From Bacillus sp. F19 (GTDB taxonomy: Bacteria > Bacillota > Bacilli > Bacillales > Bacillaceae): a stretch of DNA of 64,000 nucleotides. The stretch is from assembly GCA_023823795.1 (NCBI GenBank), contig CP085710.1, forward strand, positions 522,001 through 586,000, in the 5' to 3' direction. Both the position numbers and the translations under genes were made by a program. Below the pieces are notes generated by a model. That model ran no database searches. It saw nothing but the letters and a program-made list of their open reading frames with translations, and had not been told where the DNA came from. Below, piece after piece: positions 1 through 64,000 of this stretch. Every line of letters begins with the position of its first letter. Position 1 is the stretch's first letter.

Positions 1-366
1 CTCGATCTCATTTATCCATTGCTGCTTCTATCATCAGGAATTGGTATGTGTATTTATGGGATTGTTAATGACGTTGCATTGCTCACATGGTTTCCGCTTG
101 TAGGAATCTTTCTCGGAATTTCTCAGCTGACATATTGGCTTACTAAACCGAGGCAAAAAATGCATTGGTGGTTTGAGCATTTTTCCGGCATGCTTGCCTG
201 CTGTATTTCGACGATCACGGCGTTTATGGTATTTGGAGCTCCAAGGCTGCTTGCGATTGAATCAGTGAGTATTCTATTATGGTTTCTGCCGACAATCGTG
301 ATTACGCCTTTAATCGTCGGATTATCGGTTTTTTACAGGAAAAAATTTAAAAAGAAAGCTGCTTAA
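1..366 (+). CDS. Integral membrane protein, 5' end outside window
   Basis: The reading frame is open from the first base of the window, so the gene begins upstream and only about the last 121 residues are seen. They are very hydrophobic, with about four membrane-spanning segments, and end in a basic tail (RKKFKKKAA) that should lie in the cytoplasm. A histidine-bearing stretch (KMHWWFEHFSGML) followed by a TAFMVF segment loosely recalls DUF2306-type membrane proteins, but this is only a resemblance. The TTG at base 19 has no ribosome binding site and is not taken as the start. A strong terminator follows at once, so this is the last gene of its transcript. Function unknown. Confidence 0.6.
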   Translation, partial: LDLIYPLLLLSSGIGMCIYGIVNDVALLTWFPLVGIFLGISQLTYWLTKPRQKMHWWFEHFSGMLACCISTITAFMVFGAPRLLAIESVSILLWFLPTIVITPLIVGLSVFYRKKFKKKAA

Positions 367-370
367 AAAG

Positions 371-403
371 AACAGAGGGGCATGATCCCCTCTGTTTCTT
401 TTT
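371..403 (+). terminator. Rho-independent terminator after the first gene
   Basis: A 10-bp stem (ACAGAGGGG paired with CCCCTCTGT) with a short loop is followed by a T-rich run. It separates the upstream gene from the phosphonate operon. Confidence 0.85.
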
Positions 404-452
404 GATTTTAAAAGACAAAGGAATACAACAAAAAAGCACACAAAACAAATTC

Positions 453-495
453 TTAACTCCACGTTAATATTTGCTTAACATTGTGGTTTTATATT
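453..495 (+). promoter_or_regulatory. Candidate PhoP box and -10 element of the phosphonate operon
   Basis: Four hexamers, TTAACT (453), TTAATA (464), TTAACA (475) and GTTTTA (486), are spaced at exactly 11 bp, which is the layout of B. subtilis PhoP binding sites (direct TTAACA-like repeats with 5-bp spacers). A TATATT at 490-495 can serve as the -10 element. A good -35 hexamer is missing, as expected for a PhoP-activated promoter. Phosphate-starvation control is inferred from this layout. Confidence 0.65.
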
Positions 496-533
496 GTATT
501 TGTAAGAAAAAATACTAAACGGGGAGAAAAACA

Positions 534-1598
534 ATGAAAAACCACATTCTTAAGCTTTTCGTTTTACTTATGTCTTTCACACTGTTAACTGCTTGCGGGT
601 CAAATGCTTCAAATGGAGAAGCAAACAAAGAAGTAGAAGGTGAACTTACGGTTTACACTGCTATTGAAGAAGAACTTATTCCAGAATACTTAAAATCATT
701 TGAAGAGAAATACCCGAATATCAACCTGAATATTGTCCGTGATTCAAGCGGAATTATCACAGCTAAGCTTTTAGCAGAAGGAAAAGATACTGAAGCAGAT
801 GTTGTTTGGGGACTGGCTGCCTCAAGTCTGCTTGCGCTGGATGGGAAGGAAATGCTGAAAGGCTATACTCCAAAGGATTCAGCTAAAATTCTTCCACAAT
901 TTAAAGATGACAATCAGCCTGAAAAATGGGTTGGAAACACCGCATTTATGACTGGGATTGTTGTAAACGAAGTGGAGCTTGAAAAGAAAAACTTGCCAAT
1001 TCCAAAAACATATGATGACTTAACTAAGCCTGAGTACAAAGGGTTAATCGTCATGCCTCACCCTGCATCATCAGGAACAGGATATTTAACGGTCAATGCA
1101 TGGCTGCAGATGATGGGCGAAGACAAAGGCTATGATTACATGGAAAAACTGCATGAAAACATCGGTACTTACACACATTCGGGGTCAAAGCCCGCTAAGC
1201 TATCTGCAGCTGGGGAATATCCAATTGGAATCTCATTAGTATATAGCGGTGTCACACAAAAACAAGATGGTGCCCCTGTAGATGTCATCTTCCCTGAAGA
1301 AGGCTTAGGCTGGGATGTTGAAGCGAATGGACTTATTGCTAAAAATGAGATGAAAAATGAAGAGGCTGCAAAAGCTTTCTTAGATTGGGCCATTTCGGAA
1401 GATGTAATGAAGAAATATTACGATGCAAATGGATTTTCAACAATGGAAAACAAGTTTGAAAAACCAGAAGCATTCCCTGAGGGTGTACAAGACAAAATGT
1501 ACAAAGACAATGATCTGAATTGGGCTGCAGAAAACCGCGACATGATACTTAAAAAGTGGGAAGCAGAATTTGGTGAAAAAGCTGAACCAAAAGAGTAA
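534..1598 (+). CDS. ABC transporter substrate-binding lipoprotein, probably for 2-aminoethylphosphonate
   Basis: This 354-residue protein starts with a lipoprotein signal peptide ending in LLTACG, so the mature protein is anchored to the outer face of the membrane by its cysteine near residue 21. The body (EGELTVYTAIEEELIPEY and later PYKGLIVMPHPASSG-like stretches) is that of the iron/AEP-type periplasmic binding proteins. The ATG is preceded by a GGGGAG site. It is the first gene of an operon with its own ATPase, a fused permease and the AEP-degrading enzymes PhnX and PhnW, which points to 2-aminoethylphosphonate as substrate (PhnS-like role). The substrate is inferred from neighbours; the fold alone would also fit iron or spermidine binding. 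Confidence 0.85.
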   Translation: MKNHILKLFVLLMSFTLLTACGSNASNGEANKEVEGELTVYTAIEEELIPEYLKSFEEKYPNINLNIVRDSSGIITAKLLAEGKDTEADVVWGLAASSLLALDGKEMLKGYTPKDSAKILPQFKDDNQPEKWVGNTAFMTGIVVNEVELEKKNLPIPKTYDDLTKPEYKGLIVMPHPASSGTGYLTVNAWLQMMGEDKGYDYMEKLHENIGTYTHSGSKPAKLSAAGEYPIGISLVYSGVTQKQDGAPVDVIFPEEGLGWDVEANGLIAKNEMKNEEAAKAFLDWAISEDVMKKYYDANGFSTMENKFEKPEAFPEGVQDKMYKDNDLNWAAENRDMILKKWEAEFGEKAEPKE

Positions 1599-1606
1599 GA
1601 AAATGA

Positions 1607-1639
1607 GGCTTTAGCGAGAACTTGGTTTCTCGCAAAGCC
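1607..1639 (+). promoter_or_regulatory. Intercistronic hairpin between binding protein and ATPase genes
   Basis: GGCTTT-a-GCGAGAA pairs with TTCTCGC-AAAGCC around a six-base loop: 13 base pairs with one bulge and no T-run. Such hairpins often protect the 3' end of a highly expressed binding-protein mRNA and lower expression of the downstream gene. The upstream in-frame TTG at 1622 lies in the loop, which argues against its use as the ATPase start. Confidence 0.75.
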
Positions 1640-1660
1640 ATTAGAAAGGCTGGTATAAAA

Positions 1661-2668
1661 ATGCCGCATTCCTATCTGAAGGTTGAAGGAATAAGTAAAA
1701 ACTTCAATCAGTTTACAGCTCTTAACAACGTATCTTTTGACATTAGCAAAAATGAATTTGTTTGTCTGCTCGGACCGAGCGGATGCGGAAAAACAACCCT
1801 GCTGCGCATCATTGCAGGACTTGAGGAACCTAATGCAGGCCGTGTTTATGTGAATGGCAAAGATATGACAGACTTGCCGCCGGCTAAACGAAACTTTGGA
1901 ATCGTGTTTCAATCCTATGCGTTATTTCCTAATTTAACAGCTCTTCAAAATATCGAATTTGGACTGAAAACCCGCAAGTATCCGAAAAAAAGAGTGAAGG
2001 AAAAAGCGCTTGAAGCTTTGAATCTAGTAGATCTTCTGCATGTTAAGGACAAATATCCGGCACAGCTCTCAGGCGGTATGCAGCAGCGCGTTTCGCTTGC
2101 AAGAGCGATTGCACTTGAGCCGGATTTCCTGCTGCTGGATGAACCTTTATCAGCGCTGGATGCAAAGGTGCGTGAAAAACTGCGTTATGAAATTCGCACC
2201 ATTCAAGAAAAGGTTGGGATCACAACCATTATGGTCACGCATGATCAGGAGGAAGCATTAACAATGGCTGATCGGATTGTCGTCATGAATCATGCACAAA
2301 TCATGCAGGCTGGTACCCCGCAGGAAGTGTACCATCAGCCTAATCAGCCATTTGTTGCTAACTTTATCGGTTCTATGAATTTCTTGAATTCTGACGAAAA
2401 TCACCTGATGGCGATACGGCCTGAGCATGTCCAGGTTACAAATGATAACGGAGCAAATGCAGTGATAGAAGCAGTTGAATTCAAAGGGCCTGTCTACAGG
2501 GTGAAGGTGAAAATTACAGAAACAGAATCGAAGCTATTCAATCAGAATTTGCTTGTTGATTTATCGGCCCATATGGCGCACCGCATGGATCTTTCGAAGG
2601 GGAAATCCTTGAAGATTACACTGCCAGATCATCGATTGTTAGCCTACAAAGAACAGGTGGTTGTCTAA
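1661..2668 (+). CDS. ABC transporter ATP-binding protein (AEP transporter, PhnT-like)
   Basis: The ATPase subunit of about 335 residues energises phosphonate uptake. Walker A (GPSGCGKTTLL), the Q-loop (VFQSYALFPNL), the signature LSGGMQQR and Walker B (FLLLDEPLSALD) with a following switch histidine (VTHDQEEAL) are all intact. A C-terminal regulatory part (MAIRPEHVQV) of the TOBE type follows, as in the CUT1/FbpC/PotA group. I chose the ATG at 1661 with the sequence AAAGGCTGG upstream; an in-frame TTG at 1622 would add 13 residues but sits in a hairpin loop. The gene abuts the permease gene directly, so both are translated from one message. Substrate assignment rests on the operon. Confidence 0.9.
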   Translation: MPHSYLKVEGISKNFNQFTALNNVSFDISKNEFVCLLGPSGCGKTTLLRIIAGLEEPNAGRVYVNGKDMTDLPPAKRNFGIVFQSYALFPNLTALQNIEFGLKTRKYPKKRVKEKALEALNLVDLLHVKDKYPAQLSGGMQQRVSLARAIALEPDFLLLDEPLSALDAKVREKLRYEIRTIQEKVGITTIMVTHDQEEALTMADRIVVMNHAQIMQAGTPQEVYHQPNQPFVANFIGSMNFLNSDENHLMAIRPEHVQVTNDNGANAVIEAVEFKGPVYRVKVKITETESKLFNQNLLVDLSAHMAHRMDLSKGKSLKITLPDHRLLAYKEQVVV

Positions 2669-4432
2669 ATGGAGATGCAAATGGCCACTGCACATTCAAA
2701 GCTATCATCGAATAAACGTAAACGGCAAAAAGCAGGATTAAATGAATGGCTGCAGCGTTTGCTCTTGATCTTCTCACTATTAGCTGCTGCTGGTGTATTG
2801 GTACTCCCATTATTAATGCTGTTTGTCCAAGCATTTATTGACGGTAAAGGTATCTTTATTGGACTGCAGAATTTTGTCAGCTACTTTCAGTCTGAAATTC
2901 TTGTTCAATCTCTAAAAAATACACTCTTTGTTTCAAGCATTACTACAGTCCTGGCAGTAAGTCTCGCATTTGTATATGCATTTGCAATTGCTCGGACAAA
3001 CGTTTATGGAAAAACCATTTTTCGCTATTCTGCATTGCTTCCGTTATTTGCTCCAACAATGATGCATGGAATTGCCCTGATGTATCTTTTTGGAAATCAA
3101 GGCTTGATTACAAATGGTTTTTTCGAAACGATTCCTGGGTTTAAGATCGATTTATATGGTCCAATCGGAATCATTATGGCTGAAACGATTTACACCTTTC
3201 CGCAGGCATTCCTGATTTTAATGGTTGCTTTATCTGGTGCAGATCAGCGGCTGTATGAAGCCGCTGACTCAATGGGAGCAAGCGGTATAAAAAAGTTTTT
3301 CACGATTACTCTTCCATCAGCGAAGTATGGTTTAATCAGTTCCATTTTTGTCGTGTTTACTTTGAGTTTTACAGATTACGGGGCTCCTAAAATAGTAGGC
3401 GGCCAATATAACGTTCTTGCGACAGATGTCTATAAGCAGGTCATTGGCCAGCAAAACATGGGCATGGGCGCCACAGTCGGCATGATTCTCATGCTTCCGG
3501 CGTTCCTTGCATTTGCAGCTGACCAGCTATCACAGCGGAAACAACAAGGCGCTGCCAGTTCAAAAGCAGTCCCTTATCAAATAAAACGCAATCCTCTAAG
3601 AGACCGTTTAGCATTTCTTTATTGCTCTGGCATATCATTAGCCGTTATTGTTCTTTTTTTAACTGTGTTCATTGCGGCCAGCGTGAAAATCTGGCCATAT
3701 AACATGACGTTTACATTAGAGCATTTTGCCTTTGACAGCTTTACGGGCGATGGCTTGACGGCTTATAAAAATAGTTTGCTTGCAGCGGTCCTAACGGCCT
3801 TCTTTGGAACGATTTTTACGTTCATTTTCGCTTATATGATAGAAAAATTCAGGGGAATGATTGGACTTCGGAAATTGAGCACCTTTTTATCTCTTATTCC
3901 TCTTGCAGTTCCTGGCTTAGTCATTGGACTCGGGTATATCTTTTTTTTCAGTAAACAAAATCTGTCAATCTTTGGCTATACGGTAGCAAATCCGTTTCAT
4001 TTTCTATACGGAACCATTGCCATCATTGTCATTGCAAATATCGTTCACTTTTATTCTGTTTCTTTTATTACCGCAACAACGGCATTGAAAAAACTGGACA
4101 AGGAATTTGAGCTCGTATCAGAGTCTATGGGTGTTCCGTTTTATAAAATCTTCATGAAAGTGACGGTTCCAATGTGCCTGCCGGCGATTCTTGAAGTAGC
4201 GATGTATTATTTTGTGAATGCCATGGTGACAGTTTCAGCGGTCATATTCTTATATACAGCTGATTTTAAACTTGCTGCAATATCAATCGTAAGCATGGAT
4301 GATGCCGGGAATTTAGCATCAGCAGCTGCCATGAGCATCTTGATTGTTGTAACGAACATTCTTGTTCGGGTTTGCTATGAACTAATGGTGAAATGGATGA
4401 AAAATCGAAAAGCACTTAAGGAGGAACTATAA
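2669..4432 (+). CDS. Fused double-domain ABC permease (AEP transporter, PhnU+PhnV-like)
   Basis: This 587-residue membrane protein contains two complete binding-protein-dependent permease halves in one chain. The first half carries an EAA-type loop (YEAADSMGASGIKKFF, about residue 195) and the second a matching one (FELVSESMGVPFYKIF, about residue 485), with a charged linker (QLSQRKQQGAASSKAV) between them near residue 290. Each EAA loop docks one ATPase copy, so one permease chain plus two ATPases makes the transporter. The ATG follows the ATPase stop codon without a gap; a second ATG six bases on is also possible. The last codon overlaps the phnX start by one base, indicating coupled translation. 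Confidence 0.9.
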   Translation: MEMQMATAHSKLSSNKRKRQKAGLNEWLQRLLLIFSLLAAAGVLVLPLLMLFVQAFIDGKGIFIGLQNFVSYFQSEILVQSLKNTLFVSSITTVLAVSLAFVYAFAIARTNVYGKTIFRYSALLPLFAPTMMHGIALMYLFGNQGLITNGFFETIPGFKIDLYGPIGIIMAETIYTFPQAFLILMVALSGADQRLYEAADSMGASGIKKFFTITLPSAKYGLISSIFVVFTLSFTDYGAPKIVGGQYNVLATDVYKQVIGQQNMGMGATVGMILMLPAFLAFAADQLSQRKQQGAASSKAVPYQIKRNPLRDRLAFLYCSGISLAVIVLFLTVFIAASVKIWPYNMTFTLEHFAFDSFTGDGLTAYKNSLLAAVLTAFFGTIFTFIFAYMIEKFRGMIGLRKLSTFLSLIPLAVPGLVIGLGYIFFFSKQNLSIFGYTVANPFHFLYGTIAIIVIANIVHFYSVSFITATTALKKLDKEFELVSESMGVPFYKIFMKVTVPMCLPAILEVAMYYFVNAMVTVSAVIFLYTADFKLAAISIVSMDDAGNLASAAAMSILIVVTNILVRVCYELMVKWMKNRKALKEEL

Positions 4433-5229
4433 TGGGGAAAATTGAAGGAATAATCTTGGATTGGGCAGGCACAACGATTGATTATGGATGCTTTGCTCCT
4501 CTCCAGGTATTTATAGAAGTTTTCGAGAATCGGGATGTGAGCATTACAGCTGAGGAAGCGCGCAAGCCGATGGGATTATTAAAAATTGATCATATTCGTG
4601 CATTATGCGAAATGCCGCGCATTAAAAAAGAATGGGTGAATGTACATGGTCTGGAGCCATCTGACCAGGATATTGAATTGATGTATGGAGAATTTGAAAA
4701 GATTTTATTTTCCATTCTTCCACAGTTTACGACGCCTCTTCCGGGTGTGATCCAAACGATACAAAAGCTGCGCGATCAAGGTTTGAAAATTGGATCTACA
4801 ACTGGCTACACAAAAGAAATGATGAAAATTGTGGCACCTCATGCAAAGGAAAAAGGATATTATCCCGATTTTCTTTTCACTCCTGATGATGTAAAAGAGG
4901 GACGTCCTTATCCTTGGATGACATACATGAATGCAATGGAGATGGGTATTTATCCAATGAATAAGCTTGTAAAAGTCGGTGATACCGTTTCGGATATGAA
5001 AGAAGGCATCAACGCAGGAATGTGGACAGTAGGAGTTATCCTGGGCAGCAATGAACTTGGACTGACGGAAGATGAAGTGAGTACGCTGGGTCAAGAAGAA
5101 TTAAAGGAAAAAATGAGTGCAGTCAGAGAGCGTTTCTACGAGGCTGGTGCTAATTATGTTATTAATGAATTTGCAGAACTGATTCCTTTAATTGAGGAAA
5201 TGGAAAAGAGGCTGTCCGCACATGAATAA
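4432..5229 (+). CDS. phnX: Phosphonoacetaldehyde hydrolase (phosphonatase)
   Basis: PhnX splits the C-P bond of phosphonoacetaldehyde to acetaldehyde and phosphate, the second step of AEP breakdown in the cytoplasm. The 265-residue HAD-family protein has the nucleophile motif [11 protein letters not shown] (Asp10) and the cap-domain lysine that forms the Schiff base (MGLLKIDH, Lys51), both as in the Bacillus cereus enzyme. The conserved [16 protein letters not shown] stretch binds magnesium. The start codon overlaps the permease stop (ATAATG) and is preceded by AAGGAGGA. The end overlaps phnW by eight bases. Assignment is secure. Confidence 0.96.
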
Positions 5230-6334
5230 TCCATACTTGCTGTTAACACCGGGACCATTATCAACTTCAAAAACAGTCCGGGAGTCGATGCTGAAAGATT
5301 GGTGCACGTGGGACAAGGATTATAACGCAATCGTTCAGGATATAAGAAAAAAATTAACTGCTCTTGCAGCTCCTGGTTCAGATGAATACACTGCCGTTCT
5401 CATGCAGGGCAGCGGAACGTTCTCAGTTGAGTCTGTCATTTCAAGCGTGATTCCAAAAGAAAAGGGGAAGCTTCTCGTCGCATGCAACGGGGCATATGGA
5501 GAACGAATCGCAGAAATGGCGGATATCCTTGGAATTCCGACGATCATTAAAAGAACTGATGAGCAGTCTGTTTTAGATATCGAATCCATTCAAGAAATAC
5601 TTGAATCCCACAAAGATCTTACGCACCTTGCAGTCGTGCATTGCGAAACTACAACCGGGATGCTGAATCCAATTGAAGATATATGCCGTCTCGCAAAGAA
5701 GCATGGATTAATCACAATTGTTGATGCAATGAGCAGCTTTGGCGGAATTCCGATAGACGTCTCAGCCTTGAAAATCGATTATATGATCAGCAGCGCCAAT
5801 AAATGCATTCAAGGTGTTCCGGGTTTTGGATTTATCATTGCTAAAAAAGAAGAGATTGCTAAATGCAAAGGCAATGCGAGATCTCTGTCTCTTGATTTAT
5901 ATGATCAATTTGAAACGATGGAGAAGCATGAAGGAAAATGGCGATTTACATCCCCAACACATGTTGTCAGAGCTTTCTTTCAGGCCCTAAATGAGCTTGA
6001 AGAAGAGGGCGGTGTATTGGCAAGATATGAACGCTATAAGGAGAATCAGCGGCGTCTTGTCGATGGCATGCAGAAAATGGGTTTTGCTGCATTGCTGAAT
6101 CAAGAAAACCAATCACCGATTATTACGGCATTCTTGTATCCTAAAGACACTTCATTTACATTTGCCGGTTTCTATGAAGCATTAAAACTAAAAGGATTTG
6201 TCATCTATCCTGGGAAAATCTCTAAATTGGATACCTTCAGAATCGGAAACATCGGCGAGGTTTATCCGAATGATATAGATCAATTATTAGCTGCAATTAA
6301 AGAGACATCATCTGAAGGGGCTGTGAAACTATGA
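5222..6334 (+). CDS. phnW: 2-aminoethylphosphonate--pyruvate transaminase
   Basis: PhnW transfers the amino group of 2-aminoethylphosphonate to pyruvate, giving phosphonoacetaldehyde (the PhnX substrate) and alanine. The protein (370 residues from the ATG at 5222, [14 protein letters not shown]) is a class V, fold-type I PLP enzyme. The [10 protein letters not shown] start, the TTTGMLNPI segment and the PLP lysine in SSANKCIQG are all visible. The start at 5222 is preferred over an upstream TTG at 5192 because it gives the normal family N-terminus and lies about 11 bases after AAGAGG. It overlaps phnX by eight bases and the next gene by four (ATGA). Confidence 0.96.
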
Positions 6335-7509
6335 AAGTATTTTGCTTAGGCGGAGCAGGGAAAATTTGCAGAGAAGCGATTTTAGATTTAGTGGAGCATT
6401 CGAAATTCGAAAAAATCACAGTATCAGACTTCAACGAAGAAGAAAGCATGAAGGTAGTTGAGTGGCTGAATGATCCGCGAGTCGATTTTGTAAAAGTGAA
6501 CGTGTTTGATCATGAGGATACAGTCTCCAAAATGCGGGGCTATGATATTGTAATGGACGGCACCACGATAACGCTGAACGGAAAATCAACGGCTTGCATC
6601 GCCGAAGCGGGCTGTCATGGCATTAATTTAAACGGCTTTGGCGAAGAGGATCCCCAGCACGAATTATTTCAGAGAAATGAAAAAACGTGTCTTCCCGGTT
6701 TTGGCATGACGCCTGGACTGACCCAGATGATGGCCATGCATGCTGCAAACCAACTTGAGACAATAGAGTCTGTAAGAGTCAGCCACGGTTCTTTCCGTCC
6801 TATTGCGTTTTCTCGCTCGATTGCAGAAACAACCTCTTATGAGTATGATCCGAATCTTCCATCAAGGGTCGTCTTTGAGAACGGTGAGTTCATACAGGTG
6901 CCTCCGTTTGCGAGACCAATGGAAATTGAGCTTCCGCAGCCTTATGGAAAAGGTGTGCAGTATATTATTCCGCACTCGGAAACGAAAACATTGGCTCAAG
7001 CTTTAAAGCATAAAGGCGTTCAGTTAATCGAGGTCCGCGGAACTTGGCCGCAGCAAAATATGCAGCTTGTGCGGGCATTATATGATTATGGTATTCTGCG
7101 GAATGATAAATTTGTCATGAACGGTACAGAAATAGGGATTATGGATTGTATCTCGGAGTATTTATATCAATCGAAAGAAGGCACAGAAACAGAGCAATAT
7201 GGTTATGCCCTTCATATACAGGTCATTGGAACGAAAAATGGCGAAAGAGTTGAGCATATTCTAACCCATACGCATCCTTCTTCAGATGGCACTGTCCAAG
7301 GCTGGGAAGGATTGAGAGCCTACACACGCAACGTAGCGATTCCTTTTGCAATCGCAACAGAGCTGATTGCAAAAGGTGAGGTTGAGAAAAAAGGAATCGT
7401 GATACCTGAGGATGCTTTTACCGATCCTGAACAAATATTTAATCAGTTAGAAAAACGTGGTATATTTATCCATGAAGAAATCAATAAATTGGATGAAAAT
7501 AATATTTAA
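6331..7509 (+). CDS. Saccharopine-dehydrogenase-like oxidoreductase in the phosphonate operon
   Basis: This 392-residue protein opens with a Rossmann fold ([20 protein letters not shown]) and has the layout of the saccharopine dehydrogenase / carboxynorspermidine synthase family: an NAD(P)-binding half, [13 protein letters not shown] in the middle and a C-terminal catalytic half. Enzymes of that family reduce imines to secondary amines or oxidise them back. It overlaps phnW by four bases (ATGA) and is therefore translated with it. It is not part of the standard PhnW-PhnX pathway. By inference it may open or form an N-substituted 2-aminoethylphosphonate, or act on the aldehyde product. The true substrate is unknown. 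Confidence 0.75.
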
Positions 7510-7525
7510 TATAGGAGTCTGAGGA

Positions 7526-8293
7526 ATGTCTTTATTAGCAGAGGAAAGAAAAAGAGTCATTGCGGAGCTAATAGAAAAACAAGGTAAAGTGAAGGTCAAC
7601 GATCTTGCTAAGGATTTTAACGTATCAACAGAAACCATCAGGCGTTACTTAGAAGAGCTTGAAAGTGAAAAAAAACTTAAAAAAGTGTATGGAGGCGCCG
7701 TAAAAGTGTCTGATGAAAAGGAAGAACCAGCACTTTTTGAACGGGAAATCATCAGAATTGAAGAAAAGCAGTGCATCGCACAGAAGGCTGTATCTTCTAT
7801 TAATAAAAACGACGTCATTTTCATTGATGAAGGAAGTACAACTTTGCAGATGGTCAGGCCATTATGTGATTGTCCAAATGTGACCGTCATTACAAACTCC
7901 TTTCCAGTCGCATCGCTCTTGATATCATACGCCAATAAGAATTTATTTGATGGAGAGGTTATTTTTATCGGCGGAAGCGTAAGAAGCAAGCACTATCGGT
8001 CCTCGGGAGCGCTGGCAGAGCAAATGGCAAAAGAATTTTACGTCAACAAAGCCTTTATCTCGATAGACGGCATTTCCGCTGAAGAAGGCATTACTTGCTA
8101 TGATCTTGAAAAGGCGGTTCTATCAAAGATACTCATTCAAAATGCAAAGGAAGTCTATGTTTTAGCCGATCACTCTAAAATTGGCTCACGCGCCAACTAT
8201 AAAATGGTGCCTATAGAAAAAGTGGACAAAATTATTTCTAATGCCGATAAGCCGGCAGACTGGGATGTTTTGTGTGATTGGATTAAATGCTAA
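7526..8293 (+). CDS. DeoR-family transcriptional regulator
   Basis: A 255-residue regulator with an N-terminal DeoR winged helix (VSTETIRRYLEEL at about residues 34-46) and a C-terminal sugar-phosphate-isomerase-like sensor domain (FIDEGSTTLQMV, then ITNSFPVA and IFIGGSVR). Members usually repress a nearby catabolic operon until a phosphorylated intermediate binds. It starts 16 bases after the saccharopine-dehydrogenase-like gene with its own AGGAG site and is probably the last gene of the phosphonate operon. Its ligand could be a pathway intermediate such as phosphonoacetaldehyde; this is inference from position. Confidence 0.85.
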   Translation: MSLLAEERKRVIAELIEKQGKVKVNDLAKDFNVSTETIRRYLEELESEKKLKKVYGGAVKVSDEKEEPALFEREIIRIEEKQCIAQKAVSSINKNDVIFIDEGSTTLQMVRPLCDCPNVTVITNSFPVASLLISYANKNLFDGEVIFIGGSVRSKHYRSSGALAEQMAKEFYVNKAFISIDGISAEEGITCYDLEKAVLSKILIQNAKEVYVLADHSKIGSRANYKMVPIEKVDKIISNADKPADWDVLCDWIKC

Positions 8294-8308
8294 AAAAGTC
8301 GACCGATA

Positions 8309-8403
8309 TGAACTGACCCCATAAAGTTAGACAGGTTATTTAGTTAGGCAGCCTGTTGGGCATGAGCTCGGTATTGTACCGGGCTCATGCCTTTTAATTT
8401 TGC
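8309..8403 (-). mobile_element. Remnant of the 3' end of an IS3-family element
   Basis: Read on the minus strand, bases 8403-8344 encode AKLKGMSPVQYRAHAQQAA and a stop, the usual C-terminus of an IS3/IS150-group transposase (OrfB). Outside it lies TGAACTGACCCCATAAAG (from 8309), the typical terminal repeat of this group. Only about 95 bp are left, with no other part of the element, so it is a dead relic directly after the DeoR gene. Confidence 0.85.
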
Positions 8404-8426
8404 CTAATGAAGAAAGAGGGAATTAA

Positions 8427-8888
8427 TTGATTACAATAAAACGATGGGATTCAGCAGATTCGGAAGGGATTTCAAGCCTTGTTGAGGAAAGTAAAGGAGA
8501 TGGATTTCGTTTTTTGGAAAGACTCGTTACTGAGTATCAATCTGGAGATAATACGTTTCAAAAGCCAGGGGAAATGCTGTTGGGGGCGTATCATGATGAA
8601 ACTCTGATTGGTATCGGGGGCATAAATCAGGATCCATATTCAAAAAATGAAAAGGCTGGGCGGATAAGGAGGCTCTATGTTTCAAAAGAACATAGAAGGC
8701 AAGGTGTCGGCGAACTTCTATTAAGTACTCTATTAACGGGAGCTGATGATTTCTTCAATGTCGCTGTGCTAAGAACGGATACTAAGGAAGCATCCCGCTT
8801 TTATATTAAGGCAGGATTTATAGAAGATAATCTATTTGAAAACTCAACACATTATTTAGATTTGACACGAAAGGGGGACAATCAATGA
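8427..8888 (+). CDS. GNAT-family N-acetyltransferase
   Basis: A 153-residue acetyltransferase of the GNAT fold. The acetyl-CoA binding motif A is clear (RRLYVSKEHRRQGVGELLLS), and a motif B-like end (FYIKAGFIEDN) follows. The start is TTG at 8427, with AGAGGG six to ten bases upstream; no ATG fits. The stop overlaps the start of the next gene by four bases (ATGA), so the two are co-translated. Substrate unknown. Confidence 0.85.
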   Translation: MITIKRWDSADSEGISSLVEESKGDGFRFLERLVTEYQSGDNTFQKPGEMLLGAYHDETLIGIGGINQDPYSKNEKAGRIRRLYVSKEHRRQGVGELLLSTLLTGADDFFNVAVLRTDTKEASRFYIKAGFIEDNLFENSTHYLDLTRKGDNQ

Positions 8889-9595
8889 AAACGAAGGACG
8901 AAATTCGTCAGAATAAGTGGGACAGGCTTGAGAAAGAGAAGCTTGGAGGATTTCCGTTTCCTTTGAAAAATAGAATCCCGAATTTTAAGGGGGCAGCGGC
9001 GGCAGCAGAATATGCAGCGCAGCTTGATGTATACAAAAATGCTGAAGTGATAAAGATTAACCCCGATGCGCCACAGCTGCCCCTTCGTGCACGTGTCATT
9101 AAAGATGGAAAAACACTTCTCGTTCCGACTCCAAGGTTAAAAGCAGGTTTTATTATGCTGAAAAGAGAATGGGTTCCTGAAGGAGAAGAGCGCAGGGCTG
9201 TGAGCTTGAAGAATATGAAACAATATGGAAAAGAAATTCCGCTATCCGGGCTGCCGAGGGTTGACTTAATTGTGGCCGGATCTGTTGCTGTTCATAAAGA
9301 CGGAAGAAGAATCGGCAAAGGAGAAGGGTATTCGGACCGGGAGTATGCCATTATGAGGGAGCTTGGAAATCCTCATGTTCCTGTCATATCAACGATCCAC
9401 AGCATCCAAGTGACGGATGAGGAGTTTGAGGTGGAAACATATGATTTGCCTGTGGATTATATCGTAACAGAGCTTGGTGTGATGGAAACGAACACACCAT
9501 ACTGCAAGCCGGACGGTATTCATTGGGATAGGGTAACAGAAGAAGAAAAACTGGAGATGCCGGTTTTACATGAGATTTGGGAGCTGACGAAATAA
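8885..9595 (+). CDS. 5-formyltetrahydrofolate cyclo-ligase-like protein (MTHFSD type)
   Basis: A 236-residue protein with the nucleotide and substrate loop of the 5-formyl-THF cyclo-ligase superfamily (RRIGKGEGYSDREYAIM), the stretch that binds ATP phosphate in true cyclo-ligases. The N-terminus, with its alanine-rich AAAAAEYAAQLDVY helix, and the overall layout are closer to MTHFSD-like proteins than to the short housekeeping enzyme (about 190 residues). It may act on a folate or on another formyl or carboxylate substrate. It is coupled by ATGA overlap to the acetyltransferase gene. A 12-bp palindrome CCTAAATTTAGG follows the stop but lacks a clear T-run. Confidence 0.75.
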   Translation: MKTKDEIRQNKWDRLEKEKLGGFPFPLKNRIPNFKGAAAAAEYAAQLDVYKNAEVIKINPDAPQLPLRARVIKDGKTLLVPTPRLKAGFIMLKREWVPEGEERRAVSLKNMKQYGKEIPLSGLPRVDLIVAGSVAVHKDGRRIGKGEGYSDREYAIMRELGNPHVPVISTIHSIQVTDEEFEVETYDLPVDYIVTELGVMETNTPYCKPDGIHWDRVTEEEKLEMPVLHEIWELTK

Positions 9596-9687
9596 ACCTA
9601 AATTTAGGCAGTTTTCACGTTTTAGCTTTTTTGTTAAGATAACATGTACCACAAAAGAGCATAGAACATGAGTAAGGAGAGACGAGC

Positions 9688-11019
9688 ATGAGTTCAAATA
9701 ATGAAGAATTAGCCAGAGGACTGAAATCAAGGCATGTGACTATGATTGCCCTTGGCGGTGCAATCGGGGCAGGCATTTTTCAGGGCAGCAGTTCATCCAT
9801 TGAACTTGCGGGACCTGGTGTTATTTTATCTTATTTATTAGCGGGCATTATTTTATATTTTGTCATGCAGGCTATGGCTGAAATGGCTGTTCAGCAGCCT
9901 AAAGCGAAAACTTTGAGAGATTTGATTCAGACGATCCTCGGCCCGTATGCCGGATTCTTTGCAGGGTGGATTTATTTCATCAGCTGGATGCTTGTTATGG
10001 CAGCAGAAATGGCAGCTGCAGCAGGGTTTTTGAAATATTGGTTTCCAGATACTCCGCTATGGCTGCTGTCGCTGATTGTTTCTGTATTAATCACAGTTAT
10101 TAACTTGTTTGCGGTTAATATATTTGGAGAGACAGAGTACTGGCTTTCTGCGTTAAAGGTATCCGTTTTGACCCTGTTTATTTTACTTGGCGGCGTTCTG
10201 ATTTTTGCAGGCTTTAATGGAGAAAGTGCTGCCGGGTTTGGAAACCTTACCGCGCATGGCGGCTTTCTTCCGTTTGGCCTATCAGGTATTGCCGCTTCTA
10301 TGCTTGTTGTTATGTTTTCATTTGGCGGAACTGAAATGATCGGTATGACGCTTGGAGAAACAGAAAATCCTGAAAAGGTTATTCCAAAAGCAGCACGCAG
10401 CGTTATTATCCGGATATTAGTCTTTTATGTCCTTCCAATACTTGTCATTGTCAGTCTGATGCCATGGAATGAGGTTGGCAAGCAAAGCCCGTTTGTTACG
10501 GTATTCGATACACTTGGCATTCCTTATATAGGAGGCTTTATGAATTTCGTCCTGCTGACTGCTGTGATATCTGCAGCAAACACTGGGATGTATGCTGCAT
10601 CCCGTCTCCTGTATACACAGGCTTTGGACGGAAATGCACCGAAGTTTTTCTCGAAGTTATCTTCTAAACGTGTTCCTGTCAGAGCACTGCTTGCGAGTAC
10701 TTCATTCTTATATGTCGGAGTAATCATTGCGGTATTTGCTGAAGGCGAAACGTTTGGCTATCTGATGGTGGTGCCTGGATATGCGATTTTAACGATCTGG
10801 ATTTTGCTTACGATTGCTCATTTGAAAAGCAGAAAACCAGGAGTTGCGCTAAAAGGTTTTTTTGTAAAAAGCTATCCTTATACATCATGGTTTTCGCTAA
10901 TTGCATTACTTGCGATTCTAGTTGGGATATTAATCACTTCACCGCCTATCGGTACGATTATCACACTCTCGATATGCATCATTTTGTCGCTGATTTATCT
11001 GATTGGTGCAAAAAAATAA
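9688..11019 (+). CDS. APC-family amino acid permease
   Basis: A 443-residue inner-membrane permease with about twelve transmembrane segments. The family signature of the amino acid/polyamine/organocation transporters is present at the start (HVTMIALGGAIGAGIFQGS), as is the FSFGGTEMIGMTLGETENPEK segment that contains the substrate-site helix. It is related to the AAT group (AnsP/LysP/YbxG-like). The ATG is preceded by AAGGAGAG. It is monocistronic: a strong terminator overlaps the stop codon. The substrate cannot be read from the sequence. Confidence 0.88.
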   Translation: MSSNNEELARGLKSRHVTMIALGGAIGAGIFQGSSSSIELAGPGVILSYLLAGIILYFVMQAMAEMAVQQPKAKTLRDLIQTILGPYAGFFAGWIYFISWMLVMAAEMAAAAGFLKYWFPDTPLWLLSLIVSVLITVINLFAVNIFGETEYWLSALKVSVLTLFILLGGVLIFAGFNGESAAGFGNLTAHGGFLPFGLSGIAASMLVVMFSFGGTEMIGMTLGETENPEKVIPKAARSVIIRILVFYVLPILVIVSLMPWNEVGKQSPFVTVFDTLGIPYIGGFMNFVLLTAVISAANTGMYAASRLLYTQALDGNAPKFFSKLSSKRVPVRALLASTSFLYVGVIIAVFAEGETFGYLMVVPGYAILTIWILLTIAHLKSRKPGVALKGFFVKSYPYTSWFSLIALLAILVGILITSPPIGTIITLSICIILSLIYLIGAKK

Positions 11020-11047
11020 TCCAAGGGGAATCCCCTTGGATTTTTTT
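11019..11047 (+). terminator. Terminator of the amino acid permease gene
   Basis: ATCCAAGGGG pairs with CCCCTTGGAT, followed by seven T residues. Confidence 0.9.
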
Positions 11048-11059
11048 AGAAATAAGAAA

Positions 11060-11193
11060 GTATAAAATTTTGCGCATTTTTGTCTAGCTTCATCGCACAA
11101 CTTCTCTGCCAGAACAAATCCGGCAAAAAAATCAAGCCCGGACTTTTCTGCCGGATTCGTTCTGCCATGCAACGGGCGCTTCCGCTTTTCTTA
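11060..11193 (-). repeat. Intergenic repeat element, copy A
   Basis: This 134-bp non-coding stretch shares its layout with 59974-60112. Read on the plus strand it has TTTTGCGC near the left end, then TGTCTAGCT, a central hairpin (AATCCGGCA at 11117 pairing with TGCCGGATT at 11149), and GCGCTTCCGCTTTTCTTA at the right end. The right end abuts the stop codon of the minus-strand dedA gene. The GTCTAGCTCCAGCGCC-like core is a pattern I associate with widespread intergenic repeats of Bacillus and Geobacillus; that link is from memory. Confidence 0.7.
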
Positions 11194-11805
11194 TTAAACC
11201 TTTTGACTAGAGGAACTGGCTGAATCAGAACAATCCTTCTTCTTGTAGACAAAACGGTAGAGAAGGAATAGGACAACCGTCAATCCGACGGCAATTATTA
11301 TATAAGTCTGCATATCTGACATGAATGCAGTAATCGATTTTAGGCTGCCAATCTGTCCAAGCCAGAGCATGGTGATATTTAGAGGGAATACCCCTAAAAA
11401 TGTAAGGCCGGCAAATGGCAATGCCTTCACTTTTGAAAGGCCTGAAACGTAAGAAATATAGTTGCCGATTCCTAAGGGCCGTGCAATTGCAATGCTCCAA
11501 AGTCCGCATTTATTAAACCAGCGCTGTGTTTTTTCAAATGTTTTTTTCTTTTTTGTCAGCTTCTTTTTCATTTTATGCTCTAATTTATATCCAATCCAAT
11601 AAGGAATAAAACTGAATACCGTGTAAACCGCACTGCCTAAAAGGGCAATCCAGATTAATTGGAGAATCGATAAATCCAGTAAATAGCCATACGCAAGGGT
11701 TATAAGTGAACCTGGAAAAGGCAGGGATGAAGCTTCAATTGCAAGACCTGCCATCAGACCCCATATTCCAAACTCCCGCAATAGATTTATGATGAAATCT
11801 AACAT
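11194..11805 (-). CDS. DedA-family membrane protein
   Basis: A 203-residue membrane protein of the DedA/SNARE-associated family. The diagnostic N-terminal motif (LAIEASSLPFPGS) and the re-entrant glycine-rich part (IARPLGIGNYISYVSGL) are visible. DedA proteins flip lipids such as undecaprenyl phosphate or phosphatidylethanolamine and support membrane-potential homeostasis. The protein ends in a lysine/serine-rich tail. It starts with ATG after AAAGGAGA on the minus strand and is separated by about 80 bases from the downstream BrkB-like gene. Its stop codon is directly followed by a repeat element rather than a usual terminator. Confidence 0.88.
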   Translation of the reverse strand: MLDFIINLLREFGIWGLMAGLAIEASSLPFPGSLITLAYGYLLDLSILQLIWIALLGSAVYTVFSFIPYWIGYKLEHKMKKKLTKKKKTFEKTQRWFNKCGLWSIAIARPLGIGNYISYVSGLSKVKALPFAGLTFLGVFPLNITMLWLGQIGSLKSITAFMSDMQTYIIIAVGLTVVLFLLYRFVYKKKDCSDSASSSSQKV

Positions 11806-11888
11806 GAGATCTCCTTTCTCCTCTTTCGTCTTCTTACCGTAAAAGTACCCTCTGCCATATATATCAAAACTGGTACATTCAGGAGAAA

Positions 11889-12701
11889 TCAGTCAGGACA
11901 GAACTTTTTTCTTCTGCGGCAGACGCGCATCGCATTTATTTCTCCGCCAAGTAAAATGGAGAAGGCTGTGAAATACAGCCAAATCAGTAAAATAATGATG
12001 CCTCCCAAACTTCCATAAGCAGCGTTAAAGGCTTTGAAATTATCAACGTAAAAAGAAAACCCATATGAGCTTATAATCCAGAGCGTTGTGGCTAAAAGAG
12101 ATCCGAAATAGATATCAAAAAATCCAAGCTTTTCACTTGGCGCAAAATAATAAAGGGCGAGCAAAACCAAATTAATCATGAAAAATGAAAGAATCCACCT
12201 GGCCTGATTCAATAGCGGATTGATATTTTCAAGAAAGGGCGCATACCGAGTCGCACTGTCGATGATGACTTTTCCAAATACAGGAAGAAGGAGGGCGATT
12301 GTAATTGTAATGATAAGGCCAGCTGCCAAAAGCAGAGCATCAATGCGGACATAAATGAAAGGACGGGTTTCTTTAATTTCAAGTGCCCGGTTAAATGTCC
12401 GAATCAAAATATGTGTCGCGTTACTTGCAGACCAGAGCGCTGCAATCAGGCCGAATGCGAGAATGTAGCTATTTGTTTCCCCAAACAGACTTTTGATCTG
12501 TTCTGTAAGCAGCTCAGCTGTTTCAGAAGGCACGTAGTGATTAATCAATGTTAATAATGGAGAAACATCGAGCGAAAAATATGGAAACATGGCAATTAAA
12601 AAAATAAGCAGCGGAAAAAGGGAAAGTAAAAAATAATAGGCAATAACTGCTGATAAGTCGTTTAATTCGTGCTGGTGAATTCTTCTTAGCAAATCTTTCA
12701 T
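11889..12701 (-). CDS. YihY/BrkB-family membrane protein
   Basis: A 270-residue protein with about six membrane segments of the YihY (formerly ribonuclease BN, virulence factor BrkB) family. The N-terminal hallmark (AVIAYYFLLSLFPLLIFLIA) and the C-terminal YGSLGGIIILLIWLYFTAF are clear. I chose the ATG at 12701 (MKDLLRRIHQHELND) because GGGAGG lies just upstream; a further upstream start at 12758 would add 19 residues with no ribosome site. A paralogue of the same family lies at 58314. Function is not established; a transporter role is often assumed. Confidence 0.88.
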   Translation of the reverse strand: MKDLLRRIHQHELNDLSAVIAYYFLLSLFPLLIFLIAMFPYFSLDVSPLLTLINHYVPSETAELLTEQIKSLFGETNSYILAFGLIAALWSASNATHILIRTFNRALEIKETRPFIYVRIDALLLAAGLIITITIALLLPVFGKVIIDSATRYAPFLENINPLLNQARWILSFFMINLVLLALYYFAPSEKLGFFDIYFGSLLATTLWIISSYGFSFYVDNFKAFNAAYGSLGGIIILLIWLYFTAFSILLGGEINAMRVCRRRKKFCPD

Positions 12702-12780
12702 AGTCGGCCTCCCTATAACCTTTTTAATTTCCCCGTGAGACAAAAAGGATAAACGCAAAAAGAAGAAAAAATGACAAAAT

Positions 12781-12815
12781 AAAAAAAGGCTGCCTCTTTA
12801 AAAAGAAGCAGCCTG
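12781..12815 (-). terminator. Terminator of the PTS/phosphodiesterase-fold operon
   Basis: On the minus strand AGGCTGC pairs with GCAGCCT around an A/T-rich loop and is followed by seven T residues, a few bases after the stop of the 12819 gene. Confidence 0.88.
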
Positions 12816-12818
12816 CAT

Positions 12819-13604
12819 TTACATGCTAATCTCTGTCTCAACACCATAATGATCTGAAACGACAGGTTTATGTTCACCGTTGAAAATAACTTTGGATGAC
12901 AGAACTTTAATCTTATCACTTGATAGAATCAAATCAATGCGTAAATCTTGTTTATTTTCATCCCAGCCGGCAATTTTGCCTTTAACGGTTATACCTGAAT
13001 CCTTATCTTCAGCAAGTTTATACGTATCATATAAACCGTTTGACAGGAGGTAATCATAACCTTCATCTCTTATATCAGCGCTGTTATTGAAGTCACCCAT
13101 TAAAAAAAACGGATGAGATCGGTCAAGCTTTTGAAGAAGAGAATCCATCTGGAATTTGCATGGCTCCTCTTCGTCATGCCACCAGCCAAGATGACATGAG
13201 TAAAAGGAGAGTAATCGCTCATTGTATTGAATCGTGGCACAAACGATTGACCGGGCTTTCCAGGTATTCTGACCATTGGTAACGAAGAAGATTTCATTAT
13301 TGGTTATAGGATGCTTGGATAAAATGGCCAAGCCTTCCTCGTATCCAGGATATCCCATATGGGCAAAACCCCAAACGAGATGATAATCAGTTACTCCAAG
13401 CTGTTTCAGCTCATCGAGAAGAACTAACGCATAATTGTTCTTTTTTAACTGATCATAAACGACCGGCTCATCTTCAAGCTGGCTGACTTCCTGAAGGGCA
13501 ATGACATCATATGATTTTTCCTGGATTGTTTTTGCCAGTGTTTTGATTTTCTCCATCTGGTTTTCTTCTTGCCAAGAGTGACAATTAAGCGTTAATAATT
13601 TCAT
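12819..13604 (-). CDS. Endonuclease/exonuclease/phosphatase-family protein
   Basis: A 261-residue metal-dependent hydrolase of the DNase I / sphingomyelinase fold. The motifs are in order: LTLNCHS at the N-terminus, IALQEVS (metal-binding Glu), HLGWW, LMGDFNNSAD (Asp/Asn pair) and SDHYGV (catalytic Asp-His) near the C-terminus. There is no signal peptide, so it acts in the cytoplasm. It starts two bases after the stop of the PTS gene and so is co-transcribed and probably co-translated with it. Its substrate is unknown; the pairing suggests a phosphodiester or phosphosugar compound linked to the imported carbohydrate. Confidence 0.85.
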   Translation of the reverse strand: MKLLTLNCHSWQEENQMEKIKTLAKTIQEKSYDVIALQEVSQLEDEPVVYDQLKKNNYALVLLDELKQLGVTDYHLVWGFAHMGYPGYEEGLAILSKHPITNNEIFFVTNGQNTWKARSIVCATIQYNERLLSFYSCHLGWWHDEEEPCKFQMDSLLQKLDRSHPFFLMGDFNNSADIRDEGYDYLLSNGLYDTYKLAEDKDSGITVKGKIAGWDENKQDLRIDLILSSDKIKVLSSKVIFNGEHKPVVSDHYGVETEISM

Positions 13605-13606
13605 GG

Positions 13607-15247
13607 TTAAGCTCCTAACGTATCTTGAATATCAGATTTTAAAACATCTGCTTTCGGTCCGTAGATTGCTTGTACACCTTTGTCTTTAATAATTAAACCA
13701 AGAGCGCCGTTCTCTTTCCATTGCGCCTCGCCTGCAACCTTGCCTGAATCTTTTACAGTAACACGAAGGCGTGTCATACATGCATCTACATCTTCAATAT
13801 TAGCAGATCCGCCAAGTAAAGTAATGATAGCAGAAGCCTGTGAATCGCTGTTTACTGCACCAGTGCCTTTAGCAGCAGGCTCTTCAGAATCGATGTAGTT
13901 TCCGTTGCGTCCCGGAGTAGGGAAGTTGAATCGTTTGATCATGAAGTTAGCGATTCCAAAGTTAAGACCAAAGAATACTAAACATGCAAGAACAAAGTTC
14001 ACGATATCCATCCATAAACCAGCTTTAATGATCATTGGAGTACGGGTTAATAATTCGATGAAACCAAATGAGTGAACACGGATGTCGATGATATCGACGA
14101 TCGCAAATGCAAGCCCTGTTGTAATAGCGTATACAATATACAGAACAGGAGCAGCGAACATGAACATGAATTCGATTGGCTCTGTTACGCCAGTTAAAAA
14201 TACTGCAAGACCTGCAGATAAGAACATTGATTTATATTTTATTCGTTTGTCTTTATCAACATTGCGGTACATCGCATAAGCAATACCGATTAGTGAAGCT
14301 GTAGAAAGAATCATTTGCCCAACTTTAAAACGGGCTGGAGTCACGTCATTTAACAACTGGTTATAGCTTGCAGTATCTCCTGCAGCAAGGAAGTTGTTTA
14401 AGTCGGCAATCCATGCAAGCCATAAAGGATCTTGACCGGATACTGTTGAACCAGCGCTTCCGCCAGTTAAGATTTCGTATGTTCCGCCAAGAGACGTATA
14501 GTTCATCGGCACCGTCAGCATGTGATGAAGTCCGAAAGGAAGAAGCAGGCGCTCAAGGGCGCCAAAGATAAATGGTGCAACAATTGGTGCCGTGTTGCGT
14601 GAAGTGGCAATCCATTGACCGAAGTTATTTAAAAGTCCTTGAATAAATGGCCAAACTAGAGATAATACGATAGCGGTTACAACAGATCCGCCGATAACTG
14701 CGAAAGGCACAAAGCGCTTGCCGTTAAAGAATGAAAGTGATTCTGGAAGCTTATTGAAATTGTAATATTTATTGAACAGGTTTGCACCAAGGAAACCTGC
14801 GATAATCCCAACGAATACACCCATGTTTAATGCCGGAGCACCTAATACAGATGTGAAGTAATCTTTAACAATTAATTCTTGTCCGAATAAAGAATTTACA
14901 GTTGCTTCAGGATCTGCAAGCATAGCAGAATTAACTCCGAAGATTGCTCCTGTAATACGGTTAATAAGAATGAACGCGATTAATGCAGCGAATGCTCCGC
15001 CAGCTCGTTCCTTAGCCCAGGAACCCCCAATCGCAACTGCAAACAGGATATGAAGATTGGTGATAATGCCCCAACCGATGTCTTCCATCACTCGCGCAAT
15101 CGTTTGCACAAGCGTGATGTCTCCGCCTGACATGGCGATTAACTTGCCAAGTGAGATCATAATTCCGGCTGCTGGCATAACGGCTACAACAACCATCAAG
15201 GCTTTACCGAATTTTTGCCAGAAATCAAACGATAATAAGTTCTTCAT
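13607..15247 (-). CDS. PTS transporter, Glc/maltose family, fused IIC-IIB
   Basis: A 546-residue sugar-specific enzyme II. The IIC membrane domain fills about residues 1-440. The C-terminal IIB domain carries the phosphorylation cysteine in DACMTRLRVTV, followed by KDKGVQAIYGPKAD. No IIA domain is fused, so phosphate must come from a separate IIA protein. The sequence belongs to the glucose/glucoside/maltose superfamily; maltose or another alpha-glucoside is my best guess. Two operator-like palindromes upstream (15283 and 15361) are of the CcpA and LacI/GalR type. It forms an operon with the 12819 gene. Confidence 0.9.
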   Translation of the reverse strand: MKNLLSFDFWQKFGKALMVVVAVMPAAGIMISLGKLIAMSGGDITLVQTIARVMEDIGWGIITNLHILFAVAIGGSWAKERAGGAFAALIAFILINRITGAIFGVNSAMLADPEATVNSLFGQELIVKDYFTSVLGAPALNMGVFVGIIAGFLGANLFNKYYNFNKLPESLSFFNGKRFVPFAVIGGSVVTAIVLSLVWPFIQGLLNNFGQWIATSRNTAPIVAPFIFGALERLLLPFGLHHMLTVPMNYTSLGGTYEILTGGSAGSTVSGQDPLWLAWIADLNNFLAAGDTASYNQLLNDVTPARFKVGQMILSTASLIGIAYAMYRNVDKDKRIKYKSMFLSAGLAVFLTGVTEPIEFMFMFAAPVLYIVYAITTGLAFAIVDIIDIRVHSFGFIELLTRTPMIIKAGLWMDIVNFVLACLVFFGLNFGIANFMIKRFNFPTPGRNGNYIDSEEPAAKGTGAVNSDSQASAIITLLGGSANIEDVDACMTRLRVTVKDSGKVAGEAQWKENGALGLIIKDKGVQAIYGPKADVLKSDIQDTLGA

Positions 15248-15282
15248 CTTTTGCCCTTCTTTCCCCTATTAAATATAAATAG

Positions 15283-15296
15283 TGTAAACGAATTCA
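15283..15296 (-). promoter_or_regulatory. Candidate cre (CcpA) site upstream of the PTS gene
   Basis: TGTAAACGAATTCA matches the consensus TGWAANCGNTNWCA at all but one position, and its reverse complement does equally well. It lies about 36-49 bases before the PTS start codon, where CcpA binding would repress. Confidence 0.6.
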
Positions 15297-15360
15297 TTAT
15301 TAGGAAGAATTGCTTACTTATTTTTTAAAATAATGTTGTGCAAATATGAGTGCAACCTCG

Positions 15361-15374
15361 TGCAATCGCTTGCA
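15361..15374. promoter_or_regulatory. Perfect 14-bp palindrome, LacI/GalR-type operator candidate
   Basis: TGCAATCGCTTGCA has perfect 5-bp arms around a central CG, the pattern bound by LacI/GalR regulators such as MalR. Related TGCAA half-sites lie just to its left. It sits in the 414-bp gap between the divergent PTS and nos genes. No LacI-type gene is present in this window. Confidence 0.5.
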
Positions 15375-15661
15375 TAAGCCTATTTTAAATAAAGGGCTTT
15401 CATATTGCAACAAAAAAATGATAAGTTTTTCATATTTTTATAGAATATCTTTTTTCTAGAGCGAATTTCCTCCTGAGAGATATGAATTAGGCGAGAATCC
15501 TTCATATATATATTTTCCGTATAGAAAAGTTCATCAAAGTTTTGCTTGTAGTAAAAGTATGCTTCAAAAGGGATGATATACTGTAATGATATCGGAGGAA
15601 TCTTTTTTTGAATAATTTACGTAGTTCTTACTATATAAGCTTGATTATTTAGGAGGTTATC

Positions 15662-16750
15662 GTGGCTGCTCAACTTGAATATATGGTAGAGGCAGAAAAA
15701 TTTATCAGACAATGTTATCAGGAGCTGGGCAAAACGGAAGAAGAAACTGTTGCCCGTCTTTTGCAAATCAAATCTCTGCTCGATAAAGAGGGTCAGTATC
15801 ATTTAACGTTTAAAGAACTTGAGCATGGGGCTAAACTGGCGTGGAGAAACAGCAATAAGTGCATTGGCCGCTTATTCTGGAACACGCTAAAAGTTGTGGA
15901 TGCAAGAGACCTTGCGACAGAAGAAGAAATCAGGGACGCACTGTTTTCGCATATTGAATATGCAACCAACAACGGCAGAATCCGTCCGCTTATTACGATT
16001 TTTAAGCCTGTTCTGGATGGATCTGAACCTGTCCGGATCTGGAATCACCAGCTGCTGAGATATGCGGGTTATGAAACGGATTCAGGCATTGTCGGCGATC
16101 AAGGGTCCATCGCATTTACAAAGAAATGTGAAGAGCTTGGATGGGAGGGAGGGGGAACGGACTATGATCTGCTTCCGCTTGTCATACAGGCAGGAAATCG
16201 GGAGCCGGTGTGGTATGAAATCCCTTCTGAAATTGTGTTTGAAATTCCAATCACGCATCCTCAATACCCGGAGTTCTGCGAGCTTGACGCCAAATGGTAT
16301 GCTGTTCCGATTATATCCGACATGAGCCTTGAAATAGGCGGGATAACGTTTCCTGCAGCACCGTTCAATGGCTGGTATATGGGAACGGAAATCGGGGCAA
16401 GGAATTTAGCTGACGAGGGAAGATATAACATGCTTCCAAAAGTGGCTTCAATTATGGGAATGGATACCTCCTCCAATGCAACGCTTTGGAAAGACAAAGC
16501 ACTTGTTGAACTGAACGTTGCTGTATTGCACTCTTTCAAAGAAGCAGGAGCAAGCATTGTCGATCATCATACCGCTGCCCAGCAATTTAAACGCTTTGAG
16601 CACAACGAAGCGGCAGAGGGACGGGGTGTAACTGGAGATTGGACATGGCTGATTCCTCCGGTTGCACCTGCGACGACACATATTTTTCATAAACAGTATG
16701 AAAATAAAACCGTGAAGCCGAATTATTTATATCAGGATCGTGCTTATTAG
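15662..16750 (+). CDS. nos: Bacterial nitric oxide synthase, oxygenase domain only
   Basis: A 362-residue haem protein that makes nitric oxide from arginine. The haem-thiolate cysteine is in [10 protein letters not shown] (Cys67). The arginine-binding [12 protein letters not shown] stretch and its glutamate region ([14 protein letters not shown]) follow, then the pterin/dimer segment ([15 protein letters not shown]). As in other Bacillus enzymes there is no reductase domain, so electrons must come from cellular flavodoxin/flavoprotein reductases. The start is GTG at 15662 after TAGGAGG. It is a single gene closed by its own terminator. Known roles in bacilli are protection from oxidative stress and antibiotics. 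Confidence 0.97.
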
Positions 16751-16751
16751 G

Positions 16752-16778
16752 ACAAGCTCATTTATGGGCTTGTTTTTT
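16752..16778 (+). terminator. Terminator of nos
   Basis: ACAAGC pairs with GCTTGT and is followed by six T residues, two bases after the stop codon. Confidence 0.85.
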
Positions 16779-16921
16779 AATTTCAAGGCTTTGTTAATGC
16801 TTGGTGATGATTTTCTTAATTGACAGATCTATAAACTTGATATGGATAGGGCTGAGCGCAAACTCCATTTATTCTGCTTATTCTATATTGTACACTCTAA
16901 TTAAAGGTCCCCCCTTTTTAT

Positions 16922-16965
16922 TGAAAAAGCATCTGCTTTCACCTAAGCAGATGCTCCTTTTTGTT
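16922..16965 (-). terminator. Terminator of the aminotransferase/dehydrogenase operon
   Basis: GCATCTGC pairs with GCAGATGC around a ten-base loop. On the minus strand the stem is followed by TTTTT; on the plus strand CCTTTTT follows, so it may work both ways. The 140 bases between the nos terminator and this site hold no gene that I can support. Confidence 0.8.
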
Positions 16966-17022
16966 TCGTGTTTCTTCTATTTTTTAATCGATTTATTAGT
17001 GTTTCATAAAAGTGAAAAGTTA

Positions 17023-18444
17023 TTAATTTTGATTAAATATGACTAATTTTTGTTCCGTCATTTCCTCAATGGCGTACTTTACACCTTCCCGTCCAATTCC
17101 ACTTTCTTTTACTCCCCCATATGGCATATGGTCCAGACGGAACGTAGGGATATCATTTACTATAACGCCTCCTACGTGCAGCTTTTGCGAAGCCATTAAT
17201 GCCGTACGAATATTCTCTGTGTAAATACCCGCTTGCAATCCGTAGCGAGAATCATTGACAAGCTCTATTGCTTGATCAACAGTTGAGAATTTATTGATCA
17301 ATACGATAGGGGCAAACACTTCTTGGCAAGAAACTTTTTGGGACGGATCCACTTCCAATAAAACAGTTGGATGCAAAATATTTCCTTCCGATTTACCTCC
17401 TGTCGCCACTATTGCTCCTTTCTGCTTCGCTTCCTCAATCCATTCGAGGGATCGTTCTATGTCCCGGGGACTGATTAATGCAGAAACATCTGTCATCGGA
17501 TCAAGAGGATCTCCTAGTTTTAGCTTTTGAGTCGCTGCAACGAATTTTTCTGTAAATGTTTCATATAGTTCTTCATGAACATAAACCCGCTGAACGGAAA
17601 TACAGACTTGTCCTTGAAATGCAAACGCTCCGGTTACACAACGTGAAATGATTTTGTCAATATCAACGCCTTTGTCAATAATGACCGCCGCATTAGAACC
17701 TAATTCAAGGGTGACCTTTTTTAATCCGGCTTTATTCCGAATGTCAATGCCTACGGAGGGGCTTCCTGTAAAAGATATCTTTTGAATTCTTTCATCTGTC
17801 ACAAGCTTTTCACCTATTAATTTCCCGCTTCCTGTTACAACATTGAATGCTCCTGCCGGCAACCCGGCTTCCTGGAGTAACTCAGCAAGAAATAATGAGG
17901 ACAATGGTGTTTGTGCAGCCGGTTTTAAAACAACGGAATTGCCTGAAGCAAGTGCAGGTCCTACTTTATGTGCTACTAGGTTCATAGGAAAGTTAAAAGG
18001 TGTTATTGCCGCAATGACTCCTATTGGCTCCCGGACAGTATAGGCAACTCTTCCTTCTCCTCCTGGTGCAGCATCAACCGGTATCGTTTCTCCATGTATC
18101 CGTTTTGCTTCTTCAGCAGAAAATTTATATGTTTGAATCGTGCGATCAACTTCCCCTTTTGCAGTAGAAAGTGGTTTAGCTGCCTCCAGAGCAATTATTT
18201 CTGCCGCTTCATCTGATCTTTGTTCTAATAGATTTGCAAGATTCTCTAAAATCCTTGCACGCTTATAACTTGGCATATCAGCCATTGTTTTTCTGGCTTC
18301 ATAAGCAGCAGTCAACGCCATTTCTACTTCTGTAAGAGTTGCTGCAGGAACTTCTGCAATCACCTCTCCACTGTAAGGAGATAATAAAGGACTATAGCTT
18401 TCTGCATTTACCCACTCACCGTTAATAAATAAGTTTTTTTTCAT
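17023..18444 (-). CDS. Aldehyde dehydrogenase family protein, probable succinate-semialdehyde dehydrogenase
   Basis: A 473-residue NAD(P)-dependent aldehyde dehydrogenase. The catalytic cysteine lies in FQGQVCISVQR, the general-base glutamate in LELGSNAAVI, and the cofactor loop in ISFTGSPSVG; the C-terminal PYGGVKESGIGREG is typical. It is the second gene of an operon with a class III aminotransferase that is driven by a sigma-54 promoter. That pairing, and the adjacent lysine cluster which would end in 4-aminobutyrate, suggests oxidation of succinate semialdehyde to succinate (GabD role). Malonate or another semialdehyde is possible, because the family is broad. Confidence 0.85.
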   Translation of the reverse strand: MKKNLFINGEWVNAESYSPLLSPYSGEVIAEVPAATLTEVEMALTAAYEARKTMADMPSYKRARILENLANLLEQRSDEAAEIIALEAAKPLSTAKGEVDRTIQTYKFSAEEAKRIHGETIPVDAAPGGEGRVAYTVREPIGVIAAITPFNFPMNLVAHKVGPALASGNSVVLKPAAQTPLSSLFLAELLQEAGLPAGAFNVVTGSGKLIGEKLVTDERIQKISFTGSPSVGIDIRNKAGLKKVTLELGSNAAVIIDKGVDIDKIISRCVTGAFAFQGQVCISVQRVYVHEELYETFTEKFVAATQKLKLGDPLDPMTDVSALISPRDIERSLEWIEEAKQKGAIVATGGKSEGNILHPTVLLEVDPSQKVSCQEVFAPIVLINKFSTVDQAIELVNDSRYGLQAGIYTENIRTALMASQKLHVGGVIVNDIPTFRLDHMPYGGVKESGIGREGVKYAIEEMTEQKLVIFNQN

Positions 18445-18492
18445 AATGAATCTCCTCGCCTTGCATTATTTGTGTAGTAATAATTCTTGTGT

Positions 18493-19845
18493 TTACTTGG
18501 CTGCATAGTTTTCTGAAGCAAGATCTGCTTCGATAACTGAGATAGAATTGTTTAGAATCTCAATCATTTTCTTGATTTCGTCTTTATTAATCGTTAACGG
18601 CGGTGCAAATACTACTATATCTTGATCATCCAAGACGACTGATCTGCAAATAAGCCCTTGTTTTGCAGCTTCTAAAACAATTGCAGGAGACAGAGGGGCA
18701 GCGTAATGTTCTTTTGTTTTTGAATCTATGGCAATTTCAATACCTGCCATCAACCCAAGCCCTTTTACTTTACCGACTATTTTTTGGTCTTGCTGGATTC
18801 GGTATAGTCCTTTTAGCAGTTCCTGTCCCATTGCTTCAGCATTTTCTATTAAATGTTCCTGTTCAATAATCTCTAAATTTTTCAATGCAACCGCACAAGC
18901 CATTGGATGCCCGCTATACGTGTATCCATGCAGCAAAGTGCCCGTTGAGAGCTCCGTTAATTCCCGATGGATCTTTTCGGATATCATGACCCCTCCAAGC
19001 TGAGCATATCCGCTTGTGACACCTTTTGCAAAGCACATCATATCAGGTGCAACACCGTAATGATCCATTCCAAAGTACATTCCTGTTCGGCCAAATCCAG
19101 TTATCACTTCATCTGTAATAAATAAAACTCCATACTCATCGCAAATTTCACGTACTTCCTTAAAATAATTTTCCGGAGCTACGTGAATGCCCCCTGCTCC
19201 TTGTACAGGTTCTGCAATAAAAGCCGCAATCGTTTCAGGACCTTCTGCTGCAATCAATTCTCGTAAAGATTGAGAAGAAAAGTTGTCTGCGTACAGAAAA
19301 TCAGGAGCCAGTGAGTTCGTGAAATCCCGAAAAGCTTTCAGCCCAGTTGCACTTGTTGCCCCCATTGAGACTCCGTGATAGGATTTTGTTCTTGAAATAA
19401 TCTTTTTTCTTCCTGGCTGACCTTTTAGAATCCAGTAATGGCGTGCAAGTTTATAAGCTGTATCATTCGCCTCCGAACCGCCAGAAGTGAAGAAGGTTGC
19501 GCTTAAATCTCCAGGAGCTATTTGTGCAAGTTTTGCGGCCAATCGAATGGCAGGTTCGTTGCTATATGTGGCAAAACAGGAACTGAAACCCAGTTTTGAC
19601 ATCTGCTCCATCGCAATTTTGCCTAATTCCCCGCGCCCATGCCCTGCGTTTACATTCCAGAGAGATGACATACCATCAATGACTTCTTTTCCTGTTACAT
19701 CTTGAAGGTAGACTCCCTTTCCTTCTGTAAAAATAAAAGCAGGCCCCTGTTCTTGCTGCTGTTTAACTGGGGATGTTGGATGGATAAAATGTTTTTTATC
19801 TAACTCTCTTAATTCCTGGATTGTGTTTTCAGTATGTGTCATCAT
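18493..19845 (-). CDS. Class III omega-aminotransferase, probable 4-aminobutyrate transaminase
   Basis: A PLP enzyme of about 450 residues, fold type I. The cofactor contacts are TSGGSEANDTAY, the aromatic SYHG loop, the aspartate in FITDEVITGFGRTG and the Schiff-base lysine in MCFAKGVTSGYAQLGG. It resembles pyruvate-dependent omega-amino acid transaminases. I place the start at ATG 19845 (MMTHTEN), five bases after AAAGGG; an upstream GTG at 19851 would overlap that ribosome site. With the following aldehyde dehydrogenase and sigma-54 control it would convert 4-aminobutyrate to succinate semialdehyde. Beta-alanine or putrescine-derived substrates remain possible. Confidence 0.85.
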   Translation of the reverse strand: MMTHTENTIQELRELDKKHFIHPTSPVKQQQEQGPAFIFTEGKGVYLQDVTGKEVIDGMSSLWNVNAGHGRGELGKIAMEQMSKLGFSSCFATYSNEPAIRLAAKLAQIAPGDLSATFFTSGGSEANDTAYKLARHYWILKGQPGRKKIISRTKSYHGVSMGATSATGLKAFRDFTNSLAPDFLYADNFSSQSLRELIAAEGPETIAAFIAEPVQGAGGIHVAPENYFKEVREICDEYGVLFITDEVITGFGRTGMYFGMDHYGVAPDMMCFAKGVTSGYAQLGGVMISEKIHRELTELSTGTLLHGYTYSGHPMACAVALKNLEIIEQEHLIENAEAMGQELLKGLYRIQQDQKIVGKVKGLGLMAGIEIAIDSKTKEHYAAPLSPAIVLEAAKQGLICRSVVLDDQDIVVFAPPLTINKDEIKKMIEILNNSISVIEADLASENYAAK

Positions 19846-19893
19846 GAACACCCTTTCTTTTTGAATAAATAAATATGATCTTACCTATTTATT

Positions 19894-19911
19894 ATGCAAG
19901 ATTCGTGCCAA
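19894..19911 (-). promoter_or_regulatory. Sigma-54 promoter of the aminotransferase operon
   Basis: Read on the minus strand, TTGGCACGAATCTTGCAT is a full match to the -24/-12 consensus (TTGGCACG-N4-TTGCAT) with correct GG-GC spacing. It lies about 50 bases before the aminotransferase start. Confidence 0.92.
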
Positions 19912-19948
19912 CTAATTTTCCTAGAGTTAAGGCTGTTTTTTAGTTTAA

Positions 19949-19968
19949 TTGATTTAAAATTAAATCAA
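19949..19968. promoter_or_regulatory. Candidate enhancer site 1 of the sigma-54 activator
   Basis: A perfect 20-bp palindrome with arms TTGATTTAA and TTAAATCAA. It lies upstream of the sigma-54 promoter at 19894-19911 and upstream of the divergent activator gene at 20060, as expected for an activator site. Confidence 0.65.
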
Positions 19969-20009
19969 ATATGTGGTTTTTAATTTAATTATTGATTATT
20001 TTCTCTTTT

Positions 20010-20029
20010 TTGATTTATATTTTAATCAA
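20010..20029. promoter_or_regulatory. Candidate enhancer site 2 of the sigma-54 activator
   Basis: A second 20-bp palindrome with outer arms TTGATT and AATCAA, 61 bp from the first, close to six helical turns. It lies about 30 bases before the activator start, so the activator may also repress itself. Confidence 0.65.
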
Positions 20030-20059
20030 CATTTATAGACATAAAAGGAGGGGACCGTA

Positions 20060-21463
20060 TTGGAAGATGGAATGCTGGGGATGGAATTAAATAAAATTAT
20101 CGAAACATCGAATAATAACATTACAATTACTGATGAAAAAGGAATTATTTTACGATCTAATCGAGAACATTGGGCAATTTATGATATGCAGCCTGATACA
20201 TACATCGGTACATCGGTTTATCAATTAGAAAAAGAAGGGCTGCTTTCACCTTCTATCAATGCAATCGTTTTAAAGGAAAAAAAATTCACTCGTATTATGC
20301 AGCATACAAGAACAGGCCGAGTTGTCATGTCAACTGGCTATCCGATTTTCAATAAGGAAGGCCTCCTGGTTAGAGTGATCAGCTATAGTCAGGATCAGAC
20401 CGAAATATGGAAATTGCAGGAACAATACGAGGAATTACAACGCAAGATAAAGGGCTATCAGACAGAAGTCGAGGATTTAAGGGGAAAGGAACTTGGTCAT
20501 CATGCTTTTATCGCTAGAAGTAATCAAACACAGCAGATTTTAAAAACGATTCATAATGTCGCTAAAACCGATGCCACGATTCTTTTTTTAGGACCAACTG
20601 GGGTAGGGAAAAGTACGTTTGCACGCGCTCTTCATAATCAAAGCAACCGAAATAAAGAGCCATTTATTGAGGTGAATTGCAGCACAATCCCAGAAAGTTT
20701 GTTTGAATCAGAGATATTTGGATATGAACCAGGATCCTTTACAGGGGGAAACAAACAAGGCAAGCAGGGACTGATTGAACAAGCTGACAGCGGTACTCTT
20801 TTTTTAGATGAAATCGGGGAACTCCCCCTTGCTATGCAAGCTAAATTATTGAAAGTGCTTCAAGAAAAAAAGATAAAGCGCATCGGCGGAAAAAAAGAAA
20901 GACTTATTAACTTCCGGCTAATCGCAGCAACAAATCAGGATCTGGAGAAGATGGTAAATGAAGGAAAGTTTAGGTTAGATTTGTTTTACCGTTTAAATGT
21001 GATACCTATTCAAATTCCTTCATTACTTGAGCGTAAAGAAGATATACCAATCTTAATTCAGCATTACTTGCAGAAAACCAATGATAAATACCAGACAATA
21101 AAAAAATTACATCCCTCGACTTATGAAGTATTGACGCATTATGAATGGCCCGGGAATATACGGGAATTAGAAAATTTGATTGAACGGTTAATTCTTACCA
21201 TTGATGAACCCGCTATCTATCCCAAACACCTTCCCCTAGCCATCACAGGGCAAGTGGAACAGACGGAAGATTCCTCTTCCTCCGCAATTGAACAGGAATT
21301 AAGCGGGAAACAAGATCTTAAAAAGACGTTAGAAAAGATTGAAATACAATTGATTGCCAAAGCATATAAACAATGTAAAACGACATACGAAATGGCAGAT
21401 TATTTGGGAATCAGTCAACCTTCAGTCATCTATAAATTAAAGAAATATAAGGAACATTTTTGA
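20060..21463 (+). CDS. Sigma-54-dependent activator (PAS-AAA+-HTH), probable GabR-type
   Basis: A 467-residue enhancer-binding protein. An N-terminal PAS domain (about residues 10-115, ITITDEKGIILRSNREH) should sense a metabolite. A short coiled linker follows, then the AAA+ core with Walker A (GPTGVGKSTFA), Walker B (GTLFLDEIGELP) and the arginine-bearing FRLDLFYRLNV. The C-terminal Fis-type helix-turn-helix ends in MADYLGISQPSVIYKLKKY. The sigma-54 contact loop reads GSFTGG instead of the usual GAFTGA. Start is TTG at 20060 after AAAGGAGGGG. Divergent placement and the shared palindromes make it the likely activator of the aminotransferase/dehydrogenase operon. Confidence 0.9.
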   Translation: MEDGMLGMELNKIIETSNNNITITDEKGIILRSNREHWAIYDMQPDTYIGTSVYQLEKEGLLSPSINAIVLKEKKFTRIMQHTRTGRVVMSTGYPIFNKEGLLVRVISYSQDQTEIWKLQEQYEELQRKIKGYQTEVEDLRGKELGHHAFIARSNQTQQILKTIHNVAKTDATILFLGPTGVGKSTFARALHNQSNRNKEPFIEVNCSTIPESLFESEIFGYEPGSFTGGNKQGKQGLIEQADSGTLFLDEIGELPLAMQAKLLKVLQEKKIKRIGGKKERLINFRLIAATNQDLEKMVNEGKFRLDLFYRLNVIPIQIPSLLERKEDIPILIQHYLQKTNDKYQTIKKLHPSTYEVLTHYEWPGNIRELENLIERLILTIDEPAIYPKHLPLAITGQVEQTEDSSSSAIEQELSGKQDLKKTLEKIEIQLIAKAYKQCKTTYEMADYLGISQPSVIYKLKKYKEHF

Positions 21464-21480
21464 ATCATTAGGAAGAATCT

Positions 21481-21650
21481 CTGATATAAAAGAAATTTAT
21501 CACCTAATTTAATCTTTCCTTCGCGAACTCCTTTATCTAAAGCGAGAGGGATTGCAGCTGATGAGGTAATTCCGTCATCCACTAAACAATGTGTAGTCAT
21601 TCGGAAGGCCGCTTTTTTCGCCAATCAGCTTCATTGGCTGATACGAATTG
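21481..21650 (-). pseudogene. 3-oxoacyl-ACP synthase III (FabH-like) C-terminal relic
   Basis: On the minus strand one frame reads QPMKLIGEKSGLPNDYTLF and, after a frameshift near 21595, another reads DDGITSSAAIPLALDKG followed by VREGKIKLGDKFLL. Both match the C-terminal part of FabH-type condensing enzymes (Asn-Thr-Ser-Ser-Ala-x-Ile-Pro-Leu-Ala-Leu region, with Asn changed to Ile). The rest of the gene is missing. It is a dead fragment between two activator genes. Confidence 0.8.
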
Positions 21651-21666
21651 CTTGCCGGTCATTGCC

Positions 21667-21699
21667 AAAGCACTTGATATTATCTGAGTGCTTTTTTGT
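21667..21699 (+). terminator. Terminator downstream of the first sigma-54 activator
   Basis: AAAGCACT pairs with AGTGCTTT and runs into TTTTTT. The activator transcript would cross the FabH-like relic and end here. Confidence 0.82.
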
Positions 21700-21817
21700 T
21701 CGATCATTCTCGGAATTAGAATTTTCAGATTCATATAGATAAAGAGATAAATAATTCATATCCAAATGCTATAATTTACTGGTAATACCATCAATTACAA
21801 AGAGCGGAGATGAGGAA

Positions 21818-23269
21818 ATGAAATCTTTAGCAAACAAGTTTTCCACTCAATTTGAATGGATATTGAATGTGATTAATGTTGGTGTCCATATAGTTAATAA
21901 GGATGGAGATACCGTATTCTACAATGAAATGATGGCTCATATCGATGGGCTGAATCGTGAACAGGTGTTAGGAAAAAATATCTTTCAGCTGTATCCATCC
22001 TTAACGGACGAATCCAGTACGCTGTATTTGGCATTGGGAAAAGGCATAGAAACGAATGAGTCTATTCAAACCTATGTCAATTTAAAAGGGGAAAAAATAA
22101 CTTCTATCAATAGCACTTATTCTTTATACGAGGAAGGTAAAGTTATTGGGGCAGTGGAAATCGCCAAGGATATTACTAAGGTCATGAGCATGTACGATCA
22201 AATTGTGGATCTGCGTTCTCAGCTGGCCGAGACCCACAAGAAAAGCAAGTTCTTTGCAGGTACAGCCACTTATCATTTTAGTGATTTAATTGGGGACAGC
22301 CCTGCTTTTCAAGAAGCTATTTCATTGGCGAAAAAAGCGGCTCGTACACATTCTCCAGTAATGATTTATGGACCTACAGGAACAGGAAAAGAACTAATTG
22401 CCCAAAGTATACATAATGTAAGTGCTCGGCGAAATCAGCCATTCATTGCGCAAAATTGTGCTGCTGTTCCAAAGGAATTAATGGAGGGTCTGCTGTTTGG
22501 TACAACGAAAGGGGCTTTTACGGGAGCGGTGGACCGTCTGGGTATTTTTGAACAGGCAAGTGGCGGTACCCTGTTTCTTGATGAACTGAATAGTCTAGAC
22601 CTTGGTCTGCAGGCAAAATTGCTTCGAGTATTACAAGAAGGGGAAATACGCCGTGTTGGAGGATCGAAGGAACAGAAAATTAATGTAAAAATCATTGCTG
22701 CGATGAATATTTCTCCAGATGAGGCGTTAGAGCGGGGAATTATTCGCTCAGATTTATTTTTCCGTCTAAATGTTGTGACAATCCAAATGCCATCTCTACT
22801 GGAACGCAAAGAAGATATTCCTGAAATCGTAAATCACTTTATTCACAAATTCAATCGATCATTCGTTTCGGATGTACGAGGGATCAGCCGAAAAGCTATG
22901 CAACGGATGCTTCAATATCCATGGCCGGGGAACATTCGGGAATTGGGTCATGCTATAGAGTTAGCTTTTAACGTCATGGACGCGGGTGAAAAAACAATTG
23001 ATGAACATCATCTTCCTGCTTATTTATTCCCATCAGGAAAGTATTCCGCTTTAAATACGCAGAACCATCTTCCTCCATTAAAAAATGAGATTGATTTACC
23101 TGCTGTGCTGGAAGAAATAGAAAGGGATATGATTATAAATATGTTTGAGAAATGTAACGGGAATATCAGCAAAACAGCTGAGGCTCTCAATATAAAGAGA
23201 CAGGGTTTACAGTATAAGCTAAACAAATACGGTATCGAGAAAGTATATACCGGAAGAATAAGGGAATGA
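21818..23269 (+). CDS. Sigma-54-dependent activator, probable KamR-type
   Basis: A 483-residue enhancer-binding protein with an N-terminal PAS domain (about residues 10-125, VGVHIVNKDGDTVFYNEMM), a linker helix, the AAA+ core and a Fis-type HTH. Walker A is GPTGTGKELIA, the sigma-54 loop is the standard GAFTGA (TTKGAFTGAVDRLG), Walker B is GTLFLDELNSL, and the HTH ends in AEALNIKRQGLQYKLNKY. The ATG follows GCGGAGATGAGG. It lies directly upstream of the kamA operon and its sigma-54 promoter, the same arrangement as the kam locus reported for B. thuringiensis (from memory), so it is the likely lysine-responsive activator. Confidence 0.9.
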   Translation: MKSLANKFSTQFEWILNVINVGVHIVNKDGDTVFYNEMMAHIDGLNREQVLGKNIFQLYPSLTDESSTLYLALGKGIETNESIQTYVNLKGEKITSINSTYSLYEEGKVIGAVEIAKDITKVMSMYDQIVDLRSQLAETHKKSKFFAGTATYHFSDLIGDSPAFQEAISLAKKAARTHSPVMIYGPTGTGKELIAQSIHNVSARRNQPFIAQNCAAVPKELMEGLLFGTTKGAFTGAVDRLGIFEQASGGTLFLDELNSLDLGLQAKLLRVLQEGEIRRVGGSKEQKINVKIIAAMNISPDEALERGIIRSDLFFRLNVVTIQMPSLLERKEDIPEIVNHFIHKFNRSFVSDVRGISRKAMQRMLQYPWPGNIRELGHAIELAFNVMDAGEKTIDEHHLPAYLFPSGKYSALNTQNHLPPLKNEIDLPAVLEEIERDMIINMFEKCNGNISKTAEALNIKRQGLQYKLNKYGIEKVYTGRIRE

Positions 23270-23287
23270 AAATAATCTAGATAATTT

Positions 23288-23301
23288 TGGAAACGCTTCC
23301 A
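23288..23301. promoter_or_regulatory. Palindrome upstream of kamA, candidate activator or CcpA site
   Basis: TGGAAACGCTTCCA is a near-perfect palindrome about 220 bases upstream of the sigma-54 promoter, a usual distance for an enhancer. It also resembles a cre site with two mismatches. A looser TGGAATATTCTTC follows at about 23341. Confidence 0.4.
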
Positions 23302-23442
23302 TTTTGATGAGTCAAAAGTAAAATTGTAATAAGTGAGTAATGGAATATTCTTCGAGTCTGCTGCTATCCCGAGTGAAACTAACTAAAAATATTAATAAAT
23401 TTAACTTGGAGCAAATTATTTGGCTGCAAAACATCATGCGTA

Positions 23443-23498
23443 ACGCAAAATATCTTGCGTTTTTTAAAAAGAGAGAGGGCATACAGCCCTCTTTTTTC
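23443..23498 (+). terminator. Tandem terminators before the kamA promoter
   Basis: Two hairpins in a row: ACGCAA/TTGCGT followed by T residues (23443-23465), then GAGGGC/GCCCTC followed by six T residues (23472-23498). They end the activator transcript and insulate the sigma-54 promoter that starts 23 bases on. Confidence 0.75.
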
Positions 23499-23520
23499 TA
23501 TGTTTTCCTCGTTTTGTATG

Positions 23521-23537
23521 TTGGCATCATTCTTGCA
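23521..23537 (+). promoter_or_regulatory. Sigma-54 promoter of the kamA operon
   Basis: TTGGCATCATTCTTGCA has the invariant GG and GC at the right distance for -24/-12 recognition. Transcription would begin near 23548, about 45 bases before kamA. Confidence 0.9.
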
Positions 23538-23593
23538 AGTAGATAAATATAAAGAACAATCCAAAGTTCTTAAGATAGAAGGAGGTAATTTTA

Positions 23594-25012
23594 ATGAGTT
23601 TGATGGAGATGGACTTAAAACGTAAAGAATACCTTGGTGGACGCAGACACTATAATGAAATTGAACTGTGGAAAGATGTAACGGAAGAGAAATGGAATGA
23701 TTGGCTCTGGCAATTAACAAATACAATTAAAACTCTGGACGATCTGAAAAAAGTTGTGAACTTGACACCGGATGAAGAAGAAGGGGTTCGAATTTCGACT
23801 CAAACAATTCCTTTAAATATTACGCCTTACTATGCATCCTTAATGAATCCGAATGATCCTCGCTGCCCGATTCGTTTACAGTCTGTACCGCTTTCGGCAG
23901 AAATGAACAAGACAAGATATGATTTGGAAGATCCGCTGCATGAGGATGAAGATTCCCCAGTGCCAGGTCTGACGCATCGTTATCCGGACCGCGTTCTATT
24001 TCTTGTCACGAACCAATGCTCTATGTATTGCCGTTATTGTACTCGCCGTCGCTTTTCTGGTCAGGTTGGCATGGGGGTTCCTAAGAAGCAATTAGACGCA
24101 GCGATTGAATATATTCGAAATACTCCAGAAGTGAGAGACGTTCTGATTTCAGGAGGAGATGGGCTGTTAATCAATGATAAGATTCTCGAATACGTATTAA
24201 GTAATTTACGTGCTATCCCACATGTGGAAATTATTCGGATTGGTACTCGTGCCCCGGTCGTTTTCCCGCAGAGGATTACAGAGAATTTATGCAATATTCT
24301 GAAAAAATATCATCCAATCTGGTTAAATACGCATTTCAATCATTCACTTGAACTGACGGAAGAAGCGAAAAAGGCATGTGATATGCTGTCGATGGCTGGA
24401 GTGCCGCTTGGTAATCAGGCTGTCATTCTTGCTGGGATTAACGATAGTGTTCATATCATGAAAAAGCTTATGCACGACTGTGTTAAAGCTAGAGTAAGAC
24501 CTTATTACATTTATCAATGTGATTTATCTGAAGGGATTGGCCATTTCCGTGCCCCGGTTTCTAAAGGACTGGAAATCATTGAAGCGCTTCGCGGCCATAC
24601 ATCAGGATATGCGGTGCCGACCTTTGTGGTAGACGCTCCTGGAGGAGGAGGAAAAATCGCCTTGACTCCTAATTACCTCCTTTCACAAAGTCCTGATAAA
24701 GTGGTCTTACGAAACTTTGAAGGAGTTATTACAAGCTATCCGGAGCCGAAGAACTACATTCCTGGAAGTGCAGATGCTTACTTTGATGAGGTATATGGTA
24801 CGGAAGAAAGAAAAGAAGCCGTGGGAATCGCTGCTCTCATGACAGACGAAAAATTCAATTTGGTACCAGAAGGCCTCCGCCGCCTTGACAAGAGAAAAGC
24901 GTATGAGAGTACTGATGAACATGCATCCTTAAAGGATCGCCGTGATAAACGGGATGAAATGAAAGAAAAATTGATGAAAGCTCAAGAAAAAAAGAATCAA
25001 CCGACGGTGTAG
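23594..25012 (+). CDS. kamA: Lysine 2,3-aminomutase
   Basis: KamA moves the alpha-amino group of L-lysine to carbon 3, giving beta-lysine. The 472-residue radical SAM enzyme has the cluster motif CSMYCRYC (Cys142, Cys146, Cys149), the DVLISGGDGL segment, and the PLP-binding lysine region PGGGGKIALTPNY. The charged C-terminal tail (KDRRDKRDEMKEK) is also seen in Bacillus homologues. The ATG follows AAGGAGG. It is the first gene of a sigma-54-controlled operon. A ferredoxin gene four positions on can supply its electron. Assignment is firm. Confidence 0.96.
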   Translation: MSLMEMDLKRKEYLGGRRHYNEIELWKDVTEEKWNDWLWQLTNTIKTLDDLKKVVNLTPDEEEGVRISTQTIPLNITPYYASLMNPNDPRCPIRLQSVPLSAEMNKTRYDLEDPLHEDEDSPVPGLTHRYPDRVLFLVTNQCSMYCRYCTRRRFSGQVGMGVPKKQLDAAIEYIRNTPEVRDVLISGGDGLLINDKILEYVLSNLRAIPHVEIIRIGTRAPVVFPQRITENLCNILKKYHPIWLNTHFNHSLELTEEAKKACDMLSMAGVPLGNQAVILAGINDSVHIMKKLMHDCVKARVRPYYIYQCDLSEGIGHFRAPVSKGLEIIEALRGHTSGYAVPTFVVDAPGGGGKIALTPNYLLSQSPDKVVLRNFEGVITSYPEPKNYIPGSADAYFDEVYGTEERKEAVGIAALMTDEKFNLVPEGLRRLDKRKAYESTDEHASLKDRRDKRDEMKEKLMKAQEKKNQPTV

Positions 25013-25047
25013 ACCTCGGTGAAAAATAAACGCAAGGGGGAATAAAG

Positions 25048-25314
25048 ATGGATTGCTTGTGGTGTAATGCCCCAAACGTGGAGGAAAGTGAAAAAAAGGA
25101 TTGTTACTGGATTATGCCTGATGGTAAACGATCAATAAAGATTCTTCAAGTTCCAGCTCTGAACTGTCCGAATTGCGGAATCTATGTGTCTGACTTGATG
25201 AATCAAAAGGTGGATGAAGCTTTATATATATATGACGTGAGTGAGTATCCTGATGAGTTTACGTATGAACAGCTTCTTTCAGCCCCTGTAAAGAAATTGT
25301 TTAATTGGAAATAG
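25048..25314 (+). CDS. yokU: YokU-family small zinc-finger-like protein
   Basis: An 88-residue protein with two CxxC pairs (CLWCN at residues 3-6 and CPNCG near residue 48), so probably one bound zinc ion. The remainder (MNQKVDEALYIYDVSEYPD) matches my recollection of B. subtilis YokU, which also neighbours kamA. Its job is unknown; a helper role in assembly or regulation of the aminomutase is plausible from constant linkage. It starts 36 bases after kamA with AAGGGGG upstream and is followed by an intercistronic hairpin. Confidence 0.75.
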   Translation: MDCLWCNAPNVEESEKKDCYWIMPDGKRSIKILQVPALNCPNCGIYVSDLMNQKVDEALYIYDVSEYPDEFTYEQLLSAPVKKLFNWK

Positions 25315-25319
25315 AATGC

Positions 25320-25351
25320 CGGGAGAAGATGATGAATCATCACTTCTCCCG
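25320..25351 (+). promoter_or_regulatory. Long intercistronic hairpin in the kam operon
   Basis: CGGGAGAAG pairs with CTTCTCCCG, with an inner TGATG/CATCA stem, 14 bp in all. No T-run follows, so it looks like an RNA processing or stabilising structure rather than a terminator. The ablB ribosome site (GAGGAGGG) lies just after it. Confidence 0.75.
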
Positions 25352-25374
25352 AATTTAGATGAGGAGGGTACATA

Positions 25375-26235
25375 ATGTCTGTTCAAAACCTGCCTTTTTT
25401 CACCCGAATTGAGACTGGGGAATGTTTTAAAATAGAGCTCTTTCTAGATCATGCGAATCTTCGCTTACGCATAGATGATTATCAAGGAAATATCAAAAAA
25501 GTGATAGCTCGAGCACTGGTCATCGCTCAGGAACATGGTTTTACAAAAGTGATCCTTAAAGCTAGGCAGGAAGATTTATCTGCGATATTGGCTCATGGAT
25601 TTATGCTGGAGGGGAAATTGAATAGGTATTTTAATGGGAATGATGCTTATTGCATGGCATTATATTTTACCAATGAGAGGCGATCAAGCGACTATTGGAT
25701 GAAAGAAGACAAAATTCTAAAAGAAATCATTGAGATTCCCAGGCTGATAGAAAAGCCGAAAATACCTGAAAATTACTCCCTTCGATTTGCTGCAGTTGAA
25801 GATGCACACGAGCTGGCAAATTTATATAGTACAATTTTTGAAACCTATCCAACACCAATGAATGATGAGCATTATATAAAAAAAGTGATAGAAGAAGGTA
25901 CGATCTTCAGTGTTATCCAATATGAAGGATCCATCGTGAGTGCCGCATCCGCGGAGGTAAATGATATCTATCATAATGCTGAACTAACAGACTGTGCGAC
26001 TATCCCTCATCATAGAAAGCATGGTTTTATGAAGGTGCTTCTCTCGGCATTAGAACAAGAACTTATCAGGCGAAATATTTATTGTGCCTATTCTTTAGCA
26101 CGAGGTTTGTCAATGGGGATGAACGCTGTTTTTCACCAGCTGGGATATGAATATGGAGGAAGATTAACAAAGAATTGCAATATTTGGGATAAGTATGAGG
26201 ATATGAATATTTGGGTTAAAGATTTATCTTCTTGA
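25375..26235 (+). CDS. ablB: Beta-lysine N6-acetyltransferase (AblB/YodP)
   Basis: This 286-residue enzyme would acetylate the terminal amino group of beta-lysine. The C-terminal half is a GNAT domain: its acetyl-CoA part is seen as AELTDCATIPHHRKHGFMK followed by VLLSALEQEL. The N-terminal half is the extra domain found in AblB/YodP proteins. In methanogens AblA (KamA) plus AblB make the osmolyte N6-acetyl-beta-lysine; here the downstream aminotransferase and CoA-transferase point to use as a protected catabolic intermediate. It starts at an ATG after GAGGAGGG. Confidence 0.9.
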   Translation: MSVQNLPFFTRIETGECFKIELFLDHANLRLRIDDYQGNIKKVIARALVIAQEHGFTKVILKARQEDLSAILAHGFMLEGKLNRYFNGNDAYCMALYFTNERRSSDYWMKEDKILKEIIEIPRLIEKPKIPENYSLRFAAVEDAHELANLYSTIFETYPTPMNDEHYIKKVIEEGTIFSVIQYEGSIVSAASAEVNDIYHNAELTDCATIPHHRKHGFMKVLLSALEQELIRRNIYCAYSLARGLSMGMNAVFHQLGYEYGGRLTKNCNIWDKYEDMNIWVKDLSS

Positions 26236-26252
26236 AAGGATTTTTAAAATAG

Positions 26253-26495
<243 letters not shown>

Positions 26496-26825
26496 ACCCG
26501 GTTTCAAAGATTCAAATTTGCCATTTTTTTTCATTTATTTAATAGAATTTTTCCAATAGATTTAGGGAATTTGGACGGTCCACTCCTTACACCTCATTTC
26601 ACCCTTGATATTAACGAATAGCGACCCTGAACTTAATAGATCATAATTTATGGTATTACCAGGAACTTGCTTCTGAAACATATTGTACGAATGTACCGAT
26701 TGCAGGGAATGGACAGTGGAAATCTAAATTGTTGTTCCTTTTATATATTCAAATTAATAGGTTAACTGATTCATAGAAATAGAAAAATGAGTAGTGGGCA
26801 AGAAACTTAAAAAAGGAGAGATGAA
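26496..26825 (+). other. 330-bp gap inside the kam operon
   Basis: No gene could be supported here. A frame on the plus strand is open from about 26618 to 26776 (it includes LWYYQELASETYC) but has no start codon or ribosome site. No sigma-54 promoter with correct spacing and no terminator hairpin were found. It may be a decayed gene or an untranslated leader for the second half of the operon. Confidence 0.4.
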
Positions 26826-28193
26826 ATGAAGCGGAGTCATTTGATTAAGCCTATTCTAGATTATAACTATCCCACCGTCTCTCATGGGAATGGAATATAT
26901 CTTTATGACATGGATGGTAATCAATACATCGACGGATCATCAGGTGCGGTTACAGCAAGTATTGGTCATGGAGTATTAGAGGTTGTTGATGCCATGATGG
27001 TGCAGGCAAGCAAAGTTTCTTTTGCATATAGATCTCATTTCACAAGTGAAGCCGCAGAGACATTAGCAAAAAAGTTAAGTGAGTTAGCTCCAGGAGACTT
27101 AAATTGGACGTTTTTTGTAAACAGCGGATCTGAAGCAACGGAAACGGCGATGAAGATAGCGATTCAACATTGGCAAGAAAAAGGATATGAGCGGAAAAAT
27201 CGCATCGTCTCCCGCTGGACGAGTTATCACGGGATTACGATGGGTGCTTTATCAATGTCCGGTCATGTGTTAAGAAGAAAACGTTTTGTTCCGTTATTAG
27301 AGGATTTTCCTGGTATATCTGCTCCGTATTGTTATCGATGTCCTTATAATAGTGAACCTTCTAGCTGCAAGCTGCAGTGTGCAAATGAATTGGAGACGGC
27401 CATTCAAAGAATTGGATCTGAGAATATTGCCGCATTCATTGCCGAACCAATTATTGGGGCATCCGCTGGTGCTGTTACACCGCCTGACGGATATTATCAA
27501 AGGATTAAGGAAATATGCGAGCGTTACGACATTCTATTTATCGCTGATGAAGTTATGACAGGAATCGGACGTACGGGAAAAATGTTTGCCATGGAACACT
27601 GGGGCGTTACCCCAGATATCATTGCATTGGGTAAAGGAATGAGCGCTGGCTATACTCCGATGGCTGCCACTTTGGTTAGTGATCGTGTTATGGAACCCAT
27701 TTTAAAAGGCTCAAAATCAATCATGGCTGGACACACTTATAGCGCAAATCCACTATCTGCTGCTGTTTCCTTAGAAGTTCTTAATTACATTGAGCGAATG
27801 AATTTGGTTCAGGAAGCGGAAGAGAAAGGACAATACCTATTGCAGCAATTACATGGACTTGCTGAGAGATTTGACATCATTGGTGATGTGCGGGGAAAAG
27901 GGCTTCTTCTGGGACTTGAGTTTGTTTCCAATAGAATTTCAAAAAAATCATTCCGCTTGCAAAATGGCATTACCTCAAGGATCGTAAATAAAGCATTTGA
28001 GAAGGGATTGTTGATCTATCCCGCTTCTGGTGCTATCGAGGGAATCGAGGGCGATGCGGTTATTATTTCTCCGCCGCTGGTTATTTCAAATGAAGAAATT
28101 GACCGTCTTGTAAAGCTGCTGGAAGCATCAATTGAGGAATTACAGCATGAATTGCACGCGGAAGGCCTGATAGAGAACATGCAGGCTATTTAG
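26826..28193 (+). CDS. yodT: Class III aminotransferase (YodT), probable N-acetyl-beta-lysine transaminase
   Basis: A 455-residue PLP aminotransferase. Key parts: VNSGSEATETAMK (phosphate contact), SYHGITMGALS, IADEVMTGIGRTG (pyridine nitrogen aspartate) and the Schiff-base lysine in IALGKGMSAGYTP. A cysteine cluster (YCYRCPYNSEPSSCKLQC, about residues 163-180) is notable and may bind metal. In the proposed pathway it removes the 3-amino group of 6-N-acetyl-beta-lysine to give 6-acetamido-3-oxohexanoate. The ATG follows AAAGGAGAG. The next gene begins ten bases after its stop. Confidence 0.88.
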   Translation: MKRSHLIKPILDYNYPTVSHGNGIYLYDMDGNQYIDGSSGAVTASIGHGVLEVVDAMMVQASKVSFAYRSHFTSEAAETLAKKLSELAPGDLNWTFFVNSGSEATETAMKIAIQHWQEKGYERKNRIVSRWTSYHGITMGALSMSGHVLRRKRFVPLLEDFPGISAPYCYRCPYNSEPSSCKLQCANELETAIQRIGSENIAAFIAEPIIGASAGAVTPPDGYYQRIKEICERYDILFIADEVMTGIGRTGKMFAMEHWGVTPDIIALGKGMSAGYTPMAATLVSDRVMEPILKGSKSIMAGHTYSANPLSAAVSLEVLNYIERMNLVQEAEEKGQYLLQQLHGLAERFDIIGDVRGKGLLLGLEFVSNRISKKSFRLQNGITSRIVNKAFEKGLLIYPASGAIEGIEGDAVIISPPLVISNEEIDRLVKLLEASIEELQHELHAEGLIENMQAI

Positions 28194-28203
28194 GAGGAAC
28201 GAT

Positions 28204-28902
28204 ATGAAGCAAGTCATTGCGAAAAAAAACAAAATTGTGACCATAGAAGAAGCACTCAAGCATATCAACGATGGATGTACACTCATGTATGGAGGGTTTG
28301 GGGGAGTGGGGACTCCGCCAACACTCATACAGGGCATCCTGAACAAGGGCGTTAAGGAACTAACTTTGATTGGCAATGATGCAGGATTCCCTGATATCGG
28401 AATTGGCCGGCTAGTGTCTGATGAAAGAGCCAAAAAGGTCATCGCCTCTCATATCGGATCCAATCCTAATGCGGGTCGGCTCATGAATGAAGGAAAGCTG
28501 CAAGTGGAATTCTCTCCGCAAGGGACATTAGCTGAAAGGATTCGTGCAGGCGGAGTAGGCTTGGGCGGAATTTTTGTCGATATCGGGATTGGCACGATAG
28601 CTGAAGAAGGCAAGGACAAAATCGTAATCGGCGGAAAGGAATATTTGATCGAAACGGCTTTAACCTCAGAAGTGAGTGTTGTCTATGCCAAAAAGGCAGA
28701 TCCGCTTGGAAATCTGGTGTATGACAAGAGTGCCCGCAACTTCAATCCGCTGGTAGCGATGGCAGGAGCCTTTACCATTGCAGAAGTCGAAGAAGTTGTT
28801 CCGGCAGGCGAACTGGATCCGGAGTGTATTGCCACGCCAGGTATTTATGTAGATATGGTAATTCCAACAGAAGGGGTGAATTGGAAATGGGCATGGGAGT
28901 AG
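28204..28902 (+). CDS. yodS: CoA-transferase subunit A (YodS)
   Basis: A 232-residue alpha subunit of a class I 3-oxoacid CoA-transferase (ScoA/AtoD family). The glycine-rich CoA loop (YGGFGGVGTPPTLIQ) is intact, as is GKEYLIETAL. Together with the B subunit it should move CoA from acetyl-CoA or succinyl-CoA to 6-acetamido-3-oxohexanoate, making a thiolase substrate. It starts after TAGGAGGAACGAT. Its 3' end overlaps the yodR start by 16 bases, which couples the two subunits in translation. Confidence 0.9.
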   Translation: MKQVIAKKNKIVTIEEALKHINDGCTLMYGGFGGVGTPPTLIQGILNKGVKELTLIGNDAGFPDIGIGRLVSDERAKKVIASHIGSNPNAGRLMNEGKLQVEFSPQGTLAERIRAGGVGLGGIFVDIGIGTIAEEGKDKIVIGGKEYLIETALTSEVSVVYAKKADPLGNLVYDKSARNFNPLVAMAGAFTIAEVEEVVPAGELDPECIATPGIYVDMVIPTEGVNWKWAWE

Positions 28903-29549
28903 ATGTACGAATTCGCATCGCCAAACGCGCTGCCAAGGAAATCCATGATGGATTAATTGTCAATTTAGGTATTGGCATTCCTACCTTAGTTGCCGATCAT
29001 TTACCTCAAGATATCCATGTGCTGTTCCATGCGGAAAACGGTGTCCTTGGTACAGGTCCCACTCCGAATCCGGGGCAAGAAGATCCTGCTCTCTGTAACG
29101 CAGGAGGGTTCCCGATTACGACCGTAACAGGGGCTTCTTACTTTGACAGTGCAACGGCATTTGGCATGATCCGTCGAGGATACATCGACATTACCATCCT
29201 TGGTGCATTGGAAGTTAGTGAAAAAGGGGATTTGGCCAACTGGATTGTCCCAGGCAAACGGGTACCGGGAATGGGCGGAGCAATGGAGCTGGCCCAAAAA
29301 GCAAAAAAGGTGATTGTCTTGATGAATCACGTGAATAAGCAGGGTGAATCAAAGATATTAAAGGAATGCACGCTTCCTTTAACCGCAAGACAAAGTGTAG
29401 ATTTAATTATTACCGATATGGCTGTCATGGAGGTTAAAAAAGAGGGATTGGTGCTGAAGGAAGTTATGGCACCTTATACAGTCGATGAAGTGATTGCGAA
29501 TACAGAGGCGACGCTTAAAATCCCGGCTGTTGTCAACAGCATTGAATAG
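28887..29549 (+). CDS. yodR: CoA-transferase subunit B (YodR)
   Basis: A 220-residue beta subunit that carries the catalytic glutamate in FHAENGVLGTGP, the residue that forms the glutamyl-CoA intermediate. The N-terminal INLGIGIPTL-like stretch (VNLGIGIPTLVADHL) and the later VPGKRVPGMGGAMEL are typical of ScoB/AtoA proteins. I chose the ATG at 28887 (MGMGVDVRIR), which lies after AAGGGGTGAA and gives the usual N-terminus; a start at 28824 would add 21 unlikely residues. It overlaps yodS by 16 bases. Confidence 0.9.
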   Translation: MGMGVDVRIRIAKRAAKEIHDGLIVNLGIGIPTLVADHLPQDIHVLFHAENGVLGTGPTPNPGQEDPALCNAGGFPITTVTGASYFDSATAFGMIRRGYIDITILGALEVSEKGDLANWIVPGKRVPGMGGAMELAQKAKKVIVLMNHVNKQGESKILKECTLPLTARQSVDLIITDMAVMEVKKEGLVLKEVMAPYTVDEVIANTEATLKIPAVVNSIE

Positions 29550-29567
29550 CTAAGAGGAGGCATAAGC

Positions 29568-30749
29568 ATGAATGAGGTTGTCATCGTTGCTGGAGCGCGG
29601 ACGGCAGTCGGATCCTTTGGGAAGTCACTCCGGAATGTTAAAGCTGCCGAATTGGGCCGTCAAGTATTGGAAGGCTTAATGGAAAAGTCTGGCTTAGACA
29701 AAGAAAAGGTCGATGAAGTGATCTTTGGACATGGCTATGTCCATGGAGGCGGTCTTAACTCTGCCCGGATTTCATCGCAGATGGCGGGTTTCCCGCAAAA
29801 TATCCCTGGTCACATTGTAATCAAAGCATGCGGATCAGGTTTAAAGGCCATTACCAGTGCGGCTTTAACTATCGCTGCTGGTCAAGAAGAAGTGATCATC
29901 GCCGGCGGAGTGGAGAGCATGAGCAATGTGCCATATATCGTGAAAAATAGATGGGGCGGTAAATTTGGAAACGTAACGATGGAGGATGCTCTGCTGGCAG
30001 ATGGATTAATATGCTCCTTAGAAAATGAGCATATGGGAATAACAGCTGAACGTCTGGCTGAACAATACGGTATCCGTCGCGAGGAACAGGATCAATTTGC
30101 TTATCAAAGCCACAAGAAGGCCTGGAAAGCTGTAGCAGAAGGCCGCTTTGATCAAGAAATTATTCCGCTTAAAATCAAGGATCGAAAAGGGCTTCATGTC
30201 TTCAGCCAAGACGAAGGAGTTCGTGAGGACATTCATCTGGATCAACTTGCCGGCCTTCCTGCAGTATTCAAAAATGAAGGAACCATTACGGCAGGTAATG
30301 CGTGTCCCATGAATGATGGAGCAGCAGCTGTACTATTAATGTCCAAGCAGCAGGCAGAAGAAACGGGATTAAAAACGCTCTTGAAAATCAAGGCTTTCGC
30401 CAGTGCAGGTGTTGAACCGGGAGTTATGGGGATCGGACCCGTACCAGCGACTCGAAAAGCATTGGCAAAAGCAGGTCTATTGTTAGAGGATATCGGCCTG
30501 GTTGAACTTAATGAAGCCTTTGCTGCCCAAGCACTTGCTGTGATCAAGGAGTTAGATTTGAATCCGGATATCGTCAATGTCAATGGAGGGGCAATTGCAC
30601 TTGGTCACCCTGTAGGGGCAACAGGTGCAAAATTGACAGTCACACTGATGCATGAAATGCTGCGTTCTCAGGTTAAGTACGGAATGGTAACGTTGTGTAT
30701 GGCAGGCGGAATGGGACTTTCAGTTATCTATGAGAATATGTGTATATAA
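29568..30749 (+). CDS. Thiolase (acetyl-CoA C-acyltransferase)
   Basis: A 393-residue thiolase with the three catalytic residues in place: the nucleophile cysteine in VIKACGSGLKAI (about residue 88), the histidine in GGAIALGHPVGATG and the second cysteine in TLCMAGGMG. In the proposed route it cleaves 6-acetamido-3-oxohexanoyl-CoA with CoA into acetyl-CoA and 4-acetamidobutyryl-CoA. As I recall, the B. subtilis kamA-yodPQRST operon has no thiolase, so its presence here completes a step that is otherwise left to other genes. It starts after AGAGGAGG. Confidence 0.9.
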   Translation: MNEVVIVAGARTAVGSFGKSLRNVKAAELGRQVLEGLMEKSGLDKEKVDEVIFGHGYVHGGGLNSARISSQMAGFPQNIPGHIVIKACGSGLKAITSAALTIAAGQEEVIIAGGVESMSNVPYIVKNRWGGKFGNVTMEDALLADGLICSLENEHMGITAERLAEQYGIRREEQDQFAYQSHKKAWKAVAEGRFDQEIIPLKIKDRKGLHVFSQDEGVREDIHLDQLAGLPAVFKNEGTITAGNACPMNDGAAAVLLMSKQQAEETGLKTLLKIKAFASAGVEPGVMGIGPVPATRKALAKAGLLLEDIGLVELNEAFAAQALAVIKELDLNPDIVNVNGGAIALGHPVGATGAKLTVTLMHEMLRSQVKYGMVTLCMAGGMGLSVIYENMCI

Positions 30750-30760
30750 GGAGGATAAAA

Positions 30761-32032
30761 GTGCCAGATATTAAAAAACGCATTCACCAATGGATCAAGG
30801 ATCATCGGGAAGAAGGAACGGACTTATTGCAACGATTGGTACAAGCCCCCAGTACGCAAGGGAATGAAGCCGCGGCGCAGGCTATCGTCGTCCAAAAACT
30901 GCAGGAAATGGGTCTGCAGGTTGATATTTGGGAGCCTGACGGTGTGGAATTGAAAAAGCATTCCTATTTCTATTCTCCTCGCAGCGATTTTTCAAACAGC
31001 CCTAATGTGGCGGGAATTATGAAAGGATCCGGAGGAGGCCGCTCCATTATCTTGAACGGACACATCGATGTGGTTCCGGATGGTGATCGGGAACAGTGGG
31101 ATGACGATCCATACAGCGGAGCTATTAGGAATGGAAAAATGTTTGGACGTGGCGTAACAGATATGAAAGGAGGCAATGTATCCCTTATTCTGGCAATGCA
31201 GGCGTTACAGGAAAGTGGCATCCAGTTAAAGGGAGATGTGATTTTTCAAAGTGTGATTGAAGAAGAAAGCGGCGGAGCAGGAACTTTAGCAGCCATTTTG
31301 AAGGGATACAAAGCCGATGCTGCCCTTATCCCTGAACCGACAAATATGAGGATTTTTCCCAAACAGCAGGGTTCGATGTGGTTCCGTATTCTGGTAAAAG
31401 GCCGGTCAGCCCATGGTGGAACAAGGTATGAAGGAATTAGCGCCATTGAAAAGAGTATGACCGTAATAAATCACATTCGTGCTCTGGAAGAAAAGCGAAA
31501 TGCACGCATCAGTGATCCGCTTTATCAGAACACACCTATCCCGATTCCAATCAATGTAGGCGTCATTGAAGGCGGTAATTGGCCTTCCTCCGTTCCCGAC
31601 CTGGTGAAAATTGAAGGAAGAATGGGTGTTGCGCCGGAGGAAACGATGGAGCAGGCGAAGAACGAAATGGCTGAATGGCTGTTCCAGATAAAAGAAGTTG
31701 ACGAATGGTTTAAGGATCATGCTCCTGTTTTAGAATGGTTCGGAGCACGCTGGGTTCCAGGGGCAATTGACACAGAACATGAACTGATGAATACGCTCGT
31801 CCATCAATATCGGCAAGTTGCTGGACAGGATCCGGTCATTGAAGCTTCTCCGTGGGGGACTGATGGAGGATTGCTGACTCATGTCGGTGAAACGCCTGCA
31901 ATTGTTTTTGGTCCTGGAGCAACAGAGGTTGCCCATTATCCAAATGAATACATCTTACTAGATAATGTGTTTACGACAGCGGAGATTATTGCCCTTACTT
32001 TAATTCAATGGTGTGGTATTGAAGAGGAGTAG
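30761..32032 (+). CDS. yodQ: M20-family deacylase (YodQ), probable 4-acetamidobutyrate deacetylase
   Basis: A 423-residue zinc amidohydrolase of the ArgE/DapE/CPG2 type. The metal ligands are recognisable: NGHIDVVPDG (His, Asp), GRGVTDMKGG (bridging Asp), EEESGGAGTL (catalytic and metal Glu) and PEPTN. The start is the GTG at 30761 after AAGGAGG; an upstream in-frame ATG at 30740 lies in the thiolase coding end and lacks a site. It would remove the acetyl group of 4-acetamidobutyrate to release 4-aminobutyrate. The substrate is inferred from pathway logic. Confidence 0.88.
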   Translation: MPDIKKRIHQWIKDHREEGTDLLQRLVQAPSTQGNEAAAQAIVVQKLQEMGLQVDIWEPDGVELKKHSYFYSPRSDFSNSPNVAGIMKGSGGGRSIILNGHIDVVPDGDREQWDDDPYSGAIRNGKMFGRGVTDMKGGNVSLILAMQALQESGIQLKGDVIFQSVIEEESGGAGTLAAILKGYKADAALIPEPTNMRIFPKQQGSMWFRILVKGRSAHGGTRYEGISAIEKSMTVINHIRALEEKRNARISDPLYQNTPIPIPINVGVIEGGNWPSSVPDLVKIEGRMGVAPEETMEQAKNEMAEWLFQIKEVDEWFKDHAPVLEWFGARWVPGAIDTEHELMNTLVHQYRQVAGQDPVIEASPWGTDGGLLTHVGETPAIVFGPGATEVAHYPNEYILLDNVFTTAEIIALTLIQWCGIEEE

Positions 32033-32442
32033 AAATCGATTTACGAATGATGTTAGTCGAAAAAAGTAAACGGGACAAACGAAACCGTAAATTAGGAGTT
32101 GCCTGCTGGAACAATGATTATTGAAATTAACAAGAATCGATTAATTCAAGTAGGGAGTGAGGAATGTCATACCAATTGGACGAGACATTGAAAGAAATTG
32201 AAGATCAACCCTTTTTGATTTTGATTTACATCCGACGGATAGAAAAAAATATAGTTATGAGATTTGATGTCTAAGCCCCGTTTCCTTAAAAATCCAGTAA
32301 AGTAAAGTTTCCGTTTTGGCAGTGGAACGAATCAGGTTCTTAAGTTAGAATAGGATATGGACTCTACTATCTGCTGTTAAGACAATTCTCTTTTATTATT
32401 TCTGAAAATTTAAAATTCAAATGAATTGTAGGTGGGAACCAA
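32033..32442 (+). other. 410-bp gap before the lysine permease gene
   Basis: No intact gene. A 35-codon frame at 32164 (MSYQLDETLKEIEDQP) has a fair ribosome site but then ends in poor sequence, and a neighbouring frame reads FDFDLHPTDRKKYSYEI. The two together look like one coding region broken by a frameshift, but I do not recognise the family. No promoter with good -10/-35 spacing and no terminator stood out. Confidence 0.35.
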
Positions 32443-33900
32443 ATGGACATGAATCTCATTGAAAATCAAGAACCGACAGTTAAAAGAAAATTGAAAGCAA
32501 GGCATATGTCTATGATCGCAATTGGAGGTTCTATCGGAACTGGCTTATTTTTGGCAAGTGGTGCAACCATCCAAAGTGCAGGACCTGGCGGATCTCTCAC
32601 TGCATATGCATGCATAGGAATTATGGTTTATTTTCTTATGACCAGCTTGGGGGAAATGGCGACATATATGCCTGTATCTGGATCCTTTTCTACCTATGCT
32701 ACACGCTTTGTAGATCCCGCATTTGGTTTTGCACTTGGCTGGAATTATTGGTTTAATTGGGCAGTCACCCTTGCAGTGGAAATAGCTGCGGCAGCTATCA
32801 TTATGAAATTCTGGCTGCCTGAAGTGCCAAGCATTATTTGGAGTGCATTGTTCCTTGGACTCATCTTTATTCTGAACGCTCTATCCATTAGAAGTTATGG
32901 TGAATCAGAATATTGGTTTGCCCTTATAAAAGTCGTGGCCATCATTGTTTTTATCATTATTGGATTATTGACAATCTTGGGGATTTTTGGCGGAGAAATG
33001 ATTGGATTTAAAAACTTTACTACGGGTGAAGCTCCTTTCAAGGGAGGATTTTTATCGATCATCAGTATCTTTCTTATCGCTGGATTTTCATTCCAAGGTA
33101 CAGAACTAGTTGGTATTGCTGCTGGAGAAAGTGAGAATCCTGAAAAAAATGTTCCAAATGCGATTCGCCAAGTATTTTGGCGCATCTTATTGTTTTACAT
33201 CGGAGCCATTTTAATACTTGGTTTGTTAATTCCATATACGAGTCCAAGTTTATTAAGCGGGGATTTAGAAAACATTTCTGTAAGCCCTTTCACGCTCGTT
33301 TTTGAACGGGCAGGACTTGCGTTCGCGGCTTCTGTCATGAATGCGGTTGTTTTAACATCCTTACTATCAGCAGGGAACTCTGGGCTTTATGCATCAACTA
33401 GGATGTTATGGTCGATGGCAAAAGATAATCAGGCTCCAAAGTTTCTAGCAAAAGTTAACCACAGGGGAATCCCGATGAATGCTTTGATAATCACGACATT
33501 AATTGGAGGGCTGGCTTTTTTAACGTCTGTTTTTGGGGATCATGTATTTACATGGCTATTAAATGCTTCAGGATTAACGGGATTCATTGCTTGGATTGGA
33601 ATTGCCGTTAGCCATTATCGTTTTAGACGTGCGTACGTAGCACAGGGCGGTGACTTAAACGAATTAAAATACAAAGCAAAATGGTTCCCGCTCGGTCCGA
33701 TTCTTTCATTTATCCTTTGCATAGTTGTCATTGCAGGACAGAATTACGAGGCGTATTTAAACGGCAGTATTGACTGGTACGGGGTCGCAGTCTCCTACAT
33801 TGGTTTACCATTGTTTCTAGCGATATGGTTAGGGTACAAGGTTTTTCATAAGACCAAAATAATTTCATTGAAAGACTGTCATTTTGAAAAATCAATGTAG
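32443..33900 (+). CDS. Amino acid permease, LysP-like
   Basis: A 485-residue APC-family permease with about twelve membrane segments. The AAT-subfamily hallmarks are clear: KARHMSMIAIGGSIGTGLF at the N-terminus, the GWNYWFNWAVTLAVE segment, and FSFQGTELVGIAAGESENP in the core helix. It most resembles LysP-type lysine permeases. It is placed at the end of the lysine-degradation cluster, which supports lysine as substrate. The ATG follows GTAGGTGGG. It ends in a basic and polar tail and is closed by a terminator 50 bases on. Confidence 0.85.
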   Translation: MDMNLIENQEPTVKRKLKARHMSMIAIGGSIGTGLFLASGATIQSAGPGGSLTAYACIGIMVYFLMTSLGEMATYMPVSGSFSTYATRFVDPAFGFALGWNYWFNWAVTLAVEIAAAAIIMKFWLPEVPSIIWSALFLGLIFILNALSIRSYGESEYWFALIKVVAIIVFIIIGLLTILGIFGGEMIGFKNFTTGEAPFKGGFLSIISIFLIAGFSFQGTELVGIAAGESENPEKNVPNAIRQVFWRILLFYIGAILILGLLIPYTSPSLLSGDLENISVSPFTLVFERAGLAFAASVMNAVVLTSLLSAGNSGLYASTRMLWSMAKDNQAPKFLAKVNHRGIPMNALIITTLIGGLAFLTSVFGDHVFTWLLNASGLTGFIAWIGIAVSHYRFRRAYVAQGGDLNELKYKAKWFPLGPILSFILCIVVIAGQNYEAYLNGSIDWYGVAVSYIGLPLFLAIWLGYKVFHKTKIISLKDCHFEKSM

Positions 33901-33951
33901 GACATATAAATAGAGTCAAGCAGCAGACAGTAAAAAAAAATGCTATCAAGT

Positions 33952-33986
33952 AACCTGAGGTCTCTGCGGGACTCAGGTTCTTTTAT
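33952..33986 (+). terminator. Terminator after the LysP-like permease
   Basis: AACCTGAG pairs with CTCAGGTT and is followed by CTTTTATTT. Confidence 0.82.
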
Positions 33987-34134
33987 TTAGATTGAATTCA
34001 GCAATAATTATAGAAAGAAATGTATTGCTATTGCTTGAAAGCCTTGATAATAACAAAGGGAGAAAACGGACCGGAGGCATTTCATTAAAAAATGATAAAT
34101 CGAATTGAGAAGGTTTTGAATATCAAGGTTAAAT

Positions 34135-34180
34135 AAAGAACACACAATTTGATTTGTCTAAAATGTGCGTTCTTTTGTTT
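34135..34180. terminator. Bidirectional terminator-like hairpin
   Basis: AAAGAACACACA pairs, with one mismatch, with TGTGCGTTCTTT around a loop of about 17 bases. T-rich sequence follows on both strands. It could end the small minus-strand gene at 34201. Confidence 0.65.
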
Positions 34181-34200
34181 TCGTTAAAAATAGAATAAAG

Positions 34201-34368
34201 CTATTTTTTATTTACTTGACGTCCGCTTTTTTTTTGGCTCTGTGAACTTGTATTGCCGATAGAATATTCGTTTCCTGATTCAACATCATTTCTTAGGTCC
34301 TGTTTCTCGATTTGATCTCTTGTCTGATTCTTATTCTGCATACCTTGTTTAGGCATTCCTTTATCCAT
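34201..34368 (-). CDS. Small hydrophilic protein of unknown function
   Basis: A possible 55-residue protein, MDKGMPKQGMQNKNQ at the start and SQSQKKSGRQVNKK at the end. It is rich in Lys, Gln, Asn and Ser and has no hydrophobic stretch, a make-up often seen in small spore or stress proteins of bacilli. The start at 34368 is preceded by a weak GAAAGCGAG; longer versions reach a TTG at 34404 without any site. A hairpin terminator lies just past the stop. I do not recognise the family and coding status is uncertain. Confidence 0.4.
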   Translation of the reverse strand: MDKGMPKQGMQNKNQTRDQIEKQDLRNDVESGNEYSIGNTSSQSQKKSGRQVNKK

Positions 34369-34404
34369 CTCGCTTTCAAATATAATCATCATTAATATGC
34401 TCAA

Positions 34405-34822
34405 AAATAAGGAAAAAAATGATTAGTTTGAACAAAAGAAAATTACGGTTGATTCCTAACGGGTAAATGGAAGAAGAGCATAATGCACGGACACCTGTTG
34501 ATTTGAATTGTACTCGAGAGAAGAAGTAACGCCTGAATTAGGAGTTCGCTGGAAAAAAGGAAGTAAATGTTTAATTTATGAAAGTATTTTTCAGATATTG
34601 GCAAGTAAAATGGTGAAAATGGAAAGAAAAAGCACCAAAATGGAAAGTAAACATCTATCACAGTAGTACTGCTTAAAAAAGAACACATTCAATGTGTTCG
34701 ATGAGTCAGTTTCCTGCCAGTTACAATTATATGTAATGTTTTCATAGTAAAATCGCCTCCTTTTCTGACTTTTCCCGTTGTTTTCTTATTATAATCAAAA
34801 TATAAGTGATACAAAGGAGATG
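34405..34822. other. 418-bp region without a supported gene
   Basis: The plus strand is A-rich and the open frame on the minus strand is only the complement of this bias. A short hairpin (AACACATT/AATGTGTT near 34681) is followed by no T-run. A possible -10 (TATAAT-like) for the acetyltransferase gene lies near 34790. I see nothing else. Confidence 0.4.
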
Positions 34823-35236
34823 ATGCAGTTGAAATGGGAGAATGAAGGATATATCGTATCGGATGACAAAACGCTGCTTCAAATGGGAAAAATAGAAGCT
34901 TGGCTCAGCGAAGCGTATTGGGCAGCAGGCCGCTCTAGAGAAATTATCGAAAAAAGCATCCAACACTCCTTGTGCTTTGGAATGTATGATCCAGATGGCA
35001 GGCAAATAGGTTTTGCCAGAGTCATTACAGATCAGGCGGTTTTCTCGTGGATTATGGACGTAATCATTGATCAGGAATTCAGAGGAAAAGGCCTGGGAAA
35101 AAAGCTCGTTGAATGTATAATCGCACATCCGGACATTTTGCATACTAAAATGGGATTAGCTACAAAGGATGCTCACGGGCTTTATCGGCAGTTTGACTTT
35201 GAAATGGATGAGTGCATGAGAAGACCACTCTTATAA
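34823..35236 (+). CDS. GNAT-family N-acetyltransferase
   Basis: A protein of about 137 residues with a compact GNAT domain. The acetyl-CoA loop is DQEFRGKGLGKKLVE, and the end (GLATKDAHGLYRQFDFE) is typical of the YitI/ElaA-like small acetyltransferases with the pattern AxGLYxxFGF. AAAGGAG at 34813 is followed by ATG at 34820 and 34823 and TTG at 34829. The 34823 ATG is used here, though the TTG has better spacing. It is a single gene with a terminator at 35417. Substrate unknown. Confidence 0.82.
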   Translation: MQLKWENEGYIVSDDKTLLQMGKIEAWLSEAYWAAGRSREIIEKSIQHSLCFGMYDPDGRQIGFARVITDQAVFSWIMDVIIDQEFRGKGLGKKLVECIIAHPDILHTKMGLATKDAHGLYRQFDFEMDECMRRPLL

Positions 35237-35416
35237 AAAGCTGTGTTCGCATAGATTGTTGTTTTTCATAAATAGACTCATTCACGTCTAACAGTAAAGT
35301 TTCGTGTTGCCTTTCTAAATAAAATCGCTCAAAACTTACTCTGAAATAACATTTGAACGTACTTAAAACAACTTGAAAAGCAACGAAGTTTTTAGAAAAG
35401 ACCCTATAAAAATATC

Positions 35417-35449
35417 AGCCCGTATGCAAATAAATGCAGCGGGCTTTTC
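35417..35449 (+). terminator. Terminator downstream of the GNAT gene
   Basis: AGCCCG pairs with CGGGCT, with an inner TGCAAATAAATGCA stem, followed by TTTCT. The 180 bases between the GNAT stop and this site hold no gene. Confidence 0.7.
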
Positions 35450-35452
35450 TGC

Positions 35453-35704
35453 TTAATGTATCATTCCTTTTCTTAATCTGGCAGCCACAGCCTCTGCGCG
35501 ATGGTTCACCCCTAATTTTCGAATGACGGCACTTATGTAATCCCTGACGGTAAATTCGCTGATCTTCATGTATGAAGCCATTTCTTTCATACAATATCCA
35601 TTTGCAAGATGCTGAAGCACTTCCGTTTCCCGGTTGCTTAAAATGAGAATCCTTGAAGTAAAAGCATTGTCAGAAAGCTTGAGATCCTCTTTTGAAAAAA
35701 GGCT
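35453..35704 (-). pseudogene. C-terminal LuxR/NarL-type DNA-binding domain, truncated
   Basis: On the minus strand this frame reads SNRETEVLQHLANGY, then KEMASYMKISEFTVRDYIS and IRKLGVNHRAEAVAARL: a complete LuxR-type four-helix DNA-binding domain like that of DesR or GerE. An in-frame stop at 35705-35707 lies upstream, and there is no ATG, GTG or TTG with a ribosome site before the domain. The receiver half of a response regulator seems to be lost. It could be a GerE-sized protein with an unusual start, but a relic is more likely. Confidence 0.75.
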
Positions 35705-35715
35705 TTAGAGAACAG

Positions 35716-35745
35716 TAAAAAGCACACGGACTTATGACCGTGTGC
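35716..35745 (-). terminator. Terminator overlapping the MFS stop codon
   Basis: GCACACGG pairs with CCGTGTGC; on the minus strand TTTTT follows. The stop codon of the MFS gene lies in the loop. Confidence 0.82.
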
Positions 35746-37003
35746 CAGCTGTACTTCTTTTATCATAAACCGAAAACATCAACCAGTAGAGCAGCGCACT
35801 TACGCATGCAAGGATCCCGAAAATGGCAAACGTCCATTGAAAACCAAACCAGACCGTCATCGGGATGGAAAGCGGGGCAATCGTCCGCCCTACGGTATAT
35901 CGAAGACTGGCTGCGGCAAAATATTGTCCTCGCATGTGTTCAGGAGCAAGCTTTGAGACGAAGCTTTGCTGCAAACCTGCCGTCATCAGTTCAGCAAATG
36001 TAAAGAGCGCCATAGCAAAAATAAGTCCCCAGATAAAGCTGAACTGTCCAAAGAGGAAGATCGACACTCCGTATAAAATAGAGGAAAGAATAAAAACGTT
36101 CCTTTCTTTATAGGCCGTCATCCACTTAGTTACGGAAATTGTCAGGATGGCTACAAGCAAGCCATTTTCTGAAAGCAGAAACCCGAAAGCCTGCTCACCC
36201 CCGAGAGTGACGGACCAATCTCCAATTGAGAACAGCTGCTCATTCTGAACGGTTTCTTTTGTATACACAGGAATCAGCATATCAAGCTGCATAAAGGTTT
36301 GAGCTGCAAGCACGCCTGCACCAATATAAAGAAGGAATGCTTTATCCTTAAAAATAATCTTGTAATCCCGAATCTGATGAAGAAGAAATTCATACCACTT
36401 GGAGCCGCTGCCAAGCTTGCTGCCGGCAAAAGGGGCAGTTTCGCGCGTCCATAGAAAAAGCAATCCTGCAAGCAAGAAACAAACGAACCCTGCAAACACC
36501 AATAATTCAAAGAAATAATTCACATAGAAAATAGCACCCAAAATCGGACCAATGACGACGGCCAGGTTAATGGACGTGTAGAAGACGGCAAACACATTGC
36601 TTCGGTCTTTTTCTTCTACGACATCTGCAATCATGGCCTGACTTGCCGGCCAATAAAATGATCCGAAAACTCCTGCAAGCGCAAAGCAGAAAAAACCAAG
36701 AAGCGGAGCTTCAAACCATGGGGAAACGGAAAGAGCAAACGTAAGAAATGACAGTCCCTGACCAACAGCAGACAGCACCATCATTTTCTTCCTTCCGAAC
36801 CGGTCCGCGCAGTAGCCTCCCATTAAGTTCGCCATAACAGAAAAAATCTGCGAAAACACAAGCAGAAATCCCGCCTGCTCCTTCCCGAATTCCTCAGCAA
36901 AATAAATTGTCAAAAAGGGGAAAAACATCCAATATGTAATATTCATCAATGCTTCGCCAAATAAGCGTATTTTTAAATTTCGGTCCCAATCCCTAAGTCT
37001 CAT
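35732..37003 (-). CDS. Major facilitator superfamily transporter
   Basis: A 423-residue MFS protein with twelve predicted segments. The loop 2-3 signature is present (GGYCADRFGRKKMMV), and an acidic/aromatic N-terminus (MRLRDWDRNLKIRLFGE) precedes segment 1. It belongs to the drug/H+ antiporter-like DHA1 group; the long cytoplasmic loop (KLGSGSKWYEFLLHQIRDYK) divides the halves. A short extracellular loop (TKETVQNEQLFSIGDW) is longer than usual. It starts with ATG on the minus strand. Substrate unknown. It is a single gene with its own terminator. Confidence 0.85.
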   Translation of the reverse strand: MRLRDWDRNLKIRLFGEALMNITYWMFFPFLTIYFAEEFGKEQAGFLLVFSQIFSVMANLMGGYCADRFGRKKMMVLSAVGQGLSFLTFALSVSPWFEAPLLGFFCFALAGVFGSFYWPASQAMIADVVEEKDRSNVFAVFYTSINLAVVIGPILGAIFYVNYFFELLVFAGFVCFLLAGLLFLWTRETAPFAGSKLGSGSKWYEFLLHQIRDYKIIFKDKAFLLYIGAGVLAAQTFMQLDMLIPVYTKETVQNEQLFSIGDWSVTLGGEQAFGFLLSENGLLVAILTISVTKWMTAYKERNVFILSSILYGVSIFLFGQFSFIWGLIFAMALFTFAELMTAGLQQSFVSKLAPEHMRGQYFAAASLRYTVGRTIAPLSIPMTVWFGFQWTFAIFGILACVSALLYWLMFSVYDKRSTAGTRS

Positions 37004-37183
37004 GCTGCTATCCTCGCTTTTTCAAAATCCACCTTCTCTATGATACCCCTCAGCTGAATAGAAGAGCAACGTATTCATGCTTGTGAATCCCTTTAAGAGA
37101 TGATAGGTTTTAATGACAGACCGTTTTGGATATATTTATAGAATAATAGAGAGAATCACCAGCTTGAAGAAAGGAGTGAATCT

Positions 37184-37978
37184 ATGGAATTCAAACTTGA
37201 TCACATCGTTCATTTTGTTGACAGGCATCCACTTGAAGCCGCAAATATGTTCATAAAACAGGATTTACATGCTGTTATGGGCGGACGTCATGAAAACTGG
37301 GGGTCTCACAACAGCCTATGTTATTTCAGCGATCTGGCCTACTTGGAGTTTCTTGCTGTTGAAGACCGCAAGAAAGCAAATGCGGCAAATAATCCGCTTA
37401 TTCTCAGGCTGTTAAAGCAGCGTGCTGAAGGCTTGGGGCAGCTTGCAATCCGGACTGACCGGATTGAAGAAGTGAAACAGCAGCTTGAAGTAAAGGGGCT
37501 TGAGACAGGAGAAGTCATTGATGCCAGCAGAAAAAGAGAGGATGGCAGCTTATTAGAATGGAAAATGCTCTTTATTCAACAAAGCGATGAAGGCTGTCCG
37601 CTGCCTTTTTTTATCCAATGGAACCAGACAGATGATGAACGGAAGCAAGACTTGCATAAGAACGGTGCTTTGGGCGCTCAAAACCTGGACGTATCTATTT
37701 CAGCCGTCCATTATATCGTAAAAGATTTAAATTCCGCCGTTACCAAATGGAGAAAATACTTTGATTTGCCAAGGGGAGAGGAAACGGTGAATGATGAGTG
37801 GCGGGCAAGAAGCTATGCCATCAAGCTTCCATCCTTTCAGCTCATTTTTACAGAAGCATCCGGAGCGGGCACGGTTCAGCAAATGCTTGCGAAGAAAGGC
37901 GAAGGTCCATATTTGGTTGAATTCGATCCGCCGGTTTTTAAATCCTGCTATCAAATTTGCGGCAGTATGTTTAAATAA
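37184..37978 (+). CDS. VOC-superfamily glyoxalase-like protein
   Basis: A 264-residue protein of the glyoxalase-like (PF13468-type) group. The N-terminus FKLDHIVHFVDRHPLEAA gives the first metal-type histidine, and a second VOC half starts near residue 175 (VSISAVHYIVKDLNSAVTKW). Members of this family are common in bacilli and most have no known substrate. It starts with ATG after AAAGGAGTG and is closed by a strong terminator that also faces the minus-strand gene at 38052. Confidence 0.85.
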   Translation: MEFKLDHIVHFVDRHPLEAANMFIKQDLHAVMGGRHENWGSHNSLCYFSDLAYLEFLAVEDRKKANAANNPLILRLLKQRAEGLGQLAIRTDRIEEVKQQLEVKGLETGEVIDASRKREDGSLLEWKMLFIQQSDEGCPLPFFIQWNQTDDERKQDLHKNGALGAQNLDVSISAVHYIVKDLNSAVTKWRKYFDLPRGEETVNDEWRARSYAIKLPSFQLIFTEASGAGTVQQMLAKKGEGPYLVEFDPPVFKSCYQICGSMFK

Positions 37979-38016
37979 AAAATCCGCTTCCTTTCTATCT
38001 GGAAGCGGATTTTTTA
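37979..38016. terminator. Bidirectional terminator
   Basis: AATCCGCTTCC pairs with GGAAGCGGATT. T-runs flank it on both strands, so it can end both the VOC gene and the 38052 minus-strand gene. Confidence 0.9.
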
Positions 38017-38051
38017 TTAAAGAATGGTTGATATTCTTTTATCTTATGTCC

Positions 38052-38450
38052 TTATTTAATTGGCTTAACGACAATAGCCTGAGAGCTTTTTCTAATTAGA
38101 CAGTCTTTTAATTCCTCTTCGGAAATCATTCCAAGTGTAAGGGCGGCATCAATTTTTTGCTTGTCAGGCTGTTTTACTGAAATAATACAATCAGTTAAAT
38201 TTAAGTCTTCTAAAACCTTTACTGTTTTCTCAGGATGATATTGTTCTGAATGCCGGATCTGCCTCTGAATCTTATAATCACCGATTCTCTCTTCCCCTTT
38301 GCAGAGCTTTCCGTGCGCATGATCAAAAAAGGAATTGAAGATTTTTTTCATCTCTGCAAGTTCCTCTTCAATCCCTTTCGCCTTTTCATTCAATGAAGCA
38401 TATCGTGCAACCATTTCCTCAGGAATTTGAAAGGTTTTTGAATCGCTCAT
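38052..38450 (-). CDS. Hypothetical protein with N-terminal coiled coil
   Basis: A 132-residue cytoplasmic protein. Residues 15-40 (ARYASLNEKAKGIEEELAEM) form a likely coiled coil, followed by KLCKGEERIGDYKIQRQIR and a C-terminal part rich in Lys and Ile (IRKSSQAIVVKPIK). I do not recognise the family; the layout weakly recalls phage-type Gam or nuclease-inhibitor proteins. It has a good AACGGAGG site before the ATG on the minus strand. It is a single gene between two plus-strand genes. Confidence 0.7.
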   Translation of the reverse strand: MSDSKTFQIPEEMVARYASLNEKAKGIEEELAEMKKIFNSFFDHAHGKLCKGEERIGDYKIQRQIRHSEQYHPEKTVKVLEDLNLTDCIISVKQPDKQKIDAALTLGMISEEELKDCLIRKSSQAIVVKPIK

Positions 38451-38614
38451 TTGGATGCCTCCGTTTTTCGTGTGATTCTAAACTATATGCTAAACTGCCT
38501 GGATGTAGAACGTTTGTTTGATTCTTTATCATGAAACATCTATATTTTAAGAAGGAATAACGCAGCTGATTGTATAACCTAAGTAAGAGAAGGATTTTTA
38601 ATGGAGGGAGAAAA

Positions 38615-38986
38615 ATGGATTTTTTCACGATTCTTTCAGAAGATAAAATTAAACAGGCGATAAAAGATGGCGAGTTTAAACAGCTTCCCGGTATGGGAAA
38701 GCCTCTTGAGCTTGAAGATTTGTCCCATATTCCGCCTGAACTCCGAATGTCCTATAAAATGATGAAAAATGCGAACATGATGGATGAAGACATCGAGCTG
38801 AAAAAAGTGATTCATACGTTAGAGCAGCTGATTGCCCAATGTCCGGATGAAATGGAGAAAGAAAAGCTGCAGGTGCAGCTGAACGAGAAAGCATTTCAGC
38901 TTGATAAGGTTCTAAAGAAAAGAAATACCTTCAGTTCAAGAGCCTCTGCTTTTTATAAAGATAAGATTTATTCGAAATGGTCCTAA
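38615..38986 (+). CDS. DnaJ-related DUF1992 protein
   Basis: A 123-residue protein of the DUF1992 family, named after a C-terminal region found in some DnaJ-like proteins. The signature is near the N-terminus: EDKIKQAIKDGEFKQLPG followed by GKPLELEDLSHIPPELRM. The remainder is helical and charged. I chose ATG 38615, seven bases after GGAGGGAG; the ATG at 38570 has no site. Function unknown. The photolyase-family gene starts 26 bases downstream and is probably co-transcribed. Confidence 0.88.
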   Translation: MDFFTILSEDKIKQAIKDGEFKQLPGMGKPLELEDLSHIPPELRMSYKMMKNANMMDEDIELKKVIHTLEQLIAQCPDEMEKEKLQVQLNEKAFQLDKVLKKRNTFSSRASAFYKDKIYSKWS

Positions 38987-39012
38987 TAGACATCGATGAT
39001 GGAGTGATTCTC

Positions 39013-40371
39013 ATGAACGTTGTCTGGTTTAAACGTGATTTACGAATAGCTGATCATAAGCCGCTTGCTGACGCAGCTCTATATGGGGAAGTTCTCCCGC
39101 TGTATGCAGCCGAACCATCTTTATGGTCTGGAGAAGACTATTCTGCAAGGCACTTTCAGTTTGTCCGGGAAAGCTTAGAGGAACTGCAGGGTGCTTTGGA
39201 AGATAGGGGCGGCAGATTATTCACCTATATGGGGGAGATGGAAGAGGCGCTTTCTGCACTCTTTAAAACATATGGCCCATTCACTTTGTATGCTCATGAA
39301 GAAAAGGCAGGGCCACGTGTACATGACAGGAATGCAAGAGTGAGAGAATGGATGAATGATAGAGGTCTCAGGTTTTTGGAGTATCCCATTAATGAAAAAA
39401 ACAGCGGAAGAAAACTTCAGGAAAGATGGAACGTTTTTTGTCGAAGTGAGCCTTTTAGCCGCCCTGAGCATGTCGAAGTACCAAAAACCATTCCAGAAAG
39501 CTTTTTCATTGGGTCGGAAAAACTTAAATCTTTTCCTGTCAGTGGGGAACCAATCAGATTTGGCCAGCAGGGCGGTGAACAGCAGGCGCTTGAAACGCTT
39601 GAAACCTTTTTGGAGGAACGATTTCACTTATACGAAGAGCATGGTTCTAACCTTCTTCAATCAACTGTTTCATCAAGCAGGCTTTCGCCATATTTGGCAT
39701 GGGGAAATATTTCGTTTCGTGCAGTTGTCCAGAAAACGTCGATAAAGATAGAAAATTGTGATAATTTGTTTCTTGTGAAACAATTAACATCTTTTCAGGA
39801 GCAGCTTAAGGAAAGGTGGAAGCTGATGGAGCAGGAAAATCTCCTTGAATTGCAGCCTTTGCCGGATGAAAAAGGGGCAGGGGATGATTTGTTTTTGAGA
39901 TGGTTTAAAGGGCAAACTGGGATTCCCATGATAGATGCATCAATGACTTGTCTTCATAAAACCGGGTGGATCCCCTCAAAATATCGAGGTATGCTCGCGT
40001 CTTTTGCTGCCAATACGCTTTCCCTGAACGTGCAAAAGTGTTCGGATGCGCTAGCTTCCCTTTTTCTGGACTATGAGCCCATCATTCATGTTCACCAGAT
40101 TCAAAAGATGCCGGAGAAAGTGCAGGATCCAGTGAAAATAGGAAAAAAAGAAGATCCAGACGGGGTTTTTATTAAGAGATACTTACCAGGTCTTTCGAAT
40201 GTTCCTGCTAAACATATCCATGAGCCTTGGCATTATCCCGGTTTTTTTCGCTTGGATTATCAGGCGCCAATAGTAGATATTAAAAAAGCGAATCAGGCTG
40301 CAAGGAAGCCGGGTATATCAGAACGTCCTTCAAAGTCCTCTGATCATGAACAATTGAAATTCGATTTGTGA
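39013..40371 (+). CDS. Photolyase/cryptochrome-family protein, divergent FAD site
   Basis: A 452-residue member of the photolyase family. The N-terminal alpha/beta domain (MNVVWFKRDLRIADHKPL) and the middle (SSSRLSPYLAWGNISFRAV) are normal. In the C-terminal FAD domain GIPMIDASMTCLHKTGW is kept, and FLDYEPIIHVHQIQKMP aligns with the usual FLDYEPGIHYPQ region. After that about seven residues that normally lead into the (R)IYNPVKQS motif are missing and the flavin-contacting glycines are changed. The end (DPDGVFIKRYLPGL, IHEPWHYPG) is again normal. It may be a light-independent or decaying relative. Start: ATG 39013 after GGAGTGATT. Confidence 0.82.
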   Translation: MNVVWFKRDLRIADHKPLADAALYGEVLPLYAAEPSLWSGEDYSARHFQFVRESLEELQGALEDRGGRLFTYMGEMEEALSALFKTYGPFTLYAHEEKAGPRVHDRNARVREWMNDRGLRFLEYPINEKNSGRKLQERWNVFCRSEPFSRPEHVEVPKTIPESFFIGSEKLKSFPVSGEPIRFGQQGGEQQALETLETFLEERFHLYEEHGSNLLQSTVSSSRLSPYLAWGNISFRAVVQKTSIKIENCDNLFLVKQLTSFQEQLKERWKLMEQENLLELQPLPDEKGAGDDLFLRWFKGQTGIPMIDASMTCLHKTGWIPSKYRGMLASFAANTLSLNVQKCSDALASLFLDYEPIIHVHQIQKMPEKVQDPVKIGKKEDPDGVFIKRYLPGLSNVPAKHIHEPWHYPGFFRLDYQAPIVDIKKANQAARKPGISERPSKSSDHEQLKFDL

Positions 40372-40390
40372 AAGGAGACTGATTTAAAAC

Positions 40391-40520
40391 CACGATAAAT
40401 AGGGTAAGGGGTTCCGTTTTGGGAGGGAAATCTCAAAATCACACCCTATTTAGCACTAGAAATAACACCAAGATTCGCAAATTAAATCGCACTGCTTTTA
40501 GCGGTGTTTTTTTGCACGCA
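40391..40520 (+). repeat. Structured non-coding repeat, copy 1
   Basis: A 130-bp stretch with AAATAGGGT/ACCCTATTT as an outer stem (about 40397-40451) enclosing TTTTGGGA/TCTCAAAA. It shares GGGTTCCG, a GGGAG run, the 13-mer AGCACTAGAAATA and ATTCGCA, in that order, with the minus strand of 42597-42706. A terminator-like AACACC...GGTGTTTTTTT lies at its right end. It stands downstream of the photolyase-family gene. Confidence 0.65.
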
Positions 40521-40671
40521 AGAAAACTCAGTCCTTATTCGAACTGAGTTTATAACATTTTTTAAAAGTTACTCCATTAAAGCCCCCGATTGTGGAATAT
40601 TTTTGTTTGTTTCGGTTCAGTTCTTTACTTTTAATCCTACTTTACTTGATCACTGCTTAATAATCTAATTT

Positions 40672-41199
40672 TTATACGTCTTCTGTTATATCATAATTCA
40701 TCAATTGTTGAGGGGCATAAATTTTCTCAAAAATAACACCCAAGAAATAGGAGAACATTAGACCAAAACAAATATGAATAAGTGTAAACTTAACTCCAAA
40801 TGAAGCCAATTCATATACAACAACTGGTAATTTTGCAGTTGACCAAACCCCTATAAAGAATACAACATACCGTAAACTTGCTCCTTTTTTTAGAAAAATT
40901 ACCGCTATGGGAAAAGCAACATATAATGGACCAGCAGCAATTACTCCTAAAAATAGAGCGAAAAAAATGCCATAGAAGCCAGAGTTTTTCCCCATATATC
41001 TAATTAATGTTTCTTTCTCTACCCATTTGTCAAGTAAACCTACAAATATTAAGACAGGGGGGAGCAGAAAAAGCATATCTAAAATGCTTTTTCCAGTTAA
41101 TTGAGTTGCCTTCCATCCTATCGAATGGTTTATAAAAGTAAGTATAATGAGCCCAATTAATAAAATGAAAAAGAAACAATATTTTCTTAAAATTTTCAT
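40672..41199 (-). CDS. Permease half B, UPF0718/YraQ-ArsP type
   Basis: A 175-residue membrane protein with about five segments. It carries one of the two repeats of UPF0718-type permeases (GVIAAGPLYVAFPIAVIFLK), a family that contains YraQ and the organoarsenical exporter ArsP, which are normally one chain. The partner repeat is in the gene directly upstream. The start at 41199 overlaps the stop of that gene by four bases (ATGA); a TTG at 41214 would give a longer overlap. It is the last gene of a padR-led operon. The transported compound is unknown. Confidence 0.78.
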   Translation of the reverse strand: MKILRKYCFFFILLIGLIILTFINHSIGWKATQLTGKSILDMLFLLPPVLIFVGLLDKWVEKETLIRYMGKNSGFYGIFFALFLGVIAAGPLYVAFPIAVIFLKKGASLRYVVFFIGVWSTAKLPVVVYELASFGVKFTLIHICFGLMFSYFLGVIFEKIYAPQQLMNYDITEDV

Positions 41200-41678
41200 C
41201 TCATCACCACCCAAATAATAAAAGCAAATATGACAGACATTAATACTGCAGCAACATTACGAGCATAAGCGAAGCTTCGCCCAAATATTTTTTGTTCCAT
41301 AGGTAATGTTACGATTCCAACAGACATAAATGACGACATTAATGCAGCTACTTGAGGGAGACCTGCACCATTTTGGACTAATGTAGCTCCAAGTGGGAAT
41401 ACAACAAAGCTTGGTATTAGTGAAACAGAACCTATTATTGTAGAGTAAACAATACCAATAAATCCGGATTTCTCTCCAATTATTGAAGAAATTAAAGATG
41501 GCGTTAATATTGAAAGTGATAATCCTACAAAAAGCATAATTGCTAACACGTCAGGCATAATATTGCTAAACATTTTCCATGACTTTAATAGAGCATCTTT
41601 CGTTTTATTTTTATTTTTTGAAAAAGAAATTATAGTAAGAATGATAGCTATAGCGTAAAGAATAGCCCCATTAATCAT
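41196..41678 (-). CDS. Permease half A, UPF0718/YraQ-ArsP type
   Basis: A 160-residue membrane protein with about five segments. Its core (GSVSLIPSFVVFPLGATLVQ) is the mirror repeat of the AAGPLYVAFPIAV stretch in half B, so the two small proteins should pair to make one two-repeat permease. It overlaps the padR gene by eight bases and half B by four. The ribosome binding site lies inside the padR coding end. Substrate unknown; the PadR regulator suggests induction by a toxic or phenolic compound. Confidence 0.78.
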   Translation of the reverse strand: MINGAILYAIAIILTIISFSKNKNKTKDALLKSWKMFSNIMPDVLAIMLFVGLSLSILTPSLISSIIGEKSGFIGIVYSTIIGSVSLIPSFVVFPLGATLVQNGAGLPQVAALMSSFMSVGIVTLPMEQKIFGRSFAYARNVAAVLMSVIFAFIIWVVMR

Positions 41679-42015
41679 GATTAGGCTTCTTTTTCAATTC
41701 TTTATATTTTTTTATGAAAAATGATAAATTTTTCATTTTTACCTCAATATCTATTTGAAACTCTTCTAATTTTCGTTTTCCAGCTACAGTAATCTTGTAC
41801 ATCCTTATCGGTTTATCTCGATCGGTTGTATCCAAATAAGACTCTACAGCACCTTCTGTTTCTAATTTTTTTAGTGTGCGATATATAATTGCACTATCAA
41901 TCGGATTGACCGGTAGCTCTTCCTCACATTTTTGTAGAAGTTTCCCTCCATAACAATCTCCTTCAGTTAAAAATAATAAAAGAAATGCACCTGTATGTCT
42001 CCCTGTATGTTTCAT
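41671..42015 (-). CDS. PadR-family transcriptional regulator
   Basis: A 114-residue winged-helix regulator of the PadR family. The DNA-binding part (CYGGKLLQKCEEELPVN, then AIIYRTLKKLETEGAV and the wing DRDKPIRMYKIT) is complete, with a short C-terminal dimerisation helix rich in lysine. It is the first gene of an operon with two permease halves and overlaps the next by eight bases. The promoter region carries a dense set of ACTGT/ACAGT half-sites, so autoregulation is likely. Start ATG has GAGGTTCAATGTT upstream. Confidence 0.85.
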   Translation of the reverse strand: MKHTGRHTGAFLLLFLTEGDCYGGKLLQKCEEELPVNPIDSAIIYRTLKKLETEGAVESYLDTTDRDKPIRMYKITVAGKRKLEEFQIDIEVKMKNLSFFIKKYKELKKKPNHD

Positions 42016-42038
42016 AACATTGAACCTCCTTAGATTTG

Positions 42039-42127
42039 ATACTGTATTTAAAAAACATTTACCGCTATTAAGATCATACTGTTGTTAACATCATACTGTC
42101 ATTAACAGTAATATGTAATTAACAGTA
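42039..42127 (-). promoter_or_regulatory. Cluster of PadR-type operator half-sites
   Basis: ATACTGT occurs at 42039, 42076 and 42093, and the opposite AACAGTA at 42104 and 42121. Pairs such as ATACTGT-cat-TAACAGTA (42093-42110) form good palindromes of the ATAC...GTAT class known for PadR proteins. They lie directly upstream of padR. Confidence 0.65.
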
Positions 42128-42596
42128 TATGTAGAATATAATTTCATGTCAACTCTATAACACAATATGTGTTTTAAGTCGTAATATTTTCATCTTAAAC
42201 AAATATTCCGTTCTCAAATTATCTTTCATGAAGCAAGACTTGAGTCTGATAAGATCCCCTTATCTTAGAGACAAAAAACCCCCTCCTATAATTTAGGAGG
42301 AGCAAAGAAAAAGGTTAAGTTGTTAAAAAGCTTTTATAATAAACCTTGCTTTACTGGAGTTTTTTTTCATATCCTCATTTAACCTTTGCCCGATTGCTGA
42401 ATAACCATTTTCACATAAGAAAGAGGTTCAGATGGCTATTTTCTTATGCGAAATAAGCTGCATTGGCAAGCAAATTATTACCCTAATCAGCATACTAAAA
42501 ACCCACTGGCCAATGGCTTGTCCTCTTGCTAATTCCTATGCTAATTAAGTGGTTAAAAACGATTAAAATTACCTCGAAACGTTGATATAACAAGAA
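42128..42596. other. Non-coding region with hairpins between padR and the tre operon
   Basis: No gene could be supported. A minus-strand terminator-like hairpin (CCTCCTA/TAGGAGG followed by T residues) lies at 42272-42300. Related palindromes of the type CTTAT-gcga-AATAAG (about 42441-42457) and CTAATTC-TATGC-TAATTA (42528-42547) recur about 80-88 bp apart, with a third at 42608. Their function is unknown. Confidence 0.5.
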
Positions 42597-42706
42597 AAAA
42601 AAGCAGGTCTAATTCATATGCGAATTAGCCTGCTATTTCTAGTGCTATTTGCTGTTTTTTCTCCCTAATCGGAACCCATTATAAATAGGGAGTGTTTTTT
42701 TGTTTG
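42597..42706 (-). repeat. Structured non-coding repeat, copy 2 (inverted)
   Basis: On the minus strand it reads, in order, CTCCCTATTT, GGGTTCCG (42677), TTAGGGAG, AGCACTAGAAATA (42646-42634), AATTCGCA and a strong AGCAGG/CCTGCT hairpin followed by eight T residues. The order of motifs is that of 40391-40520. The two copies face each other across the padR-permease operon. Confidence 0.65.
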
Positions 42707-42929
42707 AGGAAAATGGGTTTGGGCAGTCATAAATCTTCTATTAGCGGTCAGAAAAAGGGCAAGCCTATTTTAAATCAATCATGCACTGCAGCCTCAAAAA
42801 ATATTAAATAGAGTGCTTTTTTGCAGGAGTTAGAGGGTATGGATAAATGAAGTGTGAACACAAGATTTACGAATGACAAAAACGGAAGGACTTGGTAATA
42901 GCGTATAACAGGATAAGCAGTCAGAAAAA

Positions 42930-42943
42930 TGAAAACGATTACT
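42930..42943 (+). promoter_or_regulatory. cre-like site 1 of the tre operon
   Basis: TGAAAACGATTACT fits the CcpA consensus with one mismatch and lies just upstream of the -35 box. Confidence 0.6.
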
Positions 42944-42951
42944 CTTTTTTG

Positions 42952-42980
42952 TTGACAACATGTATATACAGGAATACAAT
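42952..42980 (+). promoter_or_regulatory. Sigma-A promoter of the tre operon
   Basis: TTGACA and TACAAT are separated by exactly 17 bp. The first TreR box lies inside the spacer. Confidence 0.88.
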
Positions 42981-43002
42981 ATGGATGTAACTTGTATATA
43001 CA
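42961..43002. promoter_or_regulatory. Two TreR operator boxes
   Basis: TGTATATACA occurs at 42961 and, as TTGTATATACA, at 42992, each followed by GGAAT. Both fit the palindromic TreR site (TTGTATATACAA) of B. subtilis. One covers the promoter spacer and the other lies just downstream of the transcription start, a repressing layout. Confidence 0.85.
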
Positions 43003-43056
43003 GGAATGTGAGAGAATATAGATTGCTAACTCTTTTAGGCGATACTAGGTTATTGA

Positions 43057-43070
43057 TGAAAACGATTACG
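43057..43070 (+). promoter_or_regulatory. cre-like site 2 of the tre operon
   Basis: TGAAAACGATTACG repeats 13 bases of the first site and lies directly before the treP ribosome site GGGAGG, so bound CcpA would block elongation. Confidence 0.55.
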
Positions 43071-43084
43071 GGAGGTTGAAATAG

Positions 43085-44500
43085 ATGAGTGTGAACAAAC
43101 AGGAAGTCCGCGATATCGTCGATGCTGTCGGCGGAAAGGACAACATTGCAGCAGCTACACACTGTGTCACTCGTTTACGATTTGCTTTGAAAGATGAAAG
43201 CAAAGTGGATAAAGAAAAACTGGAACAGATTGATATGGTTAAAGGCTCTTTTTCAACAAATGGCCAATTCCAGGTAGTGATTGGACAAGGTCTTGTTGAT
43301 AAAGTTTACAAGGAAATGGCAGATCAAACGGGAATGGGCGAGTCTTCAAAAGAAGATGTAAAAGATGCAGCTTCAAGCAATTTGAATCCTCTTCAAAAAG
43401 CCGTTAAAATGCTGGCTGATATTTTTATTCCGATTTTGCCGGCTATCGTAACGGCTGGTTTGTTAATGGGAATAAATAATATTCTGAGCGGGTCGGGGAT
43501 TTTCTTTGATGATAAGTCACTGATTGAAGTTTATCCGCAATGGGCAGATTTATCAGGCATTATCAACTTGATTGCGAATACAGCTTTTACATTCCTCCCA
43601 GCTCTAATCGGCTGGTCGGCTGTGAAACGCTTTGGAGGAAGTCCGCTTCTTGGGATTGTTCTTGGTTTAATCCTCGTGCATCCGGATCTTCTGAATGCTT
43701 GGGCATATGGTGAAGCTCAGGCTAAAGGGGAGGTTCCGGTGTGGAACTTATTCGGCCTTGAGATTGAAAAGATCGGCTATCAAGGGCAAGTTCTTCCTGT
43801 TCTGTTTGCCTCTTATTTACTCGCTAAAATTGAAGTCTTTTTAAATAAAAGGGTACCTGATTCAATTAAGCTATTAGTGGTTGCCCCAATTACCTTATTA
43901 GTGACTGGCTTTGCTGCTTTCATCTTAATTGGACCAATTACGTTTGCAGCAGGAAACTTTATTACAGACGGTGTTATTGCCATTTTTGATAACTTTGAAG
44001 CTCTTGGCGGTTTGCTCTATGGAGGTTTATACTCACTGCTTGTTGTAACAGGCATGCATCATACTTTCCTTGCAGTTGACCTGCAGCTTGTAGCAAGTGC
44101 TGGAGGCACATTCTTATGGCCGATGCTTGCATTATCGAACATCGCACAGGGTTCAGCAGCATTTGCCATGATGCGAATTGTGAAAGATGATAAACAAAAA
44201 GGTCTGGCTTTGACTTCAGGAATCTCGGCTTACCTTGGTATTACAGAGCCTGCTATGTTTGGTGTGAATCTTAGATATCGCTATCCATTCATCGCTGCCA
44301 TGATCGGTTCTGCAATCGCAGGCCTCTTTATTACAATCAATCATGTAAAAGCATTCTCAATTGGTGTTGGGGGAATCCCTGGATTCTTATCCATTCAATC
44401 TGAATACTGGACCGCATTCTTTATCGGAATGGCCATCGCAATCGTTGTGCCATTCGTACTGACTTATGTATTTGCCAAGTTCAAGTGGAAGAAAAAATAA
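43085..44500 (+). CDS. treP: PTS trehalose transporter, fused IIB-IIC
   Basis: A 471-residue enzyme II that imports trehalose as trehalose 6-phosphate. The IIB domain comes first, with the phospho-cysteine in AATHCVTRLRFALKD (about residue 28). A linker at about residues 85-105 leads to the IIC membrane domain, which contains the GITEPAMFGVNLRYRYPF substrate-site stretch. There is no IIA domain, as in B. subtilis TreP. It starts with ATG after GGGAGG. The promoter has TreR and cre sites. A hairpin separates it from treA. Confidence 0.94.
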   Translation: MSVNKQEVRDIVDAVGGKDNIAAATHCVTRLRFALKDESKVDKEKLEQIDMVKGSFSTNGQFQVVIGQGLVDKVYKEMADQTGMGESSKEDVKDAASSNLNPLQKAVKMLADIFIPILPAIVTAGLLMGINNILSGSGIFFDDKSLIEVYPQWADLSGIINLIANTAFTFLPALIGWSAVKRFGGSPLLGIVLGLILVHPDLLNAWAYGEAQAKGEVPVWNLFGLEIEKIGYQGQVLPVLFASYLLAKIEVFLNKRVPDSIKLLVVAPITLLVTGFAAFILIGPITFAAGNFITDGVIAIFDNFEALGGLLYGGLYSLLVVTGMHHTFLAVDLQLVASAGGTFLWPMLALSNIAQGSAAFAMMRIVKDDKQKGLALTSGISAYLGITEPAMFGVNLRYRYPFIAAMIGSAIAGLFITINHVKAFSIGVGGIPGFLSIQSEYWTAFFIGMAIAIVVPFVLTYVFAKFKWKKK

Positions 44501-44505
44501 TAAAC

Positions 44506-44531
44506 AAAAAGGACAAGCTATTGTCCTTTTT
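44506..44531 (+). terminator. Intercistronic terminator-like hairpin treP-treA
   Basis: GGACAA-gcta-TTGTCC is followed by TTTTT. A leaky terminator here would give more treP than treA message. Confidence 0.7.
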
Positions 44532-44567
44532 GCCGTTTAAATCTAAAAGATGGTGGTGCATGTGAAA

Positions 44568-46253
44568 ATGAAACAGCCTTGGTGGAAAAAATCAGCGGTT
44601 TATCAAATTTATCCGAAAAGCTTTAATGATACGAATGGGAACGGAGTAGGCGACATTCAGGGCATCATAGAAAAATTAGATTACTTAAAAAAGCTCGGCG
44701 TTGATGTTGTATGGCTGACGCCAATTTATGAATCTCCTCAAAAAGACAACGGTTATGACATCAGCGACTACTATTCCATTCACGAAGAATATGGAACGAT
44801 GGAGGATTTTGAATCTCTTTTACAAGAGGCTCACGATCGCGGGATTAAAATCATCATGGATATCGTTGTAAATCATACTTCTACTGAGCACGCATGGTTT
44901 AAGGAAGCAAAATCATCAAAAGAGAATCCTTACCGTGATTTCTATATTTGGAAAGAAGGAAAGGAAGACGGATCTGAACCGACTAACTGGATTTCAAAAT
45001 TCGGCGGTTCAGCGTGGAAGCTGGATGAAAATACAGGCGAATACTATCTGCATCTGTTTGACGTCACTCAGGCTGACTTGAACTGGGAGAATGAAGAAGT
45101 TCGCAGAAAAGTTTATGAAATGATGCAGTTCTGGTTTGAAAAAGGTGTAGACGGCTTTAGACTTGACGTGATCAATCTCATTTCAAAAAATCAGGATTTT
45201 CCGGATGATGACGGAAGCACAGCTCCTGGCGACGGCCGCAAGTTTTACACAGACGGTCCGCGCGTGCATGAATATATGAAAGAAATGAACAAGGAAGTTT
45301 TCTCGAAATATGACAGCATGACAGTTGGGGAAATGTCCTCTACGACGATCGAAAACTGTATTAAGTATTCAAATCCGGAATCTAGAGAACTTAGTATGAC
45401 ATTTAATTTTCATCATTTGAAAGTGGATTACCCGAACGGAGAGAAATGGGCACTGGCAGATTTTGATTTTGGTGCACTTAAGCAAATTCTTTCGACATGG
45501 CAGGTGGAAATGCACAAAGGCGGGGGCTGGAACGCACTGTTTTGGTGCAACCATGATCAGCCGCGGATTGTTTCAAGATATGGAAATGACGGTGAATACC
45601 GCATCGAGTCCGCTAAAATGCTTGCGACAACGATACACCTGATGCAGGGAACTCCTTATATTTATCAGGGGGAAGAGTTTGGCATGACTAATCCTAAATT
45701 CGAAAGCATCAATGAATATCGGGATGTAGAAAGCCTGAATACATTCGAAATTTTGAAAAATGCAGGGAAGTCAGAAGAAGAGATTATTGAGATTTTAAAA
45801 AGCAAATCAAGAGATAACTCACGTACACCTGTTCAATGGAATGATTCCAAGCATGCCGGATTTACAACTGGAACACCTTGGATCAAACCTGCAAGCAATT
45901 ATCCGGAAATCAATGCCGAGAATGCTCTTCAGGATGAAAATTCTGTTTTTTATCACTATCAAAAATTGATTCAGCTTAGAAAAGACATTGATTTAATCAC
46001 TTACGGAGATTATGAACTGATTCTTAAAGATCACAGCCAGCTGTTTGCTTATGTGCGAAACGGTAATGGAGAGAAGCTGCTGGTCATCAACAACTTCTAT
46101 GAAAAGGAAACAGTATTTACTTTGCCGGATCATATTGATGCAGAAGGATATAACAGTGAAATTCTTATCTCCAACTATCCTGATTCTGCGCAGACATTAA
46201 AAGAAGTTACATTGCGCCCGTTTGAGTCCATCGTTTATCATCTTAAGAAGTAA
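44568..46253 (+). CDS. treA: Trehalose-6-phosphate hydrolase
   Basis: TreA splits trehalose 6-phosphate to glucose and glucose 6-phosphate. The protein of about 561 residues is a GH13 enzyme and closely follows B. subtilis TreA. The four conserved regions are visible: DIVVNHTS, GFRLDVINLI (nucleophile Asp), VGEMSSTT (acid Glu) and FWCNHDQPRIVSRYG. The start at 44568 (MKQPWWKKSAVYQ) matches the family and lies eight bases after GGTGGTG; in-frame starts at 44550 and 44562 are possible. The protein is cytoplasmic. Confidence 0.95.
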   Translation: MKQPWWKKSAVYQIYPKSFNDTNGNGVGDIQGIIEKLDYLKKLGVDVVWLTPIYESPQKDNGYDISDYYSIHEEYGTMEDFESLLQEAHDRGIKIIMDIVVNHTSTEHAWFKEAKSSKENPYRDFYIWKEGKEDGSEPTNWISKFGGSAWKLDENTGEYYLHLFDVTQADLNWENEEVRRKVYEMMQFWFEKGVDGFRLDVINLISKNQDFPDDDGSTAPGDGRKFYTDGPRVHEYMKEMNKEVFSKYDSMTVGEMSSTTIENCIKYSNPESRELSMTFNFHHLKVDYPNGEKWALADFDFGALKQILSTWQVEMHKGGGWNALFWCNHDQPRIVSRYGNDGEYRIESAKMLATTIHLMQGTPYIYQGEEFGMTNPKFESINEYRDVESLNTFEILKNAGKSEEEIIEILKSKSRDNSRTPVQWNDSKHAGFTTGTPWIKPASNYPEINAENALQDENSVFYHYQKLIQLRKDIDLITYGDYELILKDHSQLFAYVRNGNGEKLLVINNFYEKETVFTLPDHIDAEGYNSEILISNYPDSAQTLKEVTLRPFESIVYHLKK

Positions 46254-46279
46254 TGGTAAACTAATAGTGGTGGTTAAAT

Positions 46280-46999
46280 ATGAAAACAAACAATAAATAT
46301 TTAGCAATATTTCAGGAGTTATCAGACAGGATTAAACAAGGACTTGTTAAAGTGAATGAAACGTTGCCTTCTGAAAACGAGCTCGCCGTACAATATGAGA
46401 CTTCAAGGGAAACGATTCGCAAGGCCCTTAATCTTCTTGCCCAAAATGGATACATTCAAAAAGTTAAAGGTAAAGGATCAATTGTTCTCGATGTAACGAA
46501 AATGAGCTTCCCTGTTTCAGGACTCGTCAGTTTCAAGGAGCTTTCGAAGAACTTAGGAAGAACTTCTCAAACAGCAGTTGAAAAATTCGGCCTGATCAAG
46601 CCAGGCAATTTTATCATGCAGCAGCTGAACCTCGGTGCACGTGACGAAGTCTGGGAGGTTGTACGCTCAAGAAAAATTGACGGCGAGAACATCATCCTTG
46701 ATAAGGATTATCTCAATCGCAGGTACATTCCTTTTTTAACAAAGGAAATATGCGAGGACTCGATCTATCGCTATATTGAAGAAGAATTGAAATTAAAGAT
46801 CAGCTTTGCAAAAAAAGAAATTGTTGTAGAAGAGTGCACAGAGGAAGATTATCAGTACTTGGATTTAAAAAATTTCCAGCATATTGTCGTTGTGAAAAAT
46901 CACGTTTATCTGGAAGATACAAGTCTGTTTCAGTACACAGAATCACGCCACAGACTTGATAAATTTAGATTTGTTGATTTTGCGAGAAGAGGACATTAA
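46280..46999 (+). CDS. treR: GntR-family trehalose operon repressor
   Basis: A 239-residue regulator of the GntR/HutC subgroup. The N-terminal winged helix is clear (LPSENELAVQYETSRETIRK at about residues 30-49), followed by a UTRA ligand domain (ARDEVWEVVRSRKIDGENI). In B. subtilis TreR binds TTGTATATACAA and is released by trehalose 6-phosphate; matching boxes precede treP here. It starts 26 bases after treA and ends at its own terminator. Confidence 0.94.
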   Translation: MKTNNKYLAIFQELSDRIKQGLVKVNETLPSENELAVQYETSRETIRKALNLLAQNGYIQKVKGKGSIVLDVTKMSFPVSGLVSFKELSKNLGRTSQTAVEKFGLIKPGNFIMQQLNLGARDEVWEVVRSRKIDGENIILDKDYLNRRYIPFLTKEICEDSIYRYIEEELKLKISFAKKEIVVEECTEEDYQYLDLKNFQHIVVVKNHVYLEDTSLFQYTESRHRLDKFRFVDFARRGH

Positions 47000-47026
47000 A
47001 AAGTCAGGCTTATGCCTGGCTTTTTT
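46998..47026 (+). terminator. Terminator of the tre operon
   Basis: AGTCAGGC pairs with GCCTGGCT and is followed by six T residues. Confidence 0.88.
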
Positions 47027-47141
47027 AATAAGTAAAAATGCTGAGTTTGATTGGCAGAAGACTGATAAAAAGACTGCAAAATAAACTGATAAAATATGCA
47101 GTTGAATGTATCTAGATAAAAGTAAATTCTAGGAGACAACA

Positions 47142-47330
47142 ATGAAATCAACCGGAATGTTTAGAAAAATTGAAAAGTTAAGGAGAATTGTAATCCCAGC
47201 TGAATTACGTAGAAATTTAGATATCGAAGTTAAGTATGTGATTCTTGAGTTGAAGATTTAGTTGGTTCCTTAGTAATGAGCAGGTAAGGCTATTGCCGTG
47301 TAACAGGCGATCTTAACTTAAAGGTCTCCT
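47142..47330 (+). pseudogene. abrB: abrB-like transition-state regulator relic
   Basis: The frame begins MKSTGMFRKIEKLRRIV and IPAELRRNLDIE, which is the swapped-hairpin DNA-binding domain of AbrB (usual MKSTGIVRKVDELGRVVIP). It meets a stop at 47259 after 39 residues, where the normal protein has about 95. Further on, from 47294, one frame reads CRVTGDLNLKV, which matches the CQVTGEV...NLKL part of AbrB. So the gene has lost sequence and frame. It keeps a ribosome site (AGGAGA). A terminator-like AACAGG/CCTGTT hairpin follows. Confidence 0.82.
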
Positions 47331-47469
47331 GTTTTTTATTGCTATCTGAAATGCTAAGAAACATGAAGAAAAACTATTTCGTAGGTAATTAGAATTATTA
47401 GATGGTAATATTAAGCGTTTTATTGTACTATTAGAATGTTCTTAATAACGAATAAGGGAGAGGTAAATT

Positions 47470-48867
47470 GTGCGCAAAAAAGGTATTATTTCATTAGTGG
47501 CTGTAGGTCTATTAGCTTCATCATTGTCTGTAGGTGCTGTAAAGGCTGAAGGAAACGAGTATGAACTGTCAAAGAAGAGTATTGAACGTCAAGTTGAAAA
47601 ACCACTTAAAAAAGGCATCATTGATTCTCACACGTTTAATCAACTTGAAAAAGAAACAAAAGGCTCTCAGTCCTATTTAACAAAAAGTTTAAATAAAATG
47701 GGAGTTATGAGTAGCGCCGCTGCCAGCGATGAAGAGTATGTACTTGAAAAAGAATACAATGATACTTTTAATACTGCAAATGCTTCATCGTATGAAAAAC
47801 CAACTATAGGACAATTGCTTCCTTTGTATGATGTAGATTTTCACAAAGTCGTAGTACCGCAAAATGGCATGTTATTAGTGGCTGGGGCTACTAACTCCTA
47901 TGCTATTGATCTAGCTTTTGCTGCTGTGCAAAAAGATTTTGTTGAGAATGATAAATTAGTATATTTAGGTTCTGAATATGAAGATGGAGTTGAGTACCAG
48001 GCATACCAGGCTAAGGGTGGCACATACTACGTAGGCGTTTTCGACAATGATAACGATTACTATGATGACAATACAGAAGAAGATTTATATGCACTCGCAA
48101 CTGCATTCGTTGACAATGTGGTTCCAAACAAGCCTACTGTTAACAAGGTAGACAATAATGACAAAGTTGTTACCGGCAAGGGTGAATCTGGTGCAACGAT
48201 TACAGTTAAAAATGGAAATACAGTAGTAGGTTCTGCTAAAGCTGCATCTAATGGGAATTTTTCAGTTAATATTGCTGTTCAAAAAGCCGGCACAAAATTG
48301 ACAATCACAGCTAAAGATAAGGCAGGAAATGTGAGTGCAAGTGTGTCAGTAACTGTTGTAGATGTTGTTGCTCCAAGTAAGCCAACTGTTAACAAAGTTG
48401 ATAATAATGACAAAGTTGTAACAGGCAAGGCAGAGGCTAACTCTACAGTTACAGTTAAAAGAGGCAATACAGTACTTGGATCAGCTAAGACACCATCTAA
48501 CGGTTCTTTTTCCGTTACTATACCTGTTCAAGGAGCAGGTGCAAAATTAACCATCACAGCTAAAGATGGCGCAGGGAATGTAAGCTCAGGTGCATCAGTA
48601 ACAGTTGGAGATGTTATTGCACCTAGTAAACCATCTGTTAACAAGGTAGATAATAATGATAAAGTTGTAACCGGCAAGGCAGAGTTTAACTCTACAATTA
48701 CGGTTAAAAACGGAAATACAGTGCTAGGAACGGGAAAGACACCATCTAGTGGTTCTTTTTCTGTTACTATACCTGTTCAAAAAGCAGGTGCGAAATTAAC
48801 GATTACAGCTAAAGACGGCGCAGGAAATGTAAGTCCAGCTGCAACTATTGTAGTATTAAAACATTAA
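47470..48867 (+). CDS. Secreted protein with PPC-like domain and three Ig-like repeats
   Basis: A 465-residue exported protein. The signal peptide is MRKKGIISLVAVGLLASSLS and is cut near VKAEGN. A PPC-like beta-sandwich (EKEYNDTFNTANASS, then DVDFHKVVVPQNGMLLV) covers about residues 90-215 and ends in a very acidic DNDNDYYDDNTEED, which may bind calcium. Three nearly identical 83-residue Ig-like repeats (VNKVDNNDKVVTGKAE) fill the C-terminal half. No LPxTG or other anchor is present, so it is released or held non-covalently. Start is GTG after AAGGGAGAGG. Likely adhesive or wall-associated; no enzyme motif is seen. Confidence 0.85.
   Translation: MRKKGIISLVAVGLLASSLSVGAVKAEGNEYELSKKSIERQVEKPLKKGIIDSHTFNQLEKETKGSQSYLTKSLNKMGVMSSAAASDEEYVLEKEYNDTFNTANASSYEKPTIGQLLPLYDVDFHKVVVPQNGMLLVAGATNSYAIDLAFAAVQKDFVENDKLVYLGSEYEDGVEYQAYQAKGGTYYVGVFDNDNDYYDDNTEEDLYALATAFVDNVVPNKPTVNKVDNNDKVVTGKGESGATITVKNGNTVVGSAKAASNGNFSVNIAVQKAGTKLTITAKDKAGNVSASVSVTVVDVVAPSKPTVNKVDNNDKVVTGKAEANSTVTVKRGNTVLGSAKTPSNGSFSVTIPVQGAGAKLTITAKDGAGNVSSGASVTVGDVIAPSKPSVNKVDNNDKVVTGKAEFNSTITVKNGNTVLGTGKTPSSGSFSVTIPVQKAGAKLTITAKDGAGNVSPAATIVVLKH
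48118..48864 (+). repeat. Three tandem 249-bp coding repeats
   Basis: The phrase GTTAACAA(G/A)GT(A/T)GA recurs at 48139, 48388 and 48637, an exact 249-bp period (83 codons). High DNA identity suggests recent duplication and makes this gene prone to repeat-number change. Confidence 0.88.
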
Positions 48868-48966
48868 AAACATATAATTTTATAAATATATGAAATATTG
48901 ATGCCATTCTACAGAAAAGTCATAATACGATAAGATAAGATCTAACAAGGTTAAAGGAGGATCTTA

Positions 48967-49164
48967 TTGGACCAGATTAATGATTTTTCTTGGAATGGTC
49001 ACTCATTGACCAATGAAGAACTACAAATGTTTAACGAAGGATTAAAGGAACTCTTGAATGATAAAAGCATGAATAAACTAAATGAAGTGGCCGCCTACAT
49101 GACCGAAAAATATGGAGAAGCTGATGGCACTATACATAGTTTTATAACAACCAGAAAAAAATAA
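48967..49164 (+). CDS. Small hypothetical protein
   Basis: A 65-residue acidic, helical protein (MDQINDFSWNGHSLTNEE at the start, VAAYMTEKYGEADGTI in the second half). Start is TTG at 48967 after an excellent AAAGGAGGATC. A terminator follows its stop at once, so it is a real single gene by context. I do not recognise the family. Confidence 0.65.
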   Translation: MDQINDFSWNGHSLTNEELQMFNEGLKELLNDKSMNKLNEVAAYMTEKYGEADGTIHSFITTRKK

Positions 49165-49169
49165 TATTA

Positions 49170-49199
49170 AAAAAAGAGCAGCCATTTAGCTGCTCTTTC
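49170..49199. terminator. Bidirectional terminator
   Basis: AAAGAGCAGC pairs with GCTGCTCTTT and has A/T runs on both sides; it serves the small gene on the plus strand and the flagellin relic on the minus strand. Confidence 0.85.
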
Positions 49200-49204
49200 A
49201 TTTA

Positions 49205-49678
49205 TTAACGTAGTAATTGAAGAACGCCCTGCGGAGCCTGGTTTGCTTGAGCTAGCATAGCTTGAGAAGCTTGAGCAAGGATAGAGTTCTTCGTTTGCTC
49301 CATCATAGTCTTAGCCATGTCAGTATCTCTGATACGAGATTCAGCAGCAGTTAAGTTTTCAGATGTTGTTCCAAGGTTGTTGATAGTATGCTCTAAACGG
49401 TTTTGAACAGCTCCTAAGTTAGAGCGGTCTTCAGAAACAGTGTTAATAGCATTTTGAATTTTAGTTAAATTAGCTTGTGCAGTAGCGCTATCTCCGTCTA
49501 ATACTGCAAGGTCTGTTGCGCTCATATCTACTCCTAAAGTAACTGCTCTATTATCAGTCAAGTTCAGAGTGATTGTCTCACCAGCATTAGCTCCAACTTG
49601 GAAATCTAATGATGCGTTTGAACCATCTAGTAAGCTCTTAGTGTTGAATTTCGTTTGTGTTGCAACTTTGTCGATTAA
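49205..49678 (-). pseudogene. hag: Flagellin, 5'-truncated
   Basis: On the minus strand the frame from about 49678 reads IDKVATQTKFNTKSLLDG and runs to the end NSILAQASQAMLAQANQ-APQGVLQLLR with a stop at 49205. This is the C-terminal half of a Hag-type flagellin, including the D1/D0 helices needed for polymerisation and export. The N-terminal half is missing: upstream of about 49680 the sequence changes to unrelated DNA. No start codon with a ribosome site exists, so no flagellin can be made from it. Confidence 0.88.
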
Positions 49679-49682
49679 TAGT

Positions 49683-49806
49683 AGTTGAATACCGAACAGT
49701 TAGGATAAGCATAATATTAATTGAGACAGCCGCTGCACAGATAATTGCTACACCCCACAGTGCTGCTTTCCAAGACTCAGTTAACTTTGAATGCCGACGG
49801 CTAGGG
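49683..49806 (-). pseudogene. Fragment of an unknown membrane protein
   Basis: Between the VOC stop and the flagellin junction the minus strand keeps one open frame that includes RRHSKLTESWKAALWG and a hydrophobic stretch VAIICAAAVSINIMLILTV, a typical single membrane span after a basic segment. It has no start, and it runs out of frame into the flagellin sequence. I take it as a piece of foreign DNA fused to the flagellin relic. Confidence 0.4.
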
Positions 49807-50223
49807 TCACACTTTTCTGGTCGAACCCAGAACCTCCAAATAGTGCTGATTGTACATAATGCCTAGGATGTTCCCAAAAGGATCGACCACGGAAGCAGTG
49901 ATGAACCCCTCGCCGCGCTCTGTGGGTGCCTCGTACTCTTTCGCTCCCATAGACAGCAGCTTCTTGAAAGTTGCTGTTACATCGTCGACGTGCCAGTACA
50001 CTACAGCACCGGCCGGGCCGGTCGCTGATCCATCGGGCGCGTAACTGCTATCGATCAGGCCCAGCTCGTGCTGGTAGTCGCCGATGCGAAACTCGGCATA
50101 TCCTGGACGTTCGAAGTATGGTTCGATGCCCAATAGCTCGGTGTACCACTTCTTTGCCGCTGCTAGATCATCCGTCCAAAAACTAACTGTGGTGAGTCCT
50201 CGTAATGTCTGTGTATCACTCAT
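49807..50223 (-). CDS. VOC-family protein, GC-rich, probably acquired
   Basis: A 138-residue one-chain glyoxalase/bleomycin-resistance-fold protein. The first beta-alpha-beta module (GLTTVSFWTDDLAAAKKWY) and the second (AVVYWHVDDVTATFKKLLS) are both present, as is the VVDPFGNILGIMYN end with the usual metal-region glutamate replaced. The gene is clearly richer in G+C than its neighbours (runs such as GCACCGGCCGGGCCGG), a sign of transfer. Start ATG follows AAGGGAGG on the minus strand. It lies against a truncated flagellin gene. Substrate unknown. Confidence 0.82.
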   Translation of the reverse strand: MSDTQTLRGLTTVSFWTDDLAAAKKWYTELLGIEPYFERPGYAEFRIGDYQHELGLIDSSYAPDGSATGPAGAVVYWHVDDVTATFKKLLSMGAKEYEAPTERGEGFITASVVDPFGNILGIMYNQHYLEVLGSTRKV

Positions 50224-50364
50224 AATCGATTTCCTCCCTTAATTTGAGCAGTATATCTTGATACTCAAACTCAACTAAATAACATCTTCTGAATTACTTC
50301 GATTTACTTACGATTAATCCCTTCTCTTATTCAACAAATATGGCCCTTTTACGCAAAAAGGACG

Positions 50365-50553
50365 CTAATCCTTATTCCGGATATGCGGCCTTAGCTCTGA
50401 ATGGTATGGTTCACGTCGCTGGAATTTTCCTGCACATTTGCCCAAATCATTACAGGCTTCGAGCACTGCCACATCGATCTGATTCATTGCTGGCAATGCA
50501 GCAGTTGCCAGCTCTCCGATTCCCCCTCCGATCACGACAATTTTTTGCTTCAT
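50365..50553 (-). pseudogene. N-terminal relic of a phytoene-desaturase-like FAD oxidoreductase
   Basis: The minus-strand frame begins MKQKIVVIGGGIGELAT, the dinucleotide-binding fold of CrtI/CrtN-type amine oxidoreductases, and goes on with DVAVLEACNDLGKCAGKF. Two glycines that are normally invariant (GGGIGGL and LGGxAGKF) are changed to Glu and Lys. After about 48 residues the similarity stops and the frame ends. It retains a ribosome site (AGGTGTGG). A dead fragment of a gene that is normally about 500 residues long. Confidence 0.78.
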
Positions 50554-50728
50554 TTTCCACACCTCATTCAATCTGTCATTGTACTGTTAGCATTCACAGA
50601 CACCAAAGTTTCAAAATGCTCTGCATAATTTAAAAAACTTTTACAGAACTTAAAATAGCAGCTTTACATTTTTCACCTATGATGGAAGGGAATAATATGA
50701 TGGGAAAAAGGGAAGTGAAGGTGATTCC

Positions 50729-51658
50729 ATGTGGATTATTGTTTGTTCCATACTCGCCGTTTTTTTAGCTATCCTCGCTGTGTCCTGCTTTTTCAGCTGC
50801 ATGATTACCATTCCTAGAAAAGTGGCATACGAAAAAACGTATTTGCTTGGAGTAGAGAGCGGTGAAATCAATACTGATATTTTTGAAAGCGCTCAAAAAG
50901 AAGAATGGTTTATCGACTCTTTTCATGGCTATCAAATTCACGGAATGTGGTTTCCTGTATCAGAGAGCAAAAAAGCCATCATTATCGCACATGGAATTAC
51001 CTGGTCTCTGTTCGGGAGCTTCAAATATGTAGAAATGTTTCAAAAAAGGGGATATCACGTGCTCCTATGCGATCACCGTTTTCATGGTTTGAGCGGAGGA
51101 GATCACACATCTTTCGGCTATTATGAAAGTGATGACTTAAAAGCATGGGTGGACTGCCTTCATGAAAAATTGGGGAAGGATGCTTTTGTAGGGATTCTTG
51201 GGGAATCACTTGGAGCAGCTTCTGCCCTGCAATATGTAAAAAAAGATCCAAGAGTCGCATTTTGCATCGCTGATTGTGCATTCAGCGATCTGACAGAATT
51301 GCTGAAAACAAGGCTCAGAATTGATTTTAAAGTTAAGTTTTACCCGCTGATCTCCTGGACCAGTATTGTAACAAAGCTTCGCTATGGCTGGGGATTTGAA
51401 GAAATAAAGCCTGCCAGGGACCTTGAACATACGAAAACACCGATTCTTTTTATTCATGGAAAAGAAGATCATTTTATCCCGATGAAAATGACGCTTGATA
51501 TGTATCATTTGAAAAAGGGAATAAAGCAGCTGTATTTAGTTCCAAAAGCAGGGCATGCCCAGGCTTTTTTAACAGATCCTAAAGGATATGAGAGAAAGGT
51601 TCTGGAGTTTATTTCAACTATAGAAAAGTATAAAGAGAGTGCAGCGGAGATGATATAA
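50729..51658 (+). CDS. Alpha/beta hydrolase with N-terminal membrane anchor
   Basis: A 309-residue hydrolase of the prolyl-oligopeptidase-like/BAAT group. The first 25 residues (IIVCSILAVFLAILAVSCFF) form an uncleaved membrane anchor. The catalytic parts are an oxyanion HGITWS, the nucleophile elbow GILGESLGAASAL (Ser), the acid in IHGKEDHFIP and the histidine in VPKAGHAQAF. The ATG at 50729 follows GAAGTGAAGGTG. It shares a terminator region with the minus-strand yfkN. Substrate unknown; related Bacillus proteins are YqkD-like. Confidence 0.88.
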   Translation: MWIIVCSILAVFLAILAVSCFFSCMITIPRKVAYEKTYLLGVESGEINTDIFESAQKEEWFIDSFHGYQIHGMWFPVSESKKAIIIAHGITWSLFGSFKYVEMFQKRGYHVLLCDHRFHGLSGGDHTSFGYYESDDLKAWVDCLHEKLGKDAFVGILGESLGAASALQYVKKDPRVAFCIADCAFSDLTELLKTRLRIDFKVKFYPLISWTSIVTKLRYGWGFEEIKPARDLEHTKTPILFIHGKEDHFIPMKMTLDMYHLKKGIKQLYLVPKAGHAQAFLTDPKGYERKVLEFISTIEKYKESAAEMI

Positions 51659-51700
51659 GGTTGAGACTGATCAGAAGGGTCTTTCAGCAATTTACTCCAT

Positions 51701-51737
51701 AAAAATACCCCTTCTCGTTTTGAGAAGGGGCTTTTCT
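51701..51737. terminator. Bidirectional terminator between the hydrolase and yfkN
   Basis: CCCCTTCTC pairs with GAGAAGGGG; the plus strand continues with CTTTTCTT and the minus strand with TATTTTTAT. Confidence 0.88.
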
Positions 51738-51740
51738 TCA

Positions 51741-54700
51741 TTATTTATTCCCTAACCGTCGTCTTTGAATGAAGTAAAAAATGCTTCCTGCAAGCAAAAT
51801 GCTTAAGCCTGTCAGGATAATATTGAATGAGCTTGTTGCTGTGTGAGGAAGTCCGTTTCCTCCGTTATTGTGATTGCCTTTGTCAGGGCTGTTTCCATGT
51901 CCTGGGCCGCTGCCCGGGTTATTTCCATTCCCGGAACCATTGCCAGGACCGTTTGCATCAGCTGATTCTAATACAGTAAACTCGCTGAAATGGCTTGTAT
52001 ACCCATAAACAGCACCGTCTTCATAGACTCCATCCAGTTTTGTAAGTTTTTCTTTTTCACGGTCCACATAATAGACTTGAGGATTTTCAGCATTTTCAAC
52101 GAAGAAGGCAATTGCCGCTTCCTCTTTGAATTTAGTCAGAGCTTGTCCATCTTGTGTAAGCGTAAAGTCATATGTGTCTGTTAATGCATCTTCGATTTCT
52201 TCCGTTTTTGCAAATGAAATACTGGTTTCTTTTTCTTCAAGATTTGAAAGCGGAATATCAAGTCCGACAGCTTCATTATTGAAAGACAGACTGGATTCTT
52301 TCGCTTTTAATGCTGCGATTTGGCTGTTTGTGAACTGCAGTTCTACTGCATCAAATTCAGATGTTCCGAAAAGGTCGATCAGGACTTCATTTGTATGTTC
52401 AACATACGGAATAAAAGTATCATCAAATGTAATCGTTGCTTTATTATCTTGAACATCAACTGAAGGTGTGAAATATTCCATAATGCGTCCTTCAATTTCT
52501 GGCTGAACGGATTTTTCTGCTTCAAGCTGCTCAAGGAACACTTCATAATCTACGAAGAAAAGATCTTCAGCATAGGAGGCTTCCTTAAAGACATCATATC
52601 CGTCACCGCCGGCACCCATAAATCCATTTGTTGCAATACGGTATGATTTTTCCAGCTCTATAGCAGAGAAGGTTCCATCTTCATTCTCGACTTGAACATC
52701 CATTATTCTCTCTCCTGCAGGAAGACCTTTAGAGAAAGAGAACTTAACTCCTGCAACTTGAGGGAACTGTCCTTTTCCTTCTTCTGCCGCACTTACTCCG
52801 TGCTCAAGTGCTTCGACAATTTGCTCCCCTGTTACATCAAGAACAAATAATGTATTTCCGAAAGGCATGACCGTCAATACTTCTCCGAGAGTAATATCAC
52901 CTTCGTTGATGGATTCACGGATTCCTCCGCCGTTTGTAATCGCGAGCTGAGCACCTTTTGCTTCTTTCGCTTTTGCAAGCATTCCATCAGCTATCAGGTT
53001 TCCAAGGTTTGTTTCTTTTGAACGGACGTTTTCGCGTTTCCCGTCCAGAGCAGCTTTTGTATGTCCGACTACTTTATCTTTAAAGCTGTTAATCTCTTCT
53101 TTGTAGCCATCCAACAATGCTTTTGCTTCAGGATCTTCTGCTATTGTTTCATCGATGGCAATCAGTTCTGTACTTGATTCAGCAGGAACGACTAAACCAT
53201 CTTTGTTAAAGGCAACATCAAGTTTACCGAGGAACTTGCCGTAATCCTGCACTTGGGCAACAATCGTAGGCGTTTCATCCTCATCTACGACTTTTAATGT
53301 ATCGACTAGTGTATGTGTGTGGCCGCCGATAATCACATCAATTCCTTCAACTTTTTCAGCAAGCTCAAGGTCTTTCTCGTATCCAAGGTGAGTAAGAGCA
53401 ATTACCTTCTCGACTTTTTCTGTTTCTGTAATGGTTTTTATTGTTGCTTCAGATGCTTTGATAGCATCATTGAATACAATGTTTTCACCAGGGCTTGAAG
53501 CTTCAGGCGTATCTTCTGTTGTCAGACCGTAGAGAGCAACCTTCTCCCCATTCACATCAAGAATGATGTACGGATAGATAACACCTTCTTTTTTCAAAGG
53601 AAAGTCTTTAGGATCTTTTACTAAATCACTCAATTTTGGTTCGTTGCCTACATCTACATTGGAACTGACAATCGGGAACTTCGCTTTTTCAATAAAAGCT
53701 CTTAATACCTCAGGTCCTTTGTCAAACTCATGATTTCCAAACGTCATTGCGTCATATTGCATCATGTTCATAAATTCGACATCGGCAAGTCCGTTCCATC
53801 TAGTAAAATATAAATCTCCAGAGAATACATCGCCGGCGTCTAATAAAATGCTGTTTTCCTCTTGTGCACGAATTTCTTTTACCTTTGCAGCACGTCGGGC
53901 GACGTCATCAAGATGTGCATGTGTGTCGTTTGTATGCATAACAGTTAATTTCCAGCTGTCGGAAGGAGGCGTGACTACGGCGCCTTTTAAATCAAGGGAA
54001 TACTTTGCAAACCCATCAGCTGCTTCTCCTGCATATCGGATATTTTCCGTTTTATCGGCAAAATCCTTTGCAGCCGGAGTTGATTCAAATACAACTTCAG
54101 CATCTCCCTTAATTGGAGCAATGGACCAGTTTCCGTCAGCAGAAGGGTTGATTGTCTGTTCTTCTGTAATATAGTTCATTAAGGCCTGACGGTTTTCATC
54201 TGCTGAAATGTACGCAATATTTTCTGGCTTCATGTTAGGGAATCCGCCGCCTCCGGAAGCACGGTAGTTATTAGTGACAATTAAAAACTCTTGCTCTGGG
54301 CTGACTTCCTTGCCTTCATATTGGAAGTTAACGATTCTGCTTGAATCAGCGTTTATCACTTTTCCATCGGCCGAGTATTTAGCGGGCTTTGTTACATCAA
54401 TTTGATAGGTAACGCCGTCAATGACGTCAAAGTTATAAGATCTGAAGTTTGCATCAAGCAATGGCTGTTCGCCTGTTTTTGCAGGATCAATCTGATTAAA
54501 TTGTCCGGCAGACATCTCTAGCCATTCCTTTACTTGAGGTCCGTTCAGCTTTATGATCTGCACGGTATTGTCGTAAAGATATAAATCACCGATATTTTTG
54601 ATGGCTAAATCGCCTTTTGCAATATTTGTGTAATAGTCAGCACCGTTGCGTCCGCCGGCTTTAAACGGTGCAGCAGCGGAAAGGATCGGCAGCCCCTGTA

Positions 54701-55949
54701 ACTTAGGATTTTCGGCAGCGATTTTTTTCGCATACCATGTTTGAGCATCGTTCACAATCTGCACTGAAGGATCATCCTGCACTAAAGCAAAGAAGCTGTT
54801 AATGGGTGCTTCTGTTGTTCCTACTGCTTTTCTTACATAGTTAAGAGTGCTTTCGTGAGTTGATTTGATTGATTTTACGATTTCTTCATCTTTAGTTGTG
54901 ACAGAAGTGATTGGAGCTGGAGTTGACTGAGAATCAGTAACCGTCCATTTTCCGTCTTTTTGGCCTAATTCCAAATCGATTATACCTAAGTGGCTTCCCC
55001 AGTTTTTAGGCATGACTACGGGCACGCCATTTACTGTCCCTTTAGCATTGTCGATTTCTGCAATTCCATTGTACTTTTTGTCTCCGGGGAAAAGACCATG
55101 CTGATGACCTGATACGATTGCATCAATGCCTGGTACTTCTTTAGCCAAATCAAAGACCATATTTTCAGATCCTGCAGCCTGCGAAGCGGTCTCTATTCCA
55201 GTGTGAGCCATGACAACAATCAAGTCTGCACCTTTTGCCTTCATTTCAGGTATGACCGTTTTGGCTATTTCAACTATGTCTTTTGTGACAACTTTTCCTT
55301 CAAGATGCTTCTTGTCCCAAACGTTGATTTGGGGAGGGACGAAGCCGGTGTATCCAATTTTAACGGTATGCTTATTGCCGGTATTATCAATAAGTTCTTT
55401 TTCTTTAATATCGTATTGTTTGAAATAAGGCTTGTCAGTTTGAGCATCAAAAATGTTTGCACTTACCACAGGGAAGTTTGTCCCTTTGAGAGAGCCGTTA
55501 AGATAGTCTAATCCATAATTGAACTCATGATTTCCAAGCGTGCCTGCATCATACTGAAGGGTGTTCATTGCGTCGAAAATCGGATTTGTTTTCGTGCCGG
55601 CTGCTATATCAGCACCTAAATTTTTATAAACATATTCACCCAGCGGATTTCCTTGAATAAGATCTCCGTTATCTACTAAAATACTGTTTTTTGCACTTTT
55701 TCTGTAATCATCAATTAAAACAGCTGTACGGGCTAATCCGTAGCTCGCCGTTTCTTTATCTGAATAGTAGTCATAGTCCATAATGTGGGCATGAATATCG
55801 GTTGTTTCCATCAAACGCAGATCAATTGAGGGAAGCTCCTCAGCAGCTGTATTTAATGCCGGGAAGGGGAGAACACTGAGTAAAACAAGGAAAGCAGCAA
55901 ATGAATTGAATAATTTCTTGCCAAACGTATTGCTTATTTTTCTTTTCAC
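51741..55949 (-). CDS. yfkN: Cell-wall-anchored bifunctional 2',3'-cyclic phosphodiesterase / 5'-nucleotidase
   Basis: A protein of about 1400 residues with two nucleotidase units. The first (from about residue 45, LRLMETTDIHAHIMDYDYY) is the cyclic phosphodiesterase/3'-nucleotidase type. The second (from about residue 660, LTVMHTNDTHAHLDD) is the 5'-nucleotidase type with GNHEFDKG and GGHTHTL metal motifs. A Gly/Asn-rich wall-spanning stretch is followed by LPHTA, a hydrophobic span and RRRLGNK, a sortase signal close to the LPDTA of B. subtilis YfkN. I prefer GTG 55949 (after GAAAGGTGG) over 55976. A candidate PhoP box upstream suggests phosphate scavenging from nucleic acids. Confidence 0.94.
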   Translation of the reverse strand: MKRKISNTFGKKLFNSFAAFLVLLSVLPFPALNTAAEELPSIDLRLMETTDIHAHIMDYDYYSDKETASYGLARTAVLIDDYRKSAKNSILVDNGDLIQGNPLGEYVYKNLGADIAAGTKTNPIFDAMNTLQYDAGTLGNHEFNYGLDYLNGSLKGTNFPVVSANIFDAQTDKPYFKQYDIKEKELIDNTGNKHTVKIGYTGFVPPQINVWDKKHLEGKVVTKDIVEIAKTVIPEMKAKGADLIVVMAHTGIETASQAAGSENMVFDLAKEVPGIDAIVSGHQHGLFPGDKKYNGIAEIDNAKGTVNGVPVVMPKNWGSHLGIIDLELGQKDGKWTVTDSQSTPAPITSVTTKDEEIVKSIKSTHESTLNYVRKAVGTTEAPINSFFALVQDDPSVQIVNDAQTWYAKKIAAENPKLQGLPILSAAAPFKAGGRNGADYYTNIAKGDLAIKNIGDLYLYDNTVQIIKLNGPQVKEWLEMSAGQFNQIDPAKTGEQPLLDANFRSYNFDVIDGVTYQIDVTKPAKYSADGKVINADSSRIVNFQYEGKEVSPEQEFLIVTNNYRASGGGGFPNMKPENIAYISADENRQALMNYITEEQTINPSADGNWSIAPIKGDAEVVFESTPAAKDFADKTENIRYAGEAADGFAKYSLDLKGAVVTPPSDSWKLTVMHTNDTHAHLDDVARRAAKVKEIRAQEENSILLDAGDVFSGDLYFTRWNGLADVEFMNMMQYDAMTFGNHEFDKGPEVLRAFIEKAKFPIVSSNVDVGNEPKLSDLVKDPKDFPLKKEGVIYPYIILDVNGEKVALYGLTTEDTPEASSPGENIVFNDAIKASEATIKTITETEKVEKVIALTHLGYEKDLELAEKVEGIDVIIGGHTHTLVDTLKVVDEDETPTIVAQVQDYGKFLGKLDVAFNKDGLVVPAESSTELIAIDETIAEDPEAKALLDGYKEEINSFKDKVVGHTKAALDGKRENVRSKETNLGNLIADGMLAKAKEAKGAQLAITNGGGIRESINEGDITLGEVLTVMPFGNTLFVLDVTGEQIVEALEHGVSAAEEGKGQFPQVAGVKFSFSKGLPAGERIMDVQVENEDGTFSAIELEKSYRIATNGFMGAGGDGYDVFKEASYAEDLFFVDYEVFLEQLEAEKSVQPEIEGRIMEYFTPSVDVQDNKATITFDDTFIPYVEHTNEVLIDLFGTSEFDAVELQFTNSQIAALKAKESSLSFNNEAVGLDIPLSNLEEKETSISFAKTEEIEDALTDTYDFTLTQDGQALTKFKEEAAIAFFVENAENPQVYYVDREKEKLTKLDGVYEDGAVYGYTSHFSEFTVLESADANGPGNGSGNGNNPGSGPGHGNSPDKGNHNNGGNGLPHTATSSFNIILTGLSILLAGSIFYFIQRRRLGNK

Positions 55950-56017
55950 AAATATCCACCTTTCAGTATTTTTCACAACATTTAAATTTTATAAATATTT
56001 CGACTATAAATCCATGA

Positions 56018-56050
56018 GTATTTTGTCATTTATTGTTAAAATAAAGTAAA
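56018..56050 (-). promoter_or_regulatory. Candidate PhoP box upstream of yfkN
   Basis: On the minus strand TTTACT (56050-56045), TTAACA (56039-56034) and TGACAA (56028-56023) stand at an exact 11-bp period with 5-bp spacers. This is the same layout as at 453-491. It lies 75-100 bases before the yfkN start. Confidence 0.5.
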
Positions 56051-56234
56051 GATTATCAAAACTTTGTATTTACATTTACCGACTTTTAATGGATATAAAT
56101 GACAGTTATTGAAGATTTTTTTGTTTTTTGAAAATGGTTCGTAGTTAAAAAGAACTTGTATATCTATAAAAAATTTCATTCTTGAAACTAGCAGCCTTCA
56201 TAATTCGACAAGAGCATCTATACCGTCTTGTGTT

Positions 56235-56783
56235 TTGTTTCTTTTACAAAGGATAGATTTAAAAATATTAATTAAAAAAATTGCTGTCGTTGTAAAGGAT
56301 CATTTTGAGGACTCTGAATATACGGAGCCTGCAAAAGCTTATCAAGAAGCTTTTCACCAATTGACTGTTATCGAAAATGAAAAAGGCAAAACAGTAAAAG
56401 GGAAACAAGGACAGGAAACAATCAAGGCAGATGCATCGATTGATGAAGTAAATGCGGATGACTTTAATGCGCTGTTTATTCCAGGAGGTTTTTCACCAGA
56501 TATCCTGCGCGCTGATGATAAGTTTGTCACATTCACGAAAAAATTCATGGATGATAACAAACCGGTCTTTGCTATTTGTCATGGTCCTCAGCTGCTCATT
56601 ACAGCAGAAACGCTTAATGGGAGAGATGTAACAGGGTATAAATCAATTGCCGTTGATTTAAAGAATGCCGGTGCAAATTTCCATAATAAAGAGGTTGTCG
56701 TATGCGGAGATCAGCTTGTGACAAGCCGCACGCCTGATGATCTGCCTGCTTTTACACGTGAATCGGTGAATCTTTTAAAATAA
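56235..56783 (+). CDS. yfkM: DJ-1/PfpI-family protein, start codon unclear
   Basis: The family part begins at KKIAVVVKDHFEDSEYTEPA and holds the nucleophile elbow VFAICHGPQLL with the catalytic-type cysteine, about 172 residues in all, as in B. subtilis YfkM (general stress protein 18). Homologues start one or two residues before the KKIAV; here those codons are TTA and ATT. A ribosome-site-like AAAGGA (56247-56252) is followed only by ATA/ATT-type codons, so initiation may be non-canonical or lost. The only in-frame TTG (56235) has no site. The protein is otherwise intact. Confidence 0.8.
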   Translation: MFLLQRIDLKILIKKIAVVVKDHFEDSEYTEPAKAYQEAFHQLTVIENEKGKTVKGKQGQETIKADASIDEVNADDFNALFIPGGFSPDILRADDKFVTFTKKFMDDNKPVFAICHGPQLLITAETLNGRDVTGYKSIAVDLKNAGANFHNKEVVVCGDQLVTSRTPDDLPAFTRESVNLLK

Positions 56784-56819
56784 AAAAATAGCCCGCGCAC
56801 TAGGCGCAGGGCTATTTTT
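56784..56819. terminator. Bidirectional terminator
   Basis: AAATAGCCC-CGC pairs with GCG-GGGCTATTT; T-runs lie on both sides. It overlaps the stop codon of the 56812 minus-strand gene. Confidence 0.85.
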
Positions 56820-56976
56820 CATCTTCGAGATCCGGATTCTCCGCATTTGGGAGCGGATCTATATTTATAGCATCTTCAGTGTGAATCGCAGTCTTAAGTG
56901 AATAAATAATAAAGACAATACTAGTAATCAATAACAGGAATAAAACAATTGTTGCAAGCCACCACATTGCAGCCAT
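56812..56976 (-). CDS. Small single-span membrane protein
   Basis: A 54-residue protein that starts MAAMWWLATIVLFLLLITS, a single membrane span of about 24 residues, and ends with a polar acidic tail (AENPDLEDEK). The ATG on the minus strand has an excellent AAAGGGGG site at the right distance, and the shared terminator sits exactly at its stop. These signals make it a real gene. I do not recognise the family. It lies between yfkM and yfkK, where B. subtilis has yfkL, but it is not a transporter. Confidence 0.78.
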   Translation of the reverse strand: MAAMWWLATIVLFLLLITSIVFIIYSLKTAIHTEDAINIDPLPNAENPDLEDEK

Positions 56977-57060
56977 TTTTCAGCCCCCTTTGTACACATA
57001 TATGCAAAAGGGGACGTGCTTTAGAATCTTTTTTATTCTTTTTAGAAAGGAAAGTCCGAT

Positions 57061-57288
57061 TTAAACTTTGCGGAGGTTTCCAAGCTCTTCAACAATAGCC
57101 TGCATTTCATTTGGTGAAAATGTATTCTTCTTCATGACTAAATCGTAAATATCCTTCAATTCTTCATACATCTCTTCGTCAAAATGTGACGGTTTAATCG
57201 CTCCGATGTTAATGACGCGCAGTTTTTCTTTAATTTGTTCAATCATGTATTCTACGTTTTCAACTGATTTTTCTGATAGATTATTCAA
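57061..57288 (-). CDS. yfkK: DUF1128-family protein
   Basis: A 75-residue helical protein of the DUF1128 family, known as YfkK in B. subtilis. It opens with an amphipathic helix ([19 protein letters not shown]) followed by [16 protein letters not shown] and an [14 protein letters not shown] helix. It lies next to yfkJ in divergent orientation, as in related genomes. The start ATG follows AAAGGATG on the minus strand. Function unknown. Confidence 0.9.
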
Positions 57289-57481
57289 CTGAATTCATCC
57301 TTTCGAATTTTCCCATTTAAGTATTAATTATTGTAACATGTTTTATATAAATAAAAGATGCTTATTATAAAATCACTTGTGTAAAGAATAGAGAAATGTA
57401 CCATAAATAGATCAAGAGGAATCATACATATAAAAAGGCTTGTTTTTTATGGCTCATTGTCTTGTTCGCAGGAGGAAAATG

Positions 57482-57952
57482 ATGATTAAAGTAGTATTTG
57501 TTTGTTTAGGGAATATATGCCGATCCCCGATGGCAGAAGGAATAATGAGGCACTTAATTGAGGAGCAGGGTCTAAGCAGGGCTATTGTGACAGATTCAGC
57601 CGGAACAGGGGACTGGCATATCGGACATCAGCCCCACGAAGGAACAAGGAAAATTCTTGATCATCACAAAATTGGGTATGAAGGGATACAGGCAAGAAAG
57701 GTGACCCTTGATGATCTCATGGAAGTCGATTACATTATTGCGATGGACAATGAAAACCTTGGGTACTTAAGGAGGCTTGCGGGCTACTCCAAAACCGGCT
57801 ATGTCGGAAGGTTAATGGACTTTGTGCCGGATTCAGATCTGGCAGACGTACCGGATCCTTATTTTACAGACAACTTTGAAGAGGTTTACGAAATGGTGTA
57901 TACAGGATGTTCTCATTTGCTTGCGCGTATTAAAATAGAACATAACTTATAA
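57482..57952 (+). CDS. yfkJ: Low-molecular-weight protein tyrosine phosphatase
   Basis: A 156-residue cytoplasmic phosphatase. The P-loop VCLGNICRSP (Cys-x5-Arg-Ser) and the general acid in DVPDPYF are both intact, as is the DSAGTGDWHIG stretch. B. subtilis YfkJ dephosphorylates tyrosine (and probably arginine-type) phosphoproteins under stress. I chose the ATG at 57482, six bases after GGAGG; the ATG at 57479 is only three away. It heads an operon with yfkI and yfkH. Confidence 0.94.
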   Translation: MIKVVFVCLGNICRSPMAEGIMRHLIEEQGLSRAIVTDSAGTGDWHIGHQPHEGTRKILDHHKIGYEGIQARKVTLDDLMEVDYIIAMDNENLGYLRRLAGYSKTGYVGRLMDFVPDSDLADVPDPYFTDNFEEVYEMVYTGCSHLLARIKIEHNL

Positions 57953-57970
57953 GAAGAGGGGTTATTTCAG

Positions 57971-58309
57971 ATGAGTAATGAATCGAACAGTTTGTTTCTA
58001 AAAGGCCTATTTGCCGGTGCAGCGGTTGGAGGAGCACTTACTCTTCTCCATAAGCCGACAAGAGATCAGTTTGTTGCACAGGGAAAATCCTTAAAAGACA
58101 AAACAGCCCTTTATTTTGAAAATCCGTCTCTATTGACAGAAGAGATCAAACAGCAGATTGATCAGGCAAAAAACGTGATCCAGGAAGCTAAAGAAGATAT
58201 TGAATTTATCAATGAAAAAATAAATGAACTAAAAGAAACAACACCTCAAATGATAGAAATGATAGAAGAAACAAAAGAAAGGTTTATTACAGATCACAAA
58301 GAGAGGTGA
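57971..58309 (+). CDS. yfkI: YtxH-domain protein
   Basis: A 112-residue protein with a short glycine-rich membrane-type segment at the N-terminus (LFAGAAVGGALTLLHKPT, about residues 10-27), the YtxH signature. The rest is a long amphipathic helix (IKQQIDQAKNVIQEAKEDIE) likely to form a coiled coil. YtxH proteins are small stress-related membrane proteins of unknown mechanism. It sits 18 bases after yfkJ with AAGAGGGG upstream and four bases before yfkH. Confidence 0.88.
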   Translation: MSNESNSLFLKGLFAGAAVGGALTLLHKPTRDQFVAQGKSLKDKTALYFENPSLLTEEIKQQIDQAKNVIQEAKEDIEFINEKINELKETTPQMIEMIEETKERFITDHKER

Positions 58310-58313
58310 AAAA

Positions 58314-59156
58314 ATGAAAAGCGTGAAGCAGCACCAGCATACACAGAAATCCATCCTGAGAGATCTGTTTGAGCGTTTTTCAAAAGATGAAATCATTGGC
58401 CTTTCGGCAGAACTCGCCTATTTCTTTTTACTTTCTCTGTTTCCGTTTTTAATCTTTTTAATGACTCTTATAGCCTTTCTTCCGCTTTCTCAGGAAGATA
58501 TACTGAATTTTCTTGCGCAATATGCACCAGGAGAATCCGTTGCTATTATCAAAGAAACATTGGCTGAAATCATCAGCAATTCAACTGGAGGATTGCTGTC
58601 GTTTGGGATCCTTGCCGCTTTGTGGTCTGCCTCAAATGGGATTAATGCTATTGTCCGTGCCTTTAATCGCGCCTATGACGTCTCTGAGAGCAGATCATTT
58701 ATAGTAGCAAGGGGCATGGCGGTTTTGCTTACAATTGCGATGGTTTTTGTCATTTTAGTTGCCCTGCTTTTGCCTGTATTCGGGAAAGAAATTGGCATGT
58801 TCCTTTTTTCTGCATTTGGACTGTCAGAAGAATTTTTAACCGTGTGGAATATGGGAAGATGGATTGTCAGTGCGATTATTTTGTACATTGTTTTTACAGC
58901 TCTTTATTTCTTTGCCCCGAATAAGCATTTGCATCTGAAGGATGCAATGCCGGGTGCTGTTTTAGCAACAATTGGATGGGCCTTCGTGTCATTTGCCTTT
59001 TCTTATTATGTCGGGAGCTATGGCCATTACAGTGATGCCTATGGGAGTTTGGGCGGAATCATTGTTCTGATGATCTGGTTTTATCTTTCCGGAATGATCA
59101 TTATGATTGGCGGAGAGTTAAATGCCATTCTATACAAAAGAAAAGGGTCTCATTAA
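58314..59156 (+). CDS. yfkH: YihY/BrkB-family membrane protein
   Basis: A 280-residue protein with about six membrane segments. The N-terminal hallmark (LAYFFLLSLFPFLIFLMT) and the C-terminal YGSLGGIIVLMIWFYLSGM show the YihY family. It is a clear paralogue of the gene at 11889-12701 and matches B. subtilis YfkH by position after yfkI. The start overlaps the upstream ribosome site region (GAGAGGTG). Function unknown; it is the last gene of the yfkJ operon. Confidence 0.9.
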   Translation: MKSVKQHQHTQKSILRDLFERFSKDEIIGLSAELAYFFLLSLFPFLIFLMTLIAFLPLSQEDILNFLAQYAPGESVAIIKETLAEIISNSTGGLLSFGILAALWSASNGINAIVRAFNRAYDVSESRSFIVARGMAVLLTIAMVFVILVALLLPVFGKEIGMFLFSAFGLSEEFLTVWNMGRWIVSAIILYIVFTALYFFAPNKHLHLKDAMPGAVLATIGWAFVSFAFSYYVGSYGHYSDAYGSLGGIIVLMIWFYLSGMIIMIGGELNAILYKRKGSH

Positions 59157-59252
59157 AATTTCCAAGGATTGTGTGTCATAGAGAGCGGAAAATAGTGAAA
59201 TAGTAAAGAAGAAGACATGATCTTCAAAATCTTGCTGGGCAGGTGAATCTTC

Positions 59253-59360
59253 ATGGCAAAGCATACGAAAAAAGGTGGAAGCCATAACAAGCAGAATTCA
59301 AAAAGCAAGCCGCAGCATAAAACAAGTGGCAGTGCAAACGGTCAGAACGGCTACCACTAA
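59253..59360 (+). CDS. Small basic hydrophilic protein
   Basis: A 35-residue protein, MAKHTKKGGSHNKQNS at the start and SGSANGQNGYH at the end, rich in Lys, His, Gly, Asn and Ser, with no hydrophobic part. It has a good GGCAGGTGA site six bases before the ATG and a strong terminator three bases after the stop, which supports a real gene. The make-up resembles minor small acid-soluble spore proteins, but I cannot name the family. Confidence 0.6.
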   Translation: MAKHTKKGGSHNKQNSKSKPQHKTSGSANGQNGYH

Positions 59361-59362
59361 AC

Positions 59363-59400
59363 AAAAAAAGCAAACCGCAATTGTGCGGTTTGCTTTTTTT
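59363..59400 (+). terminator. Terminator after the 35-residue gene
   Basis: AGCAAACCGCA pairs with TGCGGTTTGCT and is followed by seven T residues. Confidence 0.9.
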
Positions 59401-59515
59401 TCTGTCTGTCGCCTAAGGTTTTCTTCTGAAATCAAGCTGATTCTGCTATTAAATCAGGATTAATGCTAAATAGAAAAGAATTCGGCCAGGTAATTTAATT
59501 ACTGGCTATATGAAC

Positions 59516-59612
59516 GGCTAAATTAAATTTAATATCGGCTAAATAAAATGGGAAATCCGCTAATTAATGGTGAATTTCTGCTAATAAAATGGCGATTTCG
59601 GCTAAATGATTG
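59516..59612 (+). repeat. Degenerate 21-bp tandem repeat
   Basis: The pentamer (G/C/T)GCTA recurs at 59516, 59537, 59558, 59579 and 59600, an exact 21-bp period. Units 2 and 4 are the closest: GGCTAAATAAAATGG and TGCTAATAAAATGGC, each ending in (A)ATTTC-like sequence. No gene covers the repeat, and there are no spacers of a CRISPR type. Confidence 0.78.
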
Positions 59613-59632
59613 CCTCAGCAGCGAAGCTGCCG

Positions 59633-59671
59633 CAAAAAAAAGCAAATCGCTATCCCTGCGATTTGCTCTTT
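59633..59671. terminator. Terminator of the BH0509-like gene, probably bidirectional
   Basis: AGCAAATCGC pairs with GCGATTTGCT. The minus strand has eight T residues after the stem and the plus strand CTTTT. Confidence 0.85.
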
Positions 59672-59697
59672 TGGTAACGGAGGTTCCGCTTTTCGTT

Positions 59698-59844
59698 TTA
59701 TTCAGCAAGCTGAATATAACTATGATAGGCCGATGAATAAATATGCTCGATATCCTCATCAGTCATATACATCAATGTTTCTGTTTCGATATCCTTCATT
59801 TTTGCGATAAATTCGATCATGTTTTTGCGCTCTTGTCTTTTCAT
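59698..59844 (-). CDS. BH0509-family small protein
   Basis: A 48-residue protein starting MKRQERKNMIEFIAKMKD and continuing with METLMYMTDEDIEHIY-like sequence. The MKRxERxxMIEFIxxM start and the later acidic, tyrosine-bearing helix fit the small BH0509 family of bacilli. The ATG at 59844 has an ideal AGGAGGA site on the minus strand; longer frames upstream have none. Function unknown. A terminator lies just past the stop. Confidence 0.75.
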   Translation of the reverse strand: MKRQERKNMIEFIAKMKDIETETLMYMTDEDIEHIYSSAYHSYIQLAE

Positions 59845-59973
59845 AATAATAATTCCTCCTGTTATAGTATTGTTATGATACAGAATGTATTTGTTAATAC
59901 TATTATATAACAGACAATTCAAAATGTTCAACCTATATTTTAAAAAAACCGCCAATTTTTTAGAGATTAGGGA

Positions 59974-60112
59974 GTATGAAATTTTTGCGCTTACATGTCT
60001 AGCTCCATCGCCTAACTCCTCGGCCAGAACGGATCCGCCAGTAAAGGAAAAAAGCGCCTTTTTGGCGGATCCTTATCTGTCTTTCGGAGCTAAACAGGCG
60101 CTTGCGCTTTTC
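59974..60112 (-). repeat. Intergenic repeat element, copy B
   Basis: This 139-bp stretch has the same order of motifs as 11060-11193: TTTTTGCGC, TGTCTAGCTCCATCGCC, a central hairpin (GGATCCGCC at 60031 pairing with GGCGGATCC at 60064) and AGGCGCTTGCGCTTTTC. It again abuts the stop codon of a minus-strand gene. The central stem differs in sequence from copy A but keeps full pairing. Confidence 0.75.
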
Positions 60113-61273
60113 TTAATTATTGGCGGTTTTAAAAGCAGGCTGCTTAAAGAAAGCGGTCGTTATGAAAATAAGGAGCAAAATAAAGCTGACTACATGAAAA
60201 AAATTAGCCGATGCCACATGCTCAATATATAATCCGCCTAAAAAAGGACCGGATATGCTTCCGATGCTGAAAAAGATGCCGCACAGCAGGTTTCCTGCAG
60301 GAAGCAGGTTTTTAGGAAGCAGATCAGCCATAAAGCTGATGCCAAGCGAAAAAGTGGATCCAACAAGCATGCCAGCTGTAAAGAAACAGATAACGAGCGG
60401 AATGAGTGTGTCTGCAAAGCTTGCGGCCATAAAGCTAATAAATCCAAACAGCATGACGAATAAAAGGGTATTTCTTCTTCCAAAACGGTCGCTGATGATC
60501 CCGAGAGGAAGCTGAAAAACAATGGCTCCGATGGCAAAGGAAGATAAGATAATGGAAACAGATGAGACATCTATTCCTGTCCGAAGCGCATAGACAGGGT
60601 AATTTCCGTTAAGAGAGGCTTCCAAAAAGCCATATCCGAACGTAGGAAGAAATGCGACCCATGCAAGCTTTGAAGCTTTTGCAAAGCGTTTTGCTGTCCC
60701 AAAAAATGAAGTCGATCCCATGTCTTGTTCAGGAAAATCATTCTTCAGGAAAAAGACGAAAGCCCATGCGATTAAACTAATGCAGCCTGAAAGAATAAAA
60801 GGCAGGCTTGGGCTTATTTCAGCAAGCGGTACCATAAGCGGCCCTGCTGCAAAGCCAAGTCCAAAAAACAGTCCATAAAGAGAGATATTGCGGCCGCGTT
60901 TTTCCTCAGAAGAGATGGATGTAATCCATGTTTGCGTTGAAAAATGCAGCATGTGATCGCCTACACCGATTAAAAGCCTGAGTAAAAACCAGAACCAGAA
61001 TGACTGAATCCAAAGAAAGCCAAACAAGCTGAGACCAACCATGATTCCTCCAACTAAAATCAGAGGCTTAAAGCCAAACCGCTTCAAGGGCCCTTCCATA
61101 AAAGGAGAGGCAATTAAAACACCTATGTAGAGCCCTGTGGCATGCAATCCATTGACAGATGAGGAGTATCCTTCCTGCTCAAAGATGATGGCAATCAATG
61201 GGAGAAGCATTCCCTGTGAAAAACCTGAAATAGCGACAATACTGACGAGTATAGCGAATTTGAATTTCGGCAT
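60113..61273 (-). CDS. Major facilitator superfamily transporter (YfkF-like)
   Basis: A 386-residue MFS protein with twelve segments. The loop 2-3 motif is degenerate, but the loop 8-9 copy is clear (IISDRFGRRNTLLF). The N-terminus (FAILVSIVAISGFSQGMLLP) and GVGDHMLHFSTQTW in segment 4-5 are typical of a multidrug/sugar-efflux-like subgroup. It holds the position of yfkF between yfkH and chaA in B. subtilis. The ATG on the minus strand has AAGGAGTC upstream. The stop codon is followed at once by a repeat element. Substrate unknown. Confidence 0.82.
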   Translation of the reverse strand: MPKFKFAILVSIVAISGFSQGMLLPLIAIIFEQEGYSSSVNGLHATGLYIGVLIASPFMEGPLKRFGFKPLILVGGIMVGLSLFGFLWIQSFWFWFLLRLLIGVGDHMLHFSTQTWITSISSEEKRGRNISLYGLFFGLGFAAGPLMVPLAEISPSLPFILSGCISLIAWAFVFFLKNDFPEQDMGSTSFFGTAKRFAKASKLAWVAFLPTFGYGFLEASLNGNYPVYALRTGIDVSSVSIILSSFAIGAIVFQLPLGIISDRFGRRNTLLFVMLFGFISFMAASFADTLIPLVICFFTAGMLVGSTFSLGISFMADLLPKNLLPAGNLLCGIFFSIGSISGPFLGGLYIEHVASANFFHVVSFILLLIFITTAFFKQPAFKTANN

Positions 61274-61396
61274 AATCTTGACTCCTTACTCTATTTTCCA
61301 TCCTGAATGTTACACTCATTATTCAAAGCAGACAATAAAAAATTGCATTTCCTTTTCGGGTCAAATGTTTTTCGGGTCTGATGCATAAAGAAAGGG

Positions 61397-61591
61397 ATGA
61401 TGACAGTGGAATTTAAAATGAGGGAAGCAGGATTCAGCGCAAATTTTGAATACGGGGAACTGCATGTTGCAGGAAATGAAGAATATGGTTTTCGTCTCTA
61501 TAAAGTTGATTAAGCTTGCCAGAAAGAATTGCCTAATGGTGCGTTTTAAGACAGCATTAACATTATTGAAACGTTCGAAATCAAAAAATGA
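61397..61591 (+). pseudogene. OsmC-family protein with internal deletion
   Basis: The frame starts with (M)EFKMREAGFSANFEYGE and HVAGNEEYGFRLY, the N-terminus of an OsmC-like peroxide-reductase-family protein, and stops soon after. A little later LARKNCLMV and, in another frame, DSINIIETFEIKK are the two parts of the normal C-terminus of the same protein. About 70 residues between them, with the first redox cysteine region, are gone. AAAGAAAGGG precedes the start. Non-functional relic. Confidence 0.85.
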
Positions 61592-61620
61592 GACTGTGCA
61601 TATCGCACAGTCTCATTTTA
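61583..61620. terminator. Bidirectional terminator
   Basis: GAGACTGTGC pairs with GCACAGTCTC, with T-runs on both sides; it ends the minus-strand PPOX gene and the relic on the plus strand. Confidence 0.88.
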
Positions 61621-62040
61621 AAGTTCGATGATTTCAGGTTCGCTTCCCGCTTTTTGATAATACCTGATTGATTTAGGGGTTATTTTTAAAAGTAAGTAGT
61701 TTGGATCGTCTGGTCCGGAAATCCACTCTTTTAACTCCCCGTTCCAGAATTTTTCTTTTAATTCGGCAGATTCTTCTACAGAAGCACTGCCTTCTATTTC
61801 TGCATAATCATTTTTCCAGCAGTCGCCTTCAAAGCCGAGAAGAACATGAACGCTTGAATTGCTTTCAATATCTTCTGCCTTGTGGGTATCTTTGTTTGTG
61901 GCTGTATATAAAGTTAGTCCATCGTGGAAAAACAGCATGAACCTGGAGAATGGTTTGTTTTGACGGATTGTGGCAAGTGTGCCGATTTTGTGTTCTTTGA
62001 ACATTTGCAGAACTTTTTCATTAGCTTCACTCATATTCAT
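61618..62040 (-). CDS. Pyridoxamine 5'-phosphate oxidase-fold stress protein (YdaG/GS26-like)
   Basis: A 140-residue flavin-binding split-barrel protein. The start (ANEKVLQMFKEHKIGTLAT) and LYTATNKDTHKAEDIESN are typical of the general stress protein 26 (YdaG) group, as is the C-terminal YLLLKITPKSIRYYQ. These proteins bind FMN or FAD and have no proven enzyme activity. The ATG on the minus strand is preceded by AAAGGAGTG. It is a single gene between a relic and chaA. Confidence 0.88.
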   Translation of the reverse strand: MNMSEANEKVLQMFKEHKIGTLATIRQNKPFSRFMLFFHDGLTLYTATNKDTHKAEDIESNSSVHVLLGFEGDCWKNDYAEIEGSASVEESAELKEKFWNGELKEWISGPDDPNYLLLKITPKSIRYYQKAGSEPEIIEL

Positions 62041-62162
62041 TCACTCCTTTCATATCTTTCATTAATCTGCATCAAATACGTCTTTTCATACGCAGCAAAA
62101 GCGTGTGGTTTAATTTTTAGCAAAAAAGAGAAAGAATAAGTAGAAGAAAGGGTGAGAATGAA

Positions 62163-63215
62163 ATGAATCGAATCTTTTTTATTGTTGTAATGGCAGGTGT
62201 TCCTCTATCAGTTATAGGGAGTCTAATGCACTGGCCGCAGATCCTCATGTTTGCCGTTTATTGTATTACTATTATTGCTCTTGCCGGCTATATGGGAAGA
62301 GCCACAGAAAGCCTTGCAATCGTGACAGGTCCACGGATAGGAGGACTGCTCAATGCTACGTTTGGAAATGCTGTTGAGCTGATAATCTCTATTTTTGCGT
62401 TAAAGGCAGGTTTAATTGGAGTGGTGCTTGCCTCTTTAACAGGCTCTGTTCTTGGAAATTTGCTTCTTGTAGCCGGACTGTCGTTTTTCGTAGGCGGATT
62501 AAAATTTAAAAGGCAGGAGTTTAATGTATACGACGCGAGGCATAATTCGGGTCTATTAATTTTCGCTGTTGTTGTGGCATTTGTGATCCCTGAAATTTTT
62601 GCAATGGACATGGATGAGGCAAAAACGTTAAACTTAAGTATAGGTATTTCAGTTATTTTAATTATTTTATATTTAGCAGCCTTATTCTTTAAGCTTGTTA
62701 CTCACCGCGGTGTTTATCAGCATAAAACAGATGAAATCGAAGATCACGAGCAGCCTGAATGGACTGCTAAAAAAGCATTGGTTATTCTATTGCTTGCTAC
62801 AATTGCTGTAGCTTACGTTTCGGAGAATCTCGTACATACATTTGAGGCTGTTGGCGAGAGCTTCGGCTGGAGTGAACTCTTCATCGGGGTCATTATCGTT
62901 GCAATTGTCGGAAATGCTGCTGAGCATGCATCAGCAATCATTATGGCATATAAAAATAAAATGAATATAGCAGTCGAGATAGCGGTAGGATCCACCCTGC
63001 AGATCGCCATGTTTATAGCACCGCTTCTGGTCCTGATTTCCTTAATGTTCACAAAAAAAATGCCGCTTGTCTTTACAGTGCCGGAATTGATTTCAATGGT
63101 AACGGCCGTTCTGCTGACCATTTCCATTACGAGTGATGGGGACACCAACTGGTTTGAAGGGGCAACCCTTCTGGCAGCTTACTTGATTATGGGCATCGGT
63201 TTTTATCTTTTGTGA
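62163..63215 (+). CDS. chaA: Calcium/proton antiporter
   Basis: A 350-residue cation exchanger of the CaCA/CAX family, close to B. subtilis ChaA (YfkE). Both alpha repeats are present: GGLLNATFGNAVELIIS in the first half and GNAAEHASAIIMAYKNK in the second, each with its conserved glutamate, and an acidic loop (QHKTDEIEDHEQPEW) between the halves. It exports calcium in exchange for protons. The start ATG at 62163 follows AAAGGGTGAG. A strong terminator follows the stop directly. Confidence 0.96.
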   Translation: MNRIFFIVVMAGVPLSVIGSLMHWPQILMFAVYCITIIALAGYMGRATESLAIVTGPRIGGLLNATFGNAVELIISIFALKAGLIGVVLASLTGSVLGNLLLVAGLSFFVGGLKFKRQEFNVYDARHNSGLLIFAVVVAFVIPEIFAMDMDEAKTLNLSIGISVILIILYLAALFFKLVTHRGVYQHKTDEIEDHEQPEWTAKKALVILLLATIAVAYVSENLVHTFEAVGESFGWSELFIGVIIVAIVGNAAEHASAIIMAYKNKMNIAVEIAVGSTLQIAMFIAPLLVLISLMFTKKMPLVFTVPELISMVTAVLLTISITSDGDTNWFEGATLLAAYLIMGIGFYLL

Positions 63216-63253
63216 AAAAAAGGGACTCTGTGCAAAGCACAGAGTCATTTTTA
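63215..63253 (+). terminator. Terminator of chaA
   Basis: GACTCTGTGC-aaa-GCACAGAGTC is followed by ATTTTT. Confidence 0.9.
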
Positions 63254-63408
63254 CGTGTAGGACGAAACAATTAGTAAGAAGCTAACCCTCATGAAATCAT
63301 GTGAGTTATTATAAATGTAGCATATCGTTTAAAAAATGTAAATATTCAGTTTTTAATTCTCTGCTGCAAAAGAGGACATACATATAAAGATAAAAGGGGA
63401 TGGAGAGC

Positions 63409-64000
63409 ATGATTTATCGATTGGCCTTTTATGTAATCGGTTTATTTGTTTTGGCATTTGGTATTACACTGACGATTAAAGCAAACCTGGGAGCTGGAGC
63501 ATGGGATGCATTAAATGTGGGATTAACCGATCAAATCGGCTTAACAGTCGGCAGCTGGATTTTTATTGTGGGAATCATAATTATTTTGTTAAACGCTGTT
63601 CTTATGAGAGAAGCTCCAAAGGTACTCGGCGTCGTTACCATTTTATTGATTGGCTTTTTTGTTGATTTCTGGATGCTTTCTATTTTTCAGGATATCATCA
63701 TACAAAATCTATTTTTAAAAGCAGTCATTTTATTTTTGGGGATTTTATTAATAGCAATTGGAGTTTCTATTTATCTTCAAACCAGCTTCCCTGCAAATCC
63801 GATTGACCAGCTCATGCTGACGCTGCATCAGAAGTTTGGACTAAGTCTGATGGCTGCAAAGACGATTGGTGAAGTGGGTGCGCTTGTTCTTGCTCTTTTA
63901 TTTGCAGGTCCTATTGGCCTTGGGACAATCATTATTACCTTCGCAATCGGACCGCTGATTCAGCTGTGCAATAATCCTGTAAACGCGGTTATTGGAAAAT
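63409..64000 (+). CDS. YczE/YitT-like integral membrane protein, 3' end outside window
   Basis: The frame starts with ATG at 63409 (MIYRLAFYVIGLFVLAFG), after AGGGGATGGAG, and stays open to the window edge, so at least 197 residues are encoded and the stop is not seen. It is strongly hydrophobic with five or more segments. The motifs KANLGAGAWDALNVGL and TSFPANPIDQLM are typical of the YczE/YyaS-type membrane protein family (related to YitT). B. subtilis YczE supports surfactin production through Sfp, but the mechanism is unknown. Confidence 0.8.
   Translation, partial: MIYRLAFYVIGLFVLAFGITLTIKANLGAGAWDALNVGLTDQIGLTVGSWIFIVGIIIILLNAVLMREAPKVLGVVTILLIGFFVDFWMLSIFQDIIIQNLFLKAVILFLGILLIAIGVSIYLQTSFPANPIDQLMLTLHQKFGLSLMAAKTIGEVGALVLALLFAGPIGLGTIIITFAIGPLIQLCNNPVNAVIGK

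Follow-up and report, generated by a model that had tools for sequence, protein, structure and literature searches.

A gene cluster in Bacillus sp. F19 that probably degrades lysine to acetate and succinate via GABA under temporary acetyl protection

Gene content and promoters of the locus

The window, that is, the whole 64-kb stretch of DNA analyzed here, carries between positions 17023 and 33900 a set of genes that a first-pass annotation had read as a lysine degradation locus. The genes it named, encoding KamA, AblB, YodT, CoA-transferase subunits A and B, a thiolase, YodQ, a permease, two sigma-54 activators, an aminotransferase, and an aldehyde dehydrogenase (ALDH), are all intact open reading frames and lie where they had been placed; the inventory holds for these genes but had overlooked two sigma-54 promoters and the genes of a ferredoxin and a small YokU-like protein. 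Model scores below are given in bits and compared with the curated NCBIfam cut-offs.

On the plus strand, kamA (23594..25012) encodes lysine 2,3-aminomutase (TIGR03820, 638.4 bits; cut-off, 525.4). In alignment with 2A5H, residues C142, C146, C149, K354, D310, and D347 lie opposite C125, C129, C132, K337, D293, and D330, which we take to be the cysteines of the CxxxCxxC cluster, the PLP lysine, and two lysine-binding aspartates; judged by this alignment, the window KamA retains the cluster cysteines, the PLP lysine, and both lysine-selecting aspartates. There follow on the same strand the open reading frame of the YokU-like small protein (25048..25314), which had no NCBIfam match at an E value of 1e-20; AblB, beta-lysine N6-acetyltransferase (25375..26235; TIGR03827, 285.2 bits; cut-off, 205.1); a 4Fe-4S ferredoxin (26265..26495; PF13370, 64 bits; cut-off, 24.5), which is a possible electron donor to KamA; YodT, a proposed N6-acetyl-beta-lysine transaminase (26826..28193; NF005375, 756.7 bits; cut-off, 535); subunits A (28204..28902; TIGR02429, 225 bits; cut-off, 128.5) and B (about 28887..29549; TIGR02428, 314.2 bits; cut-off, 243.55) of the CoA-transferase; a thiolase proposed to cleave 6-acetamido-3-oxohexanoyl-CoA (29568..30749; TIGR01930, a broad subfamily, 472 bits; cut-off, 240.55); YodQ, an M20 metallohydrolase and proposed 4-acetamidobutyrate deacetylase (about 30761..32032; NF005373, 726.8 bits; cut-off, 428); and a LysP-like amino acid permease (32443..33900; NF008094, 750.5 bits; cut-off, 735). 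NF005373 carries only the name "peptidase," and the nearest solved relative of YodQ is 3pfo, a putative acetylornithine deacetylase.

On the minus strand, an ALDH proposed to be a succinic semialdehyde dehydrogenase (SSADH) (17023..18444; PF00171, 549 bits) and a class III aminotransferase, AT1 (18493..19851; PF00202, 345.6 bits), form a divergent unit beside an activator of their own, which is GabR-like (20060..21463, plus strand; PF00158, 228.8 bits; PAS_9, 22.3 bits, under the cut-off of 27). The second activator, KamR-like and with a PAS domain (PAS_9, 35.1 bits; cut-off, 27), is encoded at 21818..23269 on the plus strand (PF00158, 209 bits). Exact matches to the sigma-54 consensus are found for the aminotransferase-ALDH unit (19895..19911, minus strand) and the kamA operon (23521..23537, plus strand). 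The 64 kb contain no other exact match to TGGCAYN5TTGCW, with 0.31 expected and two reached in 3 of 100 shuffles. The two exact -24/-12 sites, as predicted promoters, accompany two PF00158 activators. The first of these promoters is conserved in the related loci L048 and L049. Candidate binding sites for the activators are a pair of 21-nt inverted-repeat arms (19949-19969 and 20009-20029; 86% complementary), which may have arisen by chance because they are A+T-rich, and tandem dyads upstream of kamA (23426..23461, with an inverted repeat at 23442-23461), a candidate KamR site that by eye is kept in L048 and L049 and partly in L087 and L089. A scan for sigma-70-like promoters gave no excess over chance (33 sites versus 44.8), and terminator-like sites numbered 15 versus 13.8 by chance.

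Conservation of the cluster and its link to GabT

Of 81 genomes examined in the family to which the window belongs, 76 have KamA and AblB, and a window-type locus was found in 3 of 8 genomes of the host's genus. The closest counterparts are in Peribacillus, and similar clusters occur in Paenibacillus, Fictibacillus, and others. The host genome carries the cluster twice; the window has the second copy, and the other locus is devoid of a thiolase. We compared 120 related loci, comprising 80 named loci found by AblB and 40 fetched ones. An exact sigma-54 site precedes kamA in 82 of the 107 loci holding this gene; the 25 others include L075 to L086 and 8 of the 10 Peribacillus-type loci, where the site is one base off. 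Across the 120 loci, 132 of 138 exact sites lie no more than 400 bases before a cluster gene, with about 11 in total expected by rough scaling. KamR-like relatives are present in 68 of the named and 22 of the fetched loci, and YokU-like relatives in 72 and 30, respectively. The ferredoxin is kept in 9 of the 10 Peribacillus-type loci and absent from all other named loci (9 of 80 in total). L066 to L073, which lack kamA, were considered as a different pathway; this was rejected, since the genomes in question carry kamA at another place. The analysis establishes which genes are present, the families they belong to, the promoter sequences, and the conserved linkage, and we consider it quite likely that the locus is a sigma-54-controlled regulon for lysine catabolism through N6-acetyl-beta-lysine and GABA.

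The same comparison bears on the idea that KamA and AblB make N6-acetyl-beta-lysine as an osmolyte for salt stress, the other genes merely recycling it afterwards. Methanogens use N-acetyl-beta-lysine as an osmolyte, and the compound is also reported for Bacillus cereus CECT 148 (cited in PMC4685198). For 9 of the 80 named loci, the search did not find all four core catabolic genes in the vicinity. In six loci (L097, L116, L119, L122, L126, and L132), kamA, yokU, and ablB were the only cluster genes seen, apart from kamR in five of the six. The sequences of L122, L126, and L132 end early, and missing genes may lie further off. Against a storage role, 71 of the 80 named loci encode YodT, both CoA-transferase subunits, and YodQ nearby, and 36 of the 80 encode GabT; control by a metabolite would suit the PAS-domain activators and sigma-54 sites; a LysP-like permease stands behind yodQ in 9 of the 10 Peribacillus-type loci; and an Rfam scan of positions 13000-38000 gave zero matches. 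The window itself holds degradation genes beyond KamA and AblB. We regard the osmolyte reading as improbable and retain lysine catabolism as the preferred function.

That catabolism leads to succinate, as the first-pass annotation had proposed, gains support from the linkage to GabT in related loci. A GabT-family transaminase lies inside the cluster in 39 of the 120 loci, namely, 36 named and 3 fetched ones; each of these transaminases matches TIGR00700 with an E value no higher than 1e-140. The three cluster GabTs scored against the cut-off of this model (506.65) exceed it, with 627.6, 595.1, and 576.4 bits; with PRK06918, a more demanding model (cut-off, 676), one is over (690.2) and two are under (675.8 and 610.9). 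Of 112 yodQ matches, 36 are immediately followed by GabT, 8 more by relatives of the window ALDH, and 3 more by relatives of AT1. Ten of the genomes with GabT in the cluster were searched, and in 8 of them no other GabT was found (E value, 1e-120). Twenty of the 80 named loci contain a relative of the ALDH alongside GabT, and the core genes, thiolase, GabT, and ALDH come together in 3 of the 80, all of them from Paenibacillus tyrfis. GabT was not seen in 44 of the 80 named loci, and the 10 Peribacillus-type loci showed no filter-passing ALDH, GabT, or AT1 within 10 kb. The proposed step to GABA is thus supported from outside the window by cluster-linked GabT.

Assigning the final steps to the window's own aminotransferase and ALDH stands insofar as relatives of both lie inside kam clusters, but both proteins score under the cut-offs for GabT and SSADH: AT1 reaches 215.3 bits with TIGR00700 (cut-off, 506.65) and the ALDH 391.4 bits with TIGR01780 (cut-off, 646.35). 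The ALDH is also under the cut-off of its best model (554 versus 650), and AT1 is under that of every model among the matches listed (25 models). We have not filed AT1 as GabT because it falls below the TIGR00700 cut-off, and propose that it is a GABA transaminase of a non-GabT subfamily, GabT-like in function only. The host genome has no GabT over the cut-off, which leaves a vacancy for the window aminotransferase; in another genome (G006), however, a true GabT coexists with an AT1-type aminotransferase. ALDH21 is the fourth-best solved relative of the window ALDH, whose R101 and R436 lie opposite R121 and R457 of ALDH21, presumably the arginines binding the carboxylate. We dropped these residues as proof of SSADH for being unspecific; they are not decisive, because 3pqa, named lactaldehyde dehydrogenase, keeps both.

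The pair might instead serve another pathway (e.g., that of beta-alanine, putrescine, or another omega-amino acid) and adjoin the kam operon by chance. It lies on the opposite strand with its own activator and promoter, its scores are those given above, and the nearest solved relative of AT1 is the amine transaminase 6fyq. Moreover, in the six Peribacillus-type genomes searched, an aminotransferase-ALDH pair is found elsewhere in the genome. In favor of the regulon reading, this pair has its own sigma-54 site in 6 of 6 of these genomes, adjoining rpoN in the one case tested; two ALDHs from such pairs are 73-74% identical to that of the window. (In-frame stops noted in the Peribacillus-type aminotransferases are upstream of the likely start, and the printed frames are open throughout the gene.) Against an unrelated role, each of the 8 second loci found in the host's genus carries a window-type ALDH gene immediately after yodQ, and such ALDHs accompany GabT in the named loci as described; the window ALDH is 59-68% identical to aligned ALDHs encoded in the kam clusters of its genus and of Paenibacillus, and AT1 is 65-67% identical to the protein encoded after yodQ in three genus g3 loci (L059, L061, and L074). 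An unrelated role for the pair appears unlikely to us, and the assignment to the last steps from GABA is preferred.

A proposed route from lysine to acetate and succinate

Taken together, these data suggest that one gene cluster probably degrades lysine to acetate and succinate via GABA, with the acetyl group as a temporary shield. From gene context and family membership we infer every substrate, including those of YodT, YodRS, the thiolase, and YodQ, as well as the order of steps, which would be as follows: (i) lysine is imported by LysP, and KamA moves its amino group to C3, perhaps with electrons from the ferredoxin; (ii) AblB places an acetyl group on the distal amino group, and this would also keep later intermediates from cyclizing; (iii) YodT transaminates C3 to give 6-acetamido-3-oxohexanoate; (iv) the CoA-transferase loads this acid with CoA from 4-acetamidobutyryl-CoA; (v) the thiolase splits the ester into acetyl-CoA and a new 4-acetamidobutyryl-CoA, which would be the donor for the next round, so that 4-acetamidobutyrate is released without a ligase or thioesterase; (vi) YodQ deacetylates 4-acetamidobutyrate to GABA; and (vii) the divergent aminotransferase and ALDH convert GABA to succinate. 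The two halves would be under separate activation, by KamR and the GabR-like protein. The mass balance of the scheme is established: it is element-balanced (lysine + 2 oxoglutarate + 2 H2O -> acetate + succinate + 2 glutamate + 2 H) and closed, i.e., neutral, for acetyl-CoA and CoA.

The suggestion that the CoA-transferase itself frees the CoA agrees with this exact balance, reached with neither ligase nor thioesterase, and with the nearest solved relative of subunit A, 8k9h, an acetoacetate:butyrate/acetate CoA-transferase. A different wiring is possible, though less likely: the CoA donor might be acetyl-CoA or succinyl-CoA, and YodQ might deacetylate the CoA ester or an earlier intermediate. 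Solved relatives of the CoA-transferase are named acetate or succinyl-CoA transferases, and sequence does not separate the donors. The window thiolase is 77-79% identical to that between transferase and yodQ in the three P. tyrfis loci. Counting against the proposed scheme, few loci have a thiolase (11 of the 80 named ones), and it is absent from 3 of 10 Peribacillus-type loci having the other core genes; thiolase-less loci may work otherwise or borrow one, and the host genome encodes further thiolases (47-52%) beside other CoA-transferase pairs. Another donor, however, would require a thioesterase or ligase to free 4-acetamidobutyrate, and none was recognized among the cluster genes. With 4-acetamidobutyryl-CoA as the donor, a larger claim can be framed, on which we are evenly divided: the route would be complete and ATP-free, with a self-feeding CoA loop in which acetyl-CoA from the thiolase repays the acetyl shield; the GABA transaminase of many Paenibacillus and Fictibacillus genomes would serve lysine breakdown first; and the Bacillus kamA-yod cluster would be a trimmed form.

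The scheme gives a proposed role, open to test, to a gene set of unsolved function that is found in many relatives of Bacillus; each enzyme receives a named substrate, and labelled products can be predicted. If true, it would join lysine to GABA and explain the presence of GabT in these operons.

Comparison with known systems

No earlier description of the route appeared in the literature searched, which consisted of listings and openings of abstracts, so that prior proposals may exist; "aminomutase" and "acetamidobut" co-occurred there in a single, unrelated paper. The B. subtilis kamA-yod cluster, which we take to consist of kamA, yodP, yodQ, yodR, yodS, and yodT, shares the core enzyme families with the window, which adds a thiolase, a permease, a ferredoxin, and the aminotransferase-ALDH pair. 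According to a 2019 review (PMC6522883), B. subtilis KamA makes L-beta-lysine in vitro, its physiological function is still to be determined, and YodT is tentatively tied to biotin; KamA and YodT are listed there under SigE, in contrast to the sigma-54 promoters of the window.

Regulation in the window resembles that of B. thuringiensis HD73, where KamR and GabR are described as sigma-54 (SigL) activators of lysine and GABA genes, PAS-type and lying beside kamA and gabT, with the same promoter type (PMC4428206). GabR responds to GABA and succinic semialdehyde and binds 21-bp inverted repeats upstream of gabT (PMC4279683), and the 21-nt arms of the window are similarly positioned. By their locus numbers (HD73_0366 and HD73_2540), the kam and gab units of HD73 are far apart, whereas those of the window are adjacent and divergent. 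HD73, despite its kam locus, is stated to be unable to use lysine as a nitrogen source (PMC4428206), which counts against the catabolic reading.

Archaeal abl systems likewise pair lysine 2,3-aminomutase with beta-lysine acetyltransferase (PMC4685198). Their product is stored as an osmolyte, whereas the window adds YodT, CoA-transferase, thiolase, and YodQ for degradation. Lysine fermentation in Clostridium and Fusobacterium also starts with lysine 2,3-aminomutase and later uses CoA-transferase and thiolase chemistry (PMC3149608). Those anaerobes employ KamDE, a second aminomutase, together with Kce and form acetate and butyrate; in the window route acetylation would replace KamDE, and the proposed products are acetate and succinate. 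In the host genome, a search for the Kce family gave no match (its control matched in 1 of 14 genomes), nor did one for PF09043, lysine 5,6-aminomutase alpha, whose control was silent in all 14, so that the latter negative carries no weight. Yeasts and animals degrade acetyl-shielded lysine or putrescine via 5- or 4-acetamido acids, removing the shield late to yield an omega-amino acid; that route begins at alpha-lysine or a diamine and is not known to involve an aminomutase, CoA-transferase, or thiolase. An acetyl shield with late removal is common to that route and the window scheme, which would be a further variant of lysine catabolism in which the shield takes the place of the anaerobes' second aminomutase.

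Gene content and a proposed, balanced route from lysine

All genes on which the first-pass annotation had built its route from lysine through N6-acetyl-beta-lysine and acetamido-CoA esters to GABA and succinate were recovered in the ORF list and by NCBIfam and Pfam scans of the window, which lies in a genome of 5.59 Mb (two contigs). KamA, AblB, YodT, CoA-transferase subunits A and B, the thiolase, YodQ, and the permease exceeded curated NCBIfam cut-offs, where the thiolase and CoA-transferase models cover wide families and leave the substrate undefined, and the YodQ model is labelled just "peptidase"; the class III aminotransferase AT1 (18493-19851, minus strand) and the aldehyde dehydrogenase (ALDH; 17023-18444, minus strand) fell below the cut-offs for GabT and SSADH, respectively. 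The earlier annotation had omitted a YokU-like protein (25048-25314), a ferredoxin (26265-26495), and exact consensus sigma-54 promoters at 19895-19911 (minus strand) and 23521-23537 (plus strand), which are the window's sole exact occurrences of the motif (0.31 would be expected by chance). The ferredoxin-yodT spacer (26496-26825) measures 330 bases, compared with 13 and 138 in the related loci L090 and L087, and the scan listed no promoter-like or terminator-like site within it. A bacterial nitric oxide synthase oxygenase (15662-16750, plus strand; PF02898, 556 bits) immediately adjoins the locus, and L048 and L049 have this neighbor at their margin too.

Window KamA aligns over residues 23 to 434 with the solved clostridial lysine 2,3-aminomutase (2A5H), conserving the three cluster cysteines, the PLP lysine, and the two aspartates that bind the distal amino group of lysine. 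Its score clears the cut-off of the lysine model but not that of the model for glutamate (477/650) or for arginine (404.5/600).

When the CoA-transferase was allowed to use its own pathway ester as donor, all eight steps were balanced for mass, giving a net reaction of lysine + 2 oxoglutarate + 2 H2O -> acetate + succinate + 2 glutamate + 2 H. The acetyl-CoA consumed by AblB would be regained from the thiolase, which would in turn take up the CoA freed by AblB. Release of CoA from 4-acetamidobutyryl-CoA, originally noted as a gap in the route, would on this balance cease to be one, provided that the transferase takes that ester. For its A subunit, the nearest protein of known structure is an acetoacetate:butyrate/acetate transferase, and we infer that 4-acetamidobutyryl-CoA, a substituted butyryl-CoA, may be accepted.

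As for the exit from GABA, no GabT over the cut-off was found in the window genome (best 375.6/506.65) or in genomes G001, G003, G004, and G007; G002, G005, and G006 hold one each. Fourth among the solved relatives of the window ALDH is ALDH21, whose two substrate-binding arginines are conserved in the window protein but in a lactaldehyde dehydrogenase too. The literature assigns ALDH21 an NADP-dependent activity on succinic semialdehyde, as a dehydrogenase (PMC7823795).

Linkage of GabT to the cluster

An AblB alignment was run against the genome collection, and of 340 confirmed loci the best 80 were retained; 40 further regions were drawn from genomes of the window's family, and genes were counted in all 120 (identity of at least 55% for ALDH and AT1, 45% for GabT, and 60% for thiolase), the counts not being independent events, since the loci are mutually related and L060 and L166, the sole pair with identical ablB DNA, are the same region. 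Among the best 80 of 340, the four core genes (yodT, both transferase subunits, and yodQ) occurred in 71, KamA in 74, GabT in 36, ALDH of the window kind in 20 (always alongside GabT), and thiolase in 11, of which 10 had the core; core, thiolase, GabT, and ALDH came together in three (L111, L127, and L129), all named Paenibacillus tyrfis. The corresponding numbers for the 40 fetched loci were 39 (core), 10 (ALDH), 5 (AT1), 3 (GabT), and 2 (thiolase). Two of these figures count against the route: 44 of the best 80 of 340 loci are without GabT, and thiolase is lacking in most loci, including the second kam locus of the window genome, so that either a shared thiolase from elsewhere serves there or the step differs.

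The gene following yodQ on the same strand (112 cases) was GabT in 36, ALDH in 8, and AT1 in 3, with no query gene in 43. GabT stands there in Paenibacillus, Fictibacillus, Anaerobacillus, Pseudalkalibacillus, and genus g4, its position being taken by ALDH or AT1 in the window's genus and in genus g3. Against TIGR00700 and PRK06918, both models of GABA transaminase, all 39 cluster GabT proteins reached E 1e-140 or better; three of them scored 627.6, 595.1, and 576.4 against the TIGR00700 cut-off of 506.65, only the first also passing that of PRK06918 (676). In ten of the 39 genomes, all GabT copies were sought (E 1e-120): eight held a single copy, at the coordinates of the cluster gene, and two held 2 and 3 copies. 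By chance, a single gene would fall within such a 20.8-kb window of a 3.5- to 8-Mb genome in fewer than one genome per hundred.

In L066-L073, ablB, yodT, the transferase, and yodQ form a group from which kamA is missing, that gene being located at another place in the genome; in L067, the only annotated one, purine synthesis genes through purD precede ablB, and a PucR-type regulator adjoins it.

Origin of the window locus and predicted sigma-54 control

AblB (E 1e-3) and KamA (E 1e-80) were each found in 76 of 81 family genomes, the same five lacking both. The window genome carries two kam loci, of which that at 2.85 Mb is common to all eight genus members and the window type occurs in three of the eight. 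Outside the genus, the nearest among the best 80 of 340 loci are ten from Peribacillus and unplaced Bacillus sp. (L087-L096, here termed Peribacillus-type; AblB 73-85%, KamA 94-96%), which share the window order KamR, KamA, YokU, AblB, ferredoxin, YodT, CoA-transferase, thiolase, YodQ, LysP, with thiolase in 7, ferredoxin in 9, and LysP in 9 of the ten. DNA identity to L087 reaches 87-91% over three blocks (4.8, 5.3, and 1.5 kb), compared with at most 74% to the genome's own second locus. The simplest reading is that the window locus was acquired by horizontal transfer. In L094, kamR, kamA, yodT, thiolase, and yodQ each match as two pieces, probably through frame errors in a draft genome; in L049, a window-type locus in G006, yodT is interrupted by a frameshift at about residue 90, possibly a sequencing error.

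The 120 loci contain 138 exact TGGCAYN5TTGCW sites, against about 11 by chance in 2.36 Mb (roughly scaled from the window value), and 132 of them are found no more than 400 bases upstream of a cluster gene and in its orientation (kamA 82, yokU 28, ablB 12, yodT 6, AT1 4). An exact site precedes kamA in 82 of 107 kamA-holding loci; the other 25 include L075-L086 and eight of the ten Peribacillus-type loci, in which the kamA site is present with one base changed. Genus g2, taken for Bacillus in the narrow sense, is the source of L079-L086 and of L066-L073, the loci without kamA, and kamA of B. subtilis is listed under SigE (PMC6522883).

In the window, the AT1-ALDH half and the kam half are divergent, each with its own activator beside it. 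A search of ten genomes for AT1 (E 1e-120) gave a relative (66-67%) in six Peribacillus-type genomes and none in the other four; in the six, this relative and an ALDH (73-74%) form a pair outside the kam locus, preceded by a sigma-54 site, and in the one case tested (L181) the neighbor is rpoN, encoding sigma-54 itself (TIGR02395, 437/277). Near these pairs (L181-L186), another aldehyde dehydrogenase lies behind a second sigma-54 site. Two 21-nt inverted-repeat arms upstream of window AT1 are reminiscent of the 21-bp inverted repeat to which GabR of B. thuringiensis is described as binding (PMC4279683). The GabR-like activator has GSFTGG (20732-20749) in place of the usual GAFTGA, which is present in the KamR-like activator; between the two, the noncoding stretch 21500-21800 resembles by eye the remnant of a lost gene.

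Relation to known lysine catabolism

Each single family is already known, as is the kamA-yod cluster, and work on YodP reportedly gave N-acetyl-beta-lysine as product. In the literature consulted, KamA alone is described as characterized for Bacillus (B. subtilis, in vitro), in a 2019 account that calls its role undetermined (PMC6522883). Two reports count against the route: B. thuringiensis HD73, despite its kam locus, is stated to be unable to use lysine as a nitrogen source (PMC4428206), and N-acetyl-beta-lysine is reported to serve one strain of Bacillus cereus as an osmolyte (cited in PMC4685198). Elsewhere, kamA induction in the B. cereus group is read as indicating lysine catabolism (PMC2654142), and lysine degradation in Bacillus is said to have beta-lysine as its first metabolite (PMC6957869). 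Result lists from the open literature, as distinct from subscription papers, showed no paper describing such a route to GABA, and what we rate as new is a beta-lysine-based lysine catabolism that would combine protection by an acetyl group with a CoA loop and an exit through GABA.
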